A DNA stretch of 64,000 bases from Eubacteriaceae bacterium (GTDB lineage Bacteria > Bacillota > Clostridia > Eubacteriales > Eubacteriaceae). Positions 1-64,000 of the stretch are shown here, piece after piece. Within the stretch, counting starts at the first letter, position 1; every line of letters starts with the position of its first letter. Position numbers and translations under genes: made by a program. The notes beneath the pieces are model-generated. The model made no database searches. It was given only the letters and a program-made list of their open reading frames with translations, and was not told where the DNA came from. The stretch spans positions 1-64,000 of the forward strand of contig JASGLP010000005.1 in the NCBI GenBank assembly GCA_030156895.1. Reading direction: 5' to 3'.

Positions 1-280
1 GCGTATTTGAAAAAATAATAGACAAACTTGGGGGCCTGATCATTGAACATTTCCCGGGTTGCCTTGCTGTCAAACAGCTGGTCCGGTTGGTAGCTGGAAT
101 GGTCTGAATAACTGACATAAATGGGTAAATCTTTAAACGTATGTTGAAAGGCATAAAACCCTCTTCTGGATTGGGGCGGGGAAAAAACAACCAGCAGCGA
201 TTGCACCTGATGGTCGTTAACATAGGCCGCCTGACAGGTGGCGTTTTCAATGGTGGACGTGGCCTGATCGTCAATGGTGT
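1..280 (-). pseudogene. DUF218/YdcF-like protein, C-terminal fragment
   Basis: The minus strand is open from about position 280 to the window edge and reads as the C-terminal part of a DUF218 (YdcF/SanA/ElyC-type) protein: a TIENATCQAAYV stretch (the STxENA motif), then SLLVVFSPPQSRRGFYAFQ and LPIYVSYSDHSS, the usual order in that family. Reading upstream in frame there is no start codon; the frame runs straight into the repeat at 282-308, which carries an in-frame TAG. The N-terminal half is therefore missing and I call it a truncated gene. The 3' end lies outside the window, so the C-terminus cannot be judged. Family members act at the cell envelope; the function of this fragment is presumably lost. 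Confidence 0.6.
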
Positions 281-281
281 G

Positions 282-308
282 AAGTAGTGGTGCCTGCCAC
301 TAACTTAT
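282..308 (+). repeat. 27-bp interspersed repeat, copy 1
   Basis: The core GGTGCCTGCCACTAACTTAT (289-308) recurs exactly at 2026-2045 and 2781-2800. The seven bases before it (AAGTAGT) are shared with copy 2. AGTGG and CCACT can pair around a TGCCTG loop, giving a small REP-like hairpin. It sits at the broken 5' end of the DUF218-like remnant. Confidence 0.85.
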
Positions 309-632
309 TTAGCTTTGCGTCCTCACTTTTCAATGAGTTTGCCAAATATTGAGTTTACTGCTGAGAATTTTTAGAGAAGATATATTAATGTATTATTATA
401 TTATTCTATACATAGATTACAATCGGTCTATTTTAGATAGTCAAGTGAGATCAAAAGATTAAGCAAACTTTAATTTTATTTGAAGAAATGATGTTGGCGT
501 AGATTAAGTACTGGCAAAAATTTTAAAAACGGTTAAAATAGTAAAGGTGTGAATTTGTTCGGGACTTGCGGACAGAACAAGCGTGAGAAATACTCGAAGA
601 AATTTGCAATAGAAACTGTTTGGAGGAATTTT
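309..632. other. Non-coding, AT-rich upstream region of the NSS transporter
   Basis: No supported gene. The stretch is strongly AT-rich around 365-425 and must hold the promoter of the downstream transporter, but no convincing -35/-10 pair stands out. The frame is open upstream to 549, but those codons have no family resemblance and no ribosome binding site. Confidence 0.5.
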
Positions 633-1985
633 GTGGATAAACGCAGTGAGTTTTCAAGTAAGATAGGTTTTGTGCTGGCAGCTGCCGGTTCGGCAGTGGG
701 GTTGGGCAATATCTGGCGGTTTCCCTATTTGGCGGCCAAATATGGGGGCGGTCTGTTTCTGGTGATCTACCTGATTTTTGTGGTCACCCTGGGCTTTGCC
801 ATTATGACGGCCGAACTGGCAATCGGTCGAAAAACCCAGCTGAGCCCGGTGGGGGCTTATCGGGCTTTGGATCAACGCTTCAGTTTTGTGGGCATCATTG
901 CCTCATTGGTGGCCTTTCTGATTCTGCCTTATTACAGCGTCATTGGCGGCTGGGTGATTAAATATTTTGTGGTTTTTGTAACTGGTGGCGGCATGGCCAC
1001 CGCCGGGGCGGATTATTTTTCGGGCTACATCGCCCAACCGCTGGAGCCGATTGTCTGGCAGTCTATTTTTGTCCTGGCTACCACCTTTGTGGTCATCCGC
1101 GGGGTTAAGGATGGCATTGAGAAGGCCAGTAAAATTCTGATGCCGATTTTGATTGTGATGTCAGTTTTTCTGTCGATCTATTCGATTATGCAGCCGGGCG
1201 CGATGGCTGGGGTTTGGTACTTCCTTTACCCGGATCTGGCCAATTTCAGCTTTCAGGCTGTATTGGCCGCGATGGGGCAGATGTTTTACTCGCTGTCCCT
1301 GGCTATGGGGATTATGGTCACCTATGGGTCTTATCTCAGCAAAAAAGACGATCTGGAAGCATCGGTCAAACAAATTGAAATGTTTGATGCCGGCATTGCC
1401 ATCTTGGCTGGCTTTATGATCATCCCTGCGGTCTTTGCCTTTTCCGGTGGCGACCCCGCCGCCCTTAATAAGGGCCCGGGCCTGATGTTTGTCACCCTGC
1501 CCAAGGTCTTTGAAAGCATGGGTTTTGGCAATGTGATGGGCGGCGCCTTTTTCCTGCTGGTCTTGTTTGCCGCCCTGACATCTTCGATTTCGCTGATGGA
1601 AGCGGTGGTAGCAACCGCTTGCGATCAATTTAAGTGGGAACGCAAAAAGGGGGTCCTGATCGTTGCCGCCCTGGCCGTCCTGATTGGTATCCCGTCGTCT
1701 TTGGGGCAAGGGGTTTGGAGCCAAGTGCTCATTTTTGGCTTCAACTTTCTGGATTTTTTCGATTTCATTACAAACTCGGTGCTGATGCCGGTTGGGGCCT
1801 TTTTTACCTGTATCCTTGTGGGCCATGTGCTGGAAACCAAGATCATCACCGACGAGGTCAAGCTGTCCTCACCTTTTAAACGGGAAAAACTGTTTATTAT
1901 TATGGTCAAATACATCGCTCCACTTTGCATTGTTGCGATTCTGATCAGTTCAATTTTGGAGGCCCTGGGTGTGATTAAATATTAA
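633..1985 (+). CDS. Sodium-dependent transporter, NSS (SNF) family
   Basis: This is a polytopic inner-membrane symporter of about 450 residues, the usual size for bacterial neurotransmitter:sodium symporters such as TnaT, MhsT and LeuT, which import amino acids with Na+. The diagnostic first helix, GSAVGLGNIWRFPY at residues 19-32, carries the unwound Gly-rich Na+/substrate site; repeated hydrophobic segments follow to the C-terminus. I chose GTG at 633 because TGGAGG lies just upstream and VDKRSEFSSKIGF is a normal NSS start. It is monocistronic, bracketed by repeat copies 1 and 2, so the whole segment may have moved as a unit. Na+ coupling fits an organism with Na+ bioenergetics. The amino-acid substrate cannot be assigned. 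Confidence 0.92.
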   Translation: MDKRSEFSSKIGFVLAAAGSAVGLGNIWRFPYLAAKYGGGLFLVIYLIFVVTLGFAIMTAELAIGRKTQLSPVGAYRALDQRFSFVGIIASLVAFLILPYYSVIGGWVIKYFVVFVTGGGMATAGADYFSGYIAQPLEPIVWQSIFVLATTFVVIRGVKDGIEKASKILMPILIVMSVFLSIYSIMQPGAMAGVWYFLYPDLANFSFQAVLAAMGQMFYSLSLAMGIMVTYGSYLSKKDDLEASVKQIEMFDAGIAILAGFMIIPAVFAFSGGDPAALNKGPGLMFVTLPKVFESMGFGNVMGGAFFLLVLFAALTSSISLMEAVVATACDQFKWERKKGVLIVAALAVLIGIPSSLGQGVWSQVLIFGFNFLDFFDFITNSVLMPVGAFFTCILVGHVLETKIITDEVKLSSPFKREKLFIIMVKYIAPLCIVAILISSILEALGVIKY

Positions 1986-2018
1986 GATCACATTCGCAAG
2001 GATCCTGATCACTAAACA

Positions 2019-2045
2019 AAGTAGTGGTGCCTGCCACTAACTTAT
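2019..2045 (+). repeat. 27-bp interspersed repeat, copy 2
   Basis: Identical over 27 bases to 282-308 and in the same orientation. It starts 34 bases after the NSS transporter stop codon, so copies 1 and 2 are direct repeats flanking that gene. Confidence 0.85.
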
Positions 2046-2246
2046 GAACTTATGATAAGCGGCACCATCGGGTGGGGTGCGGTTCATATAAACCAATTGG
2101 TCCTACAATTTTGATCGTTGCAATACGGAGTGAAACGATTAACTGAAGTTTGATTAAAAGTGCAACGAATGATGAAACGAAAAATATGTCGTTTCACGAT
2201 CGGTTTTGTGGTAAAATTATCCTATAAAGAACAGGGAGGCTTACCA

Positions 2247-2795
2247 GTGAAAATGAAAGAAAGCTATAATTTGGAATTTAAAGAAGAAATATCAAGAACT
2301 TTTCTAAAGACGGTCAGTGCCTACGCTAATTATAACGATGGTGAAATATTATTTGGGATCGATGATGATGGACAACTTTTGGGGATGAAAAATCTTGCAA
2401 CGGAGGAATCTTTAAGAATTGAAAACATGATTAACGATTCGCTTGTTCCAGTTCCGAATTTTGAAATTAGCGTTGAAGCAATCGGAGATCTAAAGGTTAT
2501 TCGCTTAGCGGTTAAAAAAGGGAAGGATACACCTTACTATTGTAAAGGTAAAGCTTATAAACGTGCGGATACTGCTACCATTGAAGTTGATCGGTTTGAA
2601 CTTAGACGACTAGCGATGGAAGGTATCAATCTGAATGACGAGGATAGAAAAGCTTCTTCTCAGGAGTTGTCATTTGCCGTGTTGGAACGGTGGTTACAAG
2701 AAGCAGCAGGTATCGAAAAAATAAACTTGGATATTCTAAAAACCCTTAATTTATATAACAAGGATGGTTATAAAGGTGTTGGTGCCTGCCACTAA
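2247..2795 (+). pseudogene. Truncated AlbA_2 (Schlafen AAA_4) domain transcriptional regulator
   Basis: The N-terminal 120 residues match the AlbA_2/Schlafen-type domain of putative transcriptional regulators (LEFKEEISRTFLKTVSAYAN, then GEILFGIDDDGQ, and KGKAYKRADTAT). Family members are usually 400-500 residues with a C-terminal winged-helix ATPase-like part; this one has 182. The reading frame ends inside repeat copy 3 (2781-2800), giving the terminal residues GACH, so the C-terminal half has been replaced. GTG at 2247 follows AGGGAGG, a better start than the upstream TTG/GTG codons. The N-terminal domain could still fold, but the gene is best regarded as disrupted. Confidence 0.7.
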
Positions 2796-2800
2796 CTTAT
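2781..2800 (+). repeat. 20-bp interspersed repeat core, copy 3
   Basis: Exact copy of the 20-base core found at 289-308 and 2026-2045, same orientation. It lacks the AAGTAGT extension. It forms the 3' end of the truncated AlbA_2 gene and supplies its stop codon. Confidence 0.85.
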
Positions 2801-2829
2801 GCTAATTAAAGGTGTGGCGAAAGGGTAAA

Positions 2830-3303
2830 ATGATGGAAAATGGTTTTATTTATCAAACCCCATTGGGGACAATTGTACTGACTGAGAATGGCAGCGCCAT
2901 TACCCGACTGCTTTTTAGCGCGGAATTGCCTAAAGAAGTGAATTGTGCGGAAACACCCCTGCTAAAAAAAGCGGCTCAGCAGCTCCAGGAATATTTCGCC
3001 GGGACACGCAAGCGTTTCGATTTGCCCCTCGAGCCGCAAGGCACCGACTTTCAGCAAAAAGTCTGGCAAGCCCTCCAGGAGATTCCCTACGGCGGGGTGT
3101 GCAGCTACCAGGACATTGCCCGGGCCATCGGCAACGACAACGCCTGCCGGGCCGTGGGCGGCGCCAATAACAAGAACCCCATTGCCATCATCATTCCCTG
3201 TCACCGGGTGATTGGTGCCGATGGCCGTCTGGTCGGTTATGGCGGCGGGCTGCCGCTCAAAAGAAAGCTGCTGGAGCTGGAAAAATCAGATCAACCATCA
3301 TAG
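2830..3303 (+). CDS. ogt: Methylated-DNA--protein-cysteine methyltransferase
   Basis: This suicide enzyme removes methyl groups from O6-methylguanine in DNA and transfers them to its own cysteine. The active-site motif IIPCHRVIG carries the acceptor Cys at about residue 124. The preceding DFQQKVWQALQEIPYG and the AVGGANNKNP segment are the helix-turn-helix and Asn hinge regions of the family. At 157 residues it has the usual length of the one-domain Ogt. An upstream GTG at 2812 is in frame, but AAAGGG precedes ATG 2830 at better spacing. The stretch from 3000 to 3250 is visibly more GC-rich than the flanks. It stands alone, with a terminator immediately downstream. Confidence 0.93.
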   Translation: MMENGFIYQTPLGTIVLTENGSAITRLLFSAELPKEVNCAETPLLKKAAQQLQEYFAGTRKRFDLPLEPQGTDFQQKVWQALQEIPYGGVCSYQDIARAIGNDNACRAVGGANNKNPIAIIIPCHRVIGADGRLVGYGGGLPLKRKLLELEKSDQPS

Positions 3304-3309
3304 TTGTTT

Positions 3310-3339
3310 AAGCGATCTCTGCATCAGGGGTCGCTTTTT
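3310..3339 (+). terminator. Intrinsic terminator after ogt
   Basis: AAGCGATC (3310-3317) pairs with GGTCGCTT (3329-3336), with one G-T wobble, and is followed by a run of T. Confidence 0.7.
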
Positions 3340-3472
3340 CGATGGGGTGAATTATTTCAGTGATCAAGAAAATTTGAGTGCAACTAAAAAAATAGTGAAC
3401 AAAAACAATAAAACGGTTAAAATGATAGCAGTATAAATTTATGTAGCTGCAAAAAGAGCGAGGAGGGAGCAG

Positions 3473-5194
3473 ATGAAACGGATCATTACCGAATTTTTAA
3501 AACCATTTTACGGCCGGATGGCTGTTGGGGTATGCTTTAAATTTACCGGTTCGATTATGGATTTGATTATTCCTTCAATTCTGGCCACGATTATTGATCA
3601 GGTGATCCCCTTAAATCAAACAGCGCCAATTTTTTATTGGGGCGGGGTGATGGTGGTCTGTGCCATCATCGGGCTGGTCTTTAACATTATTGCCAATCGT
3701 ATGGCGGCCAGGGTGGCCAGTGATGCCACCGAGGTGATTCGGCATGATCTATTTGCCAAGGTTATGTATTTTTCCAATCACCAAATGGATACGCTAACCA
3801 AGCCGTCGGTAATTTCGCGGTTAACATCCGACACCTACATCATTCACCAGATGATTATCCGCATCCAAAGGCTGGGGGTTCGGGCACCGATTATGCTGGT
3901 TGGTGGTATCATTATCACGATGACCCTGGACCCGGTTTTGGCGACGGTACTAATTGGCATTATGCCCATTATGGCGGTATTGATTACCCTGGTTTCGAGA
4001 AAAAGCATGCCGCTTTTTGCTGGACTGCAAAAGGCGTTTGACGGCTTTGTCAGAGTGGTCAGAGAAGATATCAATGGCATCCGGGTGATTAAGGCCCTGT
4101 CTAAAACAGACTATGAGAAAAAACGGTTTGATGCCATTAATACCGATGTCGTAAACCGGGAGAAAAAAGCCCGGATGACGGTAGCGGTGATTTCGCCAGC
4201 CATGAATATCTGTCTGAATATGGGCTTGGTTGGGGTCGTGGTAATGGGGGCTTATGGTGTCAATAATGGTACCTCAGAAGTGGGGATCATTCTGGCTTTT
4301 ATGACCTATTTTACGATTATTCTTCATGCCGTTGTAGCCATTTCCAGAATGTTTGAAATGTGGCCAAAGGCCACAGCTTCGGCAGATCGGATTATCCAGG
4401 CGTTAGATAGTGTGGATGCACTAAAAGTTCAGGAAGTAGCCGAAGTGATTAAAACGAACAAAATGGACGTTTTTGTGGAATTTAAAGAGGTCTCCTTTTC
4501 GTATAATAAAGAGGAACCTAATCTGAGCAATATTTCTTTTGCACTGGCCAAAGGGGAAACTTTGGGAATTATCGGTGAAACTGGTGCTGGCAAAACGACC
4601 CTGCTGAACCTGTTGATGCGGCTTTATGATGTGGACGAGGGGATGATTCTCATCGATGGTCGTGACGTTAGAACGATGGATCCCCGGGAATTGCATCAAA
4701 AGTTCGGGGTGGCCTTTCAGAATGATATGATCTTTGAAGCCACCATTGAGGAAAACATCGATCTGGGCAGAAATCTCTCTAAAGACGCCGTTACAGCAGC
4801 GATTGATTGTGCCGGTGCCAAAGAATTTGTGGATGAAAAATCAGGTAAGTCCTGCGAACAGCTGACTATCAAAGGTGCCAACCTCAGTGGCGGTCAAAAG
4901 CAACGGATTCTGATCGCCCGAGCACTGGCTTCGCGGCCGGAAATACTGGTGTTAGATGATTCATCGAGTGCCTTGGACTATCAAACAGATGCGGCTTTTC
5001 GCAAATCCATCAAGGAAAATTTTGATGATACCACGATTATTATTGTGGCTCAGCGGGTTAGTTCGATCCGCCATGCCGATCATATTCTGGTGCTTGAAAA
5101 CGGTGAGATCATCGGCTATGGCAAGCATAAGCATCTGATGAAAAGCTGTGACGTTTATCGGGAAATCAGTCATTCCCAGATGGGGGTGTCCTGA
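3473..5194 (+). CDS. Heterodimeric ABC exporter subunit with degenerate site
   Basis: A 573-residue half-transporter with an N-terminal six-helix exporter domain (roughly 1-310) and a C-terminal ATPase. Walker A is GETGAGKTT (about 368-376), the signature is LSGGQ (471-475), but the Walker B segment reads LVLDDS, putting Asp496 where the catalytic Glu belongs, and the switch position is Gln527 (VAQRV) rather than His. These losses mark the degenerate-site partner of heterodimeric exporters such as BmrC/BmrD and TM287/288. AGGAGGG precedes the ATG. The stop codon is one base before the start of the next gene, so the two are translationally coupled. Likely role: multidrug or lipid/peptide export at the cytoplasmic membrane; substrate unknown. 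Confidence 0.9.
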   Translation: MKRIITEFLKPFYGRMAVGVCFKFTGSIMDLIIPSILATIIDQVIPLNQTAPIFYWGGVMVVCAIIGLVFNIIANRMAARVASDATEVIRHDLFAKVMYFSNHQMDTLTKPSVISRLTSDTYIIHQMIIRIQRLGVRAPIMLVGGIIITMTLDPVLATVLIGIMPIMAVLITLVSRKSMPLFAGLQKAFDGFVRVVREDINGIRVIKALSKTDYEKKRFDAINTDVVNREKKARMTVAVISPAMNICLNMGLVGVVVMGAYGVNNGTSEVGIILAFMTYFTIILHAVVAISRMFEMWPKATASADRIIQALDSVDALKVQEVAEVIKTNKMDVFVEFKEVSFSYNKEEPNLSNISFALAKGETLGIIGETGAGKTTLLNLLMRLYDVDEGMILIDGRDVRTMDPRELHQKFGVAFQNDMIFEATIEENIDLGRNLSKDAVTAAIDCAGAKEFVDEKSGKSCEQLTIKGANLSGGQKQRILIARALASRPEILVLDDSSSALDYQTDAAFRKSIKENFDDTTIIIVAQRVSSIRHADHILVLENGEIIGYGKHKHLMKSCDVYREISHSQMGVS

Positions 5195-5195
5195 G

Positions 5196-6962
5196 ATGAG
5201 ACGATCACAAAAATTTGAGAAACCGCAAAACCGCAAAGGTACCCTGATCCAGTTGGGCGGCTATCTGATGCGCTATAAATGGCGGTTGTTTGCGGCCATT
5301 GCCTTAACCATTGGAAGTAACCTCCTGGCACTGGTGGGGCCATTGCTTTCGGGTTACGCCATTGATGCCATCGAACTGGGAACCGGTCAGGTCAATTTTT
5401 CGCAGGTGTTTTATTACGCCTTCTGGATGGTCATTTTTTATATCGGCTCAGCCGGACTGACCTATATTCTGGAAGTGCTGATGATCCGGGTCAGCCGTCA
5501 GGTTACCTATGCGATGCGCAAGGATGTCTTTAATAAGCTGATGGATCTGCCGGTGGGGTATTTTGATCTGCATCAGACTGGCGACGTTATCAGCCGGATT
5601 ACCTATGACATTGATACGGTCAATAGTTCGATTTCCAGCGACCTGATTCAGGTAGCCTCAGCAGTTATCACCGTCCTGGGTTCATTTTTGATGATGCTGG
5701 CGATTTCGCCTAAATTGGTGCTTGTTTTTGCTTTTACCGTACCGGCATCGATCTTTATGTCCCGTTACCTGGTTAAAAAAACCCGGCCCCTTTTTAGTCG
5801 GCGATCCCGAAAATTGGGGGAGCTCAATGGCTTTGTAGAGGAAATGGTGTCGGGCCAAAAGACCTTGAAAATTTATGACCAGGAAGAGCATACCATTGAG
5901 AAATTCAATATTAAGAATAAAGAAGCGGTAGAGGCTTATTATCAGGCCGAATACTACGGCAGTATGATTTTTCCCACCATTAATTTTATTAACAACCTGT
6001 CTTTGGCCTGCATCAGTGTCTTTGGTGCACTATTATATCTGGCCGGAGCGATGTCGATTGGGCAGATTTCTTCCTTTGTGTTGTACTCCCGAAAGTTTTC
6101 CGGACCCATTAATGAGATGGCCAATATCATGAACGATCTACAGTCGTCCCTGGCAGCGGCTGAACGGGTCTTTGCTTTGCTAAATGAACGGTCAGAGGCC
6201 AGAGATACAAAAAAAATGACAGCACTGACCAATGTAAATGGTGATATTGTTCTTAAAGATGTCCGGTTTAGCTATGATGCCAATCAGGTAATTATTAAAA
6301 ATCTCAGCTTGCAGGTAGAGGCGGGCAAGCTGATTGCCATCGTCGGCCCGACCGGGGCCGGGAAAACCACCATTATTAATCTGTTGATGCGCTTTTATGA
6401 TACTGACGCCGGGAATATTTATGTCGATGGTAATGAGGTCCAGGAACTGACCCGGGACAGTCTGAGAAAATCCTTTGCTATGGTGCTTCAAGATACCTGG
6501 ATTTTTCATGGTACGATTTATGAAAACCTGACTTATGGTAAAGAGAATGCCACAATGGCCGAGGTGGTGCAGGCGGCCAAAGCTGCCCGCATTCATTCGT
6601 TTATTGAGCATCTGCCCCATGGCTATGAAACTATTTTGAGTGATGAAGGAACCAATATTTCCAAGGGCCAGAAGCAGCTCTTGACGATTGCTCGGGCGAT
6701 GTTGTTAAATGCCAAAATGCTGATCCTCGATGAGGCCACTTCCAACGTCGATACTCGCACCGAGAAAAAGATCCAGGAGGCCATGCGTCATCTGATGAAA
6801 GATAAAACCTGTTTTGTCATTGCTCATCGGTTGTCAACGATCCAGAATGCTGACTTGATTCTGGTAGTGGATCAGGGTGATGTGGTGGAACAGGGAACCC
6901 ACGAAGAACTGATGGCGAAGGGCGGCAGTTATTGGCAGATGTATCAGGCGCAGTTTGAGTGA
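5196..6962 (+). CDS. Heterodimeric ABC exporter subunit, catalytic partner
   Basis: 588 residues: an exporter membrane domain (about 30-330) and an ATPase. Walker A is GPTGAGKTT (about 384-392). Walker B LILDEATSNVD has the catalytic Glu and the switch region IAHRLSTI has its His. The signature reads ISKGQ instead of LSGGQ. In a head-to-tail dimer this altered signature faces the Asp-containing Walker B of the upstream partner, so one composite site is doubly impaired and the other intact, the known pattern for asymmetric exporters. An in-frame extension back to 5148 would overlap the first gene by 47 bases; ATG 5196, just after that gene's stop, is far more likely. Confidence 0.92.
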   Translation: MRRSQKFEKPQNRKGTLIQLGGYLMRYKWRLFAAIALTIGSNLLALVGPLLSGYAIDAIELGTGQVNFSQVFYYAFWMVIFYIGSAGLTYILEVLMIRVSRQVTYAMRKDVFNKLMDLPVGYFDLHQTGDVISRITYDIDTVNSSISSDLIQVASAVITVLGSFLMMLAISPKLVLVFAFTVPASIFMSRYLVKKTRPLFSRRSRKLGELNGFVEEMVSGQKTLKIYDQEEHTIEKFNIKNKEAVEAYYQAEYYGSMIFPTINFINNLSLACISVFGALLYLAGAMSIGQISSFVLYSRKFSGPINEMANIMNDLQSSLAAAERVFALLNERSEARDTKKMTALTNVNGDIVLKDVRFSYDANQVIIKNLSLQVEAGKLIAIVGPTGAGKTTIINLLMRFYDTDAGNIYVDGNEVQELTRDSLRKSFAMVLQDTWIFHGTIYENLTYGKENATMAEVVQAAKAARIHSFIEHLPHGYETILSDEGTNISKGQKQLLTIARAMLLNAKMLILDEATSNVDTRTEKKIQEAMRHLMKDKTCFVIAHRLSTIQNADLILVVDQGDVVEQGTHEELMAKGGSYWQMYQAQFE

Positions 6963-7094
6963 GGTGCTTGACAGTGATTGGGCGGCCGTTCTTGGTTAAA
7001 GATGCCGACGAGTGGATTAAACAAAATAAAGTAATGATAATCAATTATATTTTGATAAAACGAAATAAAATAACGAAAAGTGTCTATTGTTTGG

Positions 7095-7100
7095 TATAAT
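7095..7100 (+). promoter_or_regulatory. -10 element for the DUF4143 ATPase gene
   Basis: A perfect TATAAT sits 20 bases before the ribosome binding site of the next gene, in an AT-rich gap. A convincing -35 at 17 bases upstream is not visible. Confidence 0.4.
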
Positions 7101-7119
7101 AGGCACAAAGGAGGGGTTT

Positions 7120-8319
7120 ATGATTAGAAGAGAGCAGTACTTAACTAAAATAAGACCTTTTTATGACTCAGACCTGATCAAAGTTTTGATTGGTATCCGT
7201 CGTTCCGGGAAGTCTGTTTTATTAAAACAGATTATTTCCGAATTAATCGACAGAGGGATCGACGAATCTCACATCATCTATTTGAATTTTGAAGATCTTG
7301 AGTATTCATTTATCGAAAATGAGATTGATTTCCATCGCTATATCAAAGAACGGGTCAATAGAGATGATCGATTTTATTTATTTTTTGATGAGATACAAAA
7401 TGTTAAAAACTTTGAAAAAGCGATTAATTCATTCCGGTCGACGCTGAATTGCAGTATCTTCATTACTGGATCTAATGGGAAGTTATTGTCTGGGGAACTG
7501 GCAACACATTTATCAGGAAGGTATGTGAGCTTTAAAATGATGCCATTCTCTTTTAAAGAGATGTGCACGCTACGAGGATTAACAAAAGAGTCGGTCCGTG
7601 ATGAGGATTTTATGGAGTACTTGAATTACGGCGGGATGCCACAACGCTTTTTGATGCAGACCGAAGAAGAAATCAAAGTCTACCTGCGTGATTTATATAA
7701 TTCGATTGTTTTAAAAGATATCATGCAACACAGCAATAGCAGGGATATTGATATCTTAAACAGGATCATTGAATATATGGTATTAAATACGTCGCAGACA
7801 TTTTCGGCAAAATCGATATCAAAGTACTTTGAAAGTGTCAATCGAAAAGTATCGACGGAAACGATTTATCAGTACCTTGAACACATAACCGCATCACTTA
7901 TTTTAAACAAAGCGGTAAGATATGATATTCGCGGTAAAAAGATTCTGACGCGATCTGACAAGTATTATCTGGCTGATCTGGGATTTTCAAAAATTAAGAA
8001 TACCGGATTTAAAACAGAGATCGGTGCTCTGATTGAGAATCTCATCTTCAATGAGTTAAATAATCGAGGGTATGAGGTCTATGTGGGAAAAACCCCAAAA
8101 GGAGAGGTTGATTTTATTGTAATGGATGGCAATGAACGTGCTTATTATCAGGTGGCATATTTGCTTGCAGATGAAAGCGTTGTTGATCGAGAGTTTGGCG
8201 CATATGAATCGGTTAAGGATAATTATCCCAAATATGTCTTGTCTTTAGACAAGTTCGATTTTTCAAGGAATGGAATAAAGCATCTTAATATTATTGATTT
8301 TCTGTTGGAGGAGGATTAA
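7120..8319 (+). CDS. AAA-family ATPase with DUF4143 domain
   Basis: A 399-residue cytosolic protein of the common archaeal/bacterial family with an AAA_14-type ATPase followed by DUF4143. Walker A GIRRSGKS is at residues 25-32, Walker B is FYLFFDEIQNV, and ITGSNGKLLSGE follows as sensor region. A winged-helix-like middle section precedes the C-terminal DUF4143 part, where GEVDFIV and the YYQVAYLL strand look like a restriction-endonuclease-type fold. AGGAGGGG precedes the ATG. Such genes are usually solitary and often carried with mobile or defence DNA; here it stands next to the transposon-like unit. Its cellular role is not established. Confidence 0.85.
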   Translation: MIRREQYLTKIRPFYDSDLIKVLIGIRRSGKSVLLKQIISELIDRGIDESHIIYLNFEDLEYSFIENEIDFHRYIKERVNRDDRFYLFFDEIQNVKNFEKAINSFRSTLNCSIFITGSNGKLLSGELATHLSGRYVSFKMMPFSFKEMCTLRGLTKESVRDEDFMEYLNYGGMPQRFLMQTEEEIKVYLRDLYNSIVLKDIMQHSNSRDIDILNRIIEYMVLNTSQTFSAKSISKYFESVNRKVSTETIYQYLEHITASLILNKAVRYDIRGKKILTRSDKYYLADLGFSKIKNTGFKTEIGALIENLIFNELNNRGYEVYVGKTPKGEVDFIVMDGNERAYYQVAYLLADESVVDREFGAYESVKDNYPKYVLSLDKFDFSRNGIKHLNIIDFLLEED

Positions 8320-8428
8320 AGAAACCGTACTTGACGCTAATTTATATAGCAAGAGTCAATCTGTATAAAAAGCAATGACACAAAACTCATAGACATGTTC
8401 ATATATTGAAAGCTTCTTAAAAAGTAGT

Positions 8429-8471
8429 AATAAAAAAACACGTATATACAAATAAAAAAACACGTATATAC
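8429..8471 (+). repeat. Tandem 22-bp duplication
   Basis: The 21-mer AATAAAAAAACACGTATATAC occurs at 8429-8449 and again at 8451-8471 with one base between. It lies in the 268-base gap between the DUF4143 gene and the transposon-like unit; nothing else is recognised there. Confidence 0.8.
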
Positions 8472-8587
8472 TGTTAAAGATTTGCTCCGCTGTCACTGAA
8501 CTGATCTCGCTAACTGTCTTCATTCTGCTCAGAAAGCTGTCATTTGAAGCGATAATAATTCGGGGCATCAGCCCCGAATCGTGAGGA

Positions 8588-8896
8588 TTAGATCAAGTAC
8601 TCCCGAATCACGGATAATGCCTGAGCGACTGAAATAGCATCGGCTTTTTTCATGTGTCGGGAAAGCCGTTCGGTGTTCCAGAAAGTGTCGCTGTAATCGG
8701 CCAATTCACAGCCGATGTCCCAGTTGGGAATGCAGAGAAAATTCCCATAAGTGTGTTTGCCAAACAAGAGATGAAAGCGCTGTCCCTTTGCGGACAGCTC
8801 CAGTTCGTAAGGGGGTTGCTTTCTTTTGAGTTCCATGGTGCAGCACCATCGGGTGGTTCGTTTACCAACGGTTTGACAACATTCATACTCAATCAT
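8588..8896 (-). CDS. Small transposon-associated protein (DUF6618-like)
   Basis: A 102-residue protein whose ATG overlaps the stop codon of the upstream ATPase gene by four bases (ATGA), a strong sign that it belongs to the same operon. Its central segment, FHLLFGKHTYGNFLCIPNW, followed by FWNTERLSRHM and a C-terminal helix, reminds me of the DUF6618 family often found next to such transposases; that assignment is from memory and not tested. It starts with a pair of cysteines near residues 6-7 and 18-19. No function is known. The alternative is an unrelated accessory peptide of the element. Confidence 0.6.
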   Translation of the reverse strand: MIEYECCQTVGKRTTRWCCTMELKRKQPPYELELSAKGQRFHLLFGKHTYGNFLCIPNWDIGCELADYSDTFWNTERLSRHMKKADAISVAQALSVIREYLI

Positions 8897-9708
8897 AAGC
8901 GCTCACCGCCAAGCATCTCGTGCTCGATGACATAGTGTACCGCGTGATCATCAATGAGCTTTTTGCGTTGCTGACAGGCGTACATCAGGGATTTTTCACA
9001 AATCCGGTTAATGATCCGCATGGTACCGGTGGAACACCGATAAATCTCATCGATGGCTTTATCTGTAAAAAGTTCATGATCGCAACCGGCATAGGCAAGG
9101 TGACACTGGATGTAAGCAGCCGTTTGTGAGGCGTCCAGGTGCGGGAGCACACAATTCAGATCGACCCGTTGCCGGATGGCGGCATAACGCTGGAGTTTCA
9201 TTTTTTCCCAGAGTTCAGACTGGCCGACCAGAATTAGTGACATGGGGCTCATGGAATCAAATTTGAAGTTAAGCAAAAAACGAAATTCTTCCAGGGTTTC
9301 TTTATCCAGCAGATGCGCCTCATCCAGCACACAGACGACTTTTTTCTTCTGGACCCCACGGATAATCTCGATTTCCTTGTGCAACTGTCTTTTGGCATCG
9401 CCGCGGTAAAATTTGGATTCAATCCCCAGTTGATCGAGGAGCCCTTTATAAAACCACCGGGGTGTCAGTTTCGAATCCGACAGGTAGAGTAGGACATAAC
9501 TGTCACTGGGAAGGGATTGGGTAAATTTCCGGATTATGGTCGACTTGCCGCATCCCGGGTCGGCGGTCAGGACGGCAAACAGCTGACGATCGGCGGCATA
9601 GGACAGTCGGCCCAGAATTTCTGCCCCATAAGTGGATTCATACAGGGCAGCGGTGGGGATATCCCGGACAAAAGGGGTGCCGGTCATCTCGAAAAACGAT
9701 TCATACAT
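8893..9708 (-). CDS. ExeA/TniB-like AAA+ ATPase, transposition helper
   Basis: 271 residues. It opens with YESFFEMTGTPFVRDIPTAAL, the typical ExeA-type beginning, and has Walker A TADPGCGKSTI at about 48-58 and Walker B VVCVLDEAHLL near 128. LILVGQSELWEKM and the C-terminal RIINRICEKSLM helix follow family order. In transposons such proteins (TniB, TnsC, MuB) bind DNA and pick or activate the target for the transposase. The start overlaps the transposase stop by eight bases. Confidence 0.88.
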   Translation of the reverse strand: MYESFFEMTGTPFVRDIPTAALYESTYGAEILGRLSYAADRQLFAVLTADPGCGKSTIIRKFTQSLPSDSYVLLYLSDSKLTPRWFYKGLLDQLGIESKFYRGDAKRQLHKEIEIIRGVQKKKVVCVLDEAHLLDKETLEEFRFLLNFKFDSMSPMSLILVGQSELWEKMKLQRYAAIRQRVDLNCVLPHLDASQTAAYIQCHLAYAGCDHELFTDKAIDEIYRCSTGTMRIINRICEKSLMYACQQRKKLIDDHAVHYVIEHEMLGGERL

Positions 9709-11080
9709 GATCAGTCACCGCCTTTTTATAGGTGCCAAAGGAGATGGCATTGGCGACCTGACGTTTTTCCTGGTCATACTTCTTTTCCAGGCCATCCAGA
9801 AATCGCGAACTTTCCGGTTCAGTTGGTAACAGATGTTCCGGGACTTTGGGCGCTTTCTGGCAAAACTCACCAATTGCCAGGGGTTTTGATTCAAAGGCCG
9901 CCATGTCACGGTAGGTGATGGTGAGGGTTTCATCCTGCAGGGGATCAAAAGCGATGGTAACCGTTGCGCCAATCAGACTCAGGCCCACCTCGTATTTTCG
10001 CCCTTTAAAGCTGATGCAACCACTCTTATCAACTCGCCGCTGCTCATGATGGAGGAATGCTTCGGCAACCAGATTGACATCCAGAAAGGTCAGGCTGCGG
10101 CTATCCCGATTAAAGGCCATTTTGGGGCTTATCCCTTCACCCAGGGCATCATGGGGCTTATCATGGTAATAGGCTTCCAGCCAGACCCGCCACAGGTGGT
10201 TTAATGCCTCCAGGGTTTTTATTTTGGCAGCTTTGGCTTCAGCCATAAAGGCATTGACGAAATGATTAAATTTTTCGATCTTGCCCTTACTAGCTGGAGA
10301 ATATGGTTTGCAATACATTAAACGAATACCAAGTGTTGCGCATATTTTAGTGAGCTGTATGGACGTATATTGCTTTCCATTATCCAGATAAAGGGCCATG
10401 GGTTTTCCGCATGTTAAAATCGCCTGATGCAGGGTATCTTCCACGATGGTTGCCTCCTGATGGGCATAAAAACCGGAGGCAACGACATAGCGGGTACAGT
10501 CATCAATAGCGGCTGATAAATAGGTTTGGATCATTTTGCCATTCCTGCCAATGGGCAGCTTCAAGGCATACTTGATATCGGCCTGAAGAAGCATCATCCG
10601 GTGGGGTTTTACAAACCGTCCCGCGGATGTGACTTTGGCTTCCACATACTGTTTCATCTGTTTTTTACCAAACCCGGCTTCAAACAGATGGCGCTGGAGG
10701 GTTGAGCGTTTGAGTACCCCCGGCGGAACCCGTTCCTCCATTTCCAGAATCAGAATAATCTGATTGATGCTTCGGGAGGGGACTTCTCTTTTTAGCAGAA
10801 TCGCTTCCTGGATCAGGGCTTCAAAATTTTCTGGCAGTTCTGGCGATGGCCGTTTATCCCGGGATTTTGGCTTTAAACCGGAAAAGCCTCCGCTTAAATA
10901 GGCGGCCTCATAACGGCTGATCGTTCGGGTCGAAAGCCCGTACTTTTGGGCCTGCCGAACCCTTAACTGCTGTTTTTTCTGAGGATCCAGGGAATCATCC
11001 AACAGGGGGGTAATCATTTCATGACGCTGTAAGGCAAGTTGCTCTTTCCAGTCGTCAATGGTGTTGCGCTGTTTTGTCAT
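9701..11080 (-). CDS. DDE-type integrase/transposase
   Basis: 459 residues from ATG 11080, which follows AAGGAGG; an in-frame extension to 11134 has no ribosome binding site. An N-terminal helix-turn-helix part (about 40-110, with STRTISRYEAAYLSGGFSGL) is followed by an rve integrase core: first Asp in LLQADIKYALKL, second Asp in ALYLDNGKQY, and Glu in PASKGKIEKFN, then a C-terminal beta-rich domain. All three catalytic acids are present, so the enzyme may be active. It cuts and joins transposon ends, with the ExeA-like ATPase as likely partner. Confidence 0.9.
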   Translation of the reverse strand: MTKQRNTIDDWKEQLALQRHEMITPLLDDSLDPQKKQQLRVRQAQKYGLSTRTISRYEAAYLSGGFSGLKPKSRDKRPSPELPENFEALIQEAILLKREVPSRSINQIILILEMEERVPPGVLKRSTLQRHLFEAGFGKKQMKQYVEAKVTSAGRFVKPHRMMLLQADIKYALKLPIGRNGKMIQTYLSAAIDDCTRYVVASGFYAHQEATIVEDTLHQAILTCGKPMALYLDNGKQYTSIQLTKICATLGIRLMYCKPYSPASKGKIEKFNHFVNAFMAEAKAAKIKTLEALNHLWRVWLEAYYHDKPHDALGEGISPKMAFNRDSRSLTFLDVNLVAEAFLHHEQRRVDKSGCISFKGRKYEVGLSLIGATVTIAFDPLQDETLTITYRDMAAFESKPLAIGEFCQKAPKVPEHLLPTEPESSRFLDGLEKKYDQEKRQVANAISFGTYKKAVTDHV

Positions 11081-11164
11081 AAACAAGCACCTCCTTTTTT
11101 GCGCATCATAGCATGTCCATGCCAATGACAGCAAAACAAATCAGGTGCATGCCGCGCCTCCCGT

Positions 11165-11641
11165 TTAAGGGGTTAATCGCAATCCGCAGTTATAAATCAG
11201 ACGGTGGATGGTTGCCAGCCAATCGCTCCCGCTTTCCCGCAGGCCTGTGAGTAATGAAATCCTGGATTTCAGAAGTGTTACAGTAAATCCAGGCAGCTTA
11301 TAACCGATGGTTCGAAGCATCCCCTCAATCTGATAGCGGTTCCTTGAAAGCCAGTCTTTCCAACGTTTCATGGTAATCTCGCAGGGGTAGTCTTCGCTGG
11401 ACAGATCCGCTGGTGTGGATACGTCATCCAGCACATTTTCAAGCACTTCATTCGTGTAGTGCTTATGTGGCACCAGAAAATCCGGGATTTCGTGATGCAG
11501 CCTTCCGCATTTGCATTTAAGACGACGAATCAGCAGCCTCTTTTTATCACCGCCATACTCTTTGAAAATCCGCAACCGATTATCTCGGTAATTGAGCTTG
11601 CCACCGCATATCGGGCAGATGCCTGGCATTTCATGACTCAC
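11165..11641 (-). CDS. Small zinc-ribbon protein of the transposon unit (DUF6431-like)
   Basis: 158 residues, upstream of the transposase and in the same direction. It starts with a CPICGG knuckle and has LKCKCGRLHHEIPDF about 25 residues later, so four cysteines are placed for a zinc ribbon. The remainder is helical, with FLVPHKHYTNEVLE and an ending that seems to resemble homeodomain-like recognition helices. I associate it with DUF6431, a family met beside DDE transposases, but this is from memory. A DNA-binding role in transposition is inferred. Confidence 0.65.
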   Translation of the reverse strand: MSHEMPGICPICGGKLNYRDNRLRIFKEYGGDKKRLLIRRLKCKCGRLHHEIPDFLVPHKHYTNEVLENVLDDVSTPADLSSEDYPCEITMKRWKDWLSRNRYQIEGMLRTIGYKLPGFTVTLLKSRISLLTGLRESGSDWLATIHRLIYNCGLRLTP

Positions 11642-11853
11642 TGTGTAAAAAAAGCGTGTTCCTCGTTGTAGTCCAACGTATAGTTTGCTATAATAATCAT
11701 GTTGGTTGACCCCTCGGAACGTTTGTCCTGCTAAGATAGGTTCCTTGGGGTCTTTCCTTTCTCTGTGATAATGACATTATACAGAGCAATTGGAGGACAT
11801 GCAACCAGAGCAGTTTTTTGACCCTTCAACAGGTCAAAAACAATATACAACTA
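11642..11853. other. Non-coding region between transposon unit and module 1
   Basis: No gene. It probably contains the promoter of the minus-strand transposon genes and the right end of the element. A 9-bp inverted repeat lies at 11815-11840. Confidence 0.5.
11815..11840. terminator. Inverted repeat, possible bidirectional terminator or element end
   Basis: TTTTTGACC (11815-11823) and GGTCAAAAA (11832-11840) are perfect complements around an eight-base loop. The A and T runs on both sides would allow termination in either direction, but the stem is short in GC. It could equally mark the transposon end. Confidence 0.4.
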
Positions 11854-11882
11854 TTGACAAGTCTAGATAAATGTAGTATTAT
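11854..11882 (+). promoter_or_regulatory. Sigma-A-type promoter of importer module 1
   Basis: TTGACA at 11854-11859 and TATTAT at 11877-11882 are separated by 17 bases. Transcription should start near 11889 and run through the leader at 11889-12000. Confidence 0.75.
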
Positions 11883-11888
11883 GTTCAA

Positions 11889-12000
11889 GATTCGCGGATA
11901 GGTAACGCTTACACTGCGAACGAAAATTGGATACATATAATTTAACCGTGAAGGTTGATCGCCCCGCAGTAGTAGGGATCAATTCTCACGGTTTTTTTTA
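11889..12000 (+). promoter_or_regulatory. Structured leader with terminator ahead of module 1
   Basis: The leader begins with TTCGC (11891-11895), which can pair with GCGAA (11916-11920). It ends in a long hairpin whose outer stem AACCGTGA/TCACGGTT (11944-11951 with 11986-11993) and inner stem GTTGATC/GATCAAT are followed by eight T, a strong intrinsic terminator about 100 bases before the first gene. The parts GGATA, CGC, ACTGCGA and AACCGTGAAGGTTGAT recur in the module 2 leader (18861-18980). A terminator inside a 5' leader implies attenuation by a ligand, protein or peptide. It does not match a riboswitch class I know. Confidence 0.65.
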
Positions 12001-12100
12001 TCAAAAATTATGTAGGAGGATCGAATAACAGGTTATAAAGTAAGGTTTTCAAGTGAGAGATTGAGTGGAGTTTAAAAAATGTTGAAATTTGAGGAGTAAT

Positions 12101-13660
12101 ATGAAATTTGGAATGAAAAGATTATTGTGTTTTTGTATGGTGGCATTGATGATGGTGGGTTTTGTTGGCTGTAGCAACGCTGGGGCAAGTAGTAAGTCCG
12201 AACAAACAGAAATGAAGGTTGCCTACGGTAAAGATACCGGAGTTGCTTCAGAAAAGGGAAATGGTGATATGCTGTTGACCATTTTTGCTGGCGAACGACT
12301 GGTTGAGGTTGTCGATGGTGAGGTTGTGCCCAGTATTGCCGAGAGCTGGGAAGTTAAGGATTCAGGAAAGACTATTTCGTTTAAAATCAAAGAAGGGTTG
12401 AAGTTTTCCGATGGCAGTGATTTAACGGCAAAAGAAGTTAAATTTAAATTTGATCGGAACATTGCATTGAAGAACACCAGTTGGACCGAAGTTGATCGGA
12501 TTGAAAAAATTGAAGTGCCAGATGATTATACCATCAATTTTTATTATAAGGATGGCATGGATGGCTATGTTGTGCTGGCAGGTTTTGCAGAATATGGGAA
12601 CACCATTGTTAGTCCAAACTCCTTTCAGACGCCGGGGGATCCCACAACACCAATGGTAAAATTCATTGGGTCCGGGCCATGGAAGGTTGCCGATTATGTA
12701 AAAGATCAGTATACCACCTTTGTCCCCAATGAAAATTATGCAGGCGATCCGGTAAAGCTTGAGAAAATTACGGTTAGTATGATTAAAGATGATGAAGCCA
12801 GAGTATTGGCACTTCAATCTGGCGATGTGGACGCTGTTGTAGACTATTACCATGGTGGATCTGCCTATACGCCCAGAAACGTGTTAAGTTCTCTCAAAGA
12901 AGAAGGCTTTCAGGTGTTGAAGCAGGAAATGCCGATGACAACCGTATTGGCATTTAATTATACGAACAACGAGGCCTGGAAGAATATTAAACTGAGACAG
13001 GCTTTGAACTATGCCATTAACAAAGATGAAATATCTGGTTTGTTTGATGGTTGGATCAGTCCGGCAAATGATGCTTATTTTTCAGATTGCTCGCCTTACA
13101 CCACGGCACTTGGGAAACAAAGCTATAAATATGATCCCGAAAAAGCTAAAACATTATTAGCAGAAGCTGGTTTAGCAGGGTTTTCCCCAAAAATGATTGT
13201 CAATAGTGAAAATGCTGACGAAGTAAAATTAGCCGAATTACTACAATCGATGCTAAAAGAATCGGGTATCAACCTGCAACTGGATGTGATGGATGCAACT
13301 AAATATGCTGAAGTCAAGAAAACTGCCGACTGGGATCTATGCTCTTATTATATTGGTGGGCCTGAAAGACGGATTTACTCGCGAAATGAAGGGCGATTTG
13401 ATAAAACAGCTCCTGAGTTTGGTAGTTCTGGCTGTTTCACATCGGACACAATTGCGGCAGCAGTGCAAAAAGCGGTTGATCCATTTGATGAAAAAGAACG
13501 AAAAGCCGGCTTTAAAGAGTTCTATGCAGCAATCGATGCCGAAGCTGCCTGCGTGCCTCTTTACTATGATGCCGTATTTGTGGTCGCCAATGAAGGTGTT
13601 GAAGGGATTGAATTTATCGGGTCAGAACCGCGGTTTGGTCAGGTAACTTATAAAAAATAA
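12101..13660 (+). CDS. ABC importer substrate-binding lipoprotein, module 1 (SBP_bac_5)
   Basis: A 519-residue extracytoplasmic lipoprotein of the nickel/peptide-binding family. Residues 1-23 form a signal peptide and the lipobox FVGC puts the acylated cysteine at 24. The mature part follows the SBP_bac_5 plan: GERLVEVVDGEVVPSIAESW, then ISFKIKEGLKFSDGSDLTAKEV, and IKLRQALNYAINKDEI. ATG 12101 follows GAGGAG; the in-frame codons upstream to 12089 overlap that site. It leads an operon with two permeases, two ATPases and a double methyltransferase. Ligand unknown; nickel, metallophore, dipeptide or other small cationic compounds are all handled by this family. Confidence 0.88.
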   Translation: MKFGMKRLLCFCMVALMMVGFVGCSNAGASSKSEQTEMKVAYGKDTGVASEKGNGDMLLTIFAGERLVEVVDGEVVPSIAESWEVKDSGKTISFKIKEGLKFSDGSDLTAKEVKFKFDRNIALKNTSWTEVDRIEKIEVPDDYTINFYYKDGMDGYVVLAGFAEYGNTIVSPNSFQTPGDPTTPMVKFIGSGPWKVADYVKDQYTTFVPNENYAGDPVKLEKITVSMIKDDEARVLALQSGDVDAVVDYYHGGSAYTPRNVLSSLKEEGFQVLKQEMPMTTVLAFNYTNNEAWKNIKLRQALNYAINKDEISGLFDGWISPANDAYFSDCSPYTTALGKQSYKYDPEKAKTLLAEAGLAGFSPKMIVNSENADEVKLAELLQSMLKESGINLQLDVMDATKYAEVKKTADWDLCSYYIGGPERRIYSRNEGRFDKTAPEFGSSGCFTSDTIAAAVQKAVDPFDEKERKAGFKEFYAAIDAEAACVPLYYDAVFVVANEGVEGIEFIGSEPRFGQVTYKK

Positions 13661-13753
13661 TTAAAATTTCAACGGCAACAAAGAGTTAATAAAACATTAT
13701 TTGATGACTTTTATTCAAAGTAAGCAGTGCATTAAACAGCAAGAGGTGAAGGA

Positions 13754-14710
13754 TTGTTAAAGTACATTTTCAGAAGGTTACTCTACTTAATACCGGTGAT
13801 GATCATAACATCATTTATCGCTTATATGTTAGTATATTTGTCGCCCAGTTCGCCGGCACAGATTATTCTAAAAGCACGCTATACATCAGAACCGACCCAA
13901 GAACAAGTTGAAGATTTTAATGAAGAGTATGGGTTTGACAAACCCATACTGGTTCAATATACAACCTGGTTAAATAAGGCAATGCACGGCGATTTGGGAA
14001 AATCATTGACGGATGGATCAGATGTATGGGAAGATTTCATTTACAGTTTTAAGGCAAGTGCAAAATTATATTTTTCCAGCCAAATACTAGCGTTGTTCAT
14101 TGCTTTGCCGATCGGTGTGTATTCGGCATTTAAGGCGAATTCATTGTTTGATCGGTTCAGTCGGGCTTATTCGCTGGTCGGAATATCGCTACCCGATTTC
14201 TGGCTGGGGATGATCCTGGTGTATATCTTTTCAATTACGCTAAACATTCTGCCTTCGTTTGGTTATACGTCACCGAAAAACCTGATTTTACCGATGTTGG
14301 CACTGGGGCTTTCCAGCTCATTCTCGTTGATCAGGCTGGTACGAACCAGTGTGCTGGAAGTATTGCATTTGAATTATATCAGAACAGCACGGTCAAAGGG
14401 GTTAAGTGAAGGGCAGATCATGATGAAACATGCACTCAGAAACGCGATGATCCCAATCGTGACGGTATTGGGAATTCACTTAACCCATTTTATTGGGGGT
14501 GCAGTCGCGGTGGAATCGATGTTTGCCTGGCCGGGGCTGGGGAATTTTTTTGCTAAAGCGGCAGGCAGTCAGGATATCCCGGTGATTCAGGGGTTTGTAT
14601 TATTAAGTGCGATTTTCTTTATTATCGCAAATTTGATTATTGACATTATCTGCAAACAACTGGATCCAAGAATTGATTTTCATAATGAAAGTGGAAAAAA
14701 CAATGGATAA
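13754..14710 (+). CDS. ABC importer permease, DppB/NikB type, module 1
   Basis: 318 residues with a first membrane helix at the N-terminus (YIFRRLLYLIPVMIITSF), a periplasmic loop containing SPSSPAQIILKARY, and a BPD_transp_1 core with the cytoplasmic EAA-type loop YIRTARSKGLSEGQIMMKHALRNA. The ending QLDPRIDF is typical of DppB/NikB proteins. The start is TTG 13754, after GAGGTGAAGG. It should pair with the product of the next gene to form the membrane channel. Confidence 0.9.
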   Translation: MLKYIFRRLLYLIPVMIITSFIAYMLVYLSPSSPAQIILKARYTSEPTQEQVEDFNEEYGFDKPILVQYTTWLNKAMHGDLGKSLTDGSDVWEDFIYSFKASAKLYFSSQILALFIALPIGVYSAFKANSLFDRFSRAYSLVGISLPDFWLGMILVYIFSITLNILPSFGYTSPKNLILPMLALGLSSSFSLIRLVRTSVLEVLHLNYIRTARSKGLSEGQIMMKHALRNAMIPIVTVLGIHLTHFIGGAVAVESMFAWPGLGNFFAKAAGSQDIPVIQGFVLLSAIFFIIANLIIDIICKQLDPRIDFHNESGKNNG

Positions 14711-15518
14711 TCATTTAAAAACAGGGCTGGTCTTGATTTTGGTGCTGGCAGCAATCGTTTTTGCCGGACCATTAATCGCTCCTTACGATCCCTTTGAGGT
14801 TGATATGAGTGTCAGATTGCAGGGGATTAGTTTAGCCCATACTATGGGTACCGACCAATTAGGCAGAGACCTATTTAGTCGCTTGATTTATGCAACCGGA
14901 ACATCGGTAAAAATATCGCTGGTTGTGGTTGCGGCTTCGATGACTATTGGCTTTATTTTTGGTAGTGTGGCAGCCTTTTTAGGCGGGGCAGTGGATGAAT
15001 TCTTAATGCGGATTATTGATGTATTCATGGCCTTTCCGACCAAGATATTCACCATTGCTATTGCCGGAGTCTTAGGTGCATCGGCCTTTAATATTACCCT
15101 GGCCTTAATCTTCACTTCCTGGGCATCCTATGCCAGAATGGTTCGGGGGTGCGTACTAACCGCCAAGCAATTGCCGTTTATTGATGCATCGGTTGCACTG
15201 GGGGCTAATCGTCATTATACTATTGTTAAGCATGTCCTGCCCAGTGTTTTTCAGCCGCTGTCAACCTTTGCCTTTCAACGAATCGCCCACACCATGATGG
15301 CGATTGTGGGGCTTAGCTTTATTGGGCTCGGTGTTCAACCGCCAACCCCGGAACTGGGTGCGATGATCAATGAATCCAAGAATTTCATGACTACGGCTCC
15401 ACATCTGTTTATTTTTCCGGGACTATTAATCAGCTATGTGGTGTTTAGTTTCAATATTTTAGATGACAGTTTGCGGGATTACTGGGATCCGCGAATAAAA
15501 AGTGAGTTGGTGTTATGA
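14703..15518 (+). CDS. ABC importer permease, DppC/NikC type, module 1
   Basis: About 271 residues, the second channel subunit. N-terminal LVLILVLAAIVFAGPLIAPYDP and HTMGTDQLGRDLFSRLIYATG are hallmark DppC/NikC segments; IGLGVQPPTPELGAMI and the final YWDPR are also conserved. The start is uncertain: ATG 14703, inside the end of the upstream gene, gives a standard N-terminus, while ATG 14685 would add six residues. Overlap with the preceding gene suggests coupled translation. Confidence 0.88.
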   Translation: MDNHLKTGLVLILVLAAIVFAGPLIAPYDPFEVDMSVRLQGISLAHTMGTDQLGRDLFSRLIYATGTSVKISLVVVAASMTIGFIFGSVAAFLGGAVDEFLMRIIDVFMAFPTKIFTIAIAGVLGASAFNITLALIFTSWASYARMVRGCVLTAKQLPFIDASVALGANRHYTIVKHVLPSVFQPLSTFAFQRIAHTMMAIVGLSFIGLGVQPPTPELGAMINESKNFMTTAPHLFIFPGLLISYVVFSFNILDDSLRDYWDPRIKSELVL

Positions 15519-16462
15519 AAAAGGAAAAGCTTTTAGAAGTTGAGCAATTAAATATTAAATTTACCACCAGCATTGGTGATGTGAATGTATCTGATGATAT
15601 AAATTTCACCTTAAACAAAGGGGAGACATTCTGCATTGTCGGCGAGAGTGGCTGTGGAAAAAGTGTGGTAGCATTGTCACTAACACGGTTGCTACCTGAA
15701 AATGCTGTGATTAACGGTTTGGTAAAATTTGAGGGACACCCGATTTCTGGCTTGGATGAAAAAGCGTTTGCCAAGATCAGAGGTCAAAAAATAGCCACTA
15801 TTTTTGAGCAGCCGATGAGCTGTATCAATCCGGTGATGCGAATTGGGGATCAAATTGCGGAAACCTATCGGGCCAATTTTAACTGTTCCAAAAAAGAAGC
15901 CAAGCTTCAGGCAATAAAAAAACTGGAGGAGGTTAAAATGCCGGTTAATCGCTATAACGCCTATCCCCATGAGCTTAGTGGGGGGATGCAGCAACGGGTG
16001 ATGATTGCGATTGCCCTGGCCTGCAATCCCCAGCTATTAATAGCCGACGAACCGACAACTTCCCTCGATGTGACGGTTCAGTATCAGATATTGGAATTAC
16101 TGCAGGAGCTTAAAGAAAAATACCACATGACCATTTTGATGATCACTCATGATATGGGCGTTGTCCACGATATGGCCGATCGGATTGGGGTAATGTATGC
16201 CGGAAACATGATGGAAATTTCAGAAAGAGAAGATTTTTTCAAGAAGCCGCTCCATCCTTATGCCGTAGAACTACTAAACGTGGTCAAAGATCCATGTCAT
16301 TACACAATCCCGGGGGCAGTGCCGAATCTGATGGAGACTTTTACGGGGTGTCCCTTTGAACCACGGTGCAATAAAAAGACGGCGTTGTGTAAAACCAATA
16401 AACCCGAAAGTGTTGTGATGGGTGAAAGAATAGTGAGATGTTTAAATGTCGTGCCTAATTGA
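15515..16462 (+). CDS. ABC importer ATPase, DppD/NikD type, module 1
   Basis: 315-residue ATP-binding subunit. Walker A is GESGCGKS (about 43-50), signature LSGGMQQR, Walker B LLIADEPTTSLD, and the switch His lies in LMITHDMG. The C-terminal oligopeptide-type extension carries GCPFEPRCNKKTALC, the cysteine motif common in DppD/OppD. The ATG overlaps the upstream stop (ATGA). It powers import with the next gene's product. Confidence 0.92.
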   Translation: MKKEKLLEVEQLNIKFTTSIGDVNVSDDINFTLNKGETFCIVGESGCGKSVVALSLTRLLPENAVINGLVKFEGHPISGLDEKAFAKIRGQKIATIFEQPMSCINPVMRIGDQIAETYRANFNCSKKEAKLQAIKKLEEVKMPVNRYNAYPHELSGGMQQRVMIAIALACNPQLLIADEPTTSLDVTVQYQILELLQELKEKYHMTILMITHDMGVVHDMADRIGVMYAGNMMEISEREDFFKKPLHPYAVELLNVVKDPCHYTIPGAVPNLMETFTGCPFEPRCNKKTALCKTNKPESVVMGERIVRCLNVVPN

Positions 16463-17408
16463 AGCGAAGCATTTGTCAAAAGTATTTAAAGACAAAGAGT
16501 CAACCGTATTTAAAAGAAAAGAAATTATTGCCGTAGACGATGTTTCTTTGACAATCAATCGGGGGGAAAGTGTCGGGATCGTCGGTGAAAGCGGTTGTGG
16601 CAAGTCGATGCTCGGTAAGATGCTGGTCGGATTGACCATCCCCACAAAAGGAAGTGTGAATTATGAGGGGAGAGAAATATCAAAACTACCCTATAGTGAA
16701 ATAAAAAAACTGCGACCGAGACTGCAGCCTATTTTTCAGGATGCTGACAGTACCTTAAATCCCAAGTTTACCGTTAAAAAGCTGCTTGAAGAACCATTTG
16801 TTATTAATGATATTTCAAAAAGCGAGGCCAATCAGCGGATTGACGAATTGCTGTCCTATGTTAATTTGGGGAAAGAGCTTTATGGTCGATACCCCCATGA
16901 AATTTCCGGTGGCCAAAGACAACGGCTGGGATTAGCCCGTGCCTTGTCGCTGAAACCGGATTTTATTGTGGCGGATGAACCAGCAGCATCTCTGGACAGT
17001 TCGGTTCAGGCCCAAATTCTCCAGCTGTTGAATCAGATGAAAGCTAATCATGGTCTGGGACTTGTTTATGTGTCACATAATTTAAGAATCGTGAGCATGA
17101 TGACAGAAAAAGTCAATGTCATGTATTTGGGCAGTTTTGTGGAAACCGGGGATACCAAAGATGTTTTTGAAAATCCCTGCCATCCTTATACGAAAATGCT
17201 GATAGGTTCAGTTTTAACAATCGATGGGGATAAACGAAAAATGGGAAAAACCAAGGTATTCGGAGAGCCACCAGATCCAAAGAATCGTGCAACCGGCTGC
17301 GCATTTCATCCCCGCTGTGATTGTTGTACCGCCATTTGTAAGGCTGAAAAGCCGATTCTCAAGTCGCTGGGGGAGGGCAACCGTCAGGTCGCCTGCCATC
17401 ATGCTTAA
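16446..17408 (+). CDS. ABC importer ATPase, DppF/NikE type, module 1
   Basis: 320-residue second ATPase, overlapping the first by 17 bases. Walker A GESGCGKS, signature ISGGQRQR, Walker B FIVADEPAASLD, and YVSHNLRI at the switch position. The tail has GCAFHPRCDCCTAIC, with two extra cysteines compared with the usual motif, an odd feature that could add a metal or cluster ligand. It is followed at 42 bases by a tiny open frame and then the methyltransferase gene. Confidence 0.92.
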   Translation: MSCLIEAKHLSKVFKDKESTVFKRKEIIAVDDVSLTINRGESVGIVGESGCGKSMLGKMLVGLTIPTKGSVNYEGREISKLPYSEIKKLRPRLQPIFQDADSTLNPKFTVKKLLEEPFVINDISKSEANQRIDELLSYVNLGKELYGRYPHEISGGQRQRLGLARALSLKPDFIVADEPAASLDSSVQAQILQLLNQMKANHGLGLVYVSHNLRIVSMMTEKVNVMYLGSFVETGDTKDVFENPCHPYTKMLIGSVLTIDGDKRKMGKTKVFGEPPDPKNRATGCAFHPRCDCCTAICKAEKPILKSLGEGNRQVACHHA

Positions 17409-17450
17409 TCAGATTGTCAATGCAAAAATATAAATACGAGGAGTAAACTT

Positions 17451-17495
17451 ATGAAAGTTGAATTTTTAGGTAGCGTAGGAGAGAGAAATGAATAA
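17451..17495 (+). CDS. Possible 14-residue ORF between transporter and methyltransferase
   Basis: ATG 17451 is preceded by a good ribosome binding site (GAGGAG, seven bases away) and encodes MKVEFLGSVGERNE before a TAA at 17493-17495, overlapping the start of the methyltransferase gene by eight bases. Its own final codons contain the ribosome binding site of that gene. It may be a coupling peptide, a real small product, or the relic of a gene beginning. No homologue is recognised. Confidence 0.3.
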   Translation: MKVEFLGSVGERNE

Positions 17496-18828
17496 TATGA
17501 TACAAGCAGTTGAAGAGCGGTGGGACGTCAATGCCCTAAGATATGATGAACGGCATCAGGTAAATACGACGGTTGAAGATCGAAAAGCCTGGATGGAAGC
17601 GTTGGCAGAACATATCGGCCCAGATAAAGACATCGTTGTCATGGATGTGGGGGCAGGAACCGGCTTTATTACCATTATGGCGGCTGAACTCGGTTATTCG
17701 TGTAAGGCGGTGGATATTTCAAATGGCATGTTGGATGTGTCCCGAAAGCACGCAGAAAAAAAAGGATTGGATATTGAGTATATTAAAAGCAATGTCGAAA
17801 CGATTCCATGTGAAGCGGGCAGTGTGGATGTAATCGTCAACAGACATGTGATGTGGACCTTATTAAATCCGGCTGAAGCTTGCAAAGAATGGTTCCGGGT
17901 ATTGAAAAATGGGGGGAAGCTGTTATGCATTGTTACCATCGGTCCAATGGGAGAGTCCAGCAATCATTATAGTCAGGACATTGAAGACCAACTGCCGTTA
18001 AAGGGTGCTGATGAAAATAAACTCATTAATACCCTTATTGAAGCCGGGTTCTCCAATGTTGAAGCCATTAAACTTGATAAAATCCGCAACATGAGTGAGG
18101 ATAAATCATGGTATATCATAAAGGGCGTAAAAGGCGTAACGACACCGGCACTGTTGGAACGAATCGAAAATCGCTGGAACGTCAATGCCGGTAGATATAA
18201 TGACAATCATGGCAAGAATGAAAATTTGGAGCAATGGACAACTGAAATAAAAATGCTTTTAGGCGATGATCTCACAAAAAATGTTATCGATGTTGGCACC
18301 GGAACCGGATTTGTATCCTTGATCGAAGCGACAATTGGCTACCAGACAACCGGACTGGATTTATCGGTGGGCATGCTGGATTATGCCAAACAGGATGCTG
18401 AAGCGAGAAATTTGAAAATCAATTTTATCAAAAGCTCGGTTGAAGCGATTCCGTTTACAGATGAAAGCTTTGATATCGTCACCAACAAATCACTGATGTG
18501 GACTTTAACCGAGCCGCTAAAAGCAGTTGCCGAGTGGCACCGATTGTTGGTTCCCGGTGGAAAGCTGTTTTGCTTTGTCCATATTAAGGATGGCCCGGTT
18601 CACAGCAGTCATTATGAACAGGACATTGAGGACTCATTACCGCTAAAAGGGGCACCCGTTTCCGGGTTTATCGATGTGATCAAAGCGGCCGGGTTTTCAC
18701 ATGTTGAAGGGATTCCATTAATGAATCTGCCGCCAATGCATGGAACAGAGGCAACTGAGAGTAACTGCTGGTATGTGTTTAAGGGTGAAAAAAAACGGCA
18801 TCAAACAAATAGACCAGCTAGTAAATAG
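17488..18828 (+). CDS. Tandem class I SAM-dependent methyltransferase (two domains)
   Basis: 446 residues made of two homologous methyltransferase domains (about 6-214 and 227-437). Each has motif I (DVGAGTGFIT and DVGTGTGFVS), an acidic end of strand 2 (VDIS, LDLS), a MWTL segment after strand 4, and RVLKNGGKL or RLLVPGGKL at strand 5. Both also share QDIED followed by LPLKGA and an AGF segment, so they arose by duplication. Fold and motifs indicate a cytosolic small-molecule methyltransferase of the UbiE/Methyltransf_11 group. It ends the module 1 operon. Module 2 has the same arrangement as two separate genes. Substrate unknown; methylation of a transported ligand or metallophore is an inference. 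Confidence 0.85.
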   Translation: MNNMIQAVEERWDVNALRYDERHQVNTTVEDRKAWMEALAEHIGPDKDIVVMDVGAGTGFITIMAAELGYSCKAVDISNGMLDVSRKHAEKKGLDIEYIKSNVETIPCEAGSVDVIVNRHVMWTLLNPAEACKEWFRVLKNGGKLLCIVTIGPMGESSNHYSQDIEDQLPLKGADENKLINTLIEAGFSNVEAIKLDKIRNMSEDKSWYIIKGVKGVTTPALLERIENRWNVNAGRYNDNHGKNENLEQWTTEIKMLLGDDLTKNVIDVGTGTGFVSLIEATIGYQTTGLDLSVGMLDYAKQDAEARNLKINFIKSSVEAIPFTDESFDIVTNKSLMWTLTEPLKAVAEWHRLLVPGGKLFCFVHIKDGPVHSSHYEQDIEDSLPLKGAPVSGFIDVIKAAGFSHVEGIPLMNLPPMHGTEATESNCWYVFKGEKKRHQTNRPASK

Positions 18829-18860
18829 TGCTGAGTAAAAATAAACATTGGTTATTGCTC

Positions 18861-18980
18861 GAGTATAGGGATACGCAGACTGCGATATCTTTCACTACAC
18901 AGAATAATATAAAATAAATTAAACCGTGAAGGTTGATTGTCCTACTGCAGTAGGGCTCGGCTTTTGCGGTTTCTTTATAT
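18861..18980 (+). promoter_or_regulatory. Structured leader with terminator ahead of module 2
   Basis: Related to the module 1 leader. GATACGCA (18870-18877) pairs, with one bulge, with TGCGATATC (18881-18889). The 3' part has AAACCG (18921-18926) pairing with CGGTTT (18967-18972) around a perfect 14-base palindrome CCTACTGCAGTAGG (18941-18954), then a T-rich run. Shared blocks with 11889-12000 are GGATA, ACTGCGA and AACCGTGAAGGTTGAT. The gene starts 35 bases downstream. A clear promoter is not visible, so the leader may be made by read-through or from a weak promoter near 18841-18869. Confidence 0.6.
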
Positions 18981-19007
18981 AAAAAATAATTTGTTGGAGG
19001 AAACTTT

Positions 19008-20594
19008 ATGAAAAAGGGAGTAAGGGCATTAGCCCTGCTAGTTATTGTGGCAGTTTTGGTAACAGGGTTTACAGGGTGCACAGGAGCGAAGGCAAATGAT
19101 AAAGCTTCGGCCAATACAAAGAAAATTCTTCGAATTGCAGCTGCTTTTGATTTCAAGAGTGCGATGGAAGGTAAAACACTGGTATACGAAAATTTGGTAA
19201 AGTCTGACATGGCCGGTAATTTTAGTGGCTGGCTGGCAGAAAAATATGATATTTCTGACGACGGGTTGACCTATACCTTCCACTTAAAAAAGGGAGTAAA
19301 ATTTCATGACGGCAGTGATTTTAATGCCGACACAGCTAAACTCTCTCTGGAATATGCCTGCAATAATACTGCAGTTTTAGGAAAATCAGTCAGTAGCATA
19401 GAGGTTGTCGATGACTCAACGCTTAAAGTTGTCCTTGGTACATACCTTGCATCATTTTTAAACACGCTTTCAAGCACTAGTGCACCGATGATCTGTGGAG
19501 CAGATCTTGAACCGGTGGGAGATCCTAAGGGAAAATTGACCGGCTTTATTGGAACTGGGGCATTCTATTTCAACGAAGCTACTTATGAAAAAAGCGTTAA
19601 AGCAGAATTGACGAGATTTGATGACTATTGGGGAGGTGCATCCAAACTAGATGGTGTAGAATGGCTTTATATTGCGGATCCAACAGCCATGGTTGTGGCG
19701 CTTGAGAGTGATGAAGTGGATATGATTGGAATCGCAGAGCATCATTCAAGTATACCATATGTGCAAATCGCTGAATTAAAATCAAAAGGATATACGGTAG
19801 AGACGGATGAAACAGGTCGTTATCAGGTTATTGAATACAACTGTTCAAAAGCGCCTTTTGACGATGTAAATGTTAGAATGGCACTCAATTTGGCAGTCGA
19901 TCGCGAATTAATGGTAAAAACACTCTTTGAGGATATTACTAAAGCTTCAAATGTGATCACCGCACCATGGTTTGTGTTAGGTCCGGATAAGGTTGATAAA
20001 AATTACTATAAATATGATCAGAACCGTGCCAAAAAGTTGCTCGATGAAGCGGGCTGGATTGATTCTAATGGTGATGGTATACGTGAAAAGAATGGCGAAC
20101 AACTCGAACTTAAGCTCGTTGTTCCCCAGGGCGAAGCAAATGCCGATACAGTATCCGTATATCTCCAGTCTGAACTGCAAAAAATTGGAGCAAAAATTGA
20201 TGTTCTCACACTTGAAAGCAGTGCGGCAAGTGATATGAAAAAAGCCGGAGACTACAATATGTATGTTCACCATTCTGGAAACATGCCTTCAATCCCTGGT
20301 GGTATTGGAATTGGCGATAAATATTACTCCACCAATAAAGATTGGGCTTATTCCTACCATAGTGCAGAGCTGGATGGAATGATCGATGCAGCTTTCACAG
20401 AACCAAATACTGAGAGCAGAAATAATAAAATTGACACCTTGTGGACTTATCTCCATACACAGGCCCCCTGTATGCCGCTGTATAGCGTCCTTAAATTGGT
20501 GGCTTGCAATCCTCGTGTTACCGGATATGAAGTAGGATCGAATATGTTTGATATGAGCAATGTGCGGCTGTTGGATATGGATATGAGTAAATAA
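19008..20594 (+). CDS. ABC importer substrate-binding lipoprotein, module 2 (SBP_bac_5)
   Basis: 528 residues. Signal peptide 1-23 with lipobox FTGC (Cys24). Family landmarks are GLTYTFHLKKGVKFHDGSDF, FDDVNVRMALNLAVDRELM and KYDQNRAKKLLDEAGW. TTGGAGG precedes the ATG. It is clearly a paralogue of the module 1 and 3 binding proteins in plan but quite divergent, which suggests different ligands. It should deliver ligand to the permeases encoded at 20668-22454. Confidence 0.88.
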   Translation: MKKGVRALALLVIVAVLVTGFTGCTGAKANDKASANTKKILRIAAAFDFKSAMEGKTLVYENLVKSDMAGNFSGWLAEKYDISDDGLTYTFHLKKGVKFHDGSDFNADTAKLSLEYACNNTAVLGKSVSSIEVVDDSTLKVVLGTYLASFLNTLSSTSAPMICGADLEPVGDPKGKLTGFIGTGAFYFNEATYEKSVKAELTRFDDYWGGASKLDGVEWLYIADPTAMVVALESDEVDMIGIAEHHSSIPYVQIAELKSKGYTVETDETGRYQVIEYNCSKAPFDDVNVRMALNLAVDRELMVKTLFEDITKASNVITAPWFVLGPDKVDKNYYKYDQNRAKKLLDEAGWIDSNGDGIREKNGEQLELKLVVPQGEANADTVSVYLQSELQKIGAKIDVLTLESSAASDMKKAGDYNMYVHHSGNMPSIPGGIGIGDKYYSTNKDWAYSYHSAELDGMIDAAFTEPNTESRNNKIDTLWTYLHTQAPCMPLYSVLKLVACNPRVTGYEVGSNMFDMSNVRLLDMDMSK

Positions 20595-20667
20595 TGGATA
20601 GATTTTTGCAGCGGAAGAGCTTTAAATCAGCTCTTCCAGCTAAAAAAGAACTGAAAGGTTGAATGAT

Positions 20668-21603
20668 ATGGAAATGATTTTTCGAAGGCTCTTTCTAGGG
20701 ATTTTTATAATGATAGTTGCATCCCTTCTGTCTTTTGTTCTATTATACATGGCGCCTGGGAATCCTGCTGAAAATATCTTAAGACAGCGTACGGGTGAAG
20801 ATCCGTCTTATGAAGAAATTGAGCTATTCTTACAACAAAGGGATCTTGATGTTCCATTGCTTACTCAGACAGGCGAATGGTTATATATGGCATTGCGTTT
20901 TGATTTTGGAGAATCGATTAATACCTCTGAGCCAGTTATGGATGAGTTTTTTACCAGATTTAAGGCGACGTTGCAGCTTACGATAATTACGCTAGCTTTT
21001 TCTATCCCACTTGCATTTTTTATCGGAGTAAGTTCAGCGGCAAAAAATGGTGGAGCATTTGATCATGTTAGCAGATTTTTTACTCTGCTGGCCATGTCGA
21101 TCCCAGAATTTTGGTTAGGGCTGATGCTTATGATTGTTTTCTCTAAAACACTGAATTGGTTGCCCAGCTTTGGTTATGGTAGTTATTTAAATCTGATTAT
21201 GCCGGTTGCGACCCTTGTTGTTGGTTATACTGCAACGCTTTCAAGGGTTATTAGAAGCAGTATGTTGGAAAATCTATCTCAGGACTTTATCACCACGGCA
21301 AAAGGGAATGGATTATCGCAACGTGTCATTCTGATCAAATATGCTTTGAGGAATTCATTGGGGCCAATCGTAACTGCAATTGGGAGTCAGTTTGGTCATC
21401 TTCTGGCAGGGGTTGTGGTTGTGGAGACAGTCTTTTCATGGCCAGGAATCGGAAAATTCCTTATTGACGCTGTGTACTTACGAGATTTTCCTGTGATACA
21501 GGGGTTTGTTTTATTGATTGCACTTATGTTTGTAGTAATCAATTTAATAACCGATATTTTGTACACTTACATCGATCCAAGAATTCGATATGAAAGAAGA
21601 TAG
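20668..21603 (+). CDS. ABC importer permease, DppB/NikB type, module 2
   Basis: 311 residues: N-terminal helix LFLGIFIMIVASLLSFVLLY, APGNPAENILRQR loop, cytoplasmic loop FITTAKGNGLSQRVILIKYALRNS, and a DPRIRYERR tail. ATG 20668 lies nine bases after GAAAGG; a TTG at 20659 touches that site and is unlikely. First permease of the second module. Confidence 0.9.
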   Translation: MEMIFRRLFLGIFIMIVASLLSFVLLYMAPGNPAENILRQRTGEDPSYEEIELFLQQRDLDVPLLTQTGEWLYMALRFDFGESINTSEPVMDEFFTRFKATLQLTIITLAFSIPLAFFIGVSSAAKNGGAFDHVSRFFTLLAMSIPEFWLGLMLMIVFSKTLNWLPSFGYGSYLNLIMPVATLVVGYTATLSRVIRSSMLENLSQDFITTAKGNGLSQRVILIKYALRNSLGPIVTAIGSQFGHLLAGVVVVETVFSWPGIGKFLIDAVYLRDFPVIQGFVLLIALMFVVINLITDILYTYIDPRIRYERR

Positions 21604-21608
21604 TGATA

Positions 21609-22454
21609 ATGAAAAAGAATGATATCATCCAGAATAGTAATTCACTTATGAAGATTTCAATCATTATTATTACGATTATGGTTTGTGGGGTTATTTTTGC
21701 TCCGCTTATATGCAAATTTGATCCATATACGGTTGATTTGACAAAACGGTTACTGTCACCTGGTACGGATGGGCATGTTTTTGGAACTGATGGCTTTGGT
21801 AGAGATTTATTCGCGCGGATTATCTATGGCGGCCGAGTTTCGATTGGTCTGTCAGTATGTGTTGTGATGGTAAATGCTGTTTTAGGATTAATTATCGGTT
21901 CCACTGCGGCTTATGTAGGTGGTGCAACAGATGAAATTGTCATGAGAATTGTGGATGTACTGATGTCCTTTCCGAGTATTATTCTGACACTTTTCATTAT
22001 TGGCGTTTTAGGGCCTTCCATTAATAATATGTTTTTTGCATTAATTGTACTGGGGTGGATTGGTTATGCGCGCATGGCACGCAGTCTTGTCCTGAGTCTT
22101 AAGGAACAAAGTTTTATTACAGCGGCCAGAGGAATCGGCTGTAATGATGCCAGAATTATATTTTTACACGTCATTCCAAATGTCATGCCGATGATTATTA
22201 CTTTCGCCGCACTACACATTGGCAGTACAATCCTTGCAATTTCTTCACTCAGCTTTCTTGGTCTTGGCGTACAACCTCCCACAGCAGAGTGGGGTGCCAC
22301 ACTAAGTGAGGCTAAGCAGTATCTGTCTCTTTATCCACATATGATCATATTCCCAGGTATCGCAATCGCATTAAGCATGTTTTCATTTAATATGCTTGGC
22401 GATGGTTTAAGAGATTTTGCAGATCCACATTTAAAAAAGACAATAAAAACTTGA
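21609..22454 (+). CDS. ABC importer permease, DppC/NikC type, module 2
   Basis: 281 residues. VFGTDGFGRDLFARIIYGGRVS, FLGLGVQPPTAEWGATL and GDGLRDFADPHL are diagnostic DppC/NikC motifs. The ATG lies five bases after the upstream stop codon. Channel partner of the preceding permease. Confidence 0.9.
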   Translation: MKKNDIIQNSNSLMKISIIIITIMVCGVIFAPLICKFDPYTVDLTKRLLSPGTDGHVFGTDGFGRDLFARIIYGGRVSIGLSVCVVMVNAVLGLIIGSTAAYVGGATDEIVMRIVDVLMSFPSIILTLFIIGVLGPSINNMFFALIVLGWIGYARMARSLVLSLKEQSFITAARGIGCNDARIIFLHVIPNVMPMIITFAALHIGSTILAISSLSFLGLGVQPPTAEWGATLSEAKQYLSLYPHMIIFPGIAIALSMFSFNMLGDGLRDFADPHLKKTIKT

Positions 22455-22469
22455 TTGGAGATGGTATTG

Positions 22470-23411
22470 ATGCGATTAATTGAAAGTCAGGATCTTAAGG
22501 TGCATTTTGATTCTCCAGCAGGACGAGTTAAAGCAGTCGATGGCGTAAATTTTCATATTGATGAAGGAGAAAAACTTGTTTTTATTGGCGAAACAGGTTC
22601 GGGTAAGACCGTACTTGGGATGACGATAATGAAGTTACTGCCGACCAATGTATTTTATTCAGGTCAGTTGATTTATAAAGATAAAGAGCTGATCACCGCT
22701 TCGGAAAAAGAAATGCAGGAAATTCGTGGCAAGAACATTGCCATTATTATGCAAAATCCACTTTCGTCGCTCAATCCTTGCTTAAGCATCAAAGAGCATC
22801 TTGTTCAAGTACTTATTAAGCACAAGCAAATGAACAAAAAGGAAGCGCAAGCAGAAGCTGAGCGTATTTTAATTAGAACAGGGATACCTGAGAACTTACT
22901 AAATTATTATACGCATCAGCTAAGTGGTGGGTTGAGACAAAGAGCGATGATAGCCTTGGGTATCGCTTGTGATTCGGAAATATTAATTGCCGATGAACCG
23001 ACAAAAGGGCTTGATGTTACGGTTCAAATGCAGATTGTTAATCTGATTAAGCGAATAACTGATGAAACAAAAAAGGCGATGTTCATAATAACTCACGATC
23101 TTGGTGTTGCAGCAGCTCTGGGCGATAGAATTGCGATTATGTATTGTGGGAGAATTCTGGAAATTGGAACGGCGGAAGAGGTTTTTGGATCACCGGAACA
23201 TCCGTACACAATTGGGTTGATCAATGCGCATCCTTCGAGAGGGCTGCATCCAATTGAGGGCTTCGGCGCTTCTTTGATCGATATACCGGAGGGATGTGTT
23301 TTCTCACCAAGGTGTCAGTATGCAGATGAACTCTGCATGAGAGTAGAACCACCTGATAAGGTATTGAGTGAGACACATAAGGTGAGGTGTTATTATGCTT
23401 CAAGTAAATGA
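22470..23411 (+). CDS. ABC importer ATPase, DppD/NikD type, module 2
   Basis: 313 residues. Walker A GETGSGKT, signature LSGGLRQR, Walker B ILIADEPTKGLD, switch IITHDLG. The C-terminal extension has GCVFSPRCQYADELC. ATG 22470 is chosen over the upstream TTG 22455 because TGGAG at 22456-22460 is correctly spaced for it. Confidence 0.92.
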   Translation: MRLIESQDLKVHFDSPAGRVKAVDGVNFHIDEGEKLVFIGETGSGKTVLGMTIMKLLPTNVFYSGQLIYKDKELITASEKEMQEIRGKNIAIIMQNPLSSLNPCLSIKEHLVQVLIKHKQMNKKEAQAEAERILIRTGIPENLLNYYTHQLSGGLRQRAMIALGIACDSEILIADEPTKGLDVTVQMQIVNLIKRITDETKKAMFIITHDLGVAAALGDRIAIMYCGRILEIGTAEEVFGSPEHPYTIGLINAHPSRGLHPIEGFGASLIDIPEGCVFSPRCQYADELCMRVEPPDKVLSETHKVRCYYASSK

Positions 23412-24195
23412 TCTATCAAAGGTTTATAAGGGCGGTGTTTTTTCAAAAACCACATTGAAAGCAGTTGAGAATACATCATTCCACATAAAAAAGGGTGATT
23501 GTTTCGGTATTATCGGCGAAAGCGGGAGTGGAAAGACGACCATCGGAAAAATAGTCGCCGGTTTACTCAAACCGACTACCGGTGAGCTTTATATTAACGG
23601 TAGAAATATGTTGAAAAACAATGAATTGAAAACTTCAGATTTTCGCAGACGTGTGCAAATGATTTTTCAGGAACCAGATGGAGTTATGGATCCGCGCTGG
23701 AAAATTGAAAGAAGTATGATGGAACCGCTTGATATACACTTTTCACTGAACCAAAAAGAAAAGATGCGAAAAGTTAACTATTGGCTGGAAACGGTGGGCT
23801 TAAGCCCTGAGCATCTTGATCGTTATCCTTTCGAGTTAAGTGGCGGTCAGCTTCAAAGATTGGCGTTTGCCAGGGCATTATCTATGGAACCAGACCTGAT
23901 TATAGCTGACGAGCCAACCTCTTCATTGGATGTTTCGGTTCAGGCCCAAATACTTACTTTGATGAAAGAGATCCAGAAAAAATGCGAGTTGACGATTTTG
24001 TTTATCACCCATGATTTGTATGTAGCACGGCAGATGTGCTCAGAAATGGCAGTCATGCAAAACGGGCGCTTCGTCGAAACAGGATCATCTGAAATGGTAT
24101 TTGATCATCCGCAGGAAAAGTATACAAAGATGCTGATTGATTCACAGCTACCTTTAGATTTTTCAGTAAGAAAAAAATTAAAACAGGGAGAATGA
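23395..24195 (+). CDS. ABC importer ATPase, DppF/NikE type, module 2 (short)
   Basis: 266 residues, overlapping the preceding gene by 17 bases. Walker A GESGSGKT, signature LSGGQLQR, Walker B LIIADEPTSSLD, switch FITHDLY. It stops soon after KYTKMLIDSQLPLDF and lacks the cysteine-bearing C-terminal extension present in the corresponding ATPases of modules 1 and 3. Short NikE-type proteins are known, so this need not be a defect. Confidence 0.92.
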   Translation: MLQVNDLSKVYKGGVFSKTTLKAVENTSFHIKKGDCFGIIGESGSGKTTIGKIVAGLLKPTTGELYINGRNMLKNNELKTSDFRRRVQMIFQEPDGVMDPRWKIERSMMEPLDIHFSLNQKEKMRKVNYWLETVGLSPEHLDRYPFELSGGQLQRLAFARALSMEPDLIIADEPTSSLDVSVQAQILTLMKEIQKKCELTILFITHDLYVARQMCSEMAVMQNGRFVETGSSEMVFDHPQEKYTKMLIDSQLPLDFSVRKKLKQGE

Positions 24196-24196
24196 T

Positions 24197-24886
24197 ATGA
24201 TGGAGAATTTTAAAGAAATTATTTCAAGTAAATGGACGGAACGAGCGCCTACTTTTGATGAAGATCATGCAACAGAAAATGTTGATTTGTGGAGACAGAC
24301 CTTGGAGGAACTAATTGGTAAGAAAGGAAACGGTAAAGTACTTGATATCGGAACTGGAACGGGTTTCCTTGCTAATATGGTTGCTGAGCTTGGTTATCAT
24401 TCGGTTGGAATAGATTTTTCAGAAGGGATGTTAGAGATAGGCCGATCAAATTCAGCTAATCGGGGAACAGCGGTTGAATTTGTAATGGGAGATGGTGATA
24501 TGTTACCATTTGATGATAATTCATTTGATGCGGTTATAAATAGTCGAGTATTATGGCTGATACTGGATCCAGTCAAAAGCATAAAGGAATGGATGAGGGT
24601 ACTGAAACCCGGTGGGGTGCTATTATCTTTTATACGCATAACTACGCCTCAGGAAAGGGCACAGCGAGAATTAGAGAATCCGAATACAAAAATGCAGTAT
24701 CCGCCTGAACTTAGCAATGCCATGCCGCTTCGGGATGGTACAATCGATGATCATCTGGCGGCATATCAGAAAGCTGGTTTTTACAATCCCGAAGCGATAT
24801 TGCTAAGAAAGGATATTTCATTAAATAATGATGCTAAGCCCTGGTATGCATTGAAAGGCACGAAAGAAAGGGTGCGTGTTTTATGA
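24197..24886 (+). CDS. Class I SAM-dependent methyltransferase, module 2 first
   Basis: 229 residues, starting one base after the ATPase stop. Motif I is DIGTGTGFLA, strand 2 ends GIDFSEGML, and RVLKPGGVL marks strand 5. SNAMPLRDG followed by KAGF corresponds to the LPLKGA and AGF blocks of the tandem enzyme of module 1. Either of two adjacent ATG codons (24197 or 24200) could be used. It and the next gene appear to be the split form of the module 1 double enzyme. Substrate unknown. Confidence 0.85.
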   Translation: MMENFKEIISSKWTERAPTFDEDHATENVDLWRQTLEELIGKKGNGKVLDIGTGTGFLANMVAELGYHSVGIDFSEGMLEIGRSNSANRGTAVEFVMGDGDMLPFDDNSFDAVINSRVLWLILDPVKSIKEWMRVLKPGGVLLSFIRITTPQERAQRELENPNTKMQYPPELSNAMPLRDGTIDDHLAAYQKAGFYNPEAILLRKDISLNNDAKPWYALKGTKERVRVL

Positions 24887-25668
24887 TTGATGTAAAAAGT
24901 GAAATTGTCTCGTGTTGGAACACTTCTTCCGCTTCATATGATAATCATTATGGTCATGGTATAAAATCGAAAGCAGAAGCTGATGCCTGGCGTGAAGCGT
25001 TGAATAAAATAGCGGGAGATACACCACTAAATATACTCGATATTGGAACAGGAACAGGTTTTCTGGCAATTTTTTTAGCAGAACTTGGCCATTGTGTTAA
25101 AGGTGTTGATCTATCTGAAGGCATGATGGGTAAAGCGAAAGAGAAAGCAGCAAAAGAAAATCTTCAAATTACATTTGCAGTGGAAGATGCAGAAAATCTA
25201 TCATCAGAGTCGGATGGGTATTATGATCTGGTAATAAATCGTCATTTGCTGTGGACGCTCCTTTCACCGGAAAAAGCTCTTGCAGAATGGAATCGGGTGT
25301 TAAAACCAGGTGGTAGAGTTGTTATTATAGATGGAAATTGGGCCGACAATTCTGTTGGTGATAATATTAGAGCAAATTTCGGAAAATTTCTGATTGCTGT
25401 GACTGAGTTTAGAAATCCGTGGAAAAAAACGGGGAGTTACAGTAAAGAACTTTCGGAAATGCTTCCCATGAAAAAGAAAGAGAATCGAAAAAAGACCGAG
25501 TCAATTATGAAGAAAGCGGGATTTTCAAGTATCAGTCAGAATTATATGGATGACATTGATCGGATTGAACGAAAAGCGATGCCATACAAAGTGCGCTTGA
25601 CAACAACTTATCGACGACATGTTATAATTGGAACCAAACAAAAAAATGATCATTGCTGGGCGATTTAA
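24883..25668 (+). CDS. Class I SAM-dependent methyltransferase, module 2 second
   Basis: 261 residues, overlapping the previous gene by four bases (ATGA). Motif I DIGTGTGFLAIFLAELG, strand 2 GVDLSEGMM, LLWTLLSPEKALAEWNRVLK resembles both halves of the 17488 protein closely, and EMLPMKKK followed by KKAGF completes the signature. It has a longer C-terminal tail with several basic residues. Cytosolic; methyl acceptor unknown. Confidence 0.85.
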   Translation: MIDVKSEIVSCWNTSSASYDNHYGHGIKSKAEADAWREALNKIAGDTPLNILDIGTGTGFLAIFLAELGHCVKGVDLSEGMMGKAKEKAAKENLQITFAVEDAENLSSESDGYYDLVINRHLLWTLLSPEKALAEWNRVLKPGGRVVIIDGNWADNSVGDNIRANFGKFLIAVTEFRNPWKKTGSYSKELSEMLPMKKKENRKKTESIMKKAGFSSISQNYMDDIDRIERKAMPYKVRLTTTYRRHVIIGTKQKNDHCWAI

Positions 25669-25797
25669 AATCTTATCTAATTAACAGTTTAAAAGGGATT
25701 AAAGAAATAATTGTTTTGAAAAAAAACGGAACGATTGTCGGAGATTAAATCTGTCCCAAAAGTAGTCATAACATTGAATTTGTTCAAAAAGTAGTTA

Positions 25798-25826
25798 TTG
25801 ACAATTGTCAGTAATCTTGTTATAAT
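25798..25826 (+). promoter_or_regulatory. Consensus promoter with -35 palindrome, module 3
   Basis: TTGACA (25798-25803) and TATAAT (25821-25826) are both perfect and 17 bases apart. The -35 is embedded in the 12-base palindrome TGACAATTGTCA (25799-25810), a plausible repressor site. Confidence 0.8.
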
Positions 25827-25832
25827 TCACTT

Positions 25833-25915
25833 ACTTAAATTAAGAATTAATTAAGACGCCAGTGAGGCAGAAGCTCTTTGAAAAGAGTTTTGGTTCATTG
25901 GCGTTTTTTTGCAAA
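25833..25915 (+). promoter_or_regulatory. Leader terminator ahead of module 3
   Basis: ACGCCA (25856-25861) pairs with TGGCGT (25899-25904), extended by TGA/TCA after a mismatch, around an inner CTCTT/AAGAG hairpin (25874-25887), followed by seven T. It lies about 25 bases before the start codon. The architecture, an outer stem enclosing a hairpin then T-run, is that of the leaders of modules 1 and 2, though base identity is low. Confidence 0.6.
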
Positions 25916-25935
25916 AAAGAAGGAGTGTAGAGAAG

Positions 25936-26529
25936 TTGAGTGTGAATAATTGTCAAGCGACAAAAGACTATTTTAATAACATTGCAAAAAAATGGGACAG
26001 TATCTGTCAGCATGATCCCTACAAGATTTCCGCGATTCTGACCCTGGCAGGAATAAAAAAGGCTAGTCGGATTCTGGATATTGCAACCGGGACAGGGATA
26101 CTGATCCCACATTTATTAAAGCAAGAACCAGCTGAGATTGTTGCCATTGATTTATCAGAACAAATGATCATTCAGGCACAGAAGAATTACAAGAGTCAGC
26201 TGGTTCATTTTGAAAATGCCAATTTTTATGCGTTTGATCAGAAGGGATTTGATTTTGCCATCGTCTATAGTGCTTATCCCCATTTTGAAAACAAAGAAGC
26301 CTTGATGCTGCAATTATCGTCCTGCCTGAAACCAGGGGGACGGTTTATGATTGCCCACAGTGAAAGCAAAGAGACGATCAATGGCCGACATTCGGGTGAA
26401 CATGTAAAAATGGTTTCAACGACTTTAAATGACGTGATGACAGAATCGGAAAAATTCCGGGCCTGTTTTTCCGTTGATATAATGGTGGATACCGAAGCCT
26501 TATATATTATTTCAGGACGAAAATCATAA
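25936..26529 (+). CDS. Class I SAM-dependent methyltransferase, module 3
   Basis: 197 residues. DYFNNIAKKWD is a typical N-terminal cap; motif I is DIATGTGILIPHL, strand 2 AIDLSEQM, and SCLKPGGRFMIAHS is strand 5. The short HSGEHVKMVST loop replaces the LPLK block of the module 1 and 2 enzymes, so it is a different subfamily. TTG 25936 follows AAGGAG; GTG 25942 is also possible, whereas the upstream TTG 25909 lies in the terminator. Confidence 0.82.
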   Translation: MSVNNCQATKDYFNNIAKKWDSICQHDPYKISAILTLAGIKKASRILDIATGTGILIPHLLKQEPAEIVAIDLSEQMIIQAQKNYKSQLVHFENANFYAFDQKGFDFAIVYSAYPHFENKEALMLQLSSCLKPGGRFMIAHSESKETINGRHSGEHVKMVSTTLNDVMTESEKFRACFSVDIMVDTEALYIISGRKS

Positions 26530-26593
26530 GATGAGGTGATAATTTTTTTGTCCTATATAGTATATACAACTTTATACATGTATATAAAAAACG

Positions 26594-26628
26594 TTGTATT
26601 ATCAAAAGATAGTCATTTGATAATACAA
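26594..26628. promoter_or_regulatory. 13-bp inverted repeat upstream of the O-methyltransferase-like gene
   Basis: TTGTATTATCAAA (26594-26606) and TTTGATAATACAA (26616-26628) are perfect complements with nine bases between and no following T-run. A second weaker dyad, TATATAC/GTATATA, lies just upstream at about 26560-26586. Position and lack of a T-run suggest an operator or mRNA hairpin rather than a terminator. Confidence 0.55.
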
Positions 26629-26663
26629 TCTGAAATTAACAAGCTAGTTGAAGGAGATCAAAC

Positions 26664-27785
26664 GTGTTTAATGATGATGTGTTGCTTAATAAACCAATAG
26701 TGGAAACGGATCCATTGTATCAATTCCTGAATACCTGCTCGAGGAGTTTTAAACAGTTTAAAATTCTCGATACTGCGATAAAGCGAGGCTTTTTTAATCA
26801 TCTGGATGAATGGAAATCAGCAGTTGATTTAGCAAAAGAGTTGGGTACCAATCCAGATTTGACCGATTGTATATGTATGAGTCTGGCTGAAATCGGTTTT
26901 ATTGAGCAGAGCGGCGAGGTGTTTAAGAACTCAGAACTCAGCACATGCTATTTTAAAAGTGAGTCGCCGTATTTTCAGGGAGAAGTGTTGTTTAACATCA
27001 AAAATGGTTTTTCACTCTGGGAAAGACTTGATGAAGTAATAGAAAATGGACCGATCAAAGTAAGCGAAGCTGATTATTTTAAGGACAATCTGATTCATTC
27101 CCTCGCCTCTGAAATTATGTGTGGTGAGCTGCAAAAAACTACAAGTCTAATCGCATCATTGCCCGAATTTTCCAGGGCAGAAAAACTGCTGGATCTTGGC
27201 GGGGGACACGGTCTTTATTCAGTCGCGTTGAGTCGGCTTAACCAGAATCTCGAGATCGATATTTATGATTTTGCGGATGTTATTGAGGCGACCCAAAAAT
27301 ATCTGGAAAAATATGATGGCCATCGAATTGATTTAAAACCGGGTAATCTTTTTATGGACGCTATTGGTAATGACTATGATCTGGTATTGTTCTCCTACAA
27401 TCCGGGCGGAAAAAACCCGGAGCTGGTGCCGAAGATTTTTTCGGCGCTGAAAGAAGGGGGCTTATTTATTAGCAAGCACATTTTCTATGGCAAGGATGAA
27501 GGATCGAGAGATCCGCTGCTTGATCTTGAGTATAATCTTTCAGATTTTGAAGGTGTTAAAAAGGGCCGAAAAATCTATAGTTTTGCAAGAGATCTGACAT
27601 TTGAAGCCTATCTTAGCTTGCTTGAGCAGTATTTTACGATTGCCCAGATTGTTGAGACTGAAGACTTTGCCACAGAACCGCTGTCAAAATTTGGCGATGC
27701 ATTGGAGGCAAAGATGATTATTGCAAAAAAGAAAGCTAAAAAGCAGTGTGTCGAGCGGGATGAGGTTGAAGCGATTGGGGGTTGA
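26664..27785 (+). CDS. O-methyltransferase-like protein with winged-helix N-domain
   Basis: 373 residues arranged like plant-type/HIOMT O-methyltransferases: an N-terminal dimerisation and winged-helix part (about 15-110, with FKILDTAIKRGFF and AVDLAKELGTNP) and a C-terminal SAM domain with LLDLGGGHGLYSVAL and YDFADVIEATQKY. DLVLFSYNPGGKNPELVPKIF and LKEGGLFISKHIF follow. The C-terminal tail is basic and rich in Lys. GTG 26664 follows AAGGAGA. It is four bases upstream of the permease gene of module 3. Acceptor unknown. Confidence 0.85.
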   Translation: MFNDDVLLNKPIVETDPLYQFLNTCSRSFKQFKILDTAIKRGFFNHLDEWKSAVDLAKELGTNPDLTDCICMSLAEIGFIEQSGEVFKNSELSTCYFKSESPYFQGEVLFNIKNGFSLWERLDEVIENGPIKVSEADYFKDNLIHSLASEIMCGELQKTTSLIASLPEFSRAEKLLDLGGGHGLYSVALSRLNQNLEIDIYDFADVIEATQKYLEKYDGHRIDLKPGNLFMDAIGNDYDLVLFSYNPGGKNPELVPKIFSALKEGGLFISKHIFYGKDEGSRDPLLDLEYNLSDFEGVKKGRKIYSFARDLTFEAYLSLLEQYFTIAQIVETEDFATEPLSKFGDALEAKMIIAKKKAKKQCVERDEVEAIGG

Positions 27786-27788
27786 GCA

Positions 27789-28730
27789 ATGTACCGGTAT
27801 ATCGGTAAACGTTTATGCTTGTTATTGATTGTCATACTCGGGGTAACCGTCCTGACCTTTACACTGATGCATGCGGCGCCGGGGGATATGGCGGAAATGA
27901 TTGCCATTTCCCGCTATGGGGCAGAAAACCTGACAACCGCAGAGGTGGAAGCAATCCGGCTGTCAGAAGGTCTGGATTCACCGGTAATGGTGCAGTATTT
28001 TCATTGGCTGACCCATATGATCAGCGGTGATTTTGGCAACTCACTGATTACCGGAGAACCGGTTTTGGAAGAAATTCTGATCCGCTTACCGGCTACCCTG
28101 AAATTATCATTTGCTGCGCTGCTGGTATCGCTGGTAATTGCGATTCCGGCCGGTGTGATTGCGGCATCCAAACAGCATTCGCTGATGGATTATCTAACCA
28201 TGTCCAGCGCCTTGATCGGAACCAGTGTTCCGAATTTTTGGCTGGGACTCCTGTTAATTCTGCTATTTTCGGTTACCCTGGGATGGTTTCCGGTTTTTGG
28301 CTATGGTGGACTTCGTTATATGGTGTTACCGGCACTGACACTGGGAGCGGGACTGGCGGGCATTACCACCCGCCTGACCCGATCCAGCATGCTGGAGGTA
28401 CTCAATCAGGATTATGTCACCACGGCCCGGTCAAAAGGGTTATCAGAACGACGGATCATTTTCAAACATGCCTTAAAAAATGCCTTTATCCCGATCATCA
28501 CCGTAATTGGCATTCAACTGGGTCATTTGTTGGGTGGAACGGTGATTGTCGAATCGATTTTCGCCTGGCCGGGAATTGGCAAGCTTCTGGTTGATTCAAT
28601 TTACGCCCGGGATTTTGCCACGGTTCAGGCCTGTGCCTTGTTGTTTGCGATTATTTTTGTCCTGATCAACCTGATTGTGGATGTTCTTTATCTGTTTTTG
28701 AATCCTAAAATAAGTTATCAGAAGGAATAA
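27789..28730 (+). CDS. ABC importer permease, DppB/NikB type, module 3
   Basis: 313 residues: RYIGKRLCLLLIVILGVTVL helix, APGDMAEMIAISRYG loop, cytoplasmic loop YVTTARSKGLSERRIIFKHALKNA, and an LNPKISYQKE tail. Starts four bases after the O-methyltransferase-like gene. Confidence 0.92.
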   Translation: MYRYIGKRLCLLLIVILGVTVLTFTLMHAAPGDMAEMIAISRYGAENLTTAEVEAIRLSEGLDSPVMVQYFHWLTHMISGDFGNSLITGEPVLEEILIRLPATLKLSFAALLVSLVIAIPAGVIAASKQHSLMDYLTMSSALIGTSVPNFWLGLLLILLFSVTLGWFPVFGYGGLRYMVLPALTLGAGLAGITTRLTRSSMLEVLNQDYVTTARSKGLSERRIIFKHALKNAFIPIITVIGIQLGHLLGGTVIVESIFAWPGIGKLLVDSIYARDFATVQACALLFAIIFVLINLIVDVLYLFLNPKISYQKE

Positions 28731-29566
28731 TGATGATACGTGATATTCTAAAAAATAAGATGGCACTCAGCGGACTGCTCATTATCACGATGCTGATTCT
28801 GGTGGCGCTATTGGCACCGGTTCTGGCACCTCATGATCCCTATGAGCAATTACTGGAAAAGGCATTGATGGCGCCTTGTTGGGATTATCCCTTTGGTACC
28901 GATGAGTACGGTCGTTGTGTTTTAAGCCGGATCATCTTCGGAACCCAGACGGCCTTGTTTATCGGTTTGAGTGTGACCGTGGTCTCAGCTTTTGTTGGGG
29001 TGGGGATCGGGTTGACCGCAGGGTTTTACGGTGGTCGCTTTGATGAATTTCTGATGCGCATTGTGGATGTCTTTCTGGCCTTTCCCGGGTTGATTCTGGC
29101 GCTGGTGGTAGCAGGTTTGCTGGGGCCGGGGCTGCCAAACGTTATTTTTGCTCTGGCTTTAGTTGGCTGGATGGGTTATGCCCGGGTCGTCAGAGGGGCG
29201 GTTTTGGCCGAAAAAGAGAAAGAGTTCGTCGAAACCGCGCGCTCCCTTGGTGCCAGTGATGGTTACATCATCTTTTTGCATCTGCTGCCCAATATTATTT
29301 CGCCGGTGATTGTGATGGCCAGTATTGGCATCGGTCAGGCCATTCTGGGAGCGGCGGCTCTGAGTTTTCTTGGAATCGGGGTGCAACCACCGACGGCGAT
29401 GTGGGGTTTGATGTTAAGTTATGGCAAAGACTATCTCCAGTCAGCCCCTTATTTAACGATTTTTCCGGGCGTGATTATTATGGTGACGGTACTGGCTTTT
29501 AACTTTCTGGGGGATGGGTTAAGAGATGTCTGTGACCCTCGGTATGGAAAAGTGATCGAAGAATAG
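28730..29566 (+). CDS. ABC importer permease, DppC/NikC type, module 3
   Basis: 278 residues; FGTDEYGRCVLSRIIFGTQTA, LGIGVQPPTAMWGLML and GDGLRDVCDPRYG are family hallmarks. The ATG overlaps the preceding stop by one base and follows AAGGA; the adjacent ATG 28733 is an alternative. Confidence 0.92.
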   Translation: MMIRDILKNKMALSGLLIITMLILVALLAPVLAPHDPYEQLLEKALMAPCWDYPFGTDEYGRCVLSRIIFGTQTALFIGLSVTVVSAFVGVGIGLTAGFYGGRFDEFLMRIVDVFLAFPGLILALVVAGLLGPGLPNVIFALALVGWMGYARVVRGAVLAEKEKEFVETARSLGASDGYIIFLHLLPNIISPVIVMASIGIGQAILGAAALSFLGIGVQPPTAMWGLMLSYGKDYLQSAPYLTIFPGVIIMVTVLAFNFLGDGLRDVCDPRYGKVIEE

Positions 29567-29577
29567 GAGTGATGGAG

Positions 29578-30516
29578 TTGACATTACTGAGCATAAAAAA
29601 TCTGAATACCGCATTTAAAACGCGAAATGGGGAAGTGCAGGCCTGTAGAAATATCGATCTGGACATTGAAGTGGGTCAAACCGTGGGAATTATCGGCGAA
29701 ACCGGTTGTGGAAAATCGGTGCTGGGGATGTCGATCTTAAAGTTGTTGCCCTATAATGCCAGGGTCACCGGCGAAATCCGGTATCTGGAACAGAACTTGC
29801 TAACCTTATCGGATCAGGCGATGCGGGAAATTCGCGGCGGCGGCATTGGTCTTTTGCCCCAGAGTCCGTCAACTTCTCTGAATCCGGCGATGAAAATCGG
29901 CACACAGATCGAGGAAGGACTGGTTCTTCACCGAAAAATGGGTAAGCCGGCCGCCAAACAGAAAGCGGTGGACATGCTTACTTTTCTGGGGATTAAAAAA
30001 GCAAAAAAAGTCAGCGAACAATTTCCCCACCAGTTAAGTGGCGGAATGAAACAGCGGGCGTTGGCAGCCATCAGCATTACCGGAGAACCCCGGCTTCTGA
30101 TTGCCGATGAGCCCACCAAAGGGTTGGATGCCATTGTCAAAACTCAGGTGGTTGAGCTGCTAAAGCAATTGAAAGCGGAAACAGGCGCCGCCTTACTTTT
30201 AATCACTCATGATCTGAAAGTGGCTGAATGTCTTTGTGATAAAATCGTGGTAATGTATTCGGGGGAAATCATTGAAATGGCAGCGACCCAAAAAATTCTT
30301 AAAAAGCCCGCACATCCGTATACCAAGGGGCTGTTACAGTCTTTGCCGGAGGCTGGAATGACGCCAATCCCCGGACAAAGCCCGAGTTTGAGTCAGGTGA
30401 TTTCGGGTTGCCGGTTTTATGACCGCTGTGAAATCAGACAGGCCGCCTGCCGGTATCAAAGGGTACCCTTGAGCGTGGTAAACGGTTCTCAGGTAAGGTG
30501 TTTATATGCTGATTAG
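29578..30516 (+). CDS. ABC importer ATPase, DppD/NikD type, module 3
   Basis: About 312 residues. Walker A GETGCGKS, signature LSGGMKQR, Walker B LLIADEPTKGLD, switch LITHDLK, and a GCRFYDRCEIRQAAC tail. TTG 29578 has TAGGAG at eight bases; ATG 29572 would lie only two bases from that site, so TTG is preferred, but either start gives nearly the same protein. Confidence 0.92.
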   Translation: MTLLSIKNLNTAFKTRNGEVQACRNIDLDIEVGQTVGIIGETGCGKSVLGMSILKLLPYNARVTGEIRYLEQNLLTLSDQAMREIRGGGIGLLPQSPSTSLNPAMKIGTQIEEGLVLHRKMGKPAAKQKAVDMLTFLGIKKAKKVSEQFPHQLSGGMKQRALAAISITGEPRLLIADEPTKGLDAIVKTQVVELLKQLKAETGAALLLITHDLKVAECLCDKIVVMYSGEIIEMAATQKILKKPAHPYTKGLLQSLPEAGMTPIPGQSPSLSQVISGCRFYDRCEIRQAACRYQRVPLSVVNGSQVRCLYAD

Positions 30517-31441
30517 AGTAGAAAACCTATGCAAACATTACAAAACTGGAAACATGCATGCAAAACAGCAGTCGGTGCTTGAACAGCTGAACTTCTCGAT
30601 TGCCCAGGGCCAAACCCTGGGGTTGATTGGTGAAAGTGGCTGTGGCAAGTCCACGCTGGCGAGAACCATGCTGGGACTGACACCGCCCTCCGGAGGAAAG
30701 ATATTTTTAAATGAACAAGAAGTTTTAACCCAACGGGGAAGCTTGAAAAAAGAGTTTTGTGGGAAAATGCAGATTATTTTCCAACATCCGGAAAGCGCGC
30801 TAAACCCGCGGATGAAGATTGCGCAGAGTCTGGCTGAGCCCCGGCGGATTCAGCAGCGGTACGCAAAAAACTTGGCTGCACAGGAGGACATGGACAGTCT
30901 TTTGAAACAGGTGGGTTTGAGTGAAGAGCATCTAAGCCGCTATCCCCATGAACTCAGTGGCGGACAAATTCAGCGGGTGGTGCTGGCGCGGATTCTATCA
31001 CTCAATCCAGAATTTCTGGTGGCGGATGAACCCACCTCGATGCTGGATGTCTCGGTACAGGCCCAGGTGCTTCACATTTTAAAAGAAAATCAGAAAAAAC
31101 ATGGAATTGGGTTATTGTTTATCTCTCATGATCTGGAAGTCGTCCGATGGATGAGCGATCAGATTGCGGTGATGTACAAAGGCCAGATTGTAGAAATGGC
31201 CCCAGCCGCAGACTTGTATAACCATCCCCGACATCCCTACAGCCAGTTGCTGGTAGAATCATCGCTCGCCCATCAGCCGGTTTGGGAGACAAAAAACACA
31301 GAACCACTGCGGCCGGAGGGGGGCAATAGCTGTCAGTTTTTTCAGCATTGTTGTCAATCTGAAGAAGCCTGCAAAAACAAACCGGAACTGCACGAAAAAG
31401 CACCCGGTCATACAGTAGCCTGCTGGAAAGCGTCGTTATAA
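30506..31441 (+). CDS. ABC importer ATPase, DppF/NikE type, module 3
   Basis: 311 residues overlapping the preceding gene by 11 bases. Walker A GESGCGKS, signature LSGGQIQR, Walker B FLVADEPTSMLD, switch FISHDLE. The C-terminal motif is SCQFFQHCCQSEEAC. Confidence 0.92.
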   Translation: MLIRVENLCKHYKTGNMHAKQQSVLEQLNFSIAQGQTLGLIGESGCGKSTLARTMLGLTPPSGGKIFLNEQEVLTQRGSLKKEFCGKMQIIFQHPESALNPRMKIAQSLAEPRRIQQRYAKNLAAQEDMDSLLKQVGLSEEHLSRYPHELSGGQIQRVVLARILSLNPEFLVADEPTSMLDVSVQAQVLHILKENQKKHGIGLLFISHDLEVVRWMSDQIAVMYKGQIVEMAPAADLYNHPRHPYSQLLVESSLAHQPVWETKNTEPLRPEGGNSCQFFQHCCQSEEACKNKPELHEKAPGHTVACWKASL

Positions 31442-31553
31442 ACTGATGACAATGGTTAACGATTATCGTTGCCCGGAAGAAATGATAAAAAAGCAATCTT
31501 TTTCCGGCATAGAAAAATTAATAGATCGATCTAAAAACCTGAGGAGGAGAAAA

Positions 31554-33092
31554 GTGAAAAGTAAAAAATTATATCTAGTAGCCATTATTTTGATGGGCAT
31601 GTTCCTGGTTGGTGGATGCAGTGTGAATGGATCCACTGCCAGCAAAGATCAGATATTGGATGTGGCGATCGGAACGGATATTAATACTTGGGATATTACC
31701 AAATTCCCAGAAGGTGACGCCCGTTTTGTATGGTCCCAGATTTATGAAACCCTGGTACGATTGGATGCCGACTTGAATATGGTTCCCGGTTTGGCGGAAT
31801 CTTGGGAATCCCAGGAAAATGGAAAAGTCTGGATCTTTAAATTACGGCAGGATGTCAAATTTCATGACGGTACCCCTTTGACTGCTGAAGCGGTGAAATA
31901 TTCCTATGGGGATCGGGCCTATGTGACAATGGCTAAAACCCTGCAATTTGAAAACATCGAAGTAATCGATGATTATACCGTAAAGTTCACCTGTCCCAAA
32001 CCCATGCCGTTGCCCACTTATATGACCCATATTGCCTGGCCGGTCGTCAGCCCTACCAGTGTCAGTGCAACGGGTGAGTTTATTAAACCCATTGGAACCG
32101 GACCCTTTAAGTATAATTCCTATACCAAGGGACAGGAAGTGGTTCTTGATAAGAATGAAGAGTACTGGGGAGATGAAGTGAAGCTCAGCCAGGTTATCTT
32201 TAAAATTATTCCGGATTCATCCACCCGGATTATGGCGCTGACCTCTGGCGATGTCGATATGAGCCTTAAAATTCCCGAAAGTGATGTTGCCCAGCTGCAA
32301 GCGGATAAGGATATCACCGTCAACCGCAAACTCAGTACCTTTACCGACTTTCTTCAGTTTAACACGGCCAAAGCACCGTTTGATGATGTCAGTGTTCGAA
32401 AAGCTGTCGCCAATGCCATCGATACCGAGGGAATCGTTAAGAATGCGTTAAATGATGTGGGGGTGGCAGCCCAAGGAAGAGCCTATTCACCCGTTATGAT
32501 GTATTCGGCTAAAGATCTGCCGCTTTACAGCCAGAATCAGGCAACCGCCAAATCGTTATTGGCAGCCGCTGGCTGGAAAGACAACAATGGTGATAAAATT
32601 CTGGAAAAAGATGGACAGCCCTTAAAGGTTGTGTTACTGGTTGGTCAGTCCTGGAGTCCGAGAGAGCTAAAAATTTCAGAAATTTGTCAGGCTCAGTTGA
32701 AAGAAATTGGTTTTGATGTGGAGGTGCAGCAGGTGGAAGCGGCGGCTTTTAGCGAAATTGAAAAAGCCGGGAATTTTGATATGCTGATGCGAACCGGTTA
32801 TTATGTTTGGGGCCCTTATCCTCACCACGTTAAGGTCCATTTCTCAAAAAATTACGCCAGTCACTACAACAATCCAGCTTATGATCAACTGGTACAAGAA
32901 GGCGAAAGTACAACAGATGATGCTAAAAAAGCCGAGATATACGGTAACTTGCAGAAAATGATATTGGAAGAGGTTCCTGCTTTTTACCTGCTGCATGAAG
33001 AAAAAATTGTGGCAACAAGAAATAACGTTCAGGGTTACGAGATCTCAGCGGAAGACCCCTGGCTTGAATTAAGAGGCGTTTACCTGAAGTAA
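31554..33092 (+). CDS. ABC importer substrate-binding lipoprotein, module 3 (SBP_bac_5)
   Basis: 512 residues from GTG 31554, preceded by GAGGAGGAG; the in-frame extension to 31446 has no matching signal. The signal peptide ends in the lipobox VGGC (Cys22). Family motifs: IYETLVRLDADLNMVPGLAE, WIFKLRQDVKFHDGTPLTAE, PFDDVSVRKAVANAIDTEGI. Unlike modules 1 and 2 the binding protein gene comes last, after the ATPases. Ligand unknown. Confidence 0.9.
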   Translation: MKSKKLYLVAIILMGMFLVGGCSVNGSTASKDQILDVAIGTDINTWDITKFPEGDARFVWSQIYETLVRLDADLNMVPGLAESWESQENGKVWIFKLRQDVKFHDGTPLTAEAVKYSYGDRAYVTMAKTLQFENIEVIDDYTVKFTCPKPMPLPTYMTHIAWPVVSPTSVSATGEFIKPIGTGPFKYNSYTKGQEVVLDKNEEYWGDEVKLSQVIFKIIPDSSTRIMALTSGDVDMSLKIPESDVAQLQADKDITVNRKLSTFTDFLQFNTAKAPFDDVSVRKAVANAIDTEGIVKNALNDVGVAAQGRAYSPVMMYSAKDLPLYSQNQATAKSLLAAAGWKDNNGDKILEKDGQPLKVVLLVGQSWSPRELKISEICQAQLKEIGFDVEVQQVEAAAFSEIEKAGNFDMLMRTGYYVWGPYPHHVKVHFSKNYASHYNNPAYDQLVQEGESTTDDAKKAEIYGNLQKMILEEVPAFYLLHEEKIVATRNNVQGYEISAEDPWLELRGVYLK

Positions 33093-33111
33093 GGAAGGAT
33101 GAGGAGATCAA

Positions 33112-33615
33112 ATGAAAATTACAATTCTATATTTTAGTAAAACCGGTAATACCGAAAAGGCAGCTAGCTATATCAAAGAGGGGATGCTGACGGCGGGAGA
33201 TTTCGAGATTCGGCTGATGAATTTAAATCATCCGGAATCCGTCGACAGTCAATTTATTAACGACAGTGAAGCCGTGATCATGGGTACCCCCACCTATGTG
33301 GCCAATATGTGCTGGCAGTTTAAAAAATGGTTTGACGAGGATTGGTCGTGTCAGTTGGGTGGAAAAATGGGAGCGGCCTTTGCCACGGCCAACGCCATGC
33401 ATGGGGGCGGTGATATTGCTCTGCAGTCGATGATCAGCCATATGCTGGTTAGAGGGATGCTGACCTATTCATCGGGTGCCGGCTGTGGACGTCCCTATAT
33501 TCATCTGGGTCCGATTGGCATTGGCGTGAATAATGGTGTGGAAGAACGGAAAGATTTTTTTGAACTGTTCGGGAAACGGGTCGGCGAACAGGCGCTGCGA
33601 CTGTTTGTTAAATAA
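33112..33615 (+). CDS. Flavodoxin-family protein
   Basis: 167 residues. The N-terminal ILYFSKTGNTEKAASYI is a flavodoxin-type FMN phosphate loop, and GTPTYVANMCWQFKKWFDE matches the second FMN-contacting loop. The C-terminal half is rich in Gly (SSGAGCGRPYIHLGP). GAGGAGATCA precedes the ATG. It follows the module 3 binding protein by 19 bases, so it is probably in the same operon; an electron-transfer or reductase role, for example releasing metal from an imported complex, is only an inference. Confidence 0.82.
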   Translation: MKITILYFSKTGNTEKAASYIKEGMLTAGDFEIRLMNLNHPESVDSQFINDSEAVIMGTPTYVANMCWQFKKWFDEDWSCQLGGKMGAAFATANAMHGGGDIALQSMISHMLVRGMLTYSSGAGCGRPYIHLGPIGIGVNNGVEERKDFFELFGKRVGEQALRLFVK

Positions 33616-33702
33616 AGCATTGGAGAATAAAGTTCAGCGCGTCATAAAGGTGTTTAAGTGGTGTTGTCCCATGAGGAATGATGTAACTTGTAATAAAAAA
33701 TT

Positions 33703-33795
33703 GTGAAACATGGGATTTCCCGCGACATTTTCAAAAACCCCGAACATTGGTACACCAAACAGTTATTAAGCGAATCCTTCAGTGAGTTGATATAA
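33703..33795 (+). pseudogene. Remnant of a DppF/NikE-type ATPase C-terminus
   Basis: A 30-codon open stretch ends at TAA 33793-33795 and reads DIFKNPEHWYTKQLLSESF, the segment that follows the ATPase core in every DppF/NikE protein of this window (compare NPCHPYTKMLIGS at the end of the module 1 ATPase). Nothing upstream is in frame with it. It is a relic of a further importer ATPase, deleted except for its tail. Confidence 0.6.
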
Positions 33796-33834
33796 TAAGC
33801 TGGCAAAGTAGTCCGCACGGATTAAAAATAATTA

Positions 33835-33880
33835 TTGACATATGTTACTTATAAGATTTATAATAAATATTATAAGTAAC
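33835..33880 (+). promoter_or_regulatory. Promoter with overlapping inverted repeats
   Basis: TTGACA (33835-33840) and TATAAT (33859-33864) are 18 bases apart. GTTACTTATAA (33844-33854) and TTATAAGTAAC (33870-33880) are perfect arms of an 11-bp dyad bracketing the -10. Inside it TTATAATA/TATTATAA (33858-33865, 33868-33875) form an 8-2-8 dyad resembling, but spaced wider than, a PerR box. This should control the operon at 33913-35509. Confidence 0.7.
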
Positions 33881-33912
33881 GTATACCAATAAGATATAAA
33901 GGAGTCCTTAAA

Positions 33913-34128
33913 ATGCCAGGTAGAGATCGGACCGGACCGGATGGTCAGGGATCAAAAAGTGGAAAAGGATTGGGACGTTGCTCGGGAATTAACGCCAAAC
34001 GCCGTGGAAAAGGTTGTGGCTGCGGTTGTCGCAGAAGTTCGAAAAGCAAATCGACGCATGAACCTGAGAATCTTGATGAACCAGGTCAAGCAACTGACCA
34101 GCAACGTAAAGAAATCGAAAAAAATTAA
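33913..34128 (+). CDS. Small Gly/Cys-rich protein, DUF5320-like
   Basis: 71 residues starting MPGRDRTGPDGQG and continuing GLGRC, the pattern of short DUF5320-type proteins found in anaerobes next to metal-cofactor genes. The middle part has a dense GKGCGCGCRR cluster with four cysteines in all; the tail is charged. AAAGGAGT precedes the ATG. A metal-binding role is plausible but unproven. A longer frame overlapping it at 33941-34180 lacks any family pattern. Confidence 0.7.
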   Translation: MPGRDRTGPDGQGSKSGKGLGRCSGINAKRRGKGCGCGCRRSSKSKSTHEPENLDEPGQATDQQRKEIEKN

Positions 34129-34176
34129 TACGGAAGGGATGTTTCCAATTGAGCAAGAATGGAAACCGGTGAAGGC

Positions 34177-34998
34177 ATGAAAATTGTAACATTAGCTGAA
34201 AACACATCGGTGTCTGAAGAATTCAAAAATGAACATGGATTGAGTTTATACATTGAAACCGAAACCCATAAATTGCTATTTGATGTGGGTGCCAGCTGTC
34301 TGTTTGCAGAAAATGCCAAAAAACTGGGGGTTGACCTTTGCGAAGTGGATACCCTGGTCATTAGTCATGGTCATTATGATCATGGTGGTGGTTTAAAAAC
34401 ATTTCTTAAGATCAATGATAAGGCTGCAATCTATATCAATGGTCAAGCCTTTGAAAATCATTATTCTAAAAGAGCAGACGGGGAGGCCTATATCGGTCTG
34501 GATCAGGAACTGTTTTCTAATCCGCGCTTTATCTTTTTGGCAGCGGATTTCGTCATCGATGATGCTTTGTGCATTTTTTCAAATGTTCAGGGAGAACGCT
34601 GTTGCTCTACGGCCAACGCTGACCTGCTGATGGAAAAAGATGGGCTACGGATGGCAGATGATTTTTGTCATGAACAGAACCTGATCATCCGGGAAAGAAA
34701 TCAGGTCGTGCTGGTGGCAGGTTGTGCTCATAAGGGAGTCGTTAATATTCTTGATCATATGGCATCAAACTATGATATGCAGCCGACTGTTGTCATTGGG
34801 GGATTTCATCTTTACAATCGTGCCCGAAAAAAATCGGAGGCAAAAGAATTGATTGAGGAAATTGGTAACGAACTCAAAAAAACTGCGACAATCTATTATA
34901 CCTGCCATTGTACTGGGGAAGAGCCTTATCAAATCCTAAAAATGATGCTGGGAGAACAGGTTAATTATCTGGCAACCGGTAGCCGGGTTATTATTTAA
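34177..34998 (+). CDS. Metallo-beta-lactamase-fold protein (MptA-like/dihydropterin-type subgroup)
   Basis: 273 residues. The metal motif SHGHYDHGGG (HxHxDH) is at about 60-69. CAHKGVVNIL, GGFHLY and YTCHCTGEEPY follow, giving the later metal ligands. This order is that of the subgroup annotated as 7,8-dihydropterin-6-yl-methyl ribofuranosylaminobenzene phosphate synthase-like; in bacteria the reaction is uncertain. ATG 34177 follows GGTGAAGG; an in-frame ATG at 34159 has no site. Second gene of the dyad-controlled operon. Confidence 0.82.
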   Translation: MKIVTLAENTSVSEEFKNEHGLSLYIETETHKLLFDVGASCLFAENAKKLGVDLCEVDTLVISHGHYDHGGGLKTFLKINDKAAIYINGQAFENHYSKRADGEAYIGLDQELFSNPRFIFLAADFVIDDALCIFSNVQGERCCSTANADLLMEKDGLRMADDFCHEQNLIIRERNQVVLVAGCAHKGVVNILDHMASNYDMQPTVVIGGFHLYNRARKKSEAKELIEEIGNELKKTATIYYTCHCTGEEPYQILKMMLGEQVNYLATGSRVII

Positions 34999-35014
34999 AA
35001 AGAACAAGGAGAAA

Positions 35015-35509
35015 ATGATGAACAAAGTAAAAGGAAATATGAAGTCGTGTTTAAATCCAGTGGCCAAGGTGTTGGTATCTTGTCGGGGATTAAATGGCGA
35101 AAACAATGCCCTGGCGGTGGGCTATTGCGGAAACTGCAGTTATGATCCGCCGATGGTCATGGTCGGGATTGTACCCTCACGGTATTCGTATCATCTGATT
35201 AAAGAGTCCGGCTGTTTTGTGGTGAATCTGGTTGATCAAGCCTATGAAGAAACCTTTAAATATTTGGGTAGCCACAGCAAACGCGAAGAAGATAAGCTGG
35301 CGGTGATGAAGGTCAATTTAGAAGAAGCTAAATTTGTCAATGCTCCGATTCTTGCCGATTGCCCAGTTAATATTGAATGTAGCATTGTAGACTCAATTGT
35401 CACCGGTTCTCACGAAATGTTTGTCGGAAAAATTGAGTATGTCCACGCCGATTCAAAAATGGTCAGTGACGATGGTTGTATTGATTTTTCACAGATAAAA
35501 TTCTTATAA
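35015..35509 (+). CDS. Flavin reductase family protein (flavoredoxin-like)
   Basis: 164 residues. The N-terminal PVAKVLVSCRG, YDPPMVMVGIVPSRYSYHLI and GCFVVNLVDQAYEETFKYLG segments match the FMN-binding split-barrel of flavin reductase-like proteins; KIEYVHAD is the final barrel strand. It is cytosolic and likely carries bound FMN for electron transfer. AAGGAG precedes the ATG pair at 35015/35018. Last gene before the cobalamin riboswitch. Confidence 0.85.
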   Translation: MMNKVKGNMKSCLNPVAKVLVSCRGLNGENNALAVGYCGNCSYDPPMVMVGIVPSRYSYHLIKESGCFVVNLVDQAYEETFKYLGSHSKREEDKLAVMKVNLEEAKFVNAPILADCPVNIECSIVDSIVTGSHEMFVGKIEYVHADSKMVSDDGCIDFSQIKFL

Positions 35510-35535
35510 ACAGATCAGAATATAGAGTTTTGTGG

Positions 35536-35564
35536 TTGACATAAAAAAAATATAATGGTAATAT
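35536..35564 (+). promoter_or_regulatory. Promoter of the corrinoid-regulated operon
   Basis: TTGACA (35536-35541) and TAATAT (35559-35564), 17 bases apart, about 110 bases upstream of the cobalamin riboswitch. Confidence 0.55.
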
Positions 35565-35677
35565 GTCAAAAACATGTTAGTGGTTTGTAACATAAAAAAA
35601 GATAACTTATTGAAAACGTTAGCCTGAAAGATTTTGGGCGCCGATTTTATCAAATGAGTTTAATTTAATAACTTATC

Positions 35678-35832
35678 ATTCAAGGTGCCGATTATGATGA
35701 TCGGAGAATAGGGAAGCTTAGAAAGCACGGACCCACCACTGTGAACAGGGACGAATTCTTAAAAAACCACTGGGCTAAAGCCTGGGAAGGAGAGAATAGG
35801 ATGAACTGTTAGTCAGGAGACCTGCCTTGATT
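35678..35832 (+). promoter_or_regulatory. Cobalamin riboswitch
   Basis: The conserved blocks occur in order: AAGGTGCC (35682-35689), GAATAGGGAAGC near 35706, ACGGACCCACCACTGTGA (about 35727-35744), CCACTGGG and CTGGGAAGG (35768-35790), ATGAACTGTTAGTC, and the B12 box AGTCAGGAGACCTGCC (35811-35826). This RNA binds adenosyl- or another cobalamin and lowers expression of uptake genes. It is followed by a terminator at 35891-35924 and the methyltransferase-BtuCDF-like operon. Confidence 0.93.
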
Positions 35833-35890
35833 TAAAAAATATGCCAGGGGATGATTGGCCGCTTGATTTAGAATACCTTGAGATGGGAAG

Positions 35891-35924
35891 GGTTTCTTTT
35901 ATTAATAAAAGAAGCTCTTTTTTT
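35891..35924 (+). terminator. Terminator downstream of the cobalamin riboswitch
   Basis: TTCTTTTATTAATAAAAGAA (35894-35913) is a perfect 20-base palindrome followed by GCTC and seven T. TACCTTG just upstream and CAAGGTA just downstream could extend or compete with it. Likely the expression platform of the riboswitch. Confidence 0.65.
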
Positions 35925-35995
35925 ATTTGCCCAAGGTAAGCGATCAGAGAAATTAAAAGCGTTTAAAATAATGAAAAAAGAAAAGAGGAGAAGCG

Positions 35996-36820
35996 ATGAC
36001 TTTTGAGGAAAAATGGGTTGACAACAAGAAAAAGACGGATCTAAATGAAACCCAGCAGTTTTGGGATGATCGGGCTTCGGAGTTTAATGAGATGGGAAAG
36101 AGGGAAATGGCTGATGATCCGGTACTGTCGCTTTTAAAAAGCAAGGATGCTATTTTCCCGGGAGCGAGAGTACTGGATATCGGATGTGGTGCTGGGCGCT
36201 ATTCCAAAGAATTTTTAAAAATGGGCTGTGAAGTAGTGGGGATTGATATTTCCCCTAATATGATTGATTTTACAAAGGAAAATGCTGCCAGTGTAAAGGT
36301 TGATTTTTTTACGTTTAAGGTTATGCCCTGGGAAAAGGCGGATTTGGCCGCAGAAGGGTGGGAAGGCTATTTTGATCTCGTTTTTGCTTCTATGAGCCCA
36401 GCTATTAGCGGCCCCGAGGAATTAAAAAAAATGAATCAGGCCTCCAAAGGCTATTGTTTTATGAGTGGACACCTGATCAAAGAAGATAAAATTGGAAATG
36501 AACTACGAGTGGCACTGAATAAAGAAAACCGCACCGCTGACTACCGGAATACCTTATATTACGCTTTTAATATATTATGGGATATGGGCTTTTTTCCGGA
36601 GTTTCGACATAGTGAGAATCAACGGACAAAGATCTGGGAGCTAGAAAAAGCAACCAATTATTATGCCCATATGTTAAGGGCTACCGATGAAGAGACAAAA
36701 CAGACGATTCGGGATTATCTTAAGAATAAAAGCAAAGACGGACAGATTGAAGATATAAACTATTCCAAAAACGGTCAATTGCTGTGGTCTGTTCTGTCTG
36801 CTCAAATAGACGGGAGATAA
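35996..36820 (+). CDS. Class I SAM-dependent methyltransferase in cobalamin-regulated operon
   Basis: 274 residues. FWDDRASEFNEMG is the N-terminal cap; motif I VLDIGCGAGRYSKEFL, strand 2 VVGIDISPNMI, and FDLVFASMSPAI are clear. The C-terminal third (YYAFNILWDMGF, then WELEKATNYYAHM) is specific to a subgroup often seen beside iron-siderophore/cobalamin importers. GAGGAG precedes the ATG. It lies first behind the riboswitch and two bases before the permease gene, so expression is tied to corrinoid status. Corrinoid or metallophore methylation is possible; neither is shown. Confidence 0.85.
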   Translation: MTFEEKWVDNKKKTDLNETQQFWDDRASEFNEMGKREMADDPVLSLLKSKDAIFPGARVLDIGCGAGRYSKEFLKMGCEVVGIDISPNMIDFTKENAASVKVDFFTFKVMPWEKADLAAEGWEGYFDLVFASMSPAISGPEELKKMNQASKGYCFMSGHLIKEDKIGNELRVALNKENRTADYRNTLYYAFNILWDMGFFPEFRHSENQRTKIWELEKATNYYAHMLRATDEETKQTIRDYLKNKSKDGQIEDINYSKNGQLLWSVLSAQIDGR

Positions 36821-36822
36821 AG

Positions 36823-37914
36823 ATGCTAAAAAAACCAAGTGCCGTGATTGAGGTGGAGGGCGACAGCCTGGAATTATACCAGAAATTCACGGGCAAAAAA
36901 ACCGTGTTGATTCTCATTCTTTGCGCTTTGTTGCTGGTGGTAGCCATTTTTGCCATGAATAGTGGGGCCATGGAATTGGACCCCACCGACATTGTCAAAA
37001 CCCTGATGAGCATTGGTACCGAAATCTCTAGTGTAGTGGTATGGCGGATTCGTCTGCCCCGAGTTTTGGCCGCGGTTATTGCCGGTGCAGGTTTGGCAGT
37101 GGCCGGATGTGTGATGCAAAATAATTTAAGAAATCCGTTAGCATCGCCTTCTACCTTGGGGATTTCCAGTGCAGCTGCCTTTGGTGCCAATATCGCTATT
37201 ATTGTATTGGGTGCTGGGACGGTGCAAAGCTCGGCAGCGCAGCCGATTATTGTCAACAATCCTTATCTGGTAACGATTTTTGCCTTTGCTTTTTCCATGG
37301 GAGCGACCATGATAATTTTGCTGCTGTCCCGAATGCGCAGTTTTTCGCCGGAGTCTATTGTTCTGGCAGGGGTGGCACTGAGCTCTCTTTTTGGAGCAGG
37401 CACCACCTTGATTCAGTATTTTGCTGAATCAGTGCAGATTGCTGCCGCTATCTTCTGGACCTTTGGGGACCTGGGTCGGGCTGGCTGGACAGAGGTTTAT
37501 ATTTTGGCTGCGGTGGTGGGTCTTGCGATGATCTACTTTATGATGAAGCGTTGGGATTATAATGCACTGGACAATGGTGCCGATGCCGCTAAGAGTTTGG
37601 GGGTTAATGTCGAGCAAACCCGATTTGGCGGCATGCTGGTATCATCGATGATTACCGCAGTGACGGTATCATTTCTTGGTGTGATTGGGTTTATCGGTTT
37701 GGTGGCACCACAGATGGTCAGGCGGATCATCGGCGGGGATCATCGCTTTTTGATTCCCATTTCTGCCTTAATGGGGGCGCTTTTGTTGCTGGTCTCGGAT
37801 ACCTTTGCCCGAACGATTATTTCCCCCATTATATTGCCGGTGGGAGCAGTGACATCATTTTTAGGGGCACCCCTGTTTTTGTATCTCTTACTTAAAGGAG
37901 GTAAACGTCGTTGA
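36823..37914 (+). CDS. btuC: FecCD-family permease, probable cobalamin/corrinoid importer
   Basis: 363 residues with about ten membrane helices of the BtuC/FecCD/FhuB family: RLPRVLAAVIAGAGLAVAGC, NPLASPSTLGISSAAAFGAN and FIGLVAPQMVRRIIGGDHRF are the classic segments. ATG 36823 lies two bases after the methyltransferase stop with GGGAGA upstream; the extension to 36784 overlaps that gene. The riboswitch makes corrinoid the likely substrate, though heme or siderophore cannot be excluded from the protein alone. Confidence 0.88.
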   Translation: MLKKPSAVIEVEGDSLELYQKFTGKKTVLILILCALLLVVAIFAMNSGAMELDPTDIVKTLMSIGTEISSVVVWRIRLPRVLAAVIAGAGLAVAGCVMQNNLRNPLASPSTLGISSAAAFGANIAIIVLGAGTVQSSAAQPIIVNNPYLVTIFAFAFSMGATMIILLLSRMRSFSPESIVLAGVALSSLFGAGTTLIQYFAESVQIAAAIFWTFGDLGRAGWTEVYILAAVVGLAMIYFMMKRWDYNALDNGADAAKSLGVNVEQTRFGGMLVSSMITAVTVSFLGVIGFIGLVAPQMVRRIIGGDHRFLIPISALMGALLLLVSDTFARTIISPIILPVGAVTSFLGAPLFLYLLLKGGKRR

Positions 37915-38663
37915 ATTTACAAGTTGAAGGATTGGCTTTTGATTATCCTTGCCAAAACGTCTTAAAAGGGATCTCTTTTTCCATGAAGCGCGGGGAATGT
38001 TTGGCGATACTGGGAACAAATGGCGCCGGGAAATCGACTTTGCTTAAGTGTATTAACAAAATCTTGAAGCCCCAGGGCGGGAGTGTCTTAATTGATCAGG
38101 AAAATATTAAAGCGTTTAAGCAGAGTGAGCTGGCCCAGAGAGTGGCTTATGTTTCTCAGAGTAATCAAAGTACAACCACGACAGTTTTTGATTCGATTCT
38201 GATTGGTAGAAAACCTTATATCAAATGGGATGTGGGGAAGAATGATTTAAATATTGTCAATGAGACCATCAAGATGTTAAATTTGGAAAAATTTGCATTA
38301 AAAAATGTCGATGAGTTAAGCGGCGGCGAATATCAGAAGGTGTTAATTGGTCGGGCATTAGCCCAGGAAACTGATGTGCTAATGCTGGATGAGCCAACGA
38401 GCAGCCTGGATCTAAAAAATCAATTGGAGGTGCTTCAATTGATCAAAGAAATTGCCTACCTTAAAAATATCACGGCGGTGGTAACTATTCATGATCTGAA
38501 TCTGGCATTACGCTTTGCCGATCAGTATATTTTACTAAAAGACGGTGTTATCCATGCTGCCGGTGGGAAGGAGGTTATTACCGAAGCAAATATAAAAGAA
38601 GTATATGGGGTAGACGTAACGGTTGAGCAAGTCAACAATCGTTCGGTTGTGGTTCCAATTTAA
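37911..38663 (+). CDS. btuD: ABC ATPase of the BtuCDF/FecCDE type
   Basis: 250 residues, TTG start nine bases after AAAGGAGG and overlapping the permease stop by four bases. Walker A GTNGAGKST (about 35-43), signature LSGGEYQK, Walker B VLMLDEPTSSLD, switch TIHDLN. It drives the importer with the permease at 36823-37914. Confidence 0.9.
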   Translation: MNLQVEGLAFDYPCQNVLKGISFSMKRGECLAILGTNGAGKSTLLKCINKILKPQGGSVLIDQENIKAFKQSELAQRVAYVSQSNQSTTTTVFDSILIGRKPYIKWDVGKNDLNIVNETIKMLNLEKFALKNVDELSGGEYQKVLIGRALAQETDVLMLDEPTSSLDLKNQLEVLQLIKEIAYLKNITAVVTIHDLNLALRFADQYILLKDGVIHAAGGKEVITEANIKEVYGVDVTVEQVNNRSVVVPI

Positions 38664-38682
38664 AAAATTGAAGGAGAAAATA

Positions 38683-39783
38683 GTGAAAAGAAAACGAATA
38701 CTAGTGTTGTTATTGACCATTTCTTTGGTCATCATGGTGGTTGGGTGTTCTGCCCAGGGGGCAAATATCTCGAAAACAGATGAAAAGATCAGTGTTACAG
38801 ACAGTCTTGGTCGAACGGTGGAGTTTGAAAGCATACCGGAAAAAGCGGTTGCTATTGGGGCCGGAGCACTGCGTTTGTATACTTATGTCGCTGATACCGA
38901 AAAACTGGTTGGGGTGGAAGAGACGGAAAAAGGTGATAGTGCGGGCAGACCCTATACCATTGCAAATCCGCAGTTTATAGATTTACCGACTATTGGAGCA
39001 GGTGGTCCAAACAACGCACCAGATCCGGAACAATTACTTAAGGTTGAACCAGATGTGATTTTTACCACCTATGCCGGGGATGCAGCGGCAGCCGATGAAC
39101 TACAGTCAAAAACTGGTATTCCAGTAGTGGCGTTAAGTTATGGAACAGAAGGTGTTTTTGGAGACGCAATTTATTCATCTATGGAAAAAATTGGCGAAAT
39201 AATGGGTGATACCAAAAAATCAACAGCGGCTGTGGCTTATCTTAAAGAATGCGAAACGGATCTAAATAAACGAACCGAAGGGGTTGACCAGCCTACCAAA
39301 CTAACCACCTATGTAGGTGGTTTGGGGTCAAAAGGAGCCCAGGGTATTGTCAGCACCCAGGGGGACTATTCATTATTTAACGCAATCAATGCAGTGAACG
39401 TCGTTGATGAAACAGGAAAAACTGGTGGTCTTATGATTGACAAGGAACAGTTGATCAAATGGAACCCTACGGTTATTTTCCTTGATTATGGCGGTTTAGT
39501 TAAGGTGAAAGAAGATATGATGGCCAACCCAGAATACTATGCTGCCCTAGAAGCCTTTAAAACAGACCAGGTTTATATGATATTACCATACAATTCCTAT
39601 ACTACCAATTTAGACACGGCAATAGCAGATGCCTATTATATGGGAACGGTATTATATCCGGGGAAATTTAATGATGTTGACCCAGCAAAAAAAGCGGATG
39701 AGATTTATGAAACCCTGCTGGGTACCAAGGTTTATGACCAGATGGTTAAAGATTATGGTGCTTATGGAAAATTGCCAAAGTAA
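38683..39783 (+). CDS. btuF: Corrinoid/iron-siderophore-type substrate-binding lipoprotein
   Basis: 366 residues from GTG 38683 (AAGGAG upstream). Signal peptide with lipobox VVGC (Cys19), then a PBP2/TroA-like body: VTDSLGRTVEFESIPEKAVAIG, PDPEQLLKVEPDVIFTTYAG, and IKWNPTVIFLDYGG. Binds ligand outside the membrane and hands it to the permease. Assignment to corrinoid rests on the riboswitch. Confidence 0.87.
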   Translation: MKRKRILVLLLTISLVIMVVGCSAQGANISKTDEKISVTDSLGRTVEFESIPEKAVAIGAGALRLYTYVADTEKLVGVEETEKGDSAGRPYTIANPQFIDLPTIGAGGPNNAPDPEQLLKVEPDVIFTTYAGDAAAADELQSKTGIPVVALSYGTEGVFGDAIYSSMEKIGEIMGDTKKSTAAVAYLKECETDLNKRTEGVDQPTKLTTYVGGLGSKGAQGIVSTQGDYSLFNAINAVNVVDETGKTGGLMIDKEQLIKWNPTVIFLDYGGLVKVKEDMMANPEYYAALEAFKTDQVYMILPYNSYTTNLDTAIADAYYMGTVLYPGKFNDVDPAKKADEIYETLLGTKVYDQMVKDYGAYGKLPK

Positions 39784-39796
39784 ATGATTGTCAAAA

Positions 39797-39839
39797 ATGG
39801 CCGGAATGATCAAGTTATGCACTTGATCATTCCGGCCAT
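39797..39839. terminator. 19-bp perfect hairpin, intergenic
   Basis: ATGGCCGGAATGATCAAGT (39797-39815) and its exact complement (39821-39839) flank a five-base loop. On the minus strand the stem is followed by TTTT; on the plus strand there is no T-run. It closes the btu-like operon, and its 3' arm contains TTGATC, which sits 16 bases before a TATAAT (39845-39850) that may serve the next gene. Confidence 0.6.
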
Positions 39840-39866
39840 CGTGTTATAATAACATCATAAGATAAA

Positions 39867-39940
39867 AACACAGTTCTGGTTGGTAGTCCAGACGCGGTTG
39901 ATACCGTCAGTAACCTGCCTCCTAAGGTTGTCCGTTCTTT
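39867..39940 (+). promoter_or_regulatory. Probable yjdF-type riboswitch
   Basis: Three small hairpins follow closely: TCTGG/CCAGA (39875-39892), CGGT/ACCG (39895-39906) and AACCT/AGGTT (39912-39929), with TTGATACCGTCAGTAACC between. The element lies directly upstream of a yjdF gene, the gene controlled by the known azaaromatic-binding yjdF RNA. I recognise the context more than the exact consensus, so the class is an inference. Confidence 0.6.
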
Positions 39941-39966
39941 GTCACACATTCTAGGAGGAACTCGAT

Positions 39967-40386
39967 ATGGACAAAGTAACAGTTAAATTGACGGTTTTTT
40001 TTGACGACCCCTTTTGGGTTGGCGTCTTTGAAAGCACAGATGGTGATAGGCTAAAAGTTGCCAAGGTAACCTTCGGCTCAGAACCCAAAGATGGGGAAAT
40101 CTATGATTTTCTGCTTAAAAATTACGACCAGCTTCAATTTAGCCAGCCGATTACGGATGAAAAGACGCTGGAAAAACGGATCAATCCCAAACGGATGAGG
40201 CGGAATATCAATCGGCAAATGGCAACAAAAAGCATTGGTACCAAGGCTCAACAGGCTTTAAAAGAAGAACAGGAAAACAAAAAGATGGCCCGGAAAGCGT
40301 TTAATCGGCAGAAAACAGAAGCAGAACGAAAACAACAATTTGAACTACGGCAGGAAAAGAAAAAGAAGAAACATCGGGGACATTAA
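39967..40386 (+). CDS. yjdF: YjdF-family protein
   Basis: 139 residues. The N-terminal half (KLTVFFDDPFWVGVFE, then VAKVTFGSEPKDGEIYDFLL) is the YjdF/DUF2992 pattern; the C-terminal half is a long, highly charged Lys/Arg/Gln helix ending KKKKHRGH. Function is unknown; expression in relatives is triggered by azaaromatic compounds through a leader RNA, suggesting a role against toxic heterocycles. CTAGGAGG precedes the ATG. Confidence 0.88.
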   Translation: MDKVTVKLTVFFDDPFWVGVFESTDGDRLKVAKVTFGSEPKDGEIYDFLLKNYDQLQFSQPITDEKTLEKRINPKRMRRNINRQMATKSIGTKAQQALKEEQENKKMARKAFNRQKTEAERKQQFELRQEKKKKKHRGH

Positions 40387-40401
40387 TCAGGAGGTGGTGC
40401 C

Positions 40402-41208
40402 ATGAAGAAAGATAACCTCATTAAGTTGTTTAAAGATCTGTATGTCAGATTTTTAAACGATGATTTAATCTCGGTGGGCGCACAAATAACTTATTTCTTG
40501 CTCTTATCGATTGCTCCGTTTTTAATCTTTTTAATTACCCTGATTACGTTTATTCCACTGGGGGATTTTCAAAGCCAGTTTGAGCCTCTTTATGCGATCA
40601 TGCCCGCAGAGGTGTACGAGATTCTCAGTTCGATCTTTGATCAGACCGTTAAAAACAGAAGCAGTGGTTTACTGGCCTTTGGGATTTTATTCGGATTATG
40701 GTCAGCCAGCACTGGCGTCAGCTATCTCATGCGTGGTGTCAACAAAGCCTATGACCAGGAAGAAACAAGGCCTTTCTGGAAAAAAAGTGTGGTTTCGTTA
40801 GTGATTACGCTTGAACTGAGCACTGTTATCATCGCTTCGATGATCCTGATTGTATTAGGCGGCATTCTCGGTTCAAAGGTTTTTGGCTTTTTTGGCGTTA
40901 CGGAGACATTTGTAATGATTTGGGGTTATCTGAGATTCGTTATCGCCATATTTGCAATTATGATTGTTTTTGTATCCCTTTACTATAATGCCCCAAGCTG
41001 TCGATTAACGCTTAAAGAGGTGCTTCCTGGTACGATTACGGCCTCTGCCTGCTGGATTATCGTATCGATGGCATTTTCATTTTATGCTGATAATCTGGGC
41101 AACTACTCAGCGATTTATGGTAGCCTTGGTAGCGTAATTGCCTTACTTACCTGGATCTATTTGAGCAGTATTATATTTTGCTGGGTGCTGAAATCAATGC
41201 GTCGCTAA
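40402..41208 (+). pseudogene. yihY: YihY-family membrane protein, copy 1, frameshifted near C-terminus
   Basis: Multi-helix inner-membrane protein of the YihY (formerly RNase BN) family; DLYVRFLNDDLISVGAQITYF and YGSLGSVIALLTWIYLSSIIF are typical. It closely resembles the downstream copy at 42304-43158. At 41176-41179 it has TTTT where copy 2 has TTTTT; adding one T restores LLGAEINASLKFRKEG and moves the stop to 41253-41255. As written the protein ends CWVLKSMRR, about 25 residues short. Either a real one-base loss in a homopolymer or a sequencing error. Confidence 0.8.
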
Positions 41209-41267
41209 AGTTCAGAAAAGAAGGCACTGAAAAAACAGTGTCTAAAATTTTTTAGAGAAGATAAGGA

Positions 41268-41312
41268 ACGATCAAAGTTGCTTAGAAACAGCTTTGATCG
41301 TAAAGATTTTTT
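41268..41312 (+). terminator. Intrinsic terminator after YihY copy 1
   Basis: ACGATCAAAG (41268-41277) pairs perfectly with CTTTGATCGT (41292-41301), followed by AAAGA and a T-run. Confidence 0.75.
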
Positions 41313-41335
41313 AGTATGAATAAAGAAACTTACTT

Positions 41336-41606
41336 TTACAGAATATTCATTCCAAACCATTTATTGCTGATTTTTTCATAGGTTCCATCCTCAATAATTG
41401 ATTTTAATTCTTCCAGCAATTTTGGATCATCTTTACTAACAGTTATAGCTAGTTCTTCAGCATAAGCAATTCCCTAATCGGTCATAATGGGTTTGGTAAC
41501 AACGCCCATTTTTTGCGATATCGATGTCAAATCCTGTCACTACGCCATCTTCACCGATATAATTAAATAGTGGGTAGACACCAGTCATCGCGTATGTCAT
41601 TCCCCC
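41336..41606 (-). pseudogene. Remnant of amino-acid ABC binding protein (SBP_bac_3)
   Basis: On the minus strand, starting near 41606, the frame reads YAMTGVYPLFNYIGEDG and TGFDIDIAKNG, the N-terminal core of an amino-acid binding protein. After a deletion and frameshift it continues with ELAITVSKDDPKLLEEL and DGTYEKISNKWFG to a stop at 41336-41338. An in-frame stop lies between the two parts. Most of the middle domain is gone. Confidence 0.75.
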
Positions 41607-42093
41607 ACTTGACTTAACCTTCCGATGACTTTGAGTGGCACCAGTTCTTCGGGAATCAGTTTGGTTGGATCCAAATGGTCAAAGGGGAATTTTTCAGCTT
41701 CCTCGGCGGTGAAATGTTGAACGGCAAATCCCCACTCGGGGAAATTGCTGGCTTCAACCGCTTCAAACATATCTCTACGATGATAGTCCTGATCGGCTCG
41801 GGAAATTTTAACGGTTTCATCCCAAATGGTGGATTGTAATCCGAGTTTTTGACGCTAGTGAAATTTAACAAAGGTTGACTCTCCGGCCTGGTTAATCAGT
41901 TGGAAGCTATGGATTCCAAAGCCTTCAATCATCCGCAATGAACGGAGTTCTGATTATCAGAAATGGGAACGCCCTGATTTGTGGTCAGCTCAGGGTGCAT
42001 GCTTCCGGCGCTCTGGTGAAGTTCGCCGCCAGCAGCCGGGGCCGCTTGTTTTGATGGGGCTGCTTTTTCGTTCGTACCACTTTTTTTACTCAT
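41598..42093 (-). pseudogene. Decayed catalase gene
   Basis: From ATG at 42093 the minus strand encodes MSKKSGTNEKAAPS, then [18 protein letters not shown], a monofunctional heme catalase N-terminus. It then jumps, with a frame change near 41940, to [17 protein letters not shown], skipping the roughly 50 residues that hold the catalytic His. It continues through STFVKFH, an in-frame TAG in place of a codon, DQDYHRRDMFEAVEA and FDHLDPTKLIPEELVPLK, and ends at 41598. The C-terminal two thirds are absent. It abuts the SBP remnant. Confidence 0.82.
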
Positions 42094-42303
42094 TACACTT
42101 TTAGTACAATATAAGAATTAGATCTTAATCATACTTTTCCTTTCTTTGTATTAAAATAGATGATATCTTATATAGTTAGGTATAATCAAAATGTCTCTTA
42201 AGTAAAGAATGATGATGAGTTTTATGGGTATAAAATAAGTATCGTCAAGATAGAAAGATAATAATCAACGTTTGAAACGGGGATTATTTTAAGAGGACAT
42301 ACG

Positions 42304-43158
42304 ATGAAGAAAGATAATCTTATAAAACTGCTTAAAGATTTGTACGTCCGATTTTCAAATGATGATTTACCCTCGGTTGGGGCACAGATCACTTATTTTT
42401 TGCTCCTGTCGATTGCACCGTTTCTTATTTTTTTAATTACCCTTATTAGTTTTATTCCGCTAGTGGATTTTCAGAGCCAGATTGAGCCGCTTTATGCCCT
42501 AATGCCAACAGCTGCGTCTGAAATTCTCAATGCCATCATTGAGCAGACCATGAAAAACAGAAGCGGTGCCTTGCTGACCTTTGGGGTATTATTCGCCTTA
42601 TGGTCTGCCAGCACTGGGGTTAAATATCTAATAAGTGGTGTCAACAGAGCCTATGATCAGGAAGAAACGAGGCCTTTCTGGAAAAAAAGCTTGGTTTCAC
42701 TCGCGATTACACTTGCGCTGAGCATGGTTATCATCGTTACGATGATCCTGATTATTTTTGGTGGTATTCTGGGTTCAGAGGTTTTTGGCTTTTTAGGCTT
42801 TTCCAAGACATTTTCAATGATTTGGAATTATCTGAGATTTGTTATTGCCATATTTGCCGTTATGATTGCTTTTGTATCGATTTACTTTAGTGCCCCAAGC
42901 TGTCGCTTAACGTTTAAAGAGGTGCTTCCTGGTGCCGTTGTTGCCACCTTCAGTTGGATCATCGTATCCATGGCCTTCTCGTTTTATGCCGATAACCTGG
43001 GCAACTACACAGCGGTTTATGGTAGCCTTGGTGGCGTAATTGCCTTACTTACCTGGATCTATATAAGTAGTATCATATTTTTGCTGGGAGCTGAAATTAA
43101 TGCGTCGCTAAAGTTTAGAAGAGAAGGTATAAAAAAAACAGTGCTTAAAAATTTTTAG
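42304..43158 (+). CDS. yihY: YihY-family membrane protein, copy 2
   Basis: 284 residues, intact. Six or so membrane helices, with LKDLYVRFSNDDLPSVGAQITYF at the start, SASTGVKYLISGVNRAYDQEE in the middle and FLLGAEINASLKFRREG at the end. Family function is unsettled (it is not an RNase; proposed flippase or transporter). Nearly co-linear with the frameshifted copy at 40402, indicating a tandem duplication now separated by pseudogene debris. A TATAAT-like box lies near 42181. Confidence 0.9.
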   Translation: MKKDNLIKLLKDLYVRFSNDDLPSVGAQITYFLLLSIAPFLIFLITLISFIPLVDFQSQIEPLYALMPTAASEILNAIIEQTMKNRSGALLTFGVLFALWSASTGVKYLISGVNRAYDQEETRPFWKKSLVSLAITLALSMVIIVTMILIIFGGILGSEVFGFLGFSKTFSMIWNYLRFVIAIFAVMIAFVSIYFSAPSCRLTFKEVLPGAVVATFSWIIVSMAFSFYADNLGNYTAVYGSLGGVIALLTWIYISSIIFLLGAEINASLKFRREGIKKTVLKNF

Positions 43159-43342
43159 AACGGAAGTAGAAATAAAACGGCAATTTAAACTATGGTAGGA
43201 AAAAGAAGCTCCGGGAACATTGAATAGGCCCTCGCATAGCAAATAATAGAAAATATATGTAAATTTGTGATTAAGTTACGGATTATTAATCGAAAATGGT
43301 TATAATAAAGATATACACATTAACGATTAAGGAGATAAAGAT

Positions 43343-43654
43343 ATGAGTGCAGTAACAATTACAAAAGACAATTTTCAGCAAGAGGTAATTAATTCAGATA
43401 AACCGGTATTACTCGACTTTTGGGCACCCTGGTGTGGTCCCTGTAAAATGGTGACTCCCATTATTGATGAAATTGCTGATGAGGTGTTCACTTTAAAGGT
43501 CGGAAAAATAAATGTCGATGAACAACAGGAACTGGCCGCTGAATTTAAGGTCATGAGCATCCCCACCTTGGCAGTTATCAAAGGCGGTGTGGTGGTGAAA
43601 AAATCCGTGGGCGCAAAATCCAAAGCCGATATTTTAGATTTAGTAGCAGAGTAG
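43343..43654 (+). CDS. trxA: Thioredoxin
   Basis: 103 residues, normal length. The active site WCGPC has cysteines 31 and 34, preceded by DFWAPWC, and the cis-Pro segment is MSIPTLAV. Reduces cytosolic protein disulfides. AAGGAGAT precedes the ATG; TATAAT lies at 43301-43306. It opens a thiol-redox neighbourhood that continues to 47.5 kb. Confidence 0.95.
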   Translation: MSAVTITKDNFQQEVINSDKPVLLDFWAPWCGPCKMVTPIIDEIADEVFTLKVGKINVDEQQELAAEFKVMSIPTLAVIKGGVVVKKSVGAKSKADILDLVAE

Positions 43655-43659
43655 CTACA

Positions 43660-43697
43660 AAAAGAGCAACCGAAAAATCGGTTGCTCTTTTAATTTT
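43660..43697. terminator. Terminator after thioredoxin gene, probably bidirectional
   Basis: AAAAGAGCAACCGA (43660-43673) and TCGGTTGCTCTTTT (43678-43691) form a perfect 14-bp stem with an AAAA loop; T-rich on the plus side, A-rich on the minus side, between convergent genes. Confidence 0.85.
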
Positions 43698-43730
43698 TTG
43701 GATGGCGTTTGGGGTGGCATTTTTGAGCTG

Positions 43731-44405
43731 CTAAATAATTCGCTTCAATTGAACCTTATCAATCACTTCAATTTTACCCCGGGACAGGTTTACATAGCCT
43801 TCGTTCTCAAAGTATTTAAGCATTCGGGAAACCACTTCCCGGGCGGAACCCACATACTTGGCAATTTGCTCATGGGTCATATTAACCGTGTTCGAACCGG
43901 TTCGGGTCACCTCATCGAGTAGGAAGATGGTCAGACGTTTATCAAAACTCATAAAAAGAATTTGCTGCATCGCCCACATCACATCCGAAAAGCGATCGAT
44001 CATCGATTTATATGAAAAATTTTCGGCATAAATATTTTCGTTGCAAATCTGAGAAAAGACAGAGGACTTTAGCAAGAGCACGTCACAATCTGCTTCGACA
44101 TCAATATGAACATCAAAGGTAATATTATCCAGGATACAAGAAGCAGATAAGATACAGACCTCATCAGTGCCCAGTCGATAAAGGGTGATATCCCGGCCGT
44201 CTTCTGATAGAATATAGGTACGTAATTCGCCGCTTTTGATCAGCAGTATTCCGACGCAGTCATTTTCGCCACGATGAATATTATCACCCCGTTTATAGCT
44301 TACCGGCATGGCATTTTCCAAAAACATGGTTTTCTGATTTGGATTTAAATGATCCCAAAAGGTCAGGATCGTCTTAAGAAATGTAATATCGGATTCTTTT
44401 AGCAT
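43731..44405 (-). CDS. Crp/Fnr-family transcriptional regulator
   Basis: 224 residues from ATG 44405 (CGAGG upstream). An N-terminal cyclic-nucleotide-binding-like beta barrel (about 15-130; IKSGELRTYILSEDGRDITLYRLG) is followed by a dimer helix and a Crp-type winged helix with MTHEQIAKYVGSAREVVSRM as the recognition region. No N-terminal cysteine cluster of the FNR type is seen, so the effector is unknown; the central CILSASC could be redox active. Convergent with thioredoxin. The dyad at 47545-47565 is a good candidate target. Confidence 0.9.
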   Translation of the reverse strand: MLKESDITFLKTILTFWDHLNPNQKTMFLENAMPVSYKRGDNIHRGENDCVGILLIKSGELRTYILSEDGRDITLYRLGTDEVCILSASCILDNITFDVHIDVEADCDVLLLKSSVFSQICNENIYAENFSYKSMIDRFSDVMWAMQQILFMSFDKRLTIFLLDEVTRTGSNTVNMTHEQIAKYVGSAREVVSRMLKYFENEGYVNLSRGKIEVIDKVQLKRII

Positions 44406-44517
44406 TTTAATACCTCGTCTCACAATTTAAATTCTAGTATAGCACAGTTATTTTTATTCTACTTTAAAAAATAGGGTATAAAGTGGTATGATAAAGCATC
44501 GATATAAGGAGATTTTT

Positions 44518-45735
44518 ATGAACAAAGAGATAAGAAAAAATCTGGAACTAAAACGGCTGGAAGCCAAAGACTTTACTCAGTTTAATAATATTCTGAGGTA
44601 TGCTTTTCAGGTGACGGATGAACAATTGTTAAAAGTGGGTTGGAAGCACGATGAAATTAAGCGGTCAAAATTTCCGATTCTGGAAAAAGCGGAGGTGATC
44701 GGCTGGTTTGAGGATGGACGGTTGGCGGCACAGATCGCCGTTTATCCACTTCAAGTCAATATTAGTGGCAGTATTTATGAGATGGGGTATATTACCGGAG
44801 TCGCGACCTATCCGGAATATATGGGGCTGGGACTGATGTCCGGGCTCATGAAAAAGAGCCTGGAAACCATGTATGAACGCAATCAGTGCATTTCTTTTTT
44901 ATTCCCTTATTCGCATCCGCTCTATCGTCACAAGGGTTGGGAGGTCGTATCCGATAAGATGACCTTTCATATCCGCGATCATCAGTTACCCCGCGATATT
45001 GATGTACCGGGACGGGTGAAACGGGTGAAGGAGAACAGTCCGGATCTTATTGCCCTTCACGACGCCTTTGCCAGAAAAACCCATGGCTGTCTGATTCGTA
45101 ATGAACTGGTCTGGGAGGAATACTGGCGCTGGGATGTCGAAGATGTTACGGTGGCCATTTATTACGGCGTCGATGATCGGCCGCTGGGTTATCTGGTTTA
45201 TCTGATTGAAAATGATGTGTTTCGCGTCAAAGAGATGGTTTATCTCAATCAGGAAGCCAGAAAAGGGCTATGGGGCTATATTGCCGCCCACGAATCGATG
45301 ATTAACGAGGTGATTGGCAGTAATTATAACAATCACACGATATCGTTTCTATTTGGAGATAGTGACATGAAAGAAACGATTCGTCCCTATATTATGGCTC
45401 GAATCGTTGATTTTGAGGGGTTTATCAGTCAATACCATTTTGCCAACACGGACCTGAATGAGGCCATTACCTTTGATATTGTTGATCCGGTGCTGGAGTG
45501 GAACAATCGCAGCTTTACCATCTCGTTTACAAAGGGAAATGACCCGGTTCTGGTTGATTTACCGTCAGAGAATCGGATCAAATTAGAAATCGGCATTTTA
45601 ACGTGTATGTTACTTGGTTATAAACGACCCACCTATCTTCAGCAGATTGAACGGATTGAAGCCAGCAAAAAAACAGTTTCTCTTCTGGAGACCATTATCG
45701 CCAATGAAAAGGTATATTTCTCGGACTATATTTAA
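44518..45735 (+). CDS. Eis-like GNAT N-acetyltransferase
   Basis: 405 residues. The first 150 hold a GNAT domain with the acetyl-CoA loop GVATYPEYMGLGLMSGLM; LFPYSHPLYRHKGWEVVSDKM and a second GNAT-like part follow, and the last 100 resemble the sterol-carrier-like domain of Eis/Enhanced intracellular survival proteins. Such enzymes acetylate amino groups of small molecules or peptides, including aminoglycosides. ATG 44518 follows AAGGAGA; a possible start at 44488 has no site. Confidence 0.85.
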   Translation: MNKEIRKNLELKRLEAKDFTQFNNILRYAFQVTDEQLLKVGWKHDEIKRSKFPILEKAEVIGWFEDGRLAAQIAVYPLQVNISGSIYEMGYITGVATYPEYMGLGLMSGLMKKSLETMYERNQCISFLFPYSHPLYRHKGWEVVSDKMTFHIRDHQLPRDIDVPGRVKRVKENSPDLIALHDAFARKTHGCLIRNELVWEEYWRWDVEDVTVAIYYGVDDRPLGYLVYLIENDVFRVKEMVYLNQEARKGLWGYIAAHESMINEVIGSNYNNHTISFLFGDSDMKETIRPYIMARIVDFEGFISQYHFANTDLNEAITFDIVDPVLEWNNRSFTISFTKGNDPVLVDLPSENRIKLEIGILTCMLLGYKRPTYLQQIERIEASKKTVSLLETIIANEKVYFSDYI

Positions 45736-45740
45736 GGCAA

Positions 45741-45780
45741 AAAGAAAAACGGTTGATTAGCAATCGTTTTTCTTTTTTTT
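45741..45780. terminator. Terminator between convergent genes
   Basis: AAAAACGGTTG and CAATCGTTTTT (45745-45755, 45761-45771) pair with one mismatch, flanked by A-rich and T-rich runs, so it can act both ways. Confidence 0.75.
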
Positions 45781-45945
45781 CTACAATGAGGAACTGATCA
45801 TAAAACCAAGAATGGCTCCATAAATGGCAGTTCGATGGGGCTTGGCAGTAATGGGACAAGTGCCGCTTTGACAGCCTACCAGTTTGTAGTAGAGGAGTCC
45901 CAAAGCGCCGCCCACAAGGGTTCCGATTATCATTTTAATATACAT
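45781..45945 (-). CDS. Small DUF6132-like membrane protein
   Basis: 54 residues beginning MYIKMIIGTLVGGALGLLYY, a single hydrophobic helix, then GCQSGTCPIT, a CxxxxC pair, and a second short hydrophobic segment IYGAILGFMI. This matches my memory of DUF6132 proteins, found with thiol-redox genes in anaerobes. AGGAG precedes the ATG. It follows the TlpA gene by nine bases and ends that operon. Role unknown; the paired cysteines fit a redox task at the membrane. Confidence 0.75.
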   Translation of the reverse strand: MYIKMIIGTLVGGALGLLYYKLVGCQSGTCPITAKPHRTAIYGAILGFMISSSL

Positions 45946-45954
45946 CGCATGCTC

Positions 45955-46521
45955 CTAATTTTTTATTGATTCAATGCCGGAAAGTAAGGTGGCTTCATCA
46001 ATGGCGCCACGATAGCCGCTGACAATTTTACCGTCGGGGCTAATAAATAAGGTGGTGGGGAGCGTTGAGACGCCATAGGCAATGCTGGCTTCCAATTCGG
46101 TATCAAAATAAATGGGGAAGTCAAAGCCCTGATCGGTGATGTACATAAGGCCCTTTTCTTTTGTTTCCCGCTGCCCGTCCACCTGATTGATCATCAGAAA
46201 GACCACTGCATCTTTTTGATTTTGATAGACCGTATTAAAGTGGGGCATCTCGCTTTTACAGGGTGGACACCAGGATGCCCAAAAATTGAGGACCACCGGT
46301 TTTCCGGCAAAATCAGACAGTTTAACCGGGTTGCCATCCTGATCAAACACCGTGAAATCAGGGGCTGCCTGGAGCTCATCGGCCTGAGAGGAACCGGTGT
46401 TATTTGATGCCGGATCTTGCGGATTGAAGGTTTTTGACAAGATCGTGTACCCCCAATAAACGATGATTAAAAAAGCGGCAAAGACGACAATACCGATTAT
46501 TGTTTTTGTTTGTTTAGTCAT
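45955..46521 (-). CDS. TlpA/ResA-like membrane-anchored thioredoxin
   Basis: 188 residues: an N-terminal anchor helix (about 8-28), a linker, and a thioredoxin-fold domain with FWASWCPPCKSEMPHF as active site. Located outside the membrane, it would receive electrons from CcdA (next gene) and reduce extracytoplasmic disulfides. Operon with ccdA and a ferredoxin. Confidence 0.9.
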   Translation of the reverse strand: MTKQTKTIIGIVVFAAFLIIVYWGYTILSKTFNPQDPASNNTGSSQADELQAAPDFTVFDQDGNPVKLSDFAGKPVVLNFWASWCPPCKSEMPHFNTVYQNQKDAVVFLMINQVDGQRETKEKGLMYITDQGFDFPIYFDTELEASIAYGVSTLPTTLFISPDGKIVSGYRGAIDEATLLSGIESIKN

Positions 46522-46531
46522 AATAATCTCC

Positions 46532-47203
46532 TTAAAAAGTTAAAAGCGAAAGAAAATAGCCCAGTAAGCCGGTGGCCATCAGTAGACCGATGAGAACCAG
46601 CAGTCCGCCGGAAAGACGATTGATGATCCGATAATGGCGTTTAACAAAATCAAAGGTCGATTTCAACTGCTCAATTAAAATGGCAGAAACTATGAAGGGA
46701 ATACCAAGGCCGAGGGAAAAGGATAAAAGCATCAGAATTCCCTTTAAGGTATCACCACTGGAAGCCGCCATCATTAGGGCTGAGCCTAAAAAGGCACCCA
46801 CGCAGGGTGTCCAACCGATCGAAAAGACGATGCCAAAAAGCAGCGCTGAAAAGAAACTTGTACGCGAATGATTCATGTTCATCTGACGGGTGGTGTTCAG
46901 AAAAGGGATATTCAGCACCTCCATAAAATTCAATCCAAAAAGGATGATGATGATACCGCCCCCCACATTGACAACAGTTTGATGCTCAATTAGCACACTG
47001 CCAATACGACCGGCAAAGGCACCAAGCAAAACAAAAACTACCGTAAAGCCGAGGACAAAGCCTAAAGCATTAAAAATTGCGGTACGTTTATTATCGGACT
47101 GGCTTTGGCCGGCAAAATAGGACACATAAATCGGCAGCATGGGCAAAAGACAAGGGGATATAAAGGTGACGATCCCTTCAAGGAATGTGATAAAATAGTC
47201 CAT
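46532..47203 (-). CDS. ccdA: CcdA/DsbD-like thiol:disulfide electron carrier
   Basis: 223 residues, six predicted membrane helices. The two redox cysteines lie in FISPCLLPMLPIYVSYF (helix 1) and IGWTPCVGAFLGSAL (helix 4), the hallmark of CcdA. It carries electrons from cytosolic thioredoxin across the membrane to TlpA. Ten bases separate it from the tlpA-like gene. GGAGG precedes the ATG. Confidence 0.92.
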   Translation of the reverse strand: MDYFITFLEGIVTFISPCLLPMLPIYVSYFAGQSQSDNKRTAIFNALGFVLGFTVVFVLLGAFAGRIGSVLIEHQTVVNVGGGIIIILFGLNFMEVLNIPFLNTTRQMNMNHSRTSFFSALLFGIVFSIGWTPCVGAFLGSALMMAASSGDTLKGILMLLSFSLGLGIPFIVSAILIEQLKSTFDFVKRHYRIINRLSGGLLVLIGLLMATGLLGYFLSLLTF

Positions 47204-47227
47204 ACAGCCTCCTTTTCACAATGACAC

Positions 47228-47464
47228 TTATTTTAGTACCAGGGCATTCATCGGACAATAGTCAACACACTTACCGCAACGAATGCATTTTTCCATATCG
47301 ACTTTTGGGGCAGCAAAGCCTTCTTGAGATAGGGCATCAACAGGACAGACACGAACCGATGGGCAGGGGTGGTTTTGGGGACAGCGTTCCATCTTAACAA
47401 TTAAATCAGCTTTAGGTGGTGCTGATTTGAACGTATTACTTGATTGATCAGGTGTTGTTATCAT
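47228..47464 (-). CDS. 4Fe-4S ferredoxin-like protein
   Basis: 78 residues with two cysteine clusters: CPQNHPCPSVRVCPVDAL (an unusual first set) and CIRCGKCVDYCPMNAL (a canonical CxxCxxCxxxCP). Cytosolic electron carrier. It begins the ccdA-tlpA operon, which suggests it may take part in supplying electrons to the membrane thiol relay, an inference. GGAGG precedes the ATG. Confidence 0.88.
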   Translation of the reverse strand: MITTPDQSSNTFKSAPPKADLIVKMERCPQNHPCPSVRVCPVDALSQEGFAAPKVDMEKCIRCGKCVDYCPMNALVLK

Positions 47465-47544
47465 TTTATTTCCTCCAGATATAATTACATCTTGAACAAG
47501 TAAATCATCAAGATTTTATCATTCTATCAAAAAGGTGTGTTCAT

Positions 47545-47565
47545 ATCTGTGATTTAATCACAGAT
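47545..47565. promoter_or_regulatory. Crp/Fnr-type operator candidate
   Basis: ATCTGTGATT, one base, AATCACAGAT: a perfect 10-1-10 dyad with TGTGA/TCACA half sites as bound by Crp-like proteins. Its centre is 91 bases before the ferredoxin start codon. The Crp/Fnr regulator at 43731-44405 is the obvious candidate. Confidence 0.7.
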
Positions 47566-47626
47566 GAATAATTATTTGCTTAAAAAGGAACTTAAACGGT
47601 TAAAAATAAAAAACGCTAAATAAAAA

Positions 47627-47659
47627 AACAGTAGGTCCGGATGACCGTACTGTTTTTTT
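47627..47659. terminator. Isolated bidirectional terminator-like hairpin
   Basis: AACAGTA (47627-47633) and TACTGTT (47648-47654) enclose GGTC/GACC; T-run on the right and A-run on the left. No gene is seen that it would close. Confidence 0.6.
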
Positions 47660-47845
47660 ATATTAGGAATGAAAAGAAAAAGAGGAGATATTTATCTCTT
47701 GGGTATATCTTAGGCGGTGAACCTTTAGCCAAACTTTGAAAGAGGTTAAGTTTAAGTTAAATTAAGATTTTAGCAGGTTAGGGCGGAGGCGAATCACAGT
47801 TGACAAGAATCAGGCGATATGATAATCTGTAGCTAATTTAGAAAT

Positions 47846-47935
47846 TGGGGAGCTTATGCATTTAGGCTGAGAGGAAGTAAATCGCTACTTCGACCCATGC
47901 ACCTGATACGGATAATGCCGGCGTAGGGAGACCAT
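47846..47935 (+). promoter_or_regulatory. TPP riboswitch
   Basis: GGGGAGC at the start, GGCTGAGAGG (47865-47874), CGACCCATGCACCTGATACGG (47891-47911, split here at the T-loop) and ATAATGCCGGCGTAGGGA (47912-47929) are the conserved parts of the THI box. It binds thiamine pyrophosphate and controls the thiM-thiE-thiD operon through the terminator that follows. Confidence 0.95.
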
Positions 47936-47943
47936 CGAAATCG

Positions 47944-47970
47944 ACTGTGCATTCGTGTACAGTTTTTTTT
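47944..47970 (+). terminator. Expression-platform terminator of the TPP riboswitch
   Basis: ACTGTGCA (47944-47951), a TTCG tetraloop, and TGTACAGT (47956-47963) followed by eight T. Confidence 0.9.
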
Positions 47971-48057
47971 GTGTGCGTTTCAGATACCAATCAAGCGATG
48001 GTTTAACCATCTAAACGATAAAACCGTAAAATATATTGTAGTAGAAAGAAGGAAGAG

Positions 48058-48882
48058 ATGTTTAAAAAAATCTTAGAAAATGTTAGCAATTGTCCGCCGT
48101 TGGTTCATTGTATCACCAATTATGTAACGGTCAACGACTGTGCCAATAGTGTACTGGCTTGTGGCGGGGCACCGATTATGGCTGATGATATTAATGAGGT
48201 GGAAGAAATTATCTCCATTTGTAATGCTCTGGTCATCAATATCGGAACCCTTAATGAGCGAACCGTCGCGGCCATGATTATGGCCGGTAAAAAAGCCAAT
48301 CGTCTCGGTCGGCCGGTGATTCTGGATCCGGTCGGTGCTGGTGCCTCTTCGCTACGGACGAACACGGTTTTTAAGCTGTTAAATGAGGTGCAGTTTAGCG
48401 TCATCCGGGGTAATGTTTCAGAAATTAAGACCATCGACCAGGGCAGTGGCACGACCAAAGGGGTCGATGCTGATATCAGCGATGCGGTGAATAAAGACAA
48501 TTTGGATCAGATGATCGCTTTTGCCAAAGCCCTGAGCGAGAAAACGGGTGCCATCATTGCCATTACTGGCGCCATCGACATTGTCGCGGATCATCAGAAG
48601 GCCCTGGTAATCCGCAATGGACACCCGATGATGTCCCGGATTACCGGCACAGGCTGTATGCTCACAACGGTTATTGGCAGTTATTGCGGGGCCAATCCCG
48701 AGCAGTTGCTACTGGCCACCGCTGCTGCTGTTAGTTGTATGGGTTTGTGTGGGGAGCTGGCCTTTGAAAAGGTTCAGGCCCAGGAAGCCGGAACGGCATC
48801 CTTTCGAACCTTCCTGATCGATGCGATGAGTTTGATGAATATCGAAACATTAAAAGGAGGGATGAAGCTTGAAACTCGATAA
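48058..48882 (+). CDS. thiM: Hydroxyethylthiazole kinase
   Basis: 274 residues. Phosphorylates the thiazole moiety of thiamine with ATP (salvage). PLVHCITNYVTVNDCAN, ILDPVGAGAS and ITGTGCMLTTVIG (anion hole and catalytic Cys region) are the ThiM landmarks. First gene after the TPP riboswitch. Confidence 0.95.
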   Translation: MFKKILENVSNCPPLVHCITNYVTVNDCANSVLACGGAPIMADDINEVEEIISICNALVINIGTLNERTVAAMIMAGKKANRLGRPVILDPVGAGASSLRTNTVFKLLNEVQFSVIRGNVSEIKTIDQGSGTTKGVDADISDAVNKDNLDQMIAFAKALSEKTGAIIAITGAIDIVADHQKALVIRNGHPMMSRITGTGCMLTTVIGSYCGANPEQLLLATAAAVSCMGLCGELAFEKVQAQEAGTASFRTFLIDAMSLMNIETLKGGMKLETR

Positions 48883-49507
48883 GCAGTCAATGCTACTTTA
48901 TGCGGTGACTGACCGCAGTTGGCTGGGTGACAAAATCCTGGTCGATCAGGTTGAAGAAACCTTAAAAGGTGGCGCTACCTTTATCCAGCTACGGGAAAAA
49001 GAGCTGGATTTTGATGCGTTTGTAAAAGAGGCCCGGGCGATAAAAAAATTAACCGATGCCTACAACATTCCTTTTGTCATTAATGATGCTGTCGATGTTG
49101 CTCTGGCAGTGGATGCTGACGGGGTTCATGTGGGTCAGGATGATAGCGATGCCGGGGCGCTAAGAGAGCAGCTTGGCGATAAAATCATCGGAGTTTCGGC
49201 AGATACGGTGGAACTGGCACGAAAAGCTGAAGCCGACGGTGCCGATTATATCGGGGTGGGAGCGATCTATTCCACAGCCACAAAAACCGATGCCGAAGTG
49301 GTGGCTTTTGAAACTATCGCCGCAATCTGCAAGGCGGTGACCATTCCGGTGGTTGCCATTGGTGGTCTGAACGAAACCAATATTCTTAGCTTAACAGGAA
49401 CCGGAGTGGACGGGGTCGCCCTGGTCTCGGCAATCTTTTCTAAAAAAGATATCATCAGTGCAACAAAAGCGCTGCGAAGCTTATCTGAAACCATGACAAA
49501 ACCATGA
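48869..49507 (+). CDS. thiE: Thiamine-phosphate synthase
   Basis: 212 residues. Joins thiazole phosphate and HMP pyrophosphate to thiamine phosphate. IQLREKELD, FVINDAVDVALAVDADGVHVGQDD and IGVGAIYSTATKTDA are signature segments. TTG start at 48869, eight bases after AAAGGAGG, overlapping thiM by 14 bases. Confidence 0.94.
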   Translation: MKLDKQSMLLYAVTDRSWLGDKILVDQVEETLKGGATFIQLREKELDFDAFVKEARAIKKLTDAYNIPFVINDAVDVALAVDADGVHVGQDDSDAGALREQLGDKIIGVSADTVELARKAEADGADYIGVGAIYSTATKTDAEVVAFETIAAICKAVTIPVVAIGGLNETNILSLTGTGVDGVALVSAIFSKKDIISATKALRSLSETMTKP

Positions 49508-50160
49508 AAAATGCACAGATGAATTTTTCGGGGATAATCTTTGATCTGGATGGGACGCTAATTGATTCGATGTCGGCTTGGGAAAATATCGGCAGCAGTT
49601 TTTTAAAAAAGCATGGGATTGATCCTCGCGAAGATTTAAATAAGGTCATAAAAACCATGAGCTTTGCCGAATCGGCCCGCTATTTTATCGCGGTTTACGG
49701 GGTGAAAATGACCGAAGAACAGGTGGGGGATGAAATCAATGGCATGATCCGGGAGAATTACGAAAAACATATCCGTTTAAAACCCTTTGTTAAGGAAACT
49801 TTGGATCAGTATTTAAACCAGGGTATAAAAATGGCAATCCTAACCGCTACCCACAAGTCCCTGACCGAATTGGTGTTGAGTCGATATGGTTTGCTTAGTC
49901 ATTTTGAATTTATCCTTACTTCCGGGATGGTTGGTTTGCCCAAAAGTCAGCCGGAGATTTATCACCAGGCGGCGAAACAACTGGCGTTGCCAAAACAGCA
50001 AATCGCGATTTTTGAAGATGCCTTATACTGCATCCAGGCCGCCAGAGCGTCTGGTTGTTATCTTGTCGGGGTTTATGATGAATCCTCGAAAAATGACTGG
50101 GATGAGATCAAAAACAGCTCGGATTGTACCATTATGAGTTTTAAGGAGTTGCTACGATGA
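49504..50160 (+). CDS. HAD-family phosphatase in thiamine operon
   Basis: 218 residues. Motif I FDLDGTLIDSM, motif II ILTATHK, motif III GLPKSQPEIYHQAA and motif IV IFEDALYCIQAA define a beta-phosphoglucomutase-like HAD hydrolase. Position between thiE and thiD, with ATGA overlaps on both sides, suggests action on a thiamine intermediate such as thiamine phosphate, which is an inference. Confidence 0.9.
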   Translation: MKNAQMNFSGIIFDLDGTLIDSMSAWENIGSSFLKKHGIDPREDLNKVIKTMSFAESARYFIAVYGVKMTEEQVGDEINGMIRENYEKHIRLKPFVKETLDQYLNQGIKMAILTATHKSLTELVLSRYGLLSHFEFILTSGMVGLPKSQPEIYHQAAKQLALPKQQIAIFEDALYCIQAARASGCYLVGVYDESSKNDWDEIKNSSDCTIMSFKELLR

Positions 50161-50963
50161 AAAAAGTCTTATCGATAGCCGGGTCAGATTCCAGCGGTGG
50201 CGCAGGCATCCAGGCCGATATCAAAACCATGATCGCCCATGGCAGCTACGGCATGACCGTGATCACCGTCTTAACGGCGCAAAACACCACCGGGGTATAC
50301 GGCATTGCGGCGGTTGAAAGCACCTTTGTAGAAAATCAGATCGATTGTATTTTTAGCGATATTTTTCCTGATGCGGTTAAGATCGGAATGGTCTATAGTG
50401 CAGAGATCATTAGAAGTATTGCTAACAAACTTAAACATTACCAGGCGAAAAACATTGTCTTGGATCCGGTGATGGTGGCCACCAGTGGCGGCAGACTGTT
50501 AAGCGACGATAGCATTGAAGCTTTAAAAACAGAATTGATGCCACTGGCCGATTTGATCACCCCCAATATCCCCGAGGCCGAATGTCTGTGTGGCTTTGGC
50601 ATTTCTGCCAAAGCGGACATGGTCAGAGCAGCTAAAAAAATCGCCACAAGCTATGCCGGGAGTATTCTGATTAAGGGCGGGCATCTTTTTGAAAGTGCCG
50701 ATGATTTTTTGCTGATTCAAGATAAAAAGGGTCATGAAGAAGTTTGGTTTCCGGGAGTAAAAATCGATAATCCCAATACCCATGGTACCGGTTGTACTCT
50801 TTCCTCGGCCATTGCCTGTAATCTTGCCACCGGGTACAAGATGGAATTGGCGGTAAAAAAAGCCAAGGATTATGTGTCCGGGGCATTGGCAGCCAATCTG
50901 GATCTGGGAAAGGGCAACGGGCCCCTGGATCATGGTTTTCAACTGACCTCGGGATGCAAATAA
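50157..50963 (+). CDS. thiD: Hydroxymethylpyrimidine/phosphomethylpyrimidine kinase
   Basis: 268 residues. Phosphorylates HMP and HMP phosphate. SIAGSDSSGGAGIQADIKTM, ITPNIPEAECLCG and NTHGTGCTLSSAIACNLA are the ThiD motifs. Last gene of the operon. Confidence 0.95.
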   Translation: MKKVLSIAGSDSSGGAGIQADIKTMIAHGSYGMTVITVLTAQNTTGVYGIAAVESTFVENQIDCIFSDIFPDAVKIGMVYSAEIIRSIANKLKHYQAKNIVLDPVMVATSGGRLLSDDSIEALKTELMPLADLITPNIPEAECLCGFGISAKADMVRAAKKIATSYAGSILIKGGHLFESADDFLLIQDKKGHEEVWFPGVKIDNPNTHGTGCTLSSAIACNLATGYKMELAVKKAKDYVSGALAANLDLGKGNGPLDHGFQLTSGCK

Positions 50964-50973
50964 AGAGAAGTAA

Positions 50974-51030
50974 AGCCAATTGTCAGCCGGATTTTTAAAA
51001 CGTGTTGGGGCTGAACAATTGGCTTTTTTT
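50974..51030 (+). terminator. Terminator of the thiamine operon
   Basis: AGCCAATTGTCAGC (50974-50987) pairs with GCTGAACAATTGGCT (51010-51024), followed by seven T. Confidence 0.85.
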
Positions 51031-51253
51031 AGGCTTTGGGCCATTCTTTTTGTAGTACTTTTTCAACAAAGATCTGGGCCAGTTTTTTATCAAATTGAAA
51101 ACCGGAGTTGTTTTTGATTTCGGCAATGGCTTCTTCGGCAGTAAAAACCCGGCTGTACGGACGTTCGGCGGTCATCGTGCAGTAGGCATCGGCGATGGCA
51201 ATAATCCGCCCCTGGATGGAGATCTCATCAGCCTTTAAGATCGCTTTGCCCAT
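51029..51253 (-). pseudogene. HD-GYP domain C-terminal remnant
   Basis: The last 75 codons read ISIQGRIIAIADAYCTMTAERPYS, then FTAEEAIAEIKNNSGFQFDKKLAQIF, the end of an HD-GYP domain (compare SARIMALADVFDALTTVRPYK at 62.5 kb). The HD and GYP catalytic parts are absent; upstream codons to 51391 have no resemblance and run into the next gene's promoter region. A truncated cyclic-di-GMP phosphodiesterase gene. Confidence 0.7.
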
Positions 51254-51348
51254 CTCAGTGCGAACGGAAATAATCAGGAACGTGTAAAATTTTTGTGGTA
51301 AAATAAGGTCGGTTACAGTGAAATTCAGAAGAGGAGGCTCAATAAATA

Positions 51349-52395
51349 ATGAAAAATAATATTTCAGTGGTATACGCAATCCTGGCAGCACTACTTTTTG
51401 GGATCAATGCACCTTTTTCTAAGATTTTACTTGAAGAAATTGATCCCTTATTTCTGGCAGCACTTTTGTATCTGGGCGCAGGAACGGGTATGACGCTGCT
51501 GACGGTGTTTAATAAAAAACGTCGAAACGCGTCAAAAGAAGCCAGACTCACTAAAAAAGAAATGCCCTCGATTATTCTGATGATTTTGTTGGATATTGCA
51601 GCGCCGATTTTCCTGTTGATGGGGATCAAACTGACTAACTCCAGTACGGCGGCCCTGTTAGGAAATTTTGAGATCGCCGCAACGGCAGTGATTGCGATGA
51701 TTTTCTTTAAAGAAGCCATTGGCAAACGGATGTGGATGGCCATCGTATTTATTTCTCTGGCCAGTGTTTTACTGACCATTAGCGATGTCACGGCGATAAA
51801 TTTGTCGATTGGGGCGATTTTTGTGATGCTGTCTTGCGTTTGCTGGGGCTTTGAGAACAATTGTACCCGGAATCTATCGATTAAAGATCCGGTTCAGGTG
51901 GTTGTCCTCAAAGGTTTCGGTTCCGGATTGGGGGCTTTACTCATCGCCTCTATCTGGGGCGAATTATCGGCTTCGCTGCTTTATATTATTCTGGCCATGA
52001 CCTTAGGTTTTGTGGCCTATGGCTTAAGTATTTTTTTCTATGTGAAAGCCCAACGGGGACTGGGAGCGGCCCGAACCAGCGCCTATTATGCGGCAGCACC
52101 TTTTATGGGTGTCTTTATTTCCTGGCTGGTACTTAAGGAACCGATCACTTTTTCATTCCTAATTGCGTTAGTGATCATGGTTTTGGGAAGTTGGCTGGCG
52201 CTGTCGGAAAATCATGAACACCGCCATATTCATGATGAGGAGACCCACGATCACAGCCATAACCACGATGATGCGCATCATCTCCATAATAGCCATCCGC
52301 CGGTTAGTGGCGAACATTGCCATGAACATACCCACAATAGGACTGTTCACACCCATTGTCATCTGCCGGATGTTCACCATCGGCATCGGCATTAA
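51349..52395 (+). CDS. EamA/DMT transporter with His-rich C-terminal tail
   Basis: 348 residues: ten hydrophobic segments in two EamA repeats (LLFGINAPFSKILLEEIDPL; WGFENNCTRNLSIKD) up to about residue 283, then a hydrophilic tail of some 62 residues containing 23 histidines and two cysteines in HxH spacing. The tail resembles those of nickel/zinc/cobalt transporters and would sit in the cytoplasm or outside depending on topology. A metal-related or metal-regulated exporter is inferred. GAGGAGG precedes the ATG. Confidence 0.85.
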   Translation: MKNNISVVYAILAALLFGINAPFSKILLEEIDPLFLAALLYLGAGTGMTLLTVFNKKRRNASKEARLTKKEMPSIILMILLDIAAPIFLLMGIKLTNSSTAALLGNFEIAATAVIAMIFFKEAIGKRMWMAIVFISLASVLLTISDVTAINLSIGAIFVMLSCVCWGFENNCTRNLSIKDPVQVVVLKGFGSGLGALLIASIWGELSASLLYIILAMTLGFVAYGLSIFFYVKAQRGLGAARTSAYYAAAPFMGVFISWLVLKEPITFSFLIALVIMVLGSWLALSENHEHRHIHDEETHDHSHNHDDAHHLHNSHPPVSGEHCHEHTHNRTVHTHCHLPDVHHRHRH

Positions 52396-52452
52396 GGATA
52401 GTAATAAAAATGATAGCGCTTTTTAGTTGACGAGAAGGTGATTTAGACAAAG

Positions 52453-52498
52453 AGAACTTAGTCAAGCTGTTTTACAGTAGTGGCTAAGTTCTTTTTTT
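52453..52498 (+). terminator. Intrinsic terminator after the EamA gene
   Basis: AGAACTTAG (52453-52461) pairs with CTAAGTTCT (52484-52492), followed by seven T. Confidence 0.8.
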
Positions 52499-52566
52499 AC
52501 CGGTAAAAATAATAGTTGACAATTCGTAAAAACAGAGCTATACTGCAGTTACTTTACCGGTTAAAA
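52494..52566 (+). promoter_or_regulatory. Promoter flanked by two ACCGGT palindromes
   Basis: TTGACA (52516-52521), 17 bases, TATACT (52539-52544). TTTTTACCGGTAAAAA (52494-52509) is a perfect 16-base palindrome upstream, and TTTACCGGTTAAAA (52553-52566) lies at the expected transcription start. Two matching sites about 58 bases apart indicate a dimeric repressor or activator, for instance TetR-like. Confidence 0.75.
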
Positions 52567-52772
52567 TATTTGAACGGGTTTGGTGCAGATGATTGAGTTA
52601 AGCTGGTACGAATAAATGGACTGATAAGAAAAGGACAAAAGCATTGTCAGCTAGTCGATGTAAACGATATTTTTATGACGCGTTTATCGTGTGAGTATGG
52701 ATCAGAAAAATTAGCTGGAGCAATATATCGAAGAACGGTCAAATACAGACAAGATTAAAAAGGAGTAAGAAA

Positions 52773-53570
52773 ATGATTATTATTGGTGAAAAAATTAATG
52801 GCGCAATTCCTTCAACGGGGAAGGCCATTGCAGAAAAAGATGCCGCATTTATCCGGAATCTGGCAATCAAACAGGCGGAAGCCGGGGCAGATTTTATTGA
52901 TGTCTGTGCATCGGTGGATGATGACATTGAACTGGAAACGATGAAATGGCTGATTGATATTGTTCAGGATGCAACGGATGTTCCAATTGCTGTCGATAGT
53001 CCTAATGTTTATACCTGTATTGAATCAATGAAGTATTGTAACAAACCAGGATTGTTTAATTCTGTCTCATTAGAAGGTGATAAGGTCGACGTAGCCTTCA
53101 AAGTACTGGCAGATACCAAATGGGAGTGTGTAGCATTGTTAAATAGCGACAAAGGCATCCCTAAAACGGCCAAAGACCGTTTGGAGGTTTTCACTGACTT
53201 AATGGTAAAATGTCAGGAATACCGGATTGATCCATCCCGGATGCACATTGATCCCCTAATTGAAATGCTCTGTACCTCAGAAGATGGTATTGCCATGGTT
53301 ACCGAAGTAATACGGGAGATTAAAAAGCAATACCCAACCATTCATGTGACCGGTGCAATTAGCAATATTTCATTTAACTTGCCAGCCCGACGGATTGCCA
53401 ATCAGGCCTTTGCGGTTTTAGCCATGAGTGCCGGGATGGACAGTTTTATTCTGGATCCACTTAATAAAGATATGATGGGAATGTTGTTTGCCACCGAAGC
53501 AATGATGGGTGAAGATGAATATTGTATGGAATATATTGGCGCTTTCCGAGAAGGTATTTTCGTTAAATAA
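52773..53570 (+). CDS. Methyltetrahydrofolate:corrinoid methyltransferase (MtgA/AcsE-like)
   Basis: 265 residues, a pterin-binding TIM barrel. IIIGEKINGAIPSTGKAI, AGADFIDVCASVDDD, VPIAVDSPN and HVTGAISNISFNLPARR are family segments binding methyl-THF. In acetogens such methyltransferase II proteins pass methyl groups between a corrinoid protein and tetrahydrofolate, feeding the Wood-Ljungdahl pathway. AAGGAG precedes the ATG. First gene of a three-component system; the 156-base gap downstream contains two weak hairpins. Confidence 0.92.
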   Translation: MIIIGEKINGAIPSTGKAIAEKDAAFIRNLAIKQAEAGADFIDVCASVDDDIELETMKWLIDIVQDATDVPIAVDSPNVYTCIESMKYCNKPGLFNSVSLEGDKVDVAFKVLADTKWECVALLNSDKGIPKTAKDRLEVFTDLMVKCQEYRIDPSRMHIDPLIEMLCTSEDGIAMVTEVIREIKKQYPTIHVTGAISNISFNLPARRIANQAFAVLAMSAGMDSFILDPLNKDMMGMLFATEAMMGEDEYCMEYIGAFREGIFVK

Positions 53571-53726
53571 GGGTGAAAAATTTTTAAGACGGCCCTGCCT
53601 AAACGGGCTTTATAAGGGTAATAGTGGTTCGATTTTAATAAAGACTTACACGGCTAGGTTAACAAAAACCCGGAACGCACACAGGTTTTGGGTGAAAAAA
53701 TAGTTTAAATCTAAGGAGAAATTAAC

Positions 53727-54356
53727 ATGTCAAAAATTGAAGATGTAAAAGTATTGGTAGAAACTGGTAAATCAAAGAAAGTTGCAGCAGCTGTACAGGA
53801 AGCCCTGGATGCCGGCGATAAAGCGCAGGACATTCTGGATGCAATGATTGCTTCTATGGGTGTGATTGGGGATAAGTTCTCATCCGGCGAAATCTTTGTT
53901 CCGGAAATGCTAATTGCTGCTAAAGCGATGTCCAAAGGTGTGGAAGTTTTAAAACCGGTGATGGCAGGAGATGGCTCCAGTTCACTGGGTACCTGTATCA
54001 TGGGAACCGTTGCCGGAGACCTTCATGATATTGGTAAAAACCTGGTTGTGATGATGCTTGAAAGTGCCGGATTTGATATGATTGATCTGGGCGTTGACGT
54101 ACCTGCAGATAAATTTGTAGAAGCCGTAAAAGAGAATGATAACGTTGTGCTAGTAGCGTGTTCAGGTCTTTTAACGACGACGATGCCGGCATTAAAAGAA
54201 GCGGTACAAACCGTGAAAGCGGCTTACCCGGAGATGAAGGTCATTGTCGGTGGAGCACCTGTTACTCAGGAATATGCCAGTGAAATTGGCGCTGACGGTT
54301 ACGCCCCGGATGCTGGTAGCTCGGCTGCAAAAGCGAAAGAATTAATCGGCGCGTAA
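53727..54356 (+). CDS. Corrinoid-binding methyl-carrier protein
   Basis: 209 residues. A helical cap (1-85) is followed by a B12-binding Rossmann domain with GDLHDIGKNLVVMMLESAGF, the DxHxxG motif whose His ligates cobalt, and VIVGGAPVTQEYASEIGADGYAPDAG near the end. It shuttles methyl groups between the enzymes encoded on each side. AAGGAG precedes the ATG. Reactivation of the cobalt would need an ATP-dependent activator not seen in this window. Confidence 0.94.
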   Translation: MSKIEDVKVLVETGKSKKVAAAVQEALDAGDKAQDILDAMIASMGVIGDKFSSGEIFVPEMLIAAKAMSKGVEVLKPVMAGDGSSSLGTCIMGTVAGDLHDIGKNLVVMMLESAGFDMIDLGVDVPADKFVEAVKENDNVVLVACSGLLTTTMPALKEAVQTVKAAYPEMKVIVGGAPVTQEYASEIGADGYAPDAGSSAAKAKELIGA

Positions 54357-54402
54357 ACGCGAAAATACCCAAAAATAGCCTGCAAATAGAAAAGGAGAAA
54401 TA

Positions 54403-55380
54403 ATGCTGACAATTAAAGAAAACTTACTCGAAACAATGAAGGGTGGCAACCCGGATCGTTTTGTCAAACAATATGAATTCATTGATCTGATCATGGAAGT
54501 ACCGACTGGGGTTGAATTCAAATATGGTCAAACCTGGAAAGACCATTGGGGTATTACCTGGCAATGGCCGGAAGGTCAATTAGGAATGTTTCCGGTTCAT
54601 CATGATGGCTTGGCGGTAATTCAGGATATTACCGAGTGGAAAGAGAACGTTAAAAAACCAGCCATTGCCACATCCGATGAAGCCTGGGCAGCGGCGCTTG
54701 CCCATGCCAATGCAGTTGATCGAAAAGAAAAATATGTCACCGCATTTTTCGCACCAGGTATCTTTGAAATGACCCACCATTTGATGGGCATGGAAAATGC
54801 CCTGATGGCTCTTTACGAAGAACCCGAAGCGATGCAGGAACTGATTGACTACTTGACTGAGTATGAGTTGGAATTTGCTGCAGTGATGATGGAAAAACTT
54901 AAGCCAGAAGCCATTTTACATCACGATGACTGGGGTAGTCAAATTTCATCCTTTATTTCGCCAGATATGTTTGAAGAATTCTTTGTGCCATCGTACAAAA
55001 AAATCTATCAGTTCTATAAAGACAATGGCGTGGAATTGATTATCCACCATAGTGACTCCTATGCGGCTAATTTAGTGCCTTACATGATCGAAGTGGGCAT
55101 TGATATCTGGCAGGGGGTAATGAACACCAATAATATTCCGGAACTGGTTGAAAAATACGGCGACAAGATCACCTTCATGGGCGGTCTTCACAGCGGTACT
55201 GTTGATTATCCCGGCTGGGAAAAAGAAGTGGTAAAAAAACAGGTGGAAGAAACCTGTAAAGCCAATGGCCACAAATACTTCATTCCTTGTCAGACATCCG
55301 GTCTGCCAATTGAGAATTTCGAAGGCGTCATCGCTTATATCGATGAGTGCATTGATGAAATGAGCAAAGAACTGTTTTAA
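54403..55380 (+). CDS. UroD-family corrinoid methyltransferase (methyltransferase I type)
   Basis: 325 residues of the uroporphyrinogen decarboxylase-like superfamily that includes MtaA, MtbA and acetogen O-demethylases. DWGSQISSFISPDMFEEFF, ELIIHHSDSYAANLVPYM and YFIPCQTSGLP supply the His/Cys residues expected around zinc. It most likely moves a methyl group from a methylated substrate (aryl ether, methylamine-like or thiol) to the corrinoid protein; the substrate is unknown. AAGGAG precedes the ATG. Confidence 0.88.
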   Translation: MLTIKENLLETMKGGNPDRFVKQYEFIDLIMEVPTGVEFKYGQTWKDHWGITWQWPEGQLGMFPVHHDGLAVIQDITEWKENVKKPAIATSDEAWAAALAHANAVDRKEKYVTAFFAPGIFEMTHHLMGMENALMALYEEPEAMQELIDYLTEYELEFAAVMMEKLKPEAILHHDDWGSQISSFISPDMFEEFFVPSYKKIYQFYKDNGVELIIHHSDSYAANLVPYMIEVGIDIWQGVMNTNNIPELVEKYGDKITFMGGLHSGTVDYPGWEKEVVKKQVEETCKANGHKYFIPCQTSGLPIENFEGVIAYIDECIDEMSKELF

Positions 55381-55400
55381 TCGTTAAAGTTATTACCGCA

Positions 55401-55440
55401 AAAACCTGTATCGCTATCAAGCGATACAGGTTTTTGCTTT
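55401..55440. terminator. Bidirectional terminator shared with the end of pdxT
   Basis: AAAACCTGTATCGCT (55401-55415) and AGCGATACAGGTTTT (55420-55434) form a perfect 15-bp stem with an ATCA loop. The pdxT stop codon lies in the loop, so the right arm encodes the last residues of PdxT. Confidence 0.9.
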
Positions 55441-56019
55441 TTGTTGAACTAAATTTAAAAAATACTGATGCACCGTCAGATCCGCGGTCAGCTCCGGGTG
55501 AAAGGAAGTCACTACCATGTTTCCCTGTCGGGCGGCCACAATATGATTGTCAACCCGAGCCAGAATGTTCACATCGACGCCGACGCCAACCCTTTCGATA
55601 TAGGGCGCCCGGATAAAAACCATCGGGATTTTTCCGCCGGCGTCAAATTCAGCCTCGGTCTGAAAGCTGCCAAGCTGGCGGCCATAGGCGTTTCTGCGGG
55701 CTACCATATTCATCGTGCCGAAATGAATGGTGTTATCTTCGGCAATCTGGCCCGCCAGTAGAATCAGTCCGGCGCAGGTGCCCAGCACTGGCAGGCCCGC
55801 TTCAATGAGGTCTTTCAGGGGTTCAAAGAGCGCCAGCTCCCGCAACAGTTTGCCGATAACGGTGCTCTCGCCCCCGGGGAGAACCAGGCCATCCAGAGGA
55901 TGGCTGGCCAGATCTGCGGGTTTTCTAATTTCAATGCAGTGAACACCCAATTGCTTCAAAGCGGTGATATGTTCGGAAAAAGCGCCCTGGACTGCTAATA
56001 CACCAATGGTTATCGCCAT
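55417..56019 (-). CDS. pdxT: Pyridoxal 5'-phosphate synthase glutaminase subunit
   Basis: 200 residues. Class I glutaminase supplying ammonia to PdxS. GVLAVQGAFSEH, LPGGESTVIGKLL, LGTCAGLILL (nucleophilic Cys) and TSFHPELTAD (His-x-Glu) complete the triad. Starts at the end of pdxS with a one-base overlap. Confidence 0.95.
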   Translation of the reverse strand: MAITIGVLAVQGAFSEHITALKQLGVHCIEIRKPADLASHPLDGLVLPGGESTVIGKLLRELALFEPLKDLIEAGLPVLGTCAGLILLAGQIAEDNTIHFGTMNMVARRNAYGRQLGSFQTEAEFDAGGKIPMVFIRAPYIERVGVGVDVNILARVDNHIVAARQGNMVVTSFHPELTADLTVHQYFLNLVQQKAKTCIA

Positions 56020-56891
56020 TAGATGCCTCGTTGGGCCATCAATAAGTCAATTTCCTGCTCGTTGATACCCACCATGGCTTCCCCCAGATCTTCTGAGAGT
56101 TCAGCCAGCAGTTGGGCATCATTGTAATTAGTCACCGCTTTAACAATGGCTTGAGCTCGTTTGGCCGGATTGCCGGATTTGAAGATGCCGGAGCCGACAA
56201 AGACCCCTTCAGCCCCCAACTGCATCATTAGCGCCGCATCAGCCGGAGTGGCGATGCCGCCGGCAGCAAAGTTCACTACCGGCAGTTTGCCGGTTTCATT
56301 GACCAGCTGAACCAGCTCGTAAGGTACCTGCAGATCCTTGGCCACCTGGTAGAGTTCATCTGCTCTGGTGTTTTGAATCGTGCGGATCTGCTGGTTGATC
56401 AGGCGCATATGGCGAACCGCCTGAACCACGTCGCCGGTACCCGGTTCACCCTTGGTGCGAATCATCGAGGCACCTTCACTGATTCGTCGCAGGGCTTCAC
56501 CCAGATCTTTGGCGCCGCAGACAAAGGGTACTGAAAAACCGGTTTTGTCGATATGGTAGGTATCATCGGCTGGCGACAGCACCTCGCTCTCATCAATATA
56601 ATCTATTTCGATGGCTTCCAGGATCTGGGCTTCGGCAAAATGACCGATCCGCACCTTGGCCATTACCGGAATGGAAACCGCGGCTTGAATACTCTTGATC
56701 ATTTTGGGATCACTCATCCGCGAAACCCCGCCGGCCGAGCGGATATCAGCGGGAATCCGTTCCAATGCCATCACCGCACAGGCACCGGCTTCCTGGGCAA
56801 TGCGGGCCTGCTCGGCCGTGGTAACATCCATAATTACCCCGCCTTTTAACATTTGGGCCAGGTTTTTGTTTAGTTCATAGCGATTATTCAT
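56019..56891 (-). CDS. pdxS: Pyridoxal 5'-phosphate synthase subunit
   Basis: 290 residues, a TIM barrel that makes PLP from ribose 5-phosphate, glyceraldehyde 3-phosphate and ammonia. [43 protein letters not shown] and [17 protein letters not shown] (Schiff-base lysines) are unmistakable. GGAG precedes the ATG. Confidence 0.97.
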
Positions 56892-57131
56892 TTAAGTATC
56901 TCCTCAATTTGATTTTCAGTTCTTCAATGTGGTTTGCATTCTTATTGTAATACAATTCTGATATCATTATAAGTATCAAAAAATACAAAAATGACAGGAT
57001 CAGAATGGAAAAATAAAAAATTGATTGGTAAGACAAAATAGTGGGTATACTGAAATAGAACGAAGTTTTGCTTTGGGCAAATTGCGAAAAAATTTAATTG
57101 TGAAAAAATGAAAAAAAGAGGGTGATTGATG

Positions 57132-59963
57132 ATGCAGCAGACAGATGTTGAAGCGCTGGGAATAGGCTTAGAAAAACCCATCGAAAATTTATCGGTTGCT
57201 GATGTTTATAACGAGCTGAAAACAAGTGCCGAAGGTCTGACGTCTGAAGAAGCGACAGCACGCTTGGCACACTTTGGTGAGAACAGTATTCAAAAAAAGA
57301 AGGGCAAACCGCTGGTCTGGAAATTCCTGGCCAATTTTACCCACCTGATGGCGATCCTGTTATGGATTGGCGGTGTGGTGGCCCTGATTGCCCAGTTGCC
57401 TCAGCTGGCGATTGCCATTTGGCTGGTTAATGTCATTAATGGACTATTCAGTTTTTGGCAGGAGTTTCAGGCCGAAAAAGCGGTTGAAGCGCTGGGACAA
57501 CTGCTGCCGACCTATGCCCGGGTGGTCCGGGATGGTAAAGAAGTCAAAATTCTGGCCGAGGAACTGGTGCCCGGCGATCTGATTATTCTGGCCGAGGGCG
57601 ACCGCATTTCGGCCGATAGCCGTCTGGTTGAGGACAATGATTTCAGAGCTGATCAGTCGATTCTGACCGGGGAATCCCATCCGGCCCATAAAACCAAAGA
57701 TGTTGGTCATCGGACTGACCTGGGTCGTTCGGAACAGCCCAACCTGATTTTTGCCGGAACCAATGCGGCTTCGGGGGCCTGTAAGGCGGTGGTGTTTGCC
57801 ACCGGGATGAATACCGAATTCGGTAAAATTGCCGATCTGACCCAGAACATGGTGGAAGTACCCAGTCCGCTGCAGCTGGAAATGGGACGGATCACCCGGC
57901 TGGTTTCAGCGATGGCGATCAGCATGGGGGTCATCTTTTTTGTGCTGGCGGTTCTGCTTGCTCATGTCAATATTACCGAAAGTTTTATTTTCGCCATGGG
58001 GATGATTGTGGCCTTTATCCCCGAAGGATTATTACCCACGGTAACCTTATCCCTGGCCATGGGAGTCAAGCGGATGGCCAAACGCAATGCTTTAATCAAA
58101 CGCTTATCAGCGGTCGAAACCTTGGGCTGTACCACGGTGATTTGTACTGACAAAACCGGAACCCTGACCCAGAATGAAATGACGGTTAGTGACTGCTGGA
58201 TGGTCAATCAGCAAATTACGGTAACCGGGGTTGGTTATGCCCCGGAGGGGGAAATAATGGCTGGTGAGACCGTTATTTCGCTGGCCGAAAACCAGGATAT
58301 GCGAAAACTGTTGCTGGCCGCCAGCCTCTGCAACAATTCCCGCTTATTGCCGCCCTCCCCGGAAATAAACCATTGGAATATTCTCGGGGATCCTACCGAG
58401 GCCGCCCTGGTGGTGGCCGCCCGGAAGGGTAAAATTGATCTGGACGCGGAGCTTTCGCACAGCCCGCGGTTGCGGGAGCTGCCCTTTGAGTCCCATCGCA
58501 AGCGGATGAGTACGATTCATCAGGTATCCCGTGATATCTCAGATCTCGAAAAGCTGGCCTATATCAAGGGGGCACCCAAAGAGGTGTTGGATTTGTGTAC
58601 CCATTATCTCAAAGACGGTGAAGATGTGGCGATGGATGAGGATACCCGTAAGCAGGTGATGGCGGCCAATGATGACTATGCCCGCAAAGGACTTCGGGTT
58701 TTGGCAGTAGCGATGCGGATTCTCACCAAAGAAATGGGTTTGCCCGAGCGTCTCAGCGACTATACGCCTGATCACATTGAAAACAATATGACCTTTTTAG
58801 GTCTCACGGTGATGGCGGATCCGCCCCGGGTGGAAGTGGCAGCAGCGGTTAAAAAATGCCATCAGGCTGGGATAAAGATTATTATGATCACCGGTGATTA
58901 CGGCTTAACGGCCGAAAGCATTGCCCGGAGGATCGGCATTATCCATAGTCTTCAGCCCCGGATTGTCACTGGTGTTGAACTGGACGAAATTAATGACGTG
59001 GATCTTAAAAAAGCCTTAACTGAGGAAATTGTCTTTGCCCGGGTGGCACCGGAACAAAAGCTGCGGGTAGTCACCGCCCTCCAGGAGATGGGTAATGTGG
59101 TGGCGGTCACCGGTGATGGCGTCAATGATTCACCGGCCCTTAAAAAGGCTGACATCGGCATTGCCATGGGGATTTCCGGAACCGATGTGGCCAAGGAAGC
59201 CGCTGATATGATTCTCACCGACGACAATTTCGCCTCGATTGTCAATGCGGTGGAAGAAGGCCGGGGGGTATACAACAATATCCGTAAGTTTGCCACCTAT
59301 ATTTTAAACAGCAATGTCCCCGAGGCGGTGCCTTTTATTGTGTTTTTATTCGCCAAAGGGCAGATCCCGCTGCCGCTGACGGTCATGCAGATTCTGGCGG
59401 TGGATTTGGGTACCGATATGATCCCGGCCATCGCCTTGGGGGTTGAACTGCCAGAAGAAGGGGTGATGCAGCGTCCGCCAAGATCGCAGCAAGAACATTT
59501 GCTCAATCGACCGTTACTCATTCGTGCTTTTCTGTTTTATGGGATCATGGAGTCGGCCATTGCGATGTCGGCCTTTTTCTTCCTTTACTGGCAGAACGGC
59601 TGGCCGGGGATACCGATGGCAGACGCGGGCGAGATTTACCGGATGGCCACCACCATGACGTTAGGGGCGATTGTCGTTACCCAAATCGGGATTGTTTTCA
59701 ATTGTCGAACCGAACGGGCCTCGGTGTTTAAGGCGGGGTTGTTCAGTAACCATATGATCTTAATCGGGATTGTCTGTGAGCTAACGGTCTTCAGCATTCT
59801 GATCTACACGCCGTTTTTGCACGAGATCTTTAATACCGCCCCAATCGGCTGGATTGAATGGGCCTATCTGTTTATGTGGGTGCCAGTGGTGATTCTCATC
59901 GACGAACTGCGGAAGGCCTTCCTGCGAAACTGGGATAAACGACGTTGGCATGAAAAAATATAA
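57132..59963 (+). CDS. Type II P-type cation ATPase, Na+,K+/Ca2+-ATPase-like
   Basis: About 943 residues. An N-terminal cation-ATPase domain (LSVADVYNELKTSAEGLTSEEA) precedes the core: ILTGES in the actuator domain, phosphorylation motif DKTGTLTQNE, GDGVNDSPALKKADIGIAMG hinge, and four C-terminal helices. Helix 4 reads PEGLLPTVTLSLAMG; PEGLL is typical of the P2C (Na+,K+-ATPase-like) group, whereas Ca2+ pumps usually have PEGLP. Na+ export is thus a reasonable guess in an acetogen, but Ca2+ is not excluded. Several in-frame starts lie close together (TTG 57126, ATG 57129, ATG 57132); spacing to AGAGGG favours the last. Confidence 0.9.
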   Translation: MQQTDVEALGIGLEKPIENLSVADVYNELKTSAEGLTSEEATARLAHFGENSIQKKKGKPLVWKFLANFTHLMAILLWIGGVVALIAQLPQLAIAIWLVNVINGLFSFWQEFQAEKAVEALGQLLPTYARVVRDGKEVKILAEELVPGDLIILAEGDRISADSRLVEDNDFRADQSILTGESHPAHKTKDVGHRTDLGRSEQPNLIFAGTNAASGACKAVVFATGMNTEFGKIADLTQNMVEVPSPLQLEMGRITRLVSAMAISMGVIFFVLAVLLAHVNITESFIFAMGMIVAFIPEGLLPTVTLSLAMGVKRMAKRNALIKRLSAVETLGCTTVICTDKTGTLTQNEMTVSDCWMVNQQITVTGVGYAPEGEIMAGETVISLAENQDMRKLLLAASLCNNSRLLPPSPEINHWNILGDPTEAALVVAARKGKIDLDAELSHSPRLRELPFESHRKRMSTIHQVSRDISDLEKLAYIKGAPKEVLDLCTHYLKDGEDVAMDEDTRKQVMAANDDYARKGLRVLAVAMRILTKEMGLPERLSDYTPDHIENNMTFLGLTVMADPPRVEVAAAVKKCHQAGIKIIMITGDYGLTAESIARRIGIIHSLQPRIVTGVELDEINDVDLKKALTEEIVFARVAPEQKLRVVTALQEMGNVVAVTGDGVNDSPALKKADIGIAMGISGTDVAKEAADMILTDDNFASIVNAVEEGRGVYNNIRKFATYILNSNVPEAVPFIVFLFAKGQIPLPLTVMQILAVDLGTDMIPAIALGVELPEEGVMQRPPRSQQEHLLNRPLLIRAFLFYGIMESAIAMSAFFFLYWQNGWPGIPMADAGEIYRMATTMTLGAIVVTQIGIVFNCRTERASVFKAGLFSNHMILIGIVCELTVFSILIYTPFLHEIFNTAPIGWIEWAYLFMWVPVVILIDELRKAFLRNWDKRRWHEKI

Positions 59964-60056
59964 TAAATCAGTATCGGTGATTGCGAAACTGGGCGCAAAG
60001 CTGACGGCAGTTTTGCAACCACCTAAATAAAACAGCAATTTAAAAGGAGAGAGCTT

Positions 60057-60707
60057 ATGAAAACCATCATAATCGGCTGTGGCCGCATCGGATCGGGTTT
60101 AGCCCTCAAGCTGAATCAGAGTGACCACGACATCACCATCATTGATCAGGACCCCCTGACCTTTAAACATTTGGGAGCTGGCTTTAAGGGAAAAACCATC
60201 GCCGGGGTGGGGTTTGACCGGGAAGTCCTACTGACCGCCGGAATCGAGCGGGCAGACTCGCTGGCCGCGGTAACCTCAAATGATGAGGCCAATGCCCTGA
60301 CCGCCCGGATTGCCAGTCAGATTTTTGGGGTGCCCCGGGTGGTGTCAGCCCTCCATGAACCCCGGAAAGCGGAAATTTATCGACGGCTGGGACTGCAGGT
60401 CTTTGATCCGATGTCCTGGGGTGTGAACCGGGTGGCCGACCTGCTGAGCTTTGCACCGGTTAATGTGGCCATGAGTATCGGGAATGGCGATGTCGATATT
60501 ATGGAAATTGAGATACCGGCCTTATTAGTGGGCCGACGGGTCGGGGAGCTGACGATTCCTGGCGAAGTCAGCGTGGTATCGATTAGCCGTGGGAACCGCT
60601 CGCTGATACCAGTGATCAATACAGTGTTTGAAAACCGCGATCTGGTCCATCTGGCGGTAGCCACGGCATCAGGCGAACGGCTGAAATCGTTGCTGGGACT
60701 AATATAG
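60057..60707 (+). CDS. trkA: TrkA-type NAD-binding potassium-uptake regulator, first copy
   Basis: 216 residues. TrkA-N Rossmann domain with IIIGCGRIGSGLALKL (GxGxxG) and an acidic strand-2 end (TIIDQD), then a TrkA-C domain from about 135 (ALLVGRRVGELTIPGEV). It should gate a Trk/Ktr-type channel, but no trkH or ktrB is in this window. AAGGAGA precedes the ATG. Confidence 0.9.
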   Translation: MKTIIIGCGRIGSGLALKLNQSDHDITIIDQDPLTFKHLGAGFKGKTIAGVGFDREVLLTAGIERADSLAAVTSNDEANALTARIASQIFGVPRVVSALHEPRKAEIYRRLGLQVFDPMSWGVNRVADLLSFAPVNVAMSIGNGDVDIMEIEIPALLVGRRVGELTIPGEVSVVSISRGNRSLIPVINTVFENRDLVHLAVATASGERLKSLLGLI

Positions 60708-60725
60708 AAAAGGGGATATCAGACC

Positions 60726-61394
60726 ATGAAAGTAATAATCGTAGGCGGCGGTAAGGTGGGCTGTTATCTGACCTCACTGTTGCAAAATGGCGGCCATCAG
60801 GTCAAGCTCATTGAAATCAGAACCCATCAATTGGAGCGGCTGGCATGTGATCTGTCTAAGGAGGTGCTGGTATTGGGGAATGGCACCGATCCCGAGGTGC
60901 TGGAAGCGGCCGGAATCCGTTCGGCTGACGTGTTGGCGGTGGTGACTGGGGCAGACGAAATCAATCTGGTGGCAGCCACTATCGCCCGCCTGGAATACCA
61001 GGTGCCCCGGATTCTGGCGCGGATTAAAAATCCCAAGAATGCCTGGTTGTTCACTCCGGAAATGGGGGTGGATGTGGCGTTAAACCAGGCTGAGCTGATG
61101 GCGACGCTGGTGGCCGAAGAAATGTCCGTGGGCGATATGATGACCCTGCTTAAGCTGAACCAGGGACAGTTTTCACTGGTGGAAGAAAAGGTTCATCCGG
61201 AATCGCTGGCAGTGGCTAAGATGGTCAGGGAGCTGGGGCTGCCTACTGAATGTGTATTAGTGGCAATTATTAGAAACGGCCAGCTGCTGATTCCCCATGG
61301 TGACACCAGATTATTGCCGGCCGATGAGGTGCTGGCGATCATACATGCCGCCGATCTCCAGGCTCTGGCCGGGATATTGGGGCCAGCCCGCTGA
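60726..61394 (+). CDS. trkA: TrkA-type NAD-binding potassium-uptake regulator, second copy
   Basis: 222 residues, 18 bases after the first copy. VIIVGGGKVGCYLTSLL, DVLAVVTGADEINLVAATIAR and an RCK C-domain (SLAVAKMVRELGLPTECVLVAII). The two proteins differ clearly in sequence, so they may form a mixed ring, as two-domain TrkA proteins do in one chain. Confidence 0.9.
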   Translation: MKVIIVGGGKVGCYLTSLLQNGGHQVKLIEIRTHQLERLACDLSKEVLVLGNGTDPEVLEAAGIRSADVLAVVTGADEINLVAATIARLEYQVPRILARIKNPKNAWLFTPEMGVDVALNQAELMATLVAEEMSVGDMMTLLKLNQGQFSLVEEKVHPESLAVAKMVRELGLPTECVLVAIIRNGQLLIPHGDTRLLPADEVLAIIHAADLQALAGILGPAR

Positions 61395-61576
61395 AGCGAT
61401 TGTTGGCAGGAGGCACCGGCTCTAGCTGAGAGGATTAGTTGCGACAGCACTCTTCGATCATCACGGCGCTGAACGGAAAATCATGTTTTATTCCGGATAG
61501 ATGGGGTAAAAATAACGATAATGCGTTATTCGGTGTTAATGATAAGTTTAATTTTTAAACTTACGGAGAGGGAACC

Positions 61577-62701
61577 ATGAAAAAACATGAAATCTCAATT
61601 GTCGACGATGAACCCATCAATTTGATGATCTTAAAAAAATTATTGAGTCCCTCTTTTCTGATCCGGGCCTATAAATCCGGAGCGGAGCTGCTTCAAGCGG
61701 TTGAAAAAGGAATCAAGCCGGATCTGATTTTGATGGATATTATAATGCCGGGAATGGATGGTTATCAGACCTTGTCGGAATTGCGGAAAGACCCCGAGAA
61801 CCTGGGGATACCCGTTATCTATATCTCCGCGTTGGATAGTCTTACTGAAGAAGAAAAGGGGTTCCGGCTGGGGGCGGTTGATTATATTATCAAACCATTT
61901 CGGCCGGGGATTGTGTTGGCCAGAGTCAATGCTCATCTGGAACTGAAACAAGCCCGAGACCGTCTTAAAAACCAGAATGAATGGTTAGAAACTGAAGTCA
62001 AACGACGAATGGTAGAGAATCAGATGATTCAGGATACGACCTTGAACGTGTTTGCCGAATTGGTTGAAACCCGGGACAATGACACCGCCAATCATGTTCT
62101 GCGGACCCAGAACTATGTGCGGATTATTGCAGAGCGATTGCAAAAAAACGAGAAATTCAAATACTGGTTGGATAACGATGCGATTGAGCGGATTGTCAAG
62201 GCCGCTCCACTTCATGATATCGGCAAGATCGGGATTCCCGATGCCATCTTACTAAAGCCCGGCAAGCTCGACTACGAAGAATATGAGGTGATGAAAACCC
62301 ATTGTAAAATCGGGGGAAACGCCATTCGTCTGGCCATTAATAAAACCTTATCCGTCACTAAAACGGATAACAAACAGGGCGAAATCACTGCCCTGTATTT
62401 TCTGGAAGAGGCCGAGAAAATCATGAACTATCATCATGAACGCTGGGATGGTAAAGGCTATCCGGAAGAACTATATGGTAATGAAATCCCCATCTCAGCA
62501 CGGATCATGGCACTGGCCGATGTTTTTGATGCCCTCACCACGGTTCGCCCTTACAAAAAAGCCTGGAGTATGGATGCGGTGGTAGACTACATTTTAGAGC
62601 AAAAGGGCTTGCAGTTTGATCCGGATGTCGTGGAAGCTTTTGAAACGGAAATTGAGGCCTTTAAACAGGTTTTATGTCAGGACCAGCTTCGAGACACCTA
62701 A
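61577..62701 (+). CDS. Response regulator with HD-GYP output domain
   Basis: 374 residues: receiver domain (1-125; phosphoacceptor Asp54 in DLILMDIIMPGMDGYQ, Lys in IKPF), a coiled linker, then HD-GYP (about 155-360) with HDIGKIGIPDAILLKPG and YHHERWDGKGYPEELYGNEIP. Predicted to hydrolyse cyclic di-GMP when phosphorylated. The following sensor kinase is 26 bases away and is the likely partner. Confidence 0.92.
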   Translation: MKKHEISIVDDEPINLMILKKLLSPSFLIRAYKSGAELLQAVEKGIKPDLILMDIIMPGMDGYQTLSELRKDPENLGIPVIYISALDSLTEEEKGFRLGAVDYIIKPFRPGIVLARVNAHLELKQARDRLKNQNEWLETEVKRRMVENQMIQDTTLNVFAELVETRDNDTANHVLRTQNYVRIIAERLQKNEKFKYWLDNDAIERIVKAAPLHDIGKIGIPDAILLKPGKLDYEEYEVMKTHCKIGGNAIRLAINKTLSVTKTDNKQGEITALYFLEEAEKIMNYHHERWDGKGYPEELYGNEIPISARIMALADVFDALTTVRPYKKAWSMDAVVDYILEQKGLQFDPDVVEAFETEIEAFKQVLCQDQLRDT

Positions 62702-62727
62702 TTTAGCCGAAAAGAGAAGGGGGAGGA

Positions 62728-64000
62728 ATGAAAATGACGGATCAGCTCAATTCGGGGTTGGATCAACGAGAAGTCGCACAAAAAGCGATTATGGACCAGC
62801 TTTACCTCCATACCCAGTTGATTAGAGAAATCAGCCAGCTGGAGTCGGGGATCAATGGTAATATTGACCGGTTTTCGGAAGAAATCACAGAGCTCCTGGG
62901 CAATCGACTGGGACCCGATCGGGTTTCAATCTGGCAATATAATGAAGCAATGACGATGATGAAATGTCTGGATCTTTTTGAAAAAAAAACGCAAACCCAC
63001 AACAAAAAAATGACCATGAGCAGAGCGGATCAACCGCTGACCTTTGAGTATCTGATTAAAAACCGCTACATGATCATTGATGAAAAATCGGCTGAACTAA
63101 AGGAAAAAAGATACTGGGAAGCCTATATGAAACCGTTGGGCGGAACGACCCTGTTGGTCTGCAGTGTCTTATGTAACGGCCAGGCGATTGGTTCCATCGG
63201 TTTTATGTATATTGATCAAAACCATGAGTGGGGAAGTGACGAAATCACTTTCGGCTGTCATATTGCGGATCAAATCGGAACTGCCTTTTTAAACCGGGAA
63301 AAAATCGAAATAACCCGGGCATTGCGTCAAAATGAAGCGTTTTTAAATCGGGCTCAGGAGGTTTCGAAAACGGGTCACTGGCATTTTGACATTGTTGCAA
63401 ACCAACTGACCTGGTCTAATGAAACCTATCGGATTTTTGGGGTGCAAAGTGGACGACCACAAACCTTTGAAACTTATATGGATCTTGTCTATCCAGATGA
63501 TCGCAAAAAAATGATTGATACCTGGACGGAAAAAGCAAATGAAGGTCAGCCGTTTACCGTACTTCATCGGATTTTATCAGGTGAAGAAGTACGCTGGGTG
63601 GAAGAACGATCAGAATTCGAATACGATCCAGAAGGTAATCCGATTGCCAGCTGGGGAACGGTTCAGGATGTAACTGAAAAGATGAACTATCTGGAAGAAC
63701 TGGCGACCTATCAAAAACATCTTGAAGAGATGGTGATTTCCAGGACCGCCGAATTGGAAATGGCTAAACTTGAGGCTGAAGCAGCCAACCAGGCAAAAAG
63801 TTCCTTTTTATCTAATATGAGTCATGAAATTCGGACGCCGATGAATGCCATCATCGGTCTTGCCCACCTGATCAAGCGGGATCCCCTGACGCGACGCCAG
63901 GAGGAACAAATTGACAAGCTGACTGAGGCCGCCAATCACTTACTGCAGATCATTAATGATGTGCTGGATCTTTCGAAAATTGAAGCCGGAAAAATGCAAA
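62728..64000 (+). CDS. GAF-PAS sensor histidine kinase, 3' end beyond the window
   Basis: 424 codons are present and open to the edge. Domains in order: an N-terminal GAF-like sensor (about 20-190; IWQYNEAMTMMKCLDLF, GFMYIDQNHEWGSDEI), a PAS domain (about 210-325; TGHWHFDIVANQLTWS), a coiled coil, and HisKA with the phosphoacceptor His in SNMSHEIRTPMNAIIGLAHL. The catalytic ATPase part and possibly a receiver lie outside. GGGAGG precedes ATG 62728. Confidence 0.88.
   Translation, partial: MKMTDQLNSGLDQREVAQKAIMDQLYLHTQLIREISQLESGINGNIDRFSEEITELLGNRLGPDRVSIWQYNEAMTMMKCLDLFEKKTQTHNKKMTMSRADQPLTFEYLIKNRYMIIDEKSAELKEKRYWEAYMKPLGGTTLLVCSVLCNGQAIGSIGFMYIDQNHEWGSDEITFGCHIADQIGTAFLNREKIEITRALRQNEAFLNRAQEVSKTGHWHFDIVANQLTWSNETYRIFGVQSGRPQTFETYMDLVYPDDRKKMIDTWTEKANEGQPFTVLHRILSGEEVRWVEERSEFEYDPEGNPIASWGTVQDVTEKMNYLEELATYQKHLEEMVISRTAELEMAKLEAEAANQAKSSFLSNMSHEIRTPMNAIIGLAHLIKRDPLTRRQEEQIDKLTEAANHLLQIINDVLDLSKIEAGKMQ

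Follow-up and report, generated by a model that had tools for sequence, protein, structure and literature searches.

The window, a 64,000-nucleotide stretch of a Eubacteriaceae genome, carries three complete nickel/peptide-type ABC importers side by side, with two methyltransferase (MT) domains in each module (Table 1). The original prediction had placed three consecutive importers here, each with two MT domains, and all of the genes were confirmed at their predicted places. Modules 1, 2, and 3 each have the five-part NikABCDE complement of an SBP_bac_5 binding protein (SBP), two permeases, and two ATPases. Between modules, the SBPs share 26-29% identity and the other components 36-46%; because component identity is only 26-46%, the modules are not recent copies of one another, and an origin as recent tandem duplicates was ruled out.

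Table 1. Importer modules of the window and the operons on their right flank
Feature	Position	Strand	Basis or remark
Module 1, promoter-like site	11854..11882	+	TTGACA-17-TATTAT, 11/12 consensus match only
Module 1, leader hairpin R1	11934..12014	+	Terminator-like; 87.5 bits
Module 1, SBP lipoprotein (SBP_bac_5)	12089..13660	+	Profile and structure matches
Module 1, permeases	13754..15518	+	NikB-type 13754-14710; NikC-type ~14640-15518
Module 1, ATPases	15515..17408	+	15515-16462, 16446-17408
Module 1, fused double class I MT, LPLKGA family, MT-II subclade	17488..18828	+	Two Methyltransf_11 stretches
Module 2, leader hairpin R1	18912..18992	+	87.2 bits
Module 2, SBP lipoprotein	19008..20594	+	
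Module 2, permeases	20659..22454	+	20659-21603, 21603-22454; 42-46% identity to module 1 permeases
Module 2, ATPases	22455..24195	+	22455-23411, 23395-24195; 36-40% identity to module 1 ATPases
Module 2, first class I MT, MT-II subclade	24197..24886	+	AlphaFold model, mean pLDDT 93
Module 2, second class I MT, MT-II subclade	24883..25668	+	
Module 3, promoter-like site and different terminator-like leader hairpin	25798..25930	+	Promoter-like site 25798-25826, 12/12
Module 3, small class I MT, separate family	25909..26529	+	
Module 3, O-methyltransferase-like protein	26664..27785	+	Methyltransf_2 (PF00891) and Dimerisation (PF08100)
Module 3, permeases	27789..29566	+	27789-28730, 28730-29566; second one Pfam-confirmed
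Module 3, ATPases	29569..31441	+	29569-30516, 30506-31441; 38-42% identity to ATPases of modules 1 and 2
Module 3, SBP lipoprotein	31446..33092	+	
Flavodoxin-like protein, end of module 3	33112..33615	+	
Metallo-beta-lactamase-fold protein and flavin reductase-like protein	34159..35509	+	
Cobalamin riboswitch	35666..35843	+	RF00174, 101.3 bits, gathering 31.5
Further class I MT, separate group, heading BtuCDF-like operon	35996..36820	+	
FecCD-type permease and ATPase, Peripla_BP_2 binding protein	36784..39783	+	First two named by sequence reading

In module 2, a gap of 1 nt separates the ATPase gene from the first MT gene, and the two MT genes overlap by 4 nt. The fused MT of module 1 has orthologs, likewise fused and 80-88% identical, in 3 of the 60 relatives searched. 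In module 3, the O-methyltransferase-like protein has an ortholog in the related locus L189 (5848-6969), the flavodoxin-like protein has relatives adjoining importer modules in L189, L043, and L194, and two relatives of the small MT are located behind an ECF S component, under an R1 leader. Here, as in three other genomes (G007, G009, and G011), the module region is bounded on the right by the metallo-beta-lactamase-fold and flavin reductase-like pair; the locus is a hot spot whose modules vary between genomes. The FecCD-type and Peripla_BP_2 genes beyond this border stand under the cobalamin riboswitch.

Modules 1 to 3 appear to form three transcription units and not a single one, because each has its own leader and strong promoter matches stand ahead of modules 1 and 3; over the whole region, 50 promoter matches were observed versus 44.7 expected, which is no clear excess. 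The R1 hairpin of modules 1 and 2 shows covariation, and in module 1 its conserved 5' arm, CCGTGAAGGTTGAT, lies at 11946-11959. The leader hairpin of module 3 has a 98% identical copy in L189 and none in the other genomes compared. Across the genus, 35 of 36 R1 matches are upstream of importer, MT, or exporter genes, and operons pairing FmdE with Peripla_BP_2 also stand under this leader. A 38-bit match in G006, ahead of an unrelated DNA methylase-like gene, is probably due to chance, and a weak match (41 bits, G011:C1:2656244), which lies upstream of a cobalamin riboswitch with an importer downstream, may be a chance match too. Beyond the genus, R1 was found in none of the 130 non-genus genomes among the 149 searched, where stricter filters applied and few candidates were scored per genome. 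None of 4227 Rfam families matched R1. At E values up to 1, an Rfam scan of 11640-36000 gave two matches, neither of them at a module leader: the cobalamin riboswitch (35666) and a snoRNA (30580) that stays below its threshold (17.9 bits, gathering 40). A known riboswitch ahead of modules 1 to 3 was thus ruled out at that E value.

The MTs have the GxGxG SAM motif and the predicted Rossmann-type fold of class I SAM-dependent MTs (model pLDDT of 93, with PDB matches), and D50, G52, G54, G56, and D73 are invariant in 25 MT sequences. The best whole-protein scores against curated NCBIfam models, obtained with the two-domain fused protein, were 125 for TIGR01934 (cut-off, 158.35), 104 for CpaM (180), and 102.1 for UbiG (102.95), the last short by less than 1 bit; identification as UbiE/MenG, UbiG, or CpaM was rejected, all scores being below the curated cut-offs. 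The modeled structure is closest to small-molecule and peptide MTs. By fold, the top match is LahSB (6uak), which in three sequence searches was also either the best or the sole solved relative among the matches listed; we know of no importer link for LahSB. According to the accessible part of the source (PMC11285071), LahSB modifies lanthipeptide precursors and methylates C-terminal carboxylates, a chemistry that may not transfer to the MTs described here, since the two share 27% identity with a TM-score of 0.58.

In the MT tree, one group holds 104 of the 141 rows (support of 93; branch not starred), and 74 of its rows are transporter linked, versus 5 of the 37 rows outside it. This group is paired with Nik-type and FecCD-type importers, an ABC_membrane-type pair occurring in one row only. 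When just the Nik- and Fec-linked rows are considered, the tree requires 8 changes, and starred branches force no fewer than 7 for the Fec label, so that the MT looks like the constant partner and the importer type like the exchangeable one. The window's four LPLKGA-family domains belong to subclade MT-II, and the nickel-linked cases from Gilliamella and Proteus belong to the sister subclade MT-I; both MTs of module 3 fall outside the LPLKGA family.

The link between importer and MT is real, conserved, and widespread. In the 19 genomes of the genus (presumably Acetobacterium), an SBP_bac_5 or Peripla_BP_2 gene occurs no farther than 8 kb from 47 of 49 strong MT-family matches, but this is true for 7 of 34 weak matches. 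Outside the genus, the analysis covered 80 distinct strong MT domains, of which 49 occur in the same operon run as a Nik- or FecCD-type importer, compared with 1 among 34 weak domains; the linked cases come from Clostridia, methanogens, and Proteobacteria. Three duplicated MT domains were left out of the counts, L082/L175 and L086/L182 being the same contigs. The association, whose absence from related genomes the original prediction had named as one possible refutation, is therefore present in relatives, and the prediction withstood that check. Its “exactly two” MTs per operon, however, are common rather than a rule: 17 of 29 Nik-MT operons outside the genus have one MT of the LPLKGA family and 12 have two (some loci being incomplete), and those of module 3 belong to other families. 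Viewed from the importers, a strong MT match on the same strand and no more than 8 kb away accompanies 36 of the genus's 60 SBP_bac_5 genes, and 24 have no strong MT in that range. Two further SBP_bac_5 importers of the genome (contig C48) have no MT among open reading frames of at least 130 amino acids in 20 kb, and the search with the window's MTs listed no match on that contig; since the second importer runs toward the contig end, an MT could lie past it. Among the SBP_bac_3 matches listed, 33 share a contig with an MT match, the nearest being 22 kb away.

For SBP1, the best solved matches are NikA and 5yh8, which we take to be CntA, the opine-metallophore receptor; CntA and NikA are the nearest solved relatives of both SBP1 and SBP2. 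The nearest to SBP3 are an uncharacterized SBP (5u4o) and AppA, so that a peptide-like ligand is possible for module 3. In gene complement and in these nearest models or structures, the modules resemble NikABCDE, and in relatives whose MT partner is of the same kind, the SBP exceeds the NikA cut-off. The modules differ in that the window's own SBPs score below it (209, 243, and 234 bits against the NikA equivalog TIGR02294; cut-off, 393), as they do for CntA (177, 198, and 172 bits; cut-off, 800), and the literature found, mainly freely accessible papers, does not name an MT as a Nik component or as a partner of such importers. In Gilliamella (L077), genes of the larA type, larC, larE, and larB are followed in one operon by the MT and NikA, all Lar genes being above curated cut-offs and NikA scoring 609 bits. 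In Proteus mirabilis (L186), the MT leads a nikABCDE operon in which NikA scores 626 bits, a permease exceeds a nickel/cobalt cut-off, and the other subunits are recognized by their own profiles. The Nik system of P. mirabilis feeds nickel to urease, according to the accessible part of a review (PMC11026637).

That nothing in the sequence names the ligand, as originally stated, is true of the window alone, but its relatives indicate nickel, and cobalt or corrinoid supply is suggested by cobalamin riboswitches at neighboring and at related operons. The suggestion of a metallophore or metal-complex ligand was borne out insofar as a metal or metal complex is the best reading for these importers, favored because of NikA with Lar genes in Gilliamella, the nik operon in P. 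mirabilis, the nearness of CntA and NikA to SBP1 and SBP2, and DUF4198 partners in four loci (L043, L045, L168, and L184; Pfam-confirmed in L043, L168, and L184). Other partners include AstE genes near MT or Nik genes (L040, L047, L050, L051, L054, L067, L094, L095, L173, and L184) and, in L068, a single 564-amino-acid open reading frame that fuses an AstE/AspA deacylase domain with an MT domain. MATE or ABC_membrane-type transporter pairs adjoin several modules and could mean chelator export, a point against the explanation that we favor.

The explanation to which we give about an even chance is that each module comprises a metal-chelate importer and dedicated MTs that methylate the ligand in the cytoplasm and so help free the metal. 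Each importer would carry nickel or cobalt in a small organic, often carboxylate-rich ligand, and one or more cytoplasmic SAM-dependent MTs would act on that ligand once the complex is imported. Its donor groups, with carboxylates as the most plausible ones, would be capped as methyl esters with lower metal affinity; the freed metal would pass to nickel and cobalt enzymes, and the spent ligand would be kept from binding metal again. In relatives, a deacylase, fused to the MT in one case, and redox partners (flavodoxin, flavin reductase, or a nitrogenase-like reductase) may help dismantle the complex, and the common leader RNA R1 would jointly control several of these operons. Counting against this explanation are also the SBP scores below the NikA and CntA cut-offs, the placement of the nickel-linked cases in MT-I, and the strong MT domains and SBP_bac_5 genes that lack a partner. 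What the sequences show directly is the gene coupling and its conservation with different importer types, the nickel context of two relatives, the predicted fold of the MT, and the conservation and genomic targets of the leader. We infer, in line with the original prediction, that imported ligands are methylated inside the cell, and likewise that this ligand is the MT substrate, that its methylation frees the metal, and that metal or ligand is what the leader responds to.

It is unlikely that the MTs instead build a small nickel or cobalt metallophore from a common metabolite in one or two SAM-dependent steps (methylation or aminocarboxypropyl transfer), to be exported by the MATE or ABC_membrane-type pairs and retrieved by the importer. 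Operons as small as an MT plus NikABCDE would suit such a route, as would the adjoining transporters, the CntA-like structure among the nearest solved SBPs, and an AstE relative in L094 that is nearest to the N-acetyl-diaminobutanoate deacetylase DoeB (85 bits, below the cut-off). The likeness to the Cnt/staphylopine system extends to a NikA-like SBP, an importer tied to SAM-using enzymes, and an exporter that is sometimes near. However, the NAS-like synthase CntL (PF03059) was found in none of the 19 genus genomes (among 14 control genomes, 1 matched, Methanosarcina acetivorans), which argues against the known opine-metallophore route and excludes membership in NAS-based systems; class I MTs stand in its place, and neither an opine dehydrogenase nor any scaffold-building enzyme was recognized on reading the window's modules. 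Three different modules in a single genome would also imply three chelators, and ABC_membrane-type pairs can import metallophores as well, as YbtPQ and IrtAB do.

Quite unlikely, in our judgment, is a role of the MTs in modifying tetrapyrroles or corrinoids brought in by the importers for cobamide or heme salvage. A cobalamin riboswitch precedes the adjacent operon, which is of the BtuCDF type with its MT first, as well as related operons; in one of these, genes for NifH-like and NifDK-like proteins come first, with FecCD-type genes and an MT after them (the NifH-like protein is best matched by CfbC, 334 bits, below the cut-off of 402). The SBP_bac_5 family also includes heme-binding protein A. 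Yet the adjacent operon's MT falls in a separate group, modules 1 to 3 lack a cobalamin riboswitch and modules 1 and 2 carry R1, and the SBPs of Gilliamella and Proteus are NikA above the cut-off, beside nickel-cofactor genes in the one and in a studied nickel importer in the other. We consider it improbable that the importers carry organic nutrients (peptides, N-acyl amino acids, or modified peptides), with methylation or deacylation serving their catabolism or detoxification and metal playing no part: SBP_bac_5 is a broad family, AstE/AspA enzymes use N-acyl amino acids, and LahSB is a peptide MT, but the Lar and Nik contexts, DUF4198, the FecCD-type pairing, and the FmdE-Peripla_BP_2 operons under R1 speak against it. 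Very little credence is due to the MTs being bystanders that share regulation or a variable hot spot with the importers, for although the operon runs of 30 of the 80 strong non-genus MT domains include none of the three kinds of transporter, the close spacing in module 2, the AstE-MT fusion, and the recurrence of the coupling in unrelated lineages with different importer types argue otherwise.

The coupling of importers to dedicated MTs in an acetogen and many other anaerobes suggests an unrecognized chemical step in trace-metal uptake. To our knowledge, the release of nickel and cobalt from organic carriers after uptake is poorly understood, and a conserved enzyme family linked to importers, one of them a studied nickel importer, offers a concrete handle on it; the signal can also be approached independently, through the leader RNA. 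Such a step would bear on carbon fixation and methane formation, because acetogens and methanogens rely on nickel and cobalt enzymes. Tentatively, and as something short of probable, we propose that bacteria and archaea share this step in nickel and cobalt acquisition, in which one MT clade disarms chelators delivered by unrelated importers, and that R1 is a new attenuator-type element that controls the regulon in Acetobacterium by sensing metal or chelate. Plasmid searches by tblastn, which also led to P. mirabilis, yielded two further homologs: one from Selenomonas adjoins no importer of these kinds and therefore counts against a strict coupling rule, and the MT on Sinorhizobium pSymB is divergent from a FecCD-type operon and fits the coupling loosely.

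The pairing of nickel/dipeptide-type importers with methyltransferases (MTs), which the original prediction drew from three successive modules of the window, is a conserved, widespread coupling and had been understated. A profile, A3, was built from 26 MTs of the window, of the same genome, and of loci around genus MT matches, and was therefore centered on the genus, probably Acetobacterium; a search of 19 whole genomes with it yielded 88 matches. A gene for a substrate-binding protein (SBP) of the SBP_bac_5 family lay on the same strand and no more than 8 kb away in 43 of the 49 matches of at least 200 bits, and SBP_bac_5 or Peripla_BP_2 in 47, the two unpaired matches being on short contigs (G018:C586 and G000:C35). 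By the same criterion, either family was also near 4 of 5 intermediate matches (between 110 and 200 bits) and 7 of 34 matches below 110 bits. Counted in reverse, a strong MT was found within 8 kb of 36/60 SBP_bac_5 genes, and an MT scoring 110 bits or more near 9 of the 115 Peripla_BP_2 rows used (the source table counts 118, two of them under the cut-off). For comparison, among the matches listed, 33 SBP_bac_3 matches shared a contig with an MT match, the nearest pair being 22 kb apart.

The window carries three complete SBP_bac_5 importers arranged head to tail, and corresponding parts of the modules are only 26 to 46% identical. The distances between genes favor joint expression within each module: module 2 shows one gap of 1 nt and one overlap of 4 nt, 3 nt separate the O-MT-like gene of module 3 from the next gene, and the fused MT of module 1 is preceded by a 79-nt spacer. 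Separate leaders and promoter-like sites for each module make three transcription units more likely than one. The genome's other two SBP_bac_5 importers are on contig C48, where the 20 kb read contained no MT and a search with the window MTs listed no match; completeness of this metagenome-assembled genome (MAG) is 85%.

Positions of the importer modules, their MT genes, and neighboring features in the window
Feature	Position	Remarks
c-di-GMP-I riboswitch	296-353	Minus strand
IS-like element	8893-11641	Separates module 1 from the ABC_membrane-type pair at 3473-6962; includes rve/Mu-transpos_C transposase, a partner of AAA type (by eye), and DUF6431
Three SBP_bac_5 importers	12089-33092	
Two-MT-domain protein	17488-18828	Closes module 1
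Two overlapping MT genes	24197-24886, 24883-25668	Close module 2
Small MT	25909-26529	Opens module 3
O-MT-like protein	26664-27785	Near start of module 3, after small MT
Small Cys/Gly-rich ORF, 71 aa	33913-34128	Between flavodoxin-like and MBL genes; fell below ORF cut-off; presumably resembles DUF5320-type proteins
B12-type uptake operon with MT	35666-39783	Cobalamin riboswitch, then MT, FecCD-type permease, ATPase, Peripla_BP_2
Azaaromatic (yjdF) riboswitch	39852-40386	Ahead of 139-aa gene; present too at right flank of G003 (L037)
Tandem pair of very similar membrane proteins	40402-43158	268 and 284 aa; first diverges at C-terminal end
TPP riboswitch	47836-47947	Before thiamine genes (by sequence reading)
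Corrinoid methyltransferase set	52773-55380	MtrH-like, corrinoid protein, MtaA-like (by sequence reading)

Beyond the genus, relatives were collected by a named-genome scan with one general MT motif, which kept the best 80 of 237 confirmed relatives, and by a class-wide search, which scored up to nine candidates per genome and found matches in 22/293 genomes at E up to 1e-35. Over the fetched loci, 160 of 165 MT domains were retained after removal of short ones. Non-genus domains form two score groups separated by an empty range from 110 to 150 bits. Once three duplicates had been discarded, and with operon runs judged by home-made profiles that may have missed some importers, the 80 non-genus domains of at least 150 bits stood in a run with Nik-type genes in 41 cases, with FecCD-type genes in 8, with an ABC_membrane-type pair only in 1, and with none of these in 30; below 110 bits, a single domain of 34, a relative of the small MT, was linked. 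Two MTs per module, as originally noted for each of the three, proved frequent but no law, being seen in 12 of 29 non-genus Nik-MT operons.

After 19 near-copies had been left out of the 160, the tree held 141 rows. One group of 104 rows (SH-aLRT 93, not starred) contained 74 transporter-linked rows, versus 5 of the 37 rows outside it. The four window domains of the LPLKGA type, the family of the fused protein and the overlapping pair, fall in a 27-row subclade (support 98, starred) together with methanogens and ANME archaea, in which linkage is to Nik in 18 rows, to Fec in 6, and to neither in 3. Nik- and Fec-linked rows require 8 changes on the tree, and for the Fec label starred branches impose no fewer than 7; pairing with unrelated kinds of importer thus seems to have arisen repeatedly within the same MT group. 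Outside the main group are the small MT of module 3, relatives of which follow an ECF S component (PF12822) in two genomes (G017 and G009), and the MT at 35996.

Among the readings of the imported ligand, the metal or metal complex originally proposed is the best supported. SBP1 and SBP2 are nearest CntA/NikA, and SBP3 is nearest an uncharacterized SBP, AppA, and NikA, all below all cut-offs. In Gilliamella sp. wkB108 (L077), the gene order is larA-type isomerase, MFS (assigned by eye), larC, larE, larB, MT, nikA, and the remaining importer genes, with the Lar proteins and NikA above curated cut-offs. An MT 57% identical to that of Gilliamella heads the nik operon of Proteus mirabilis (L186), whose NikA scores 626 bits. 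The L186 record (NZ_OL790811.1, 4.08 Mb) is catalogued as a plasmid; its size looks chromosomal. According to a review, Nik and Ynt of P. mirabilis supply nickel to urease (PMC11026637). The Gilliamella and Proteus MTs lie in the subclade that is sister to the one with the window's MTs, to which the nickel reading may carry over. For A. wieringae, the sections consulted of one study describe several NikA systems, located mainly on a single contig, with NikR not encoded, and table among the proteins of an isoprene-reducing culture a “Methyltransferase 1” of unknown role, unconnected there with importers (PMC10134865).

Cobalt is suggested by cobalamin riboswitches before adjacent and related operons: one precedes the adjacent MT-BtuCDF-like operon of the window, and others precede nitrogenase-like/FecCD/MT operons (L046 and L048) and AstE-linked SBP_bac_5 cassettes (L040, L047, and L051). 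Four loci (L043, L045, L168, and L184) encode DUF4198 proteins, a family associated with cobalt/nickel transport. Beside NifH/NifD/NifK-like genes, the nitrogenase-like operon under a cobalamin riboswitch (L046, 5489-12680; L048, 10376-17529) holds a Peripla_BP_2-type protein, a FecCD-type permease, an ATPase, and an MT.

The predicted model of the 24197 protein, from a 25-row alignment of window rows and rows of related loci, is a class I MTase (pLDDT 93), with LahSB and small-molecule MTs as its best solved matches (TM-scores about 0.55 to 0.7). At the limits used, LahSB was the best or sole solved sequence relative for three queries; this enzyme methylates C-terminal carboxylates (PMC11285071). 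In a Blautia MAG (L068, 4682-6376), an AstE/AspA-type deacylase and an MT share one 564-aa ORF, and AstE genes lie near MT/Nik genes in ten more loci, six of them within the genus. If deacylase and MT act on one molecule beside a chelate importer, hydrolysis with methylation would suit dismantling of the imported complex, in which the metal's donor groups would be removed or capped. The main rival explanation, that the MTs take part in biosynthesis of a chelator, agrees with the MATE genes and ABC_membrane-type pairs near some modules.

Modules 1 and 2 start with a similar leader hairpin, R1 (75% identity over 85 nt), whose nearly invariant 5' arm pairs with the 3' arm ahead of a T-run. An exact 14-mer of R1 has two copies in the window, with no extra copy there at 2 mismatches; two such matches were reached in 7/100 shuffles, so by itself the motif is weak evidence, and the case rests on the alignment. 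A covariance model from 17 copies was run on the 19 genus genomes, with 150 candidates scored in each; at an E-value limit of 0.01 it located 36 places, spread over 15 of these genomes, and 27 of the places have SBP_bac_5 at most 5 kb downstream. Downstream of the remaining nine are a FecCD-type gene (one), FmdE followed by MT and/or Peripla_BP_2 (three, one on C84 of the window's own genome), an MT at a contig end (one), ECF-S with a small MT (two), a MATE gene whose called start R1 overlaps (one), and an unrelated DNA methylase-like gene (one). Nineteen of the 36 places were not in the seed, five of them weak (E >0.001), and 18 of the 19 stand ahead of genes for importers, MTs, or exporters. 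Across 31 distinct rows, 94.9% of cells are paired (37 to 50% in slid versions), both sides vary at 12 of 18 pairs, and the pairing statistic was matched by 0/500 shuffles, figures favored by related rows and by an alignment fitted to the model. No Rfam family matches R1, and a search of 130 genomes outside the genus found no copy of R1. R1 may be a ligand sensor, a protein-binding site, or merely a conserved terminator.

The modules occupy a hot spot with recurrent borders, between which importer modules vary in number and kind. An ABC_membrane-type pair (one gene being counted where the locus is cut) marks the upstream border in the window, G003, G007, G008, G009, and G011. The right border, shared by the window, G007, G009, and G011, consists of genes for MBL and flavin reductase plus a FecCD-type operon, which in G009 has no MT; G003 lacks this block, and its modules reach the azaaromatic riboswitch, which the window also carries to the right of its modules. 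Two tandem leaders stand ahead of one module in G007, an arrangement that would fit loss of a module. In locus L191 (7761-8083), two R1 leaders in tandem before a single importer are likely the scar of module loss, and G017:C7 has two R1 leaders as well, at 87565 and 87751.
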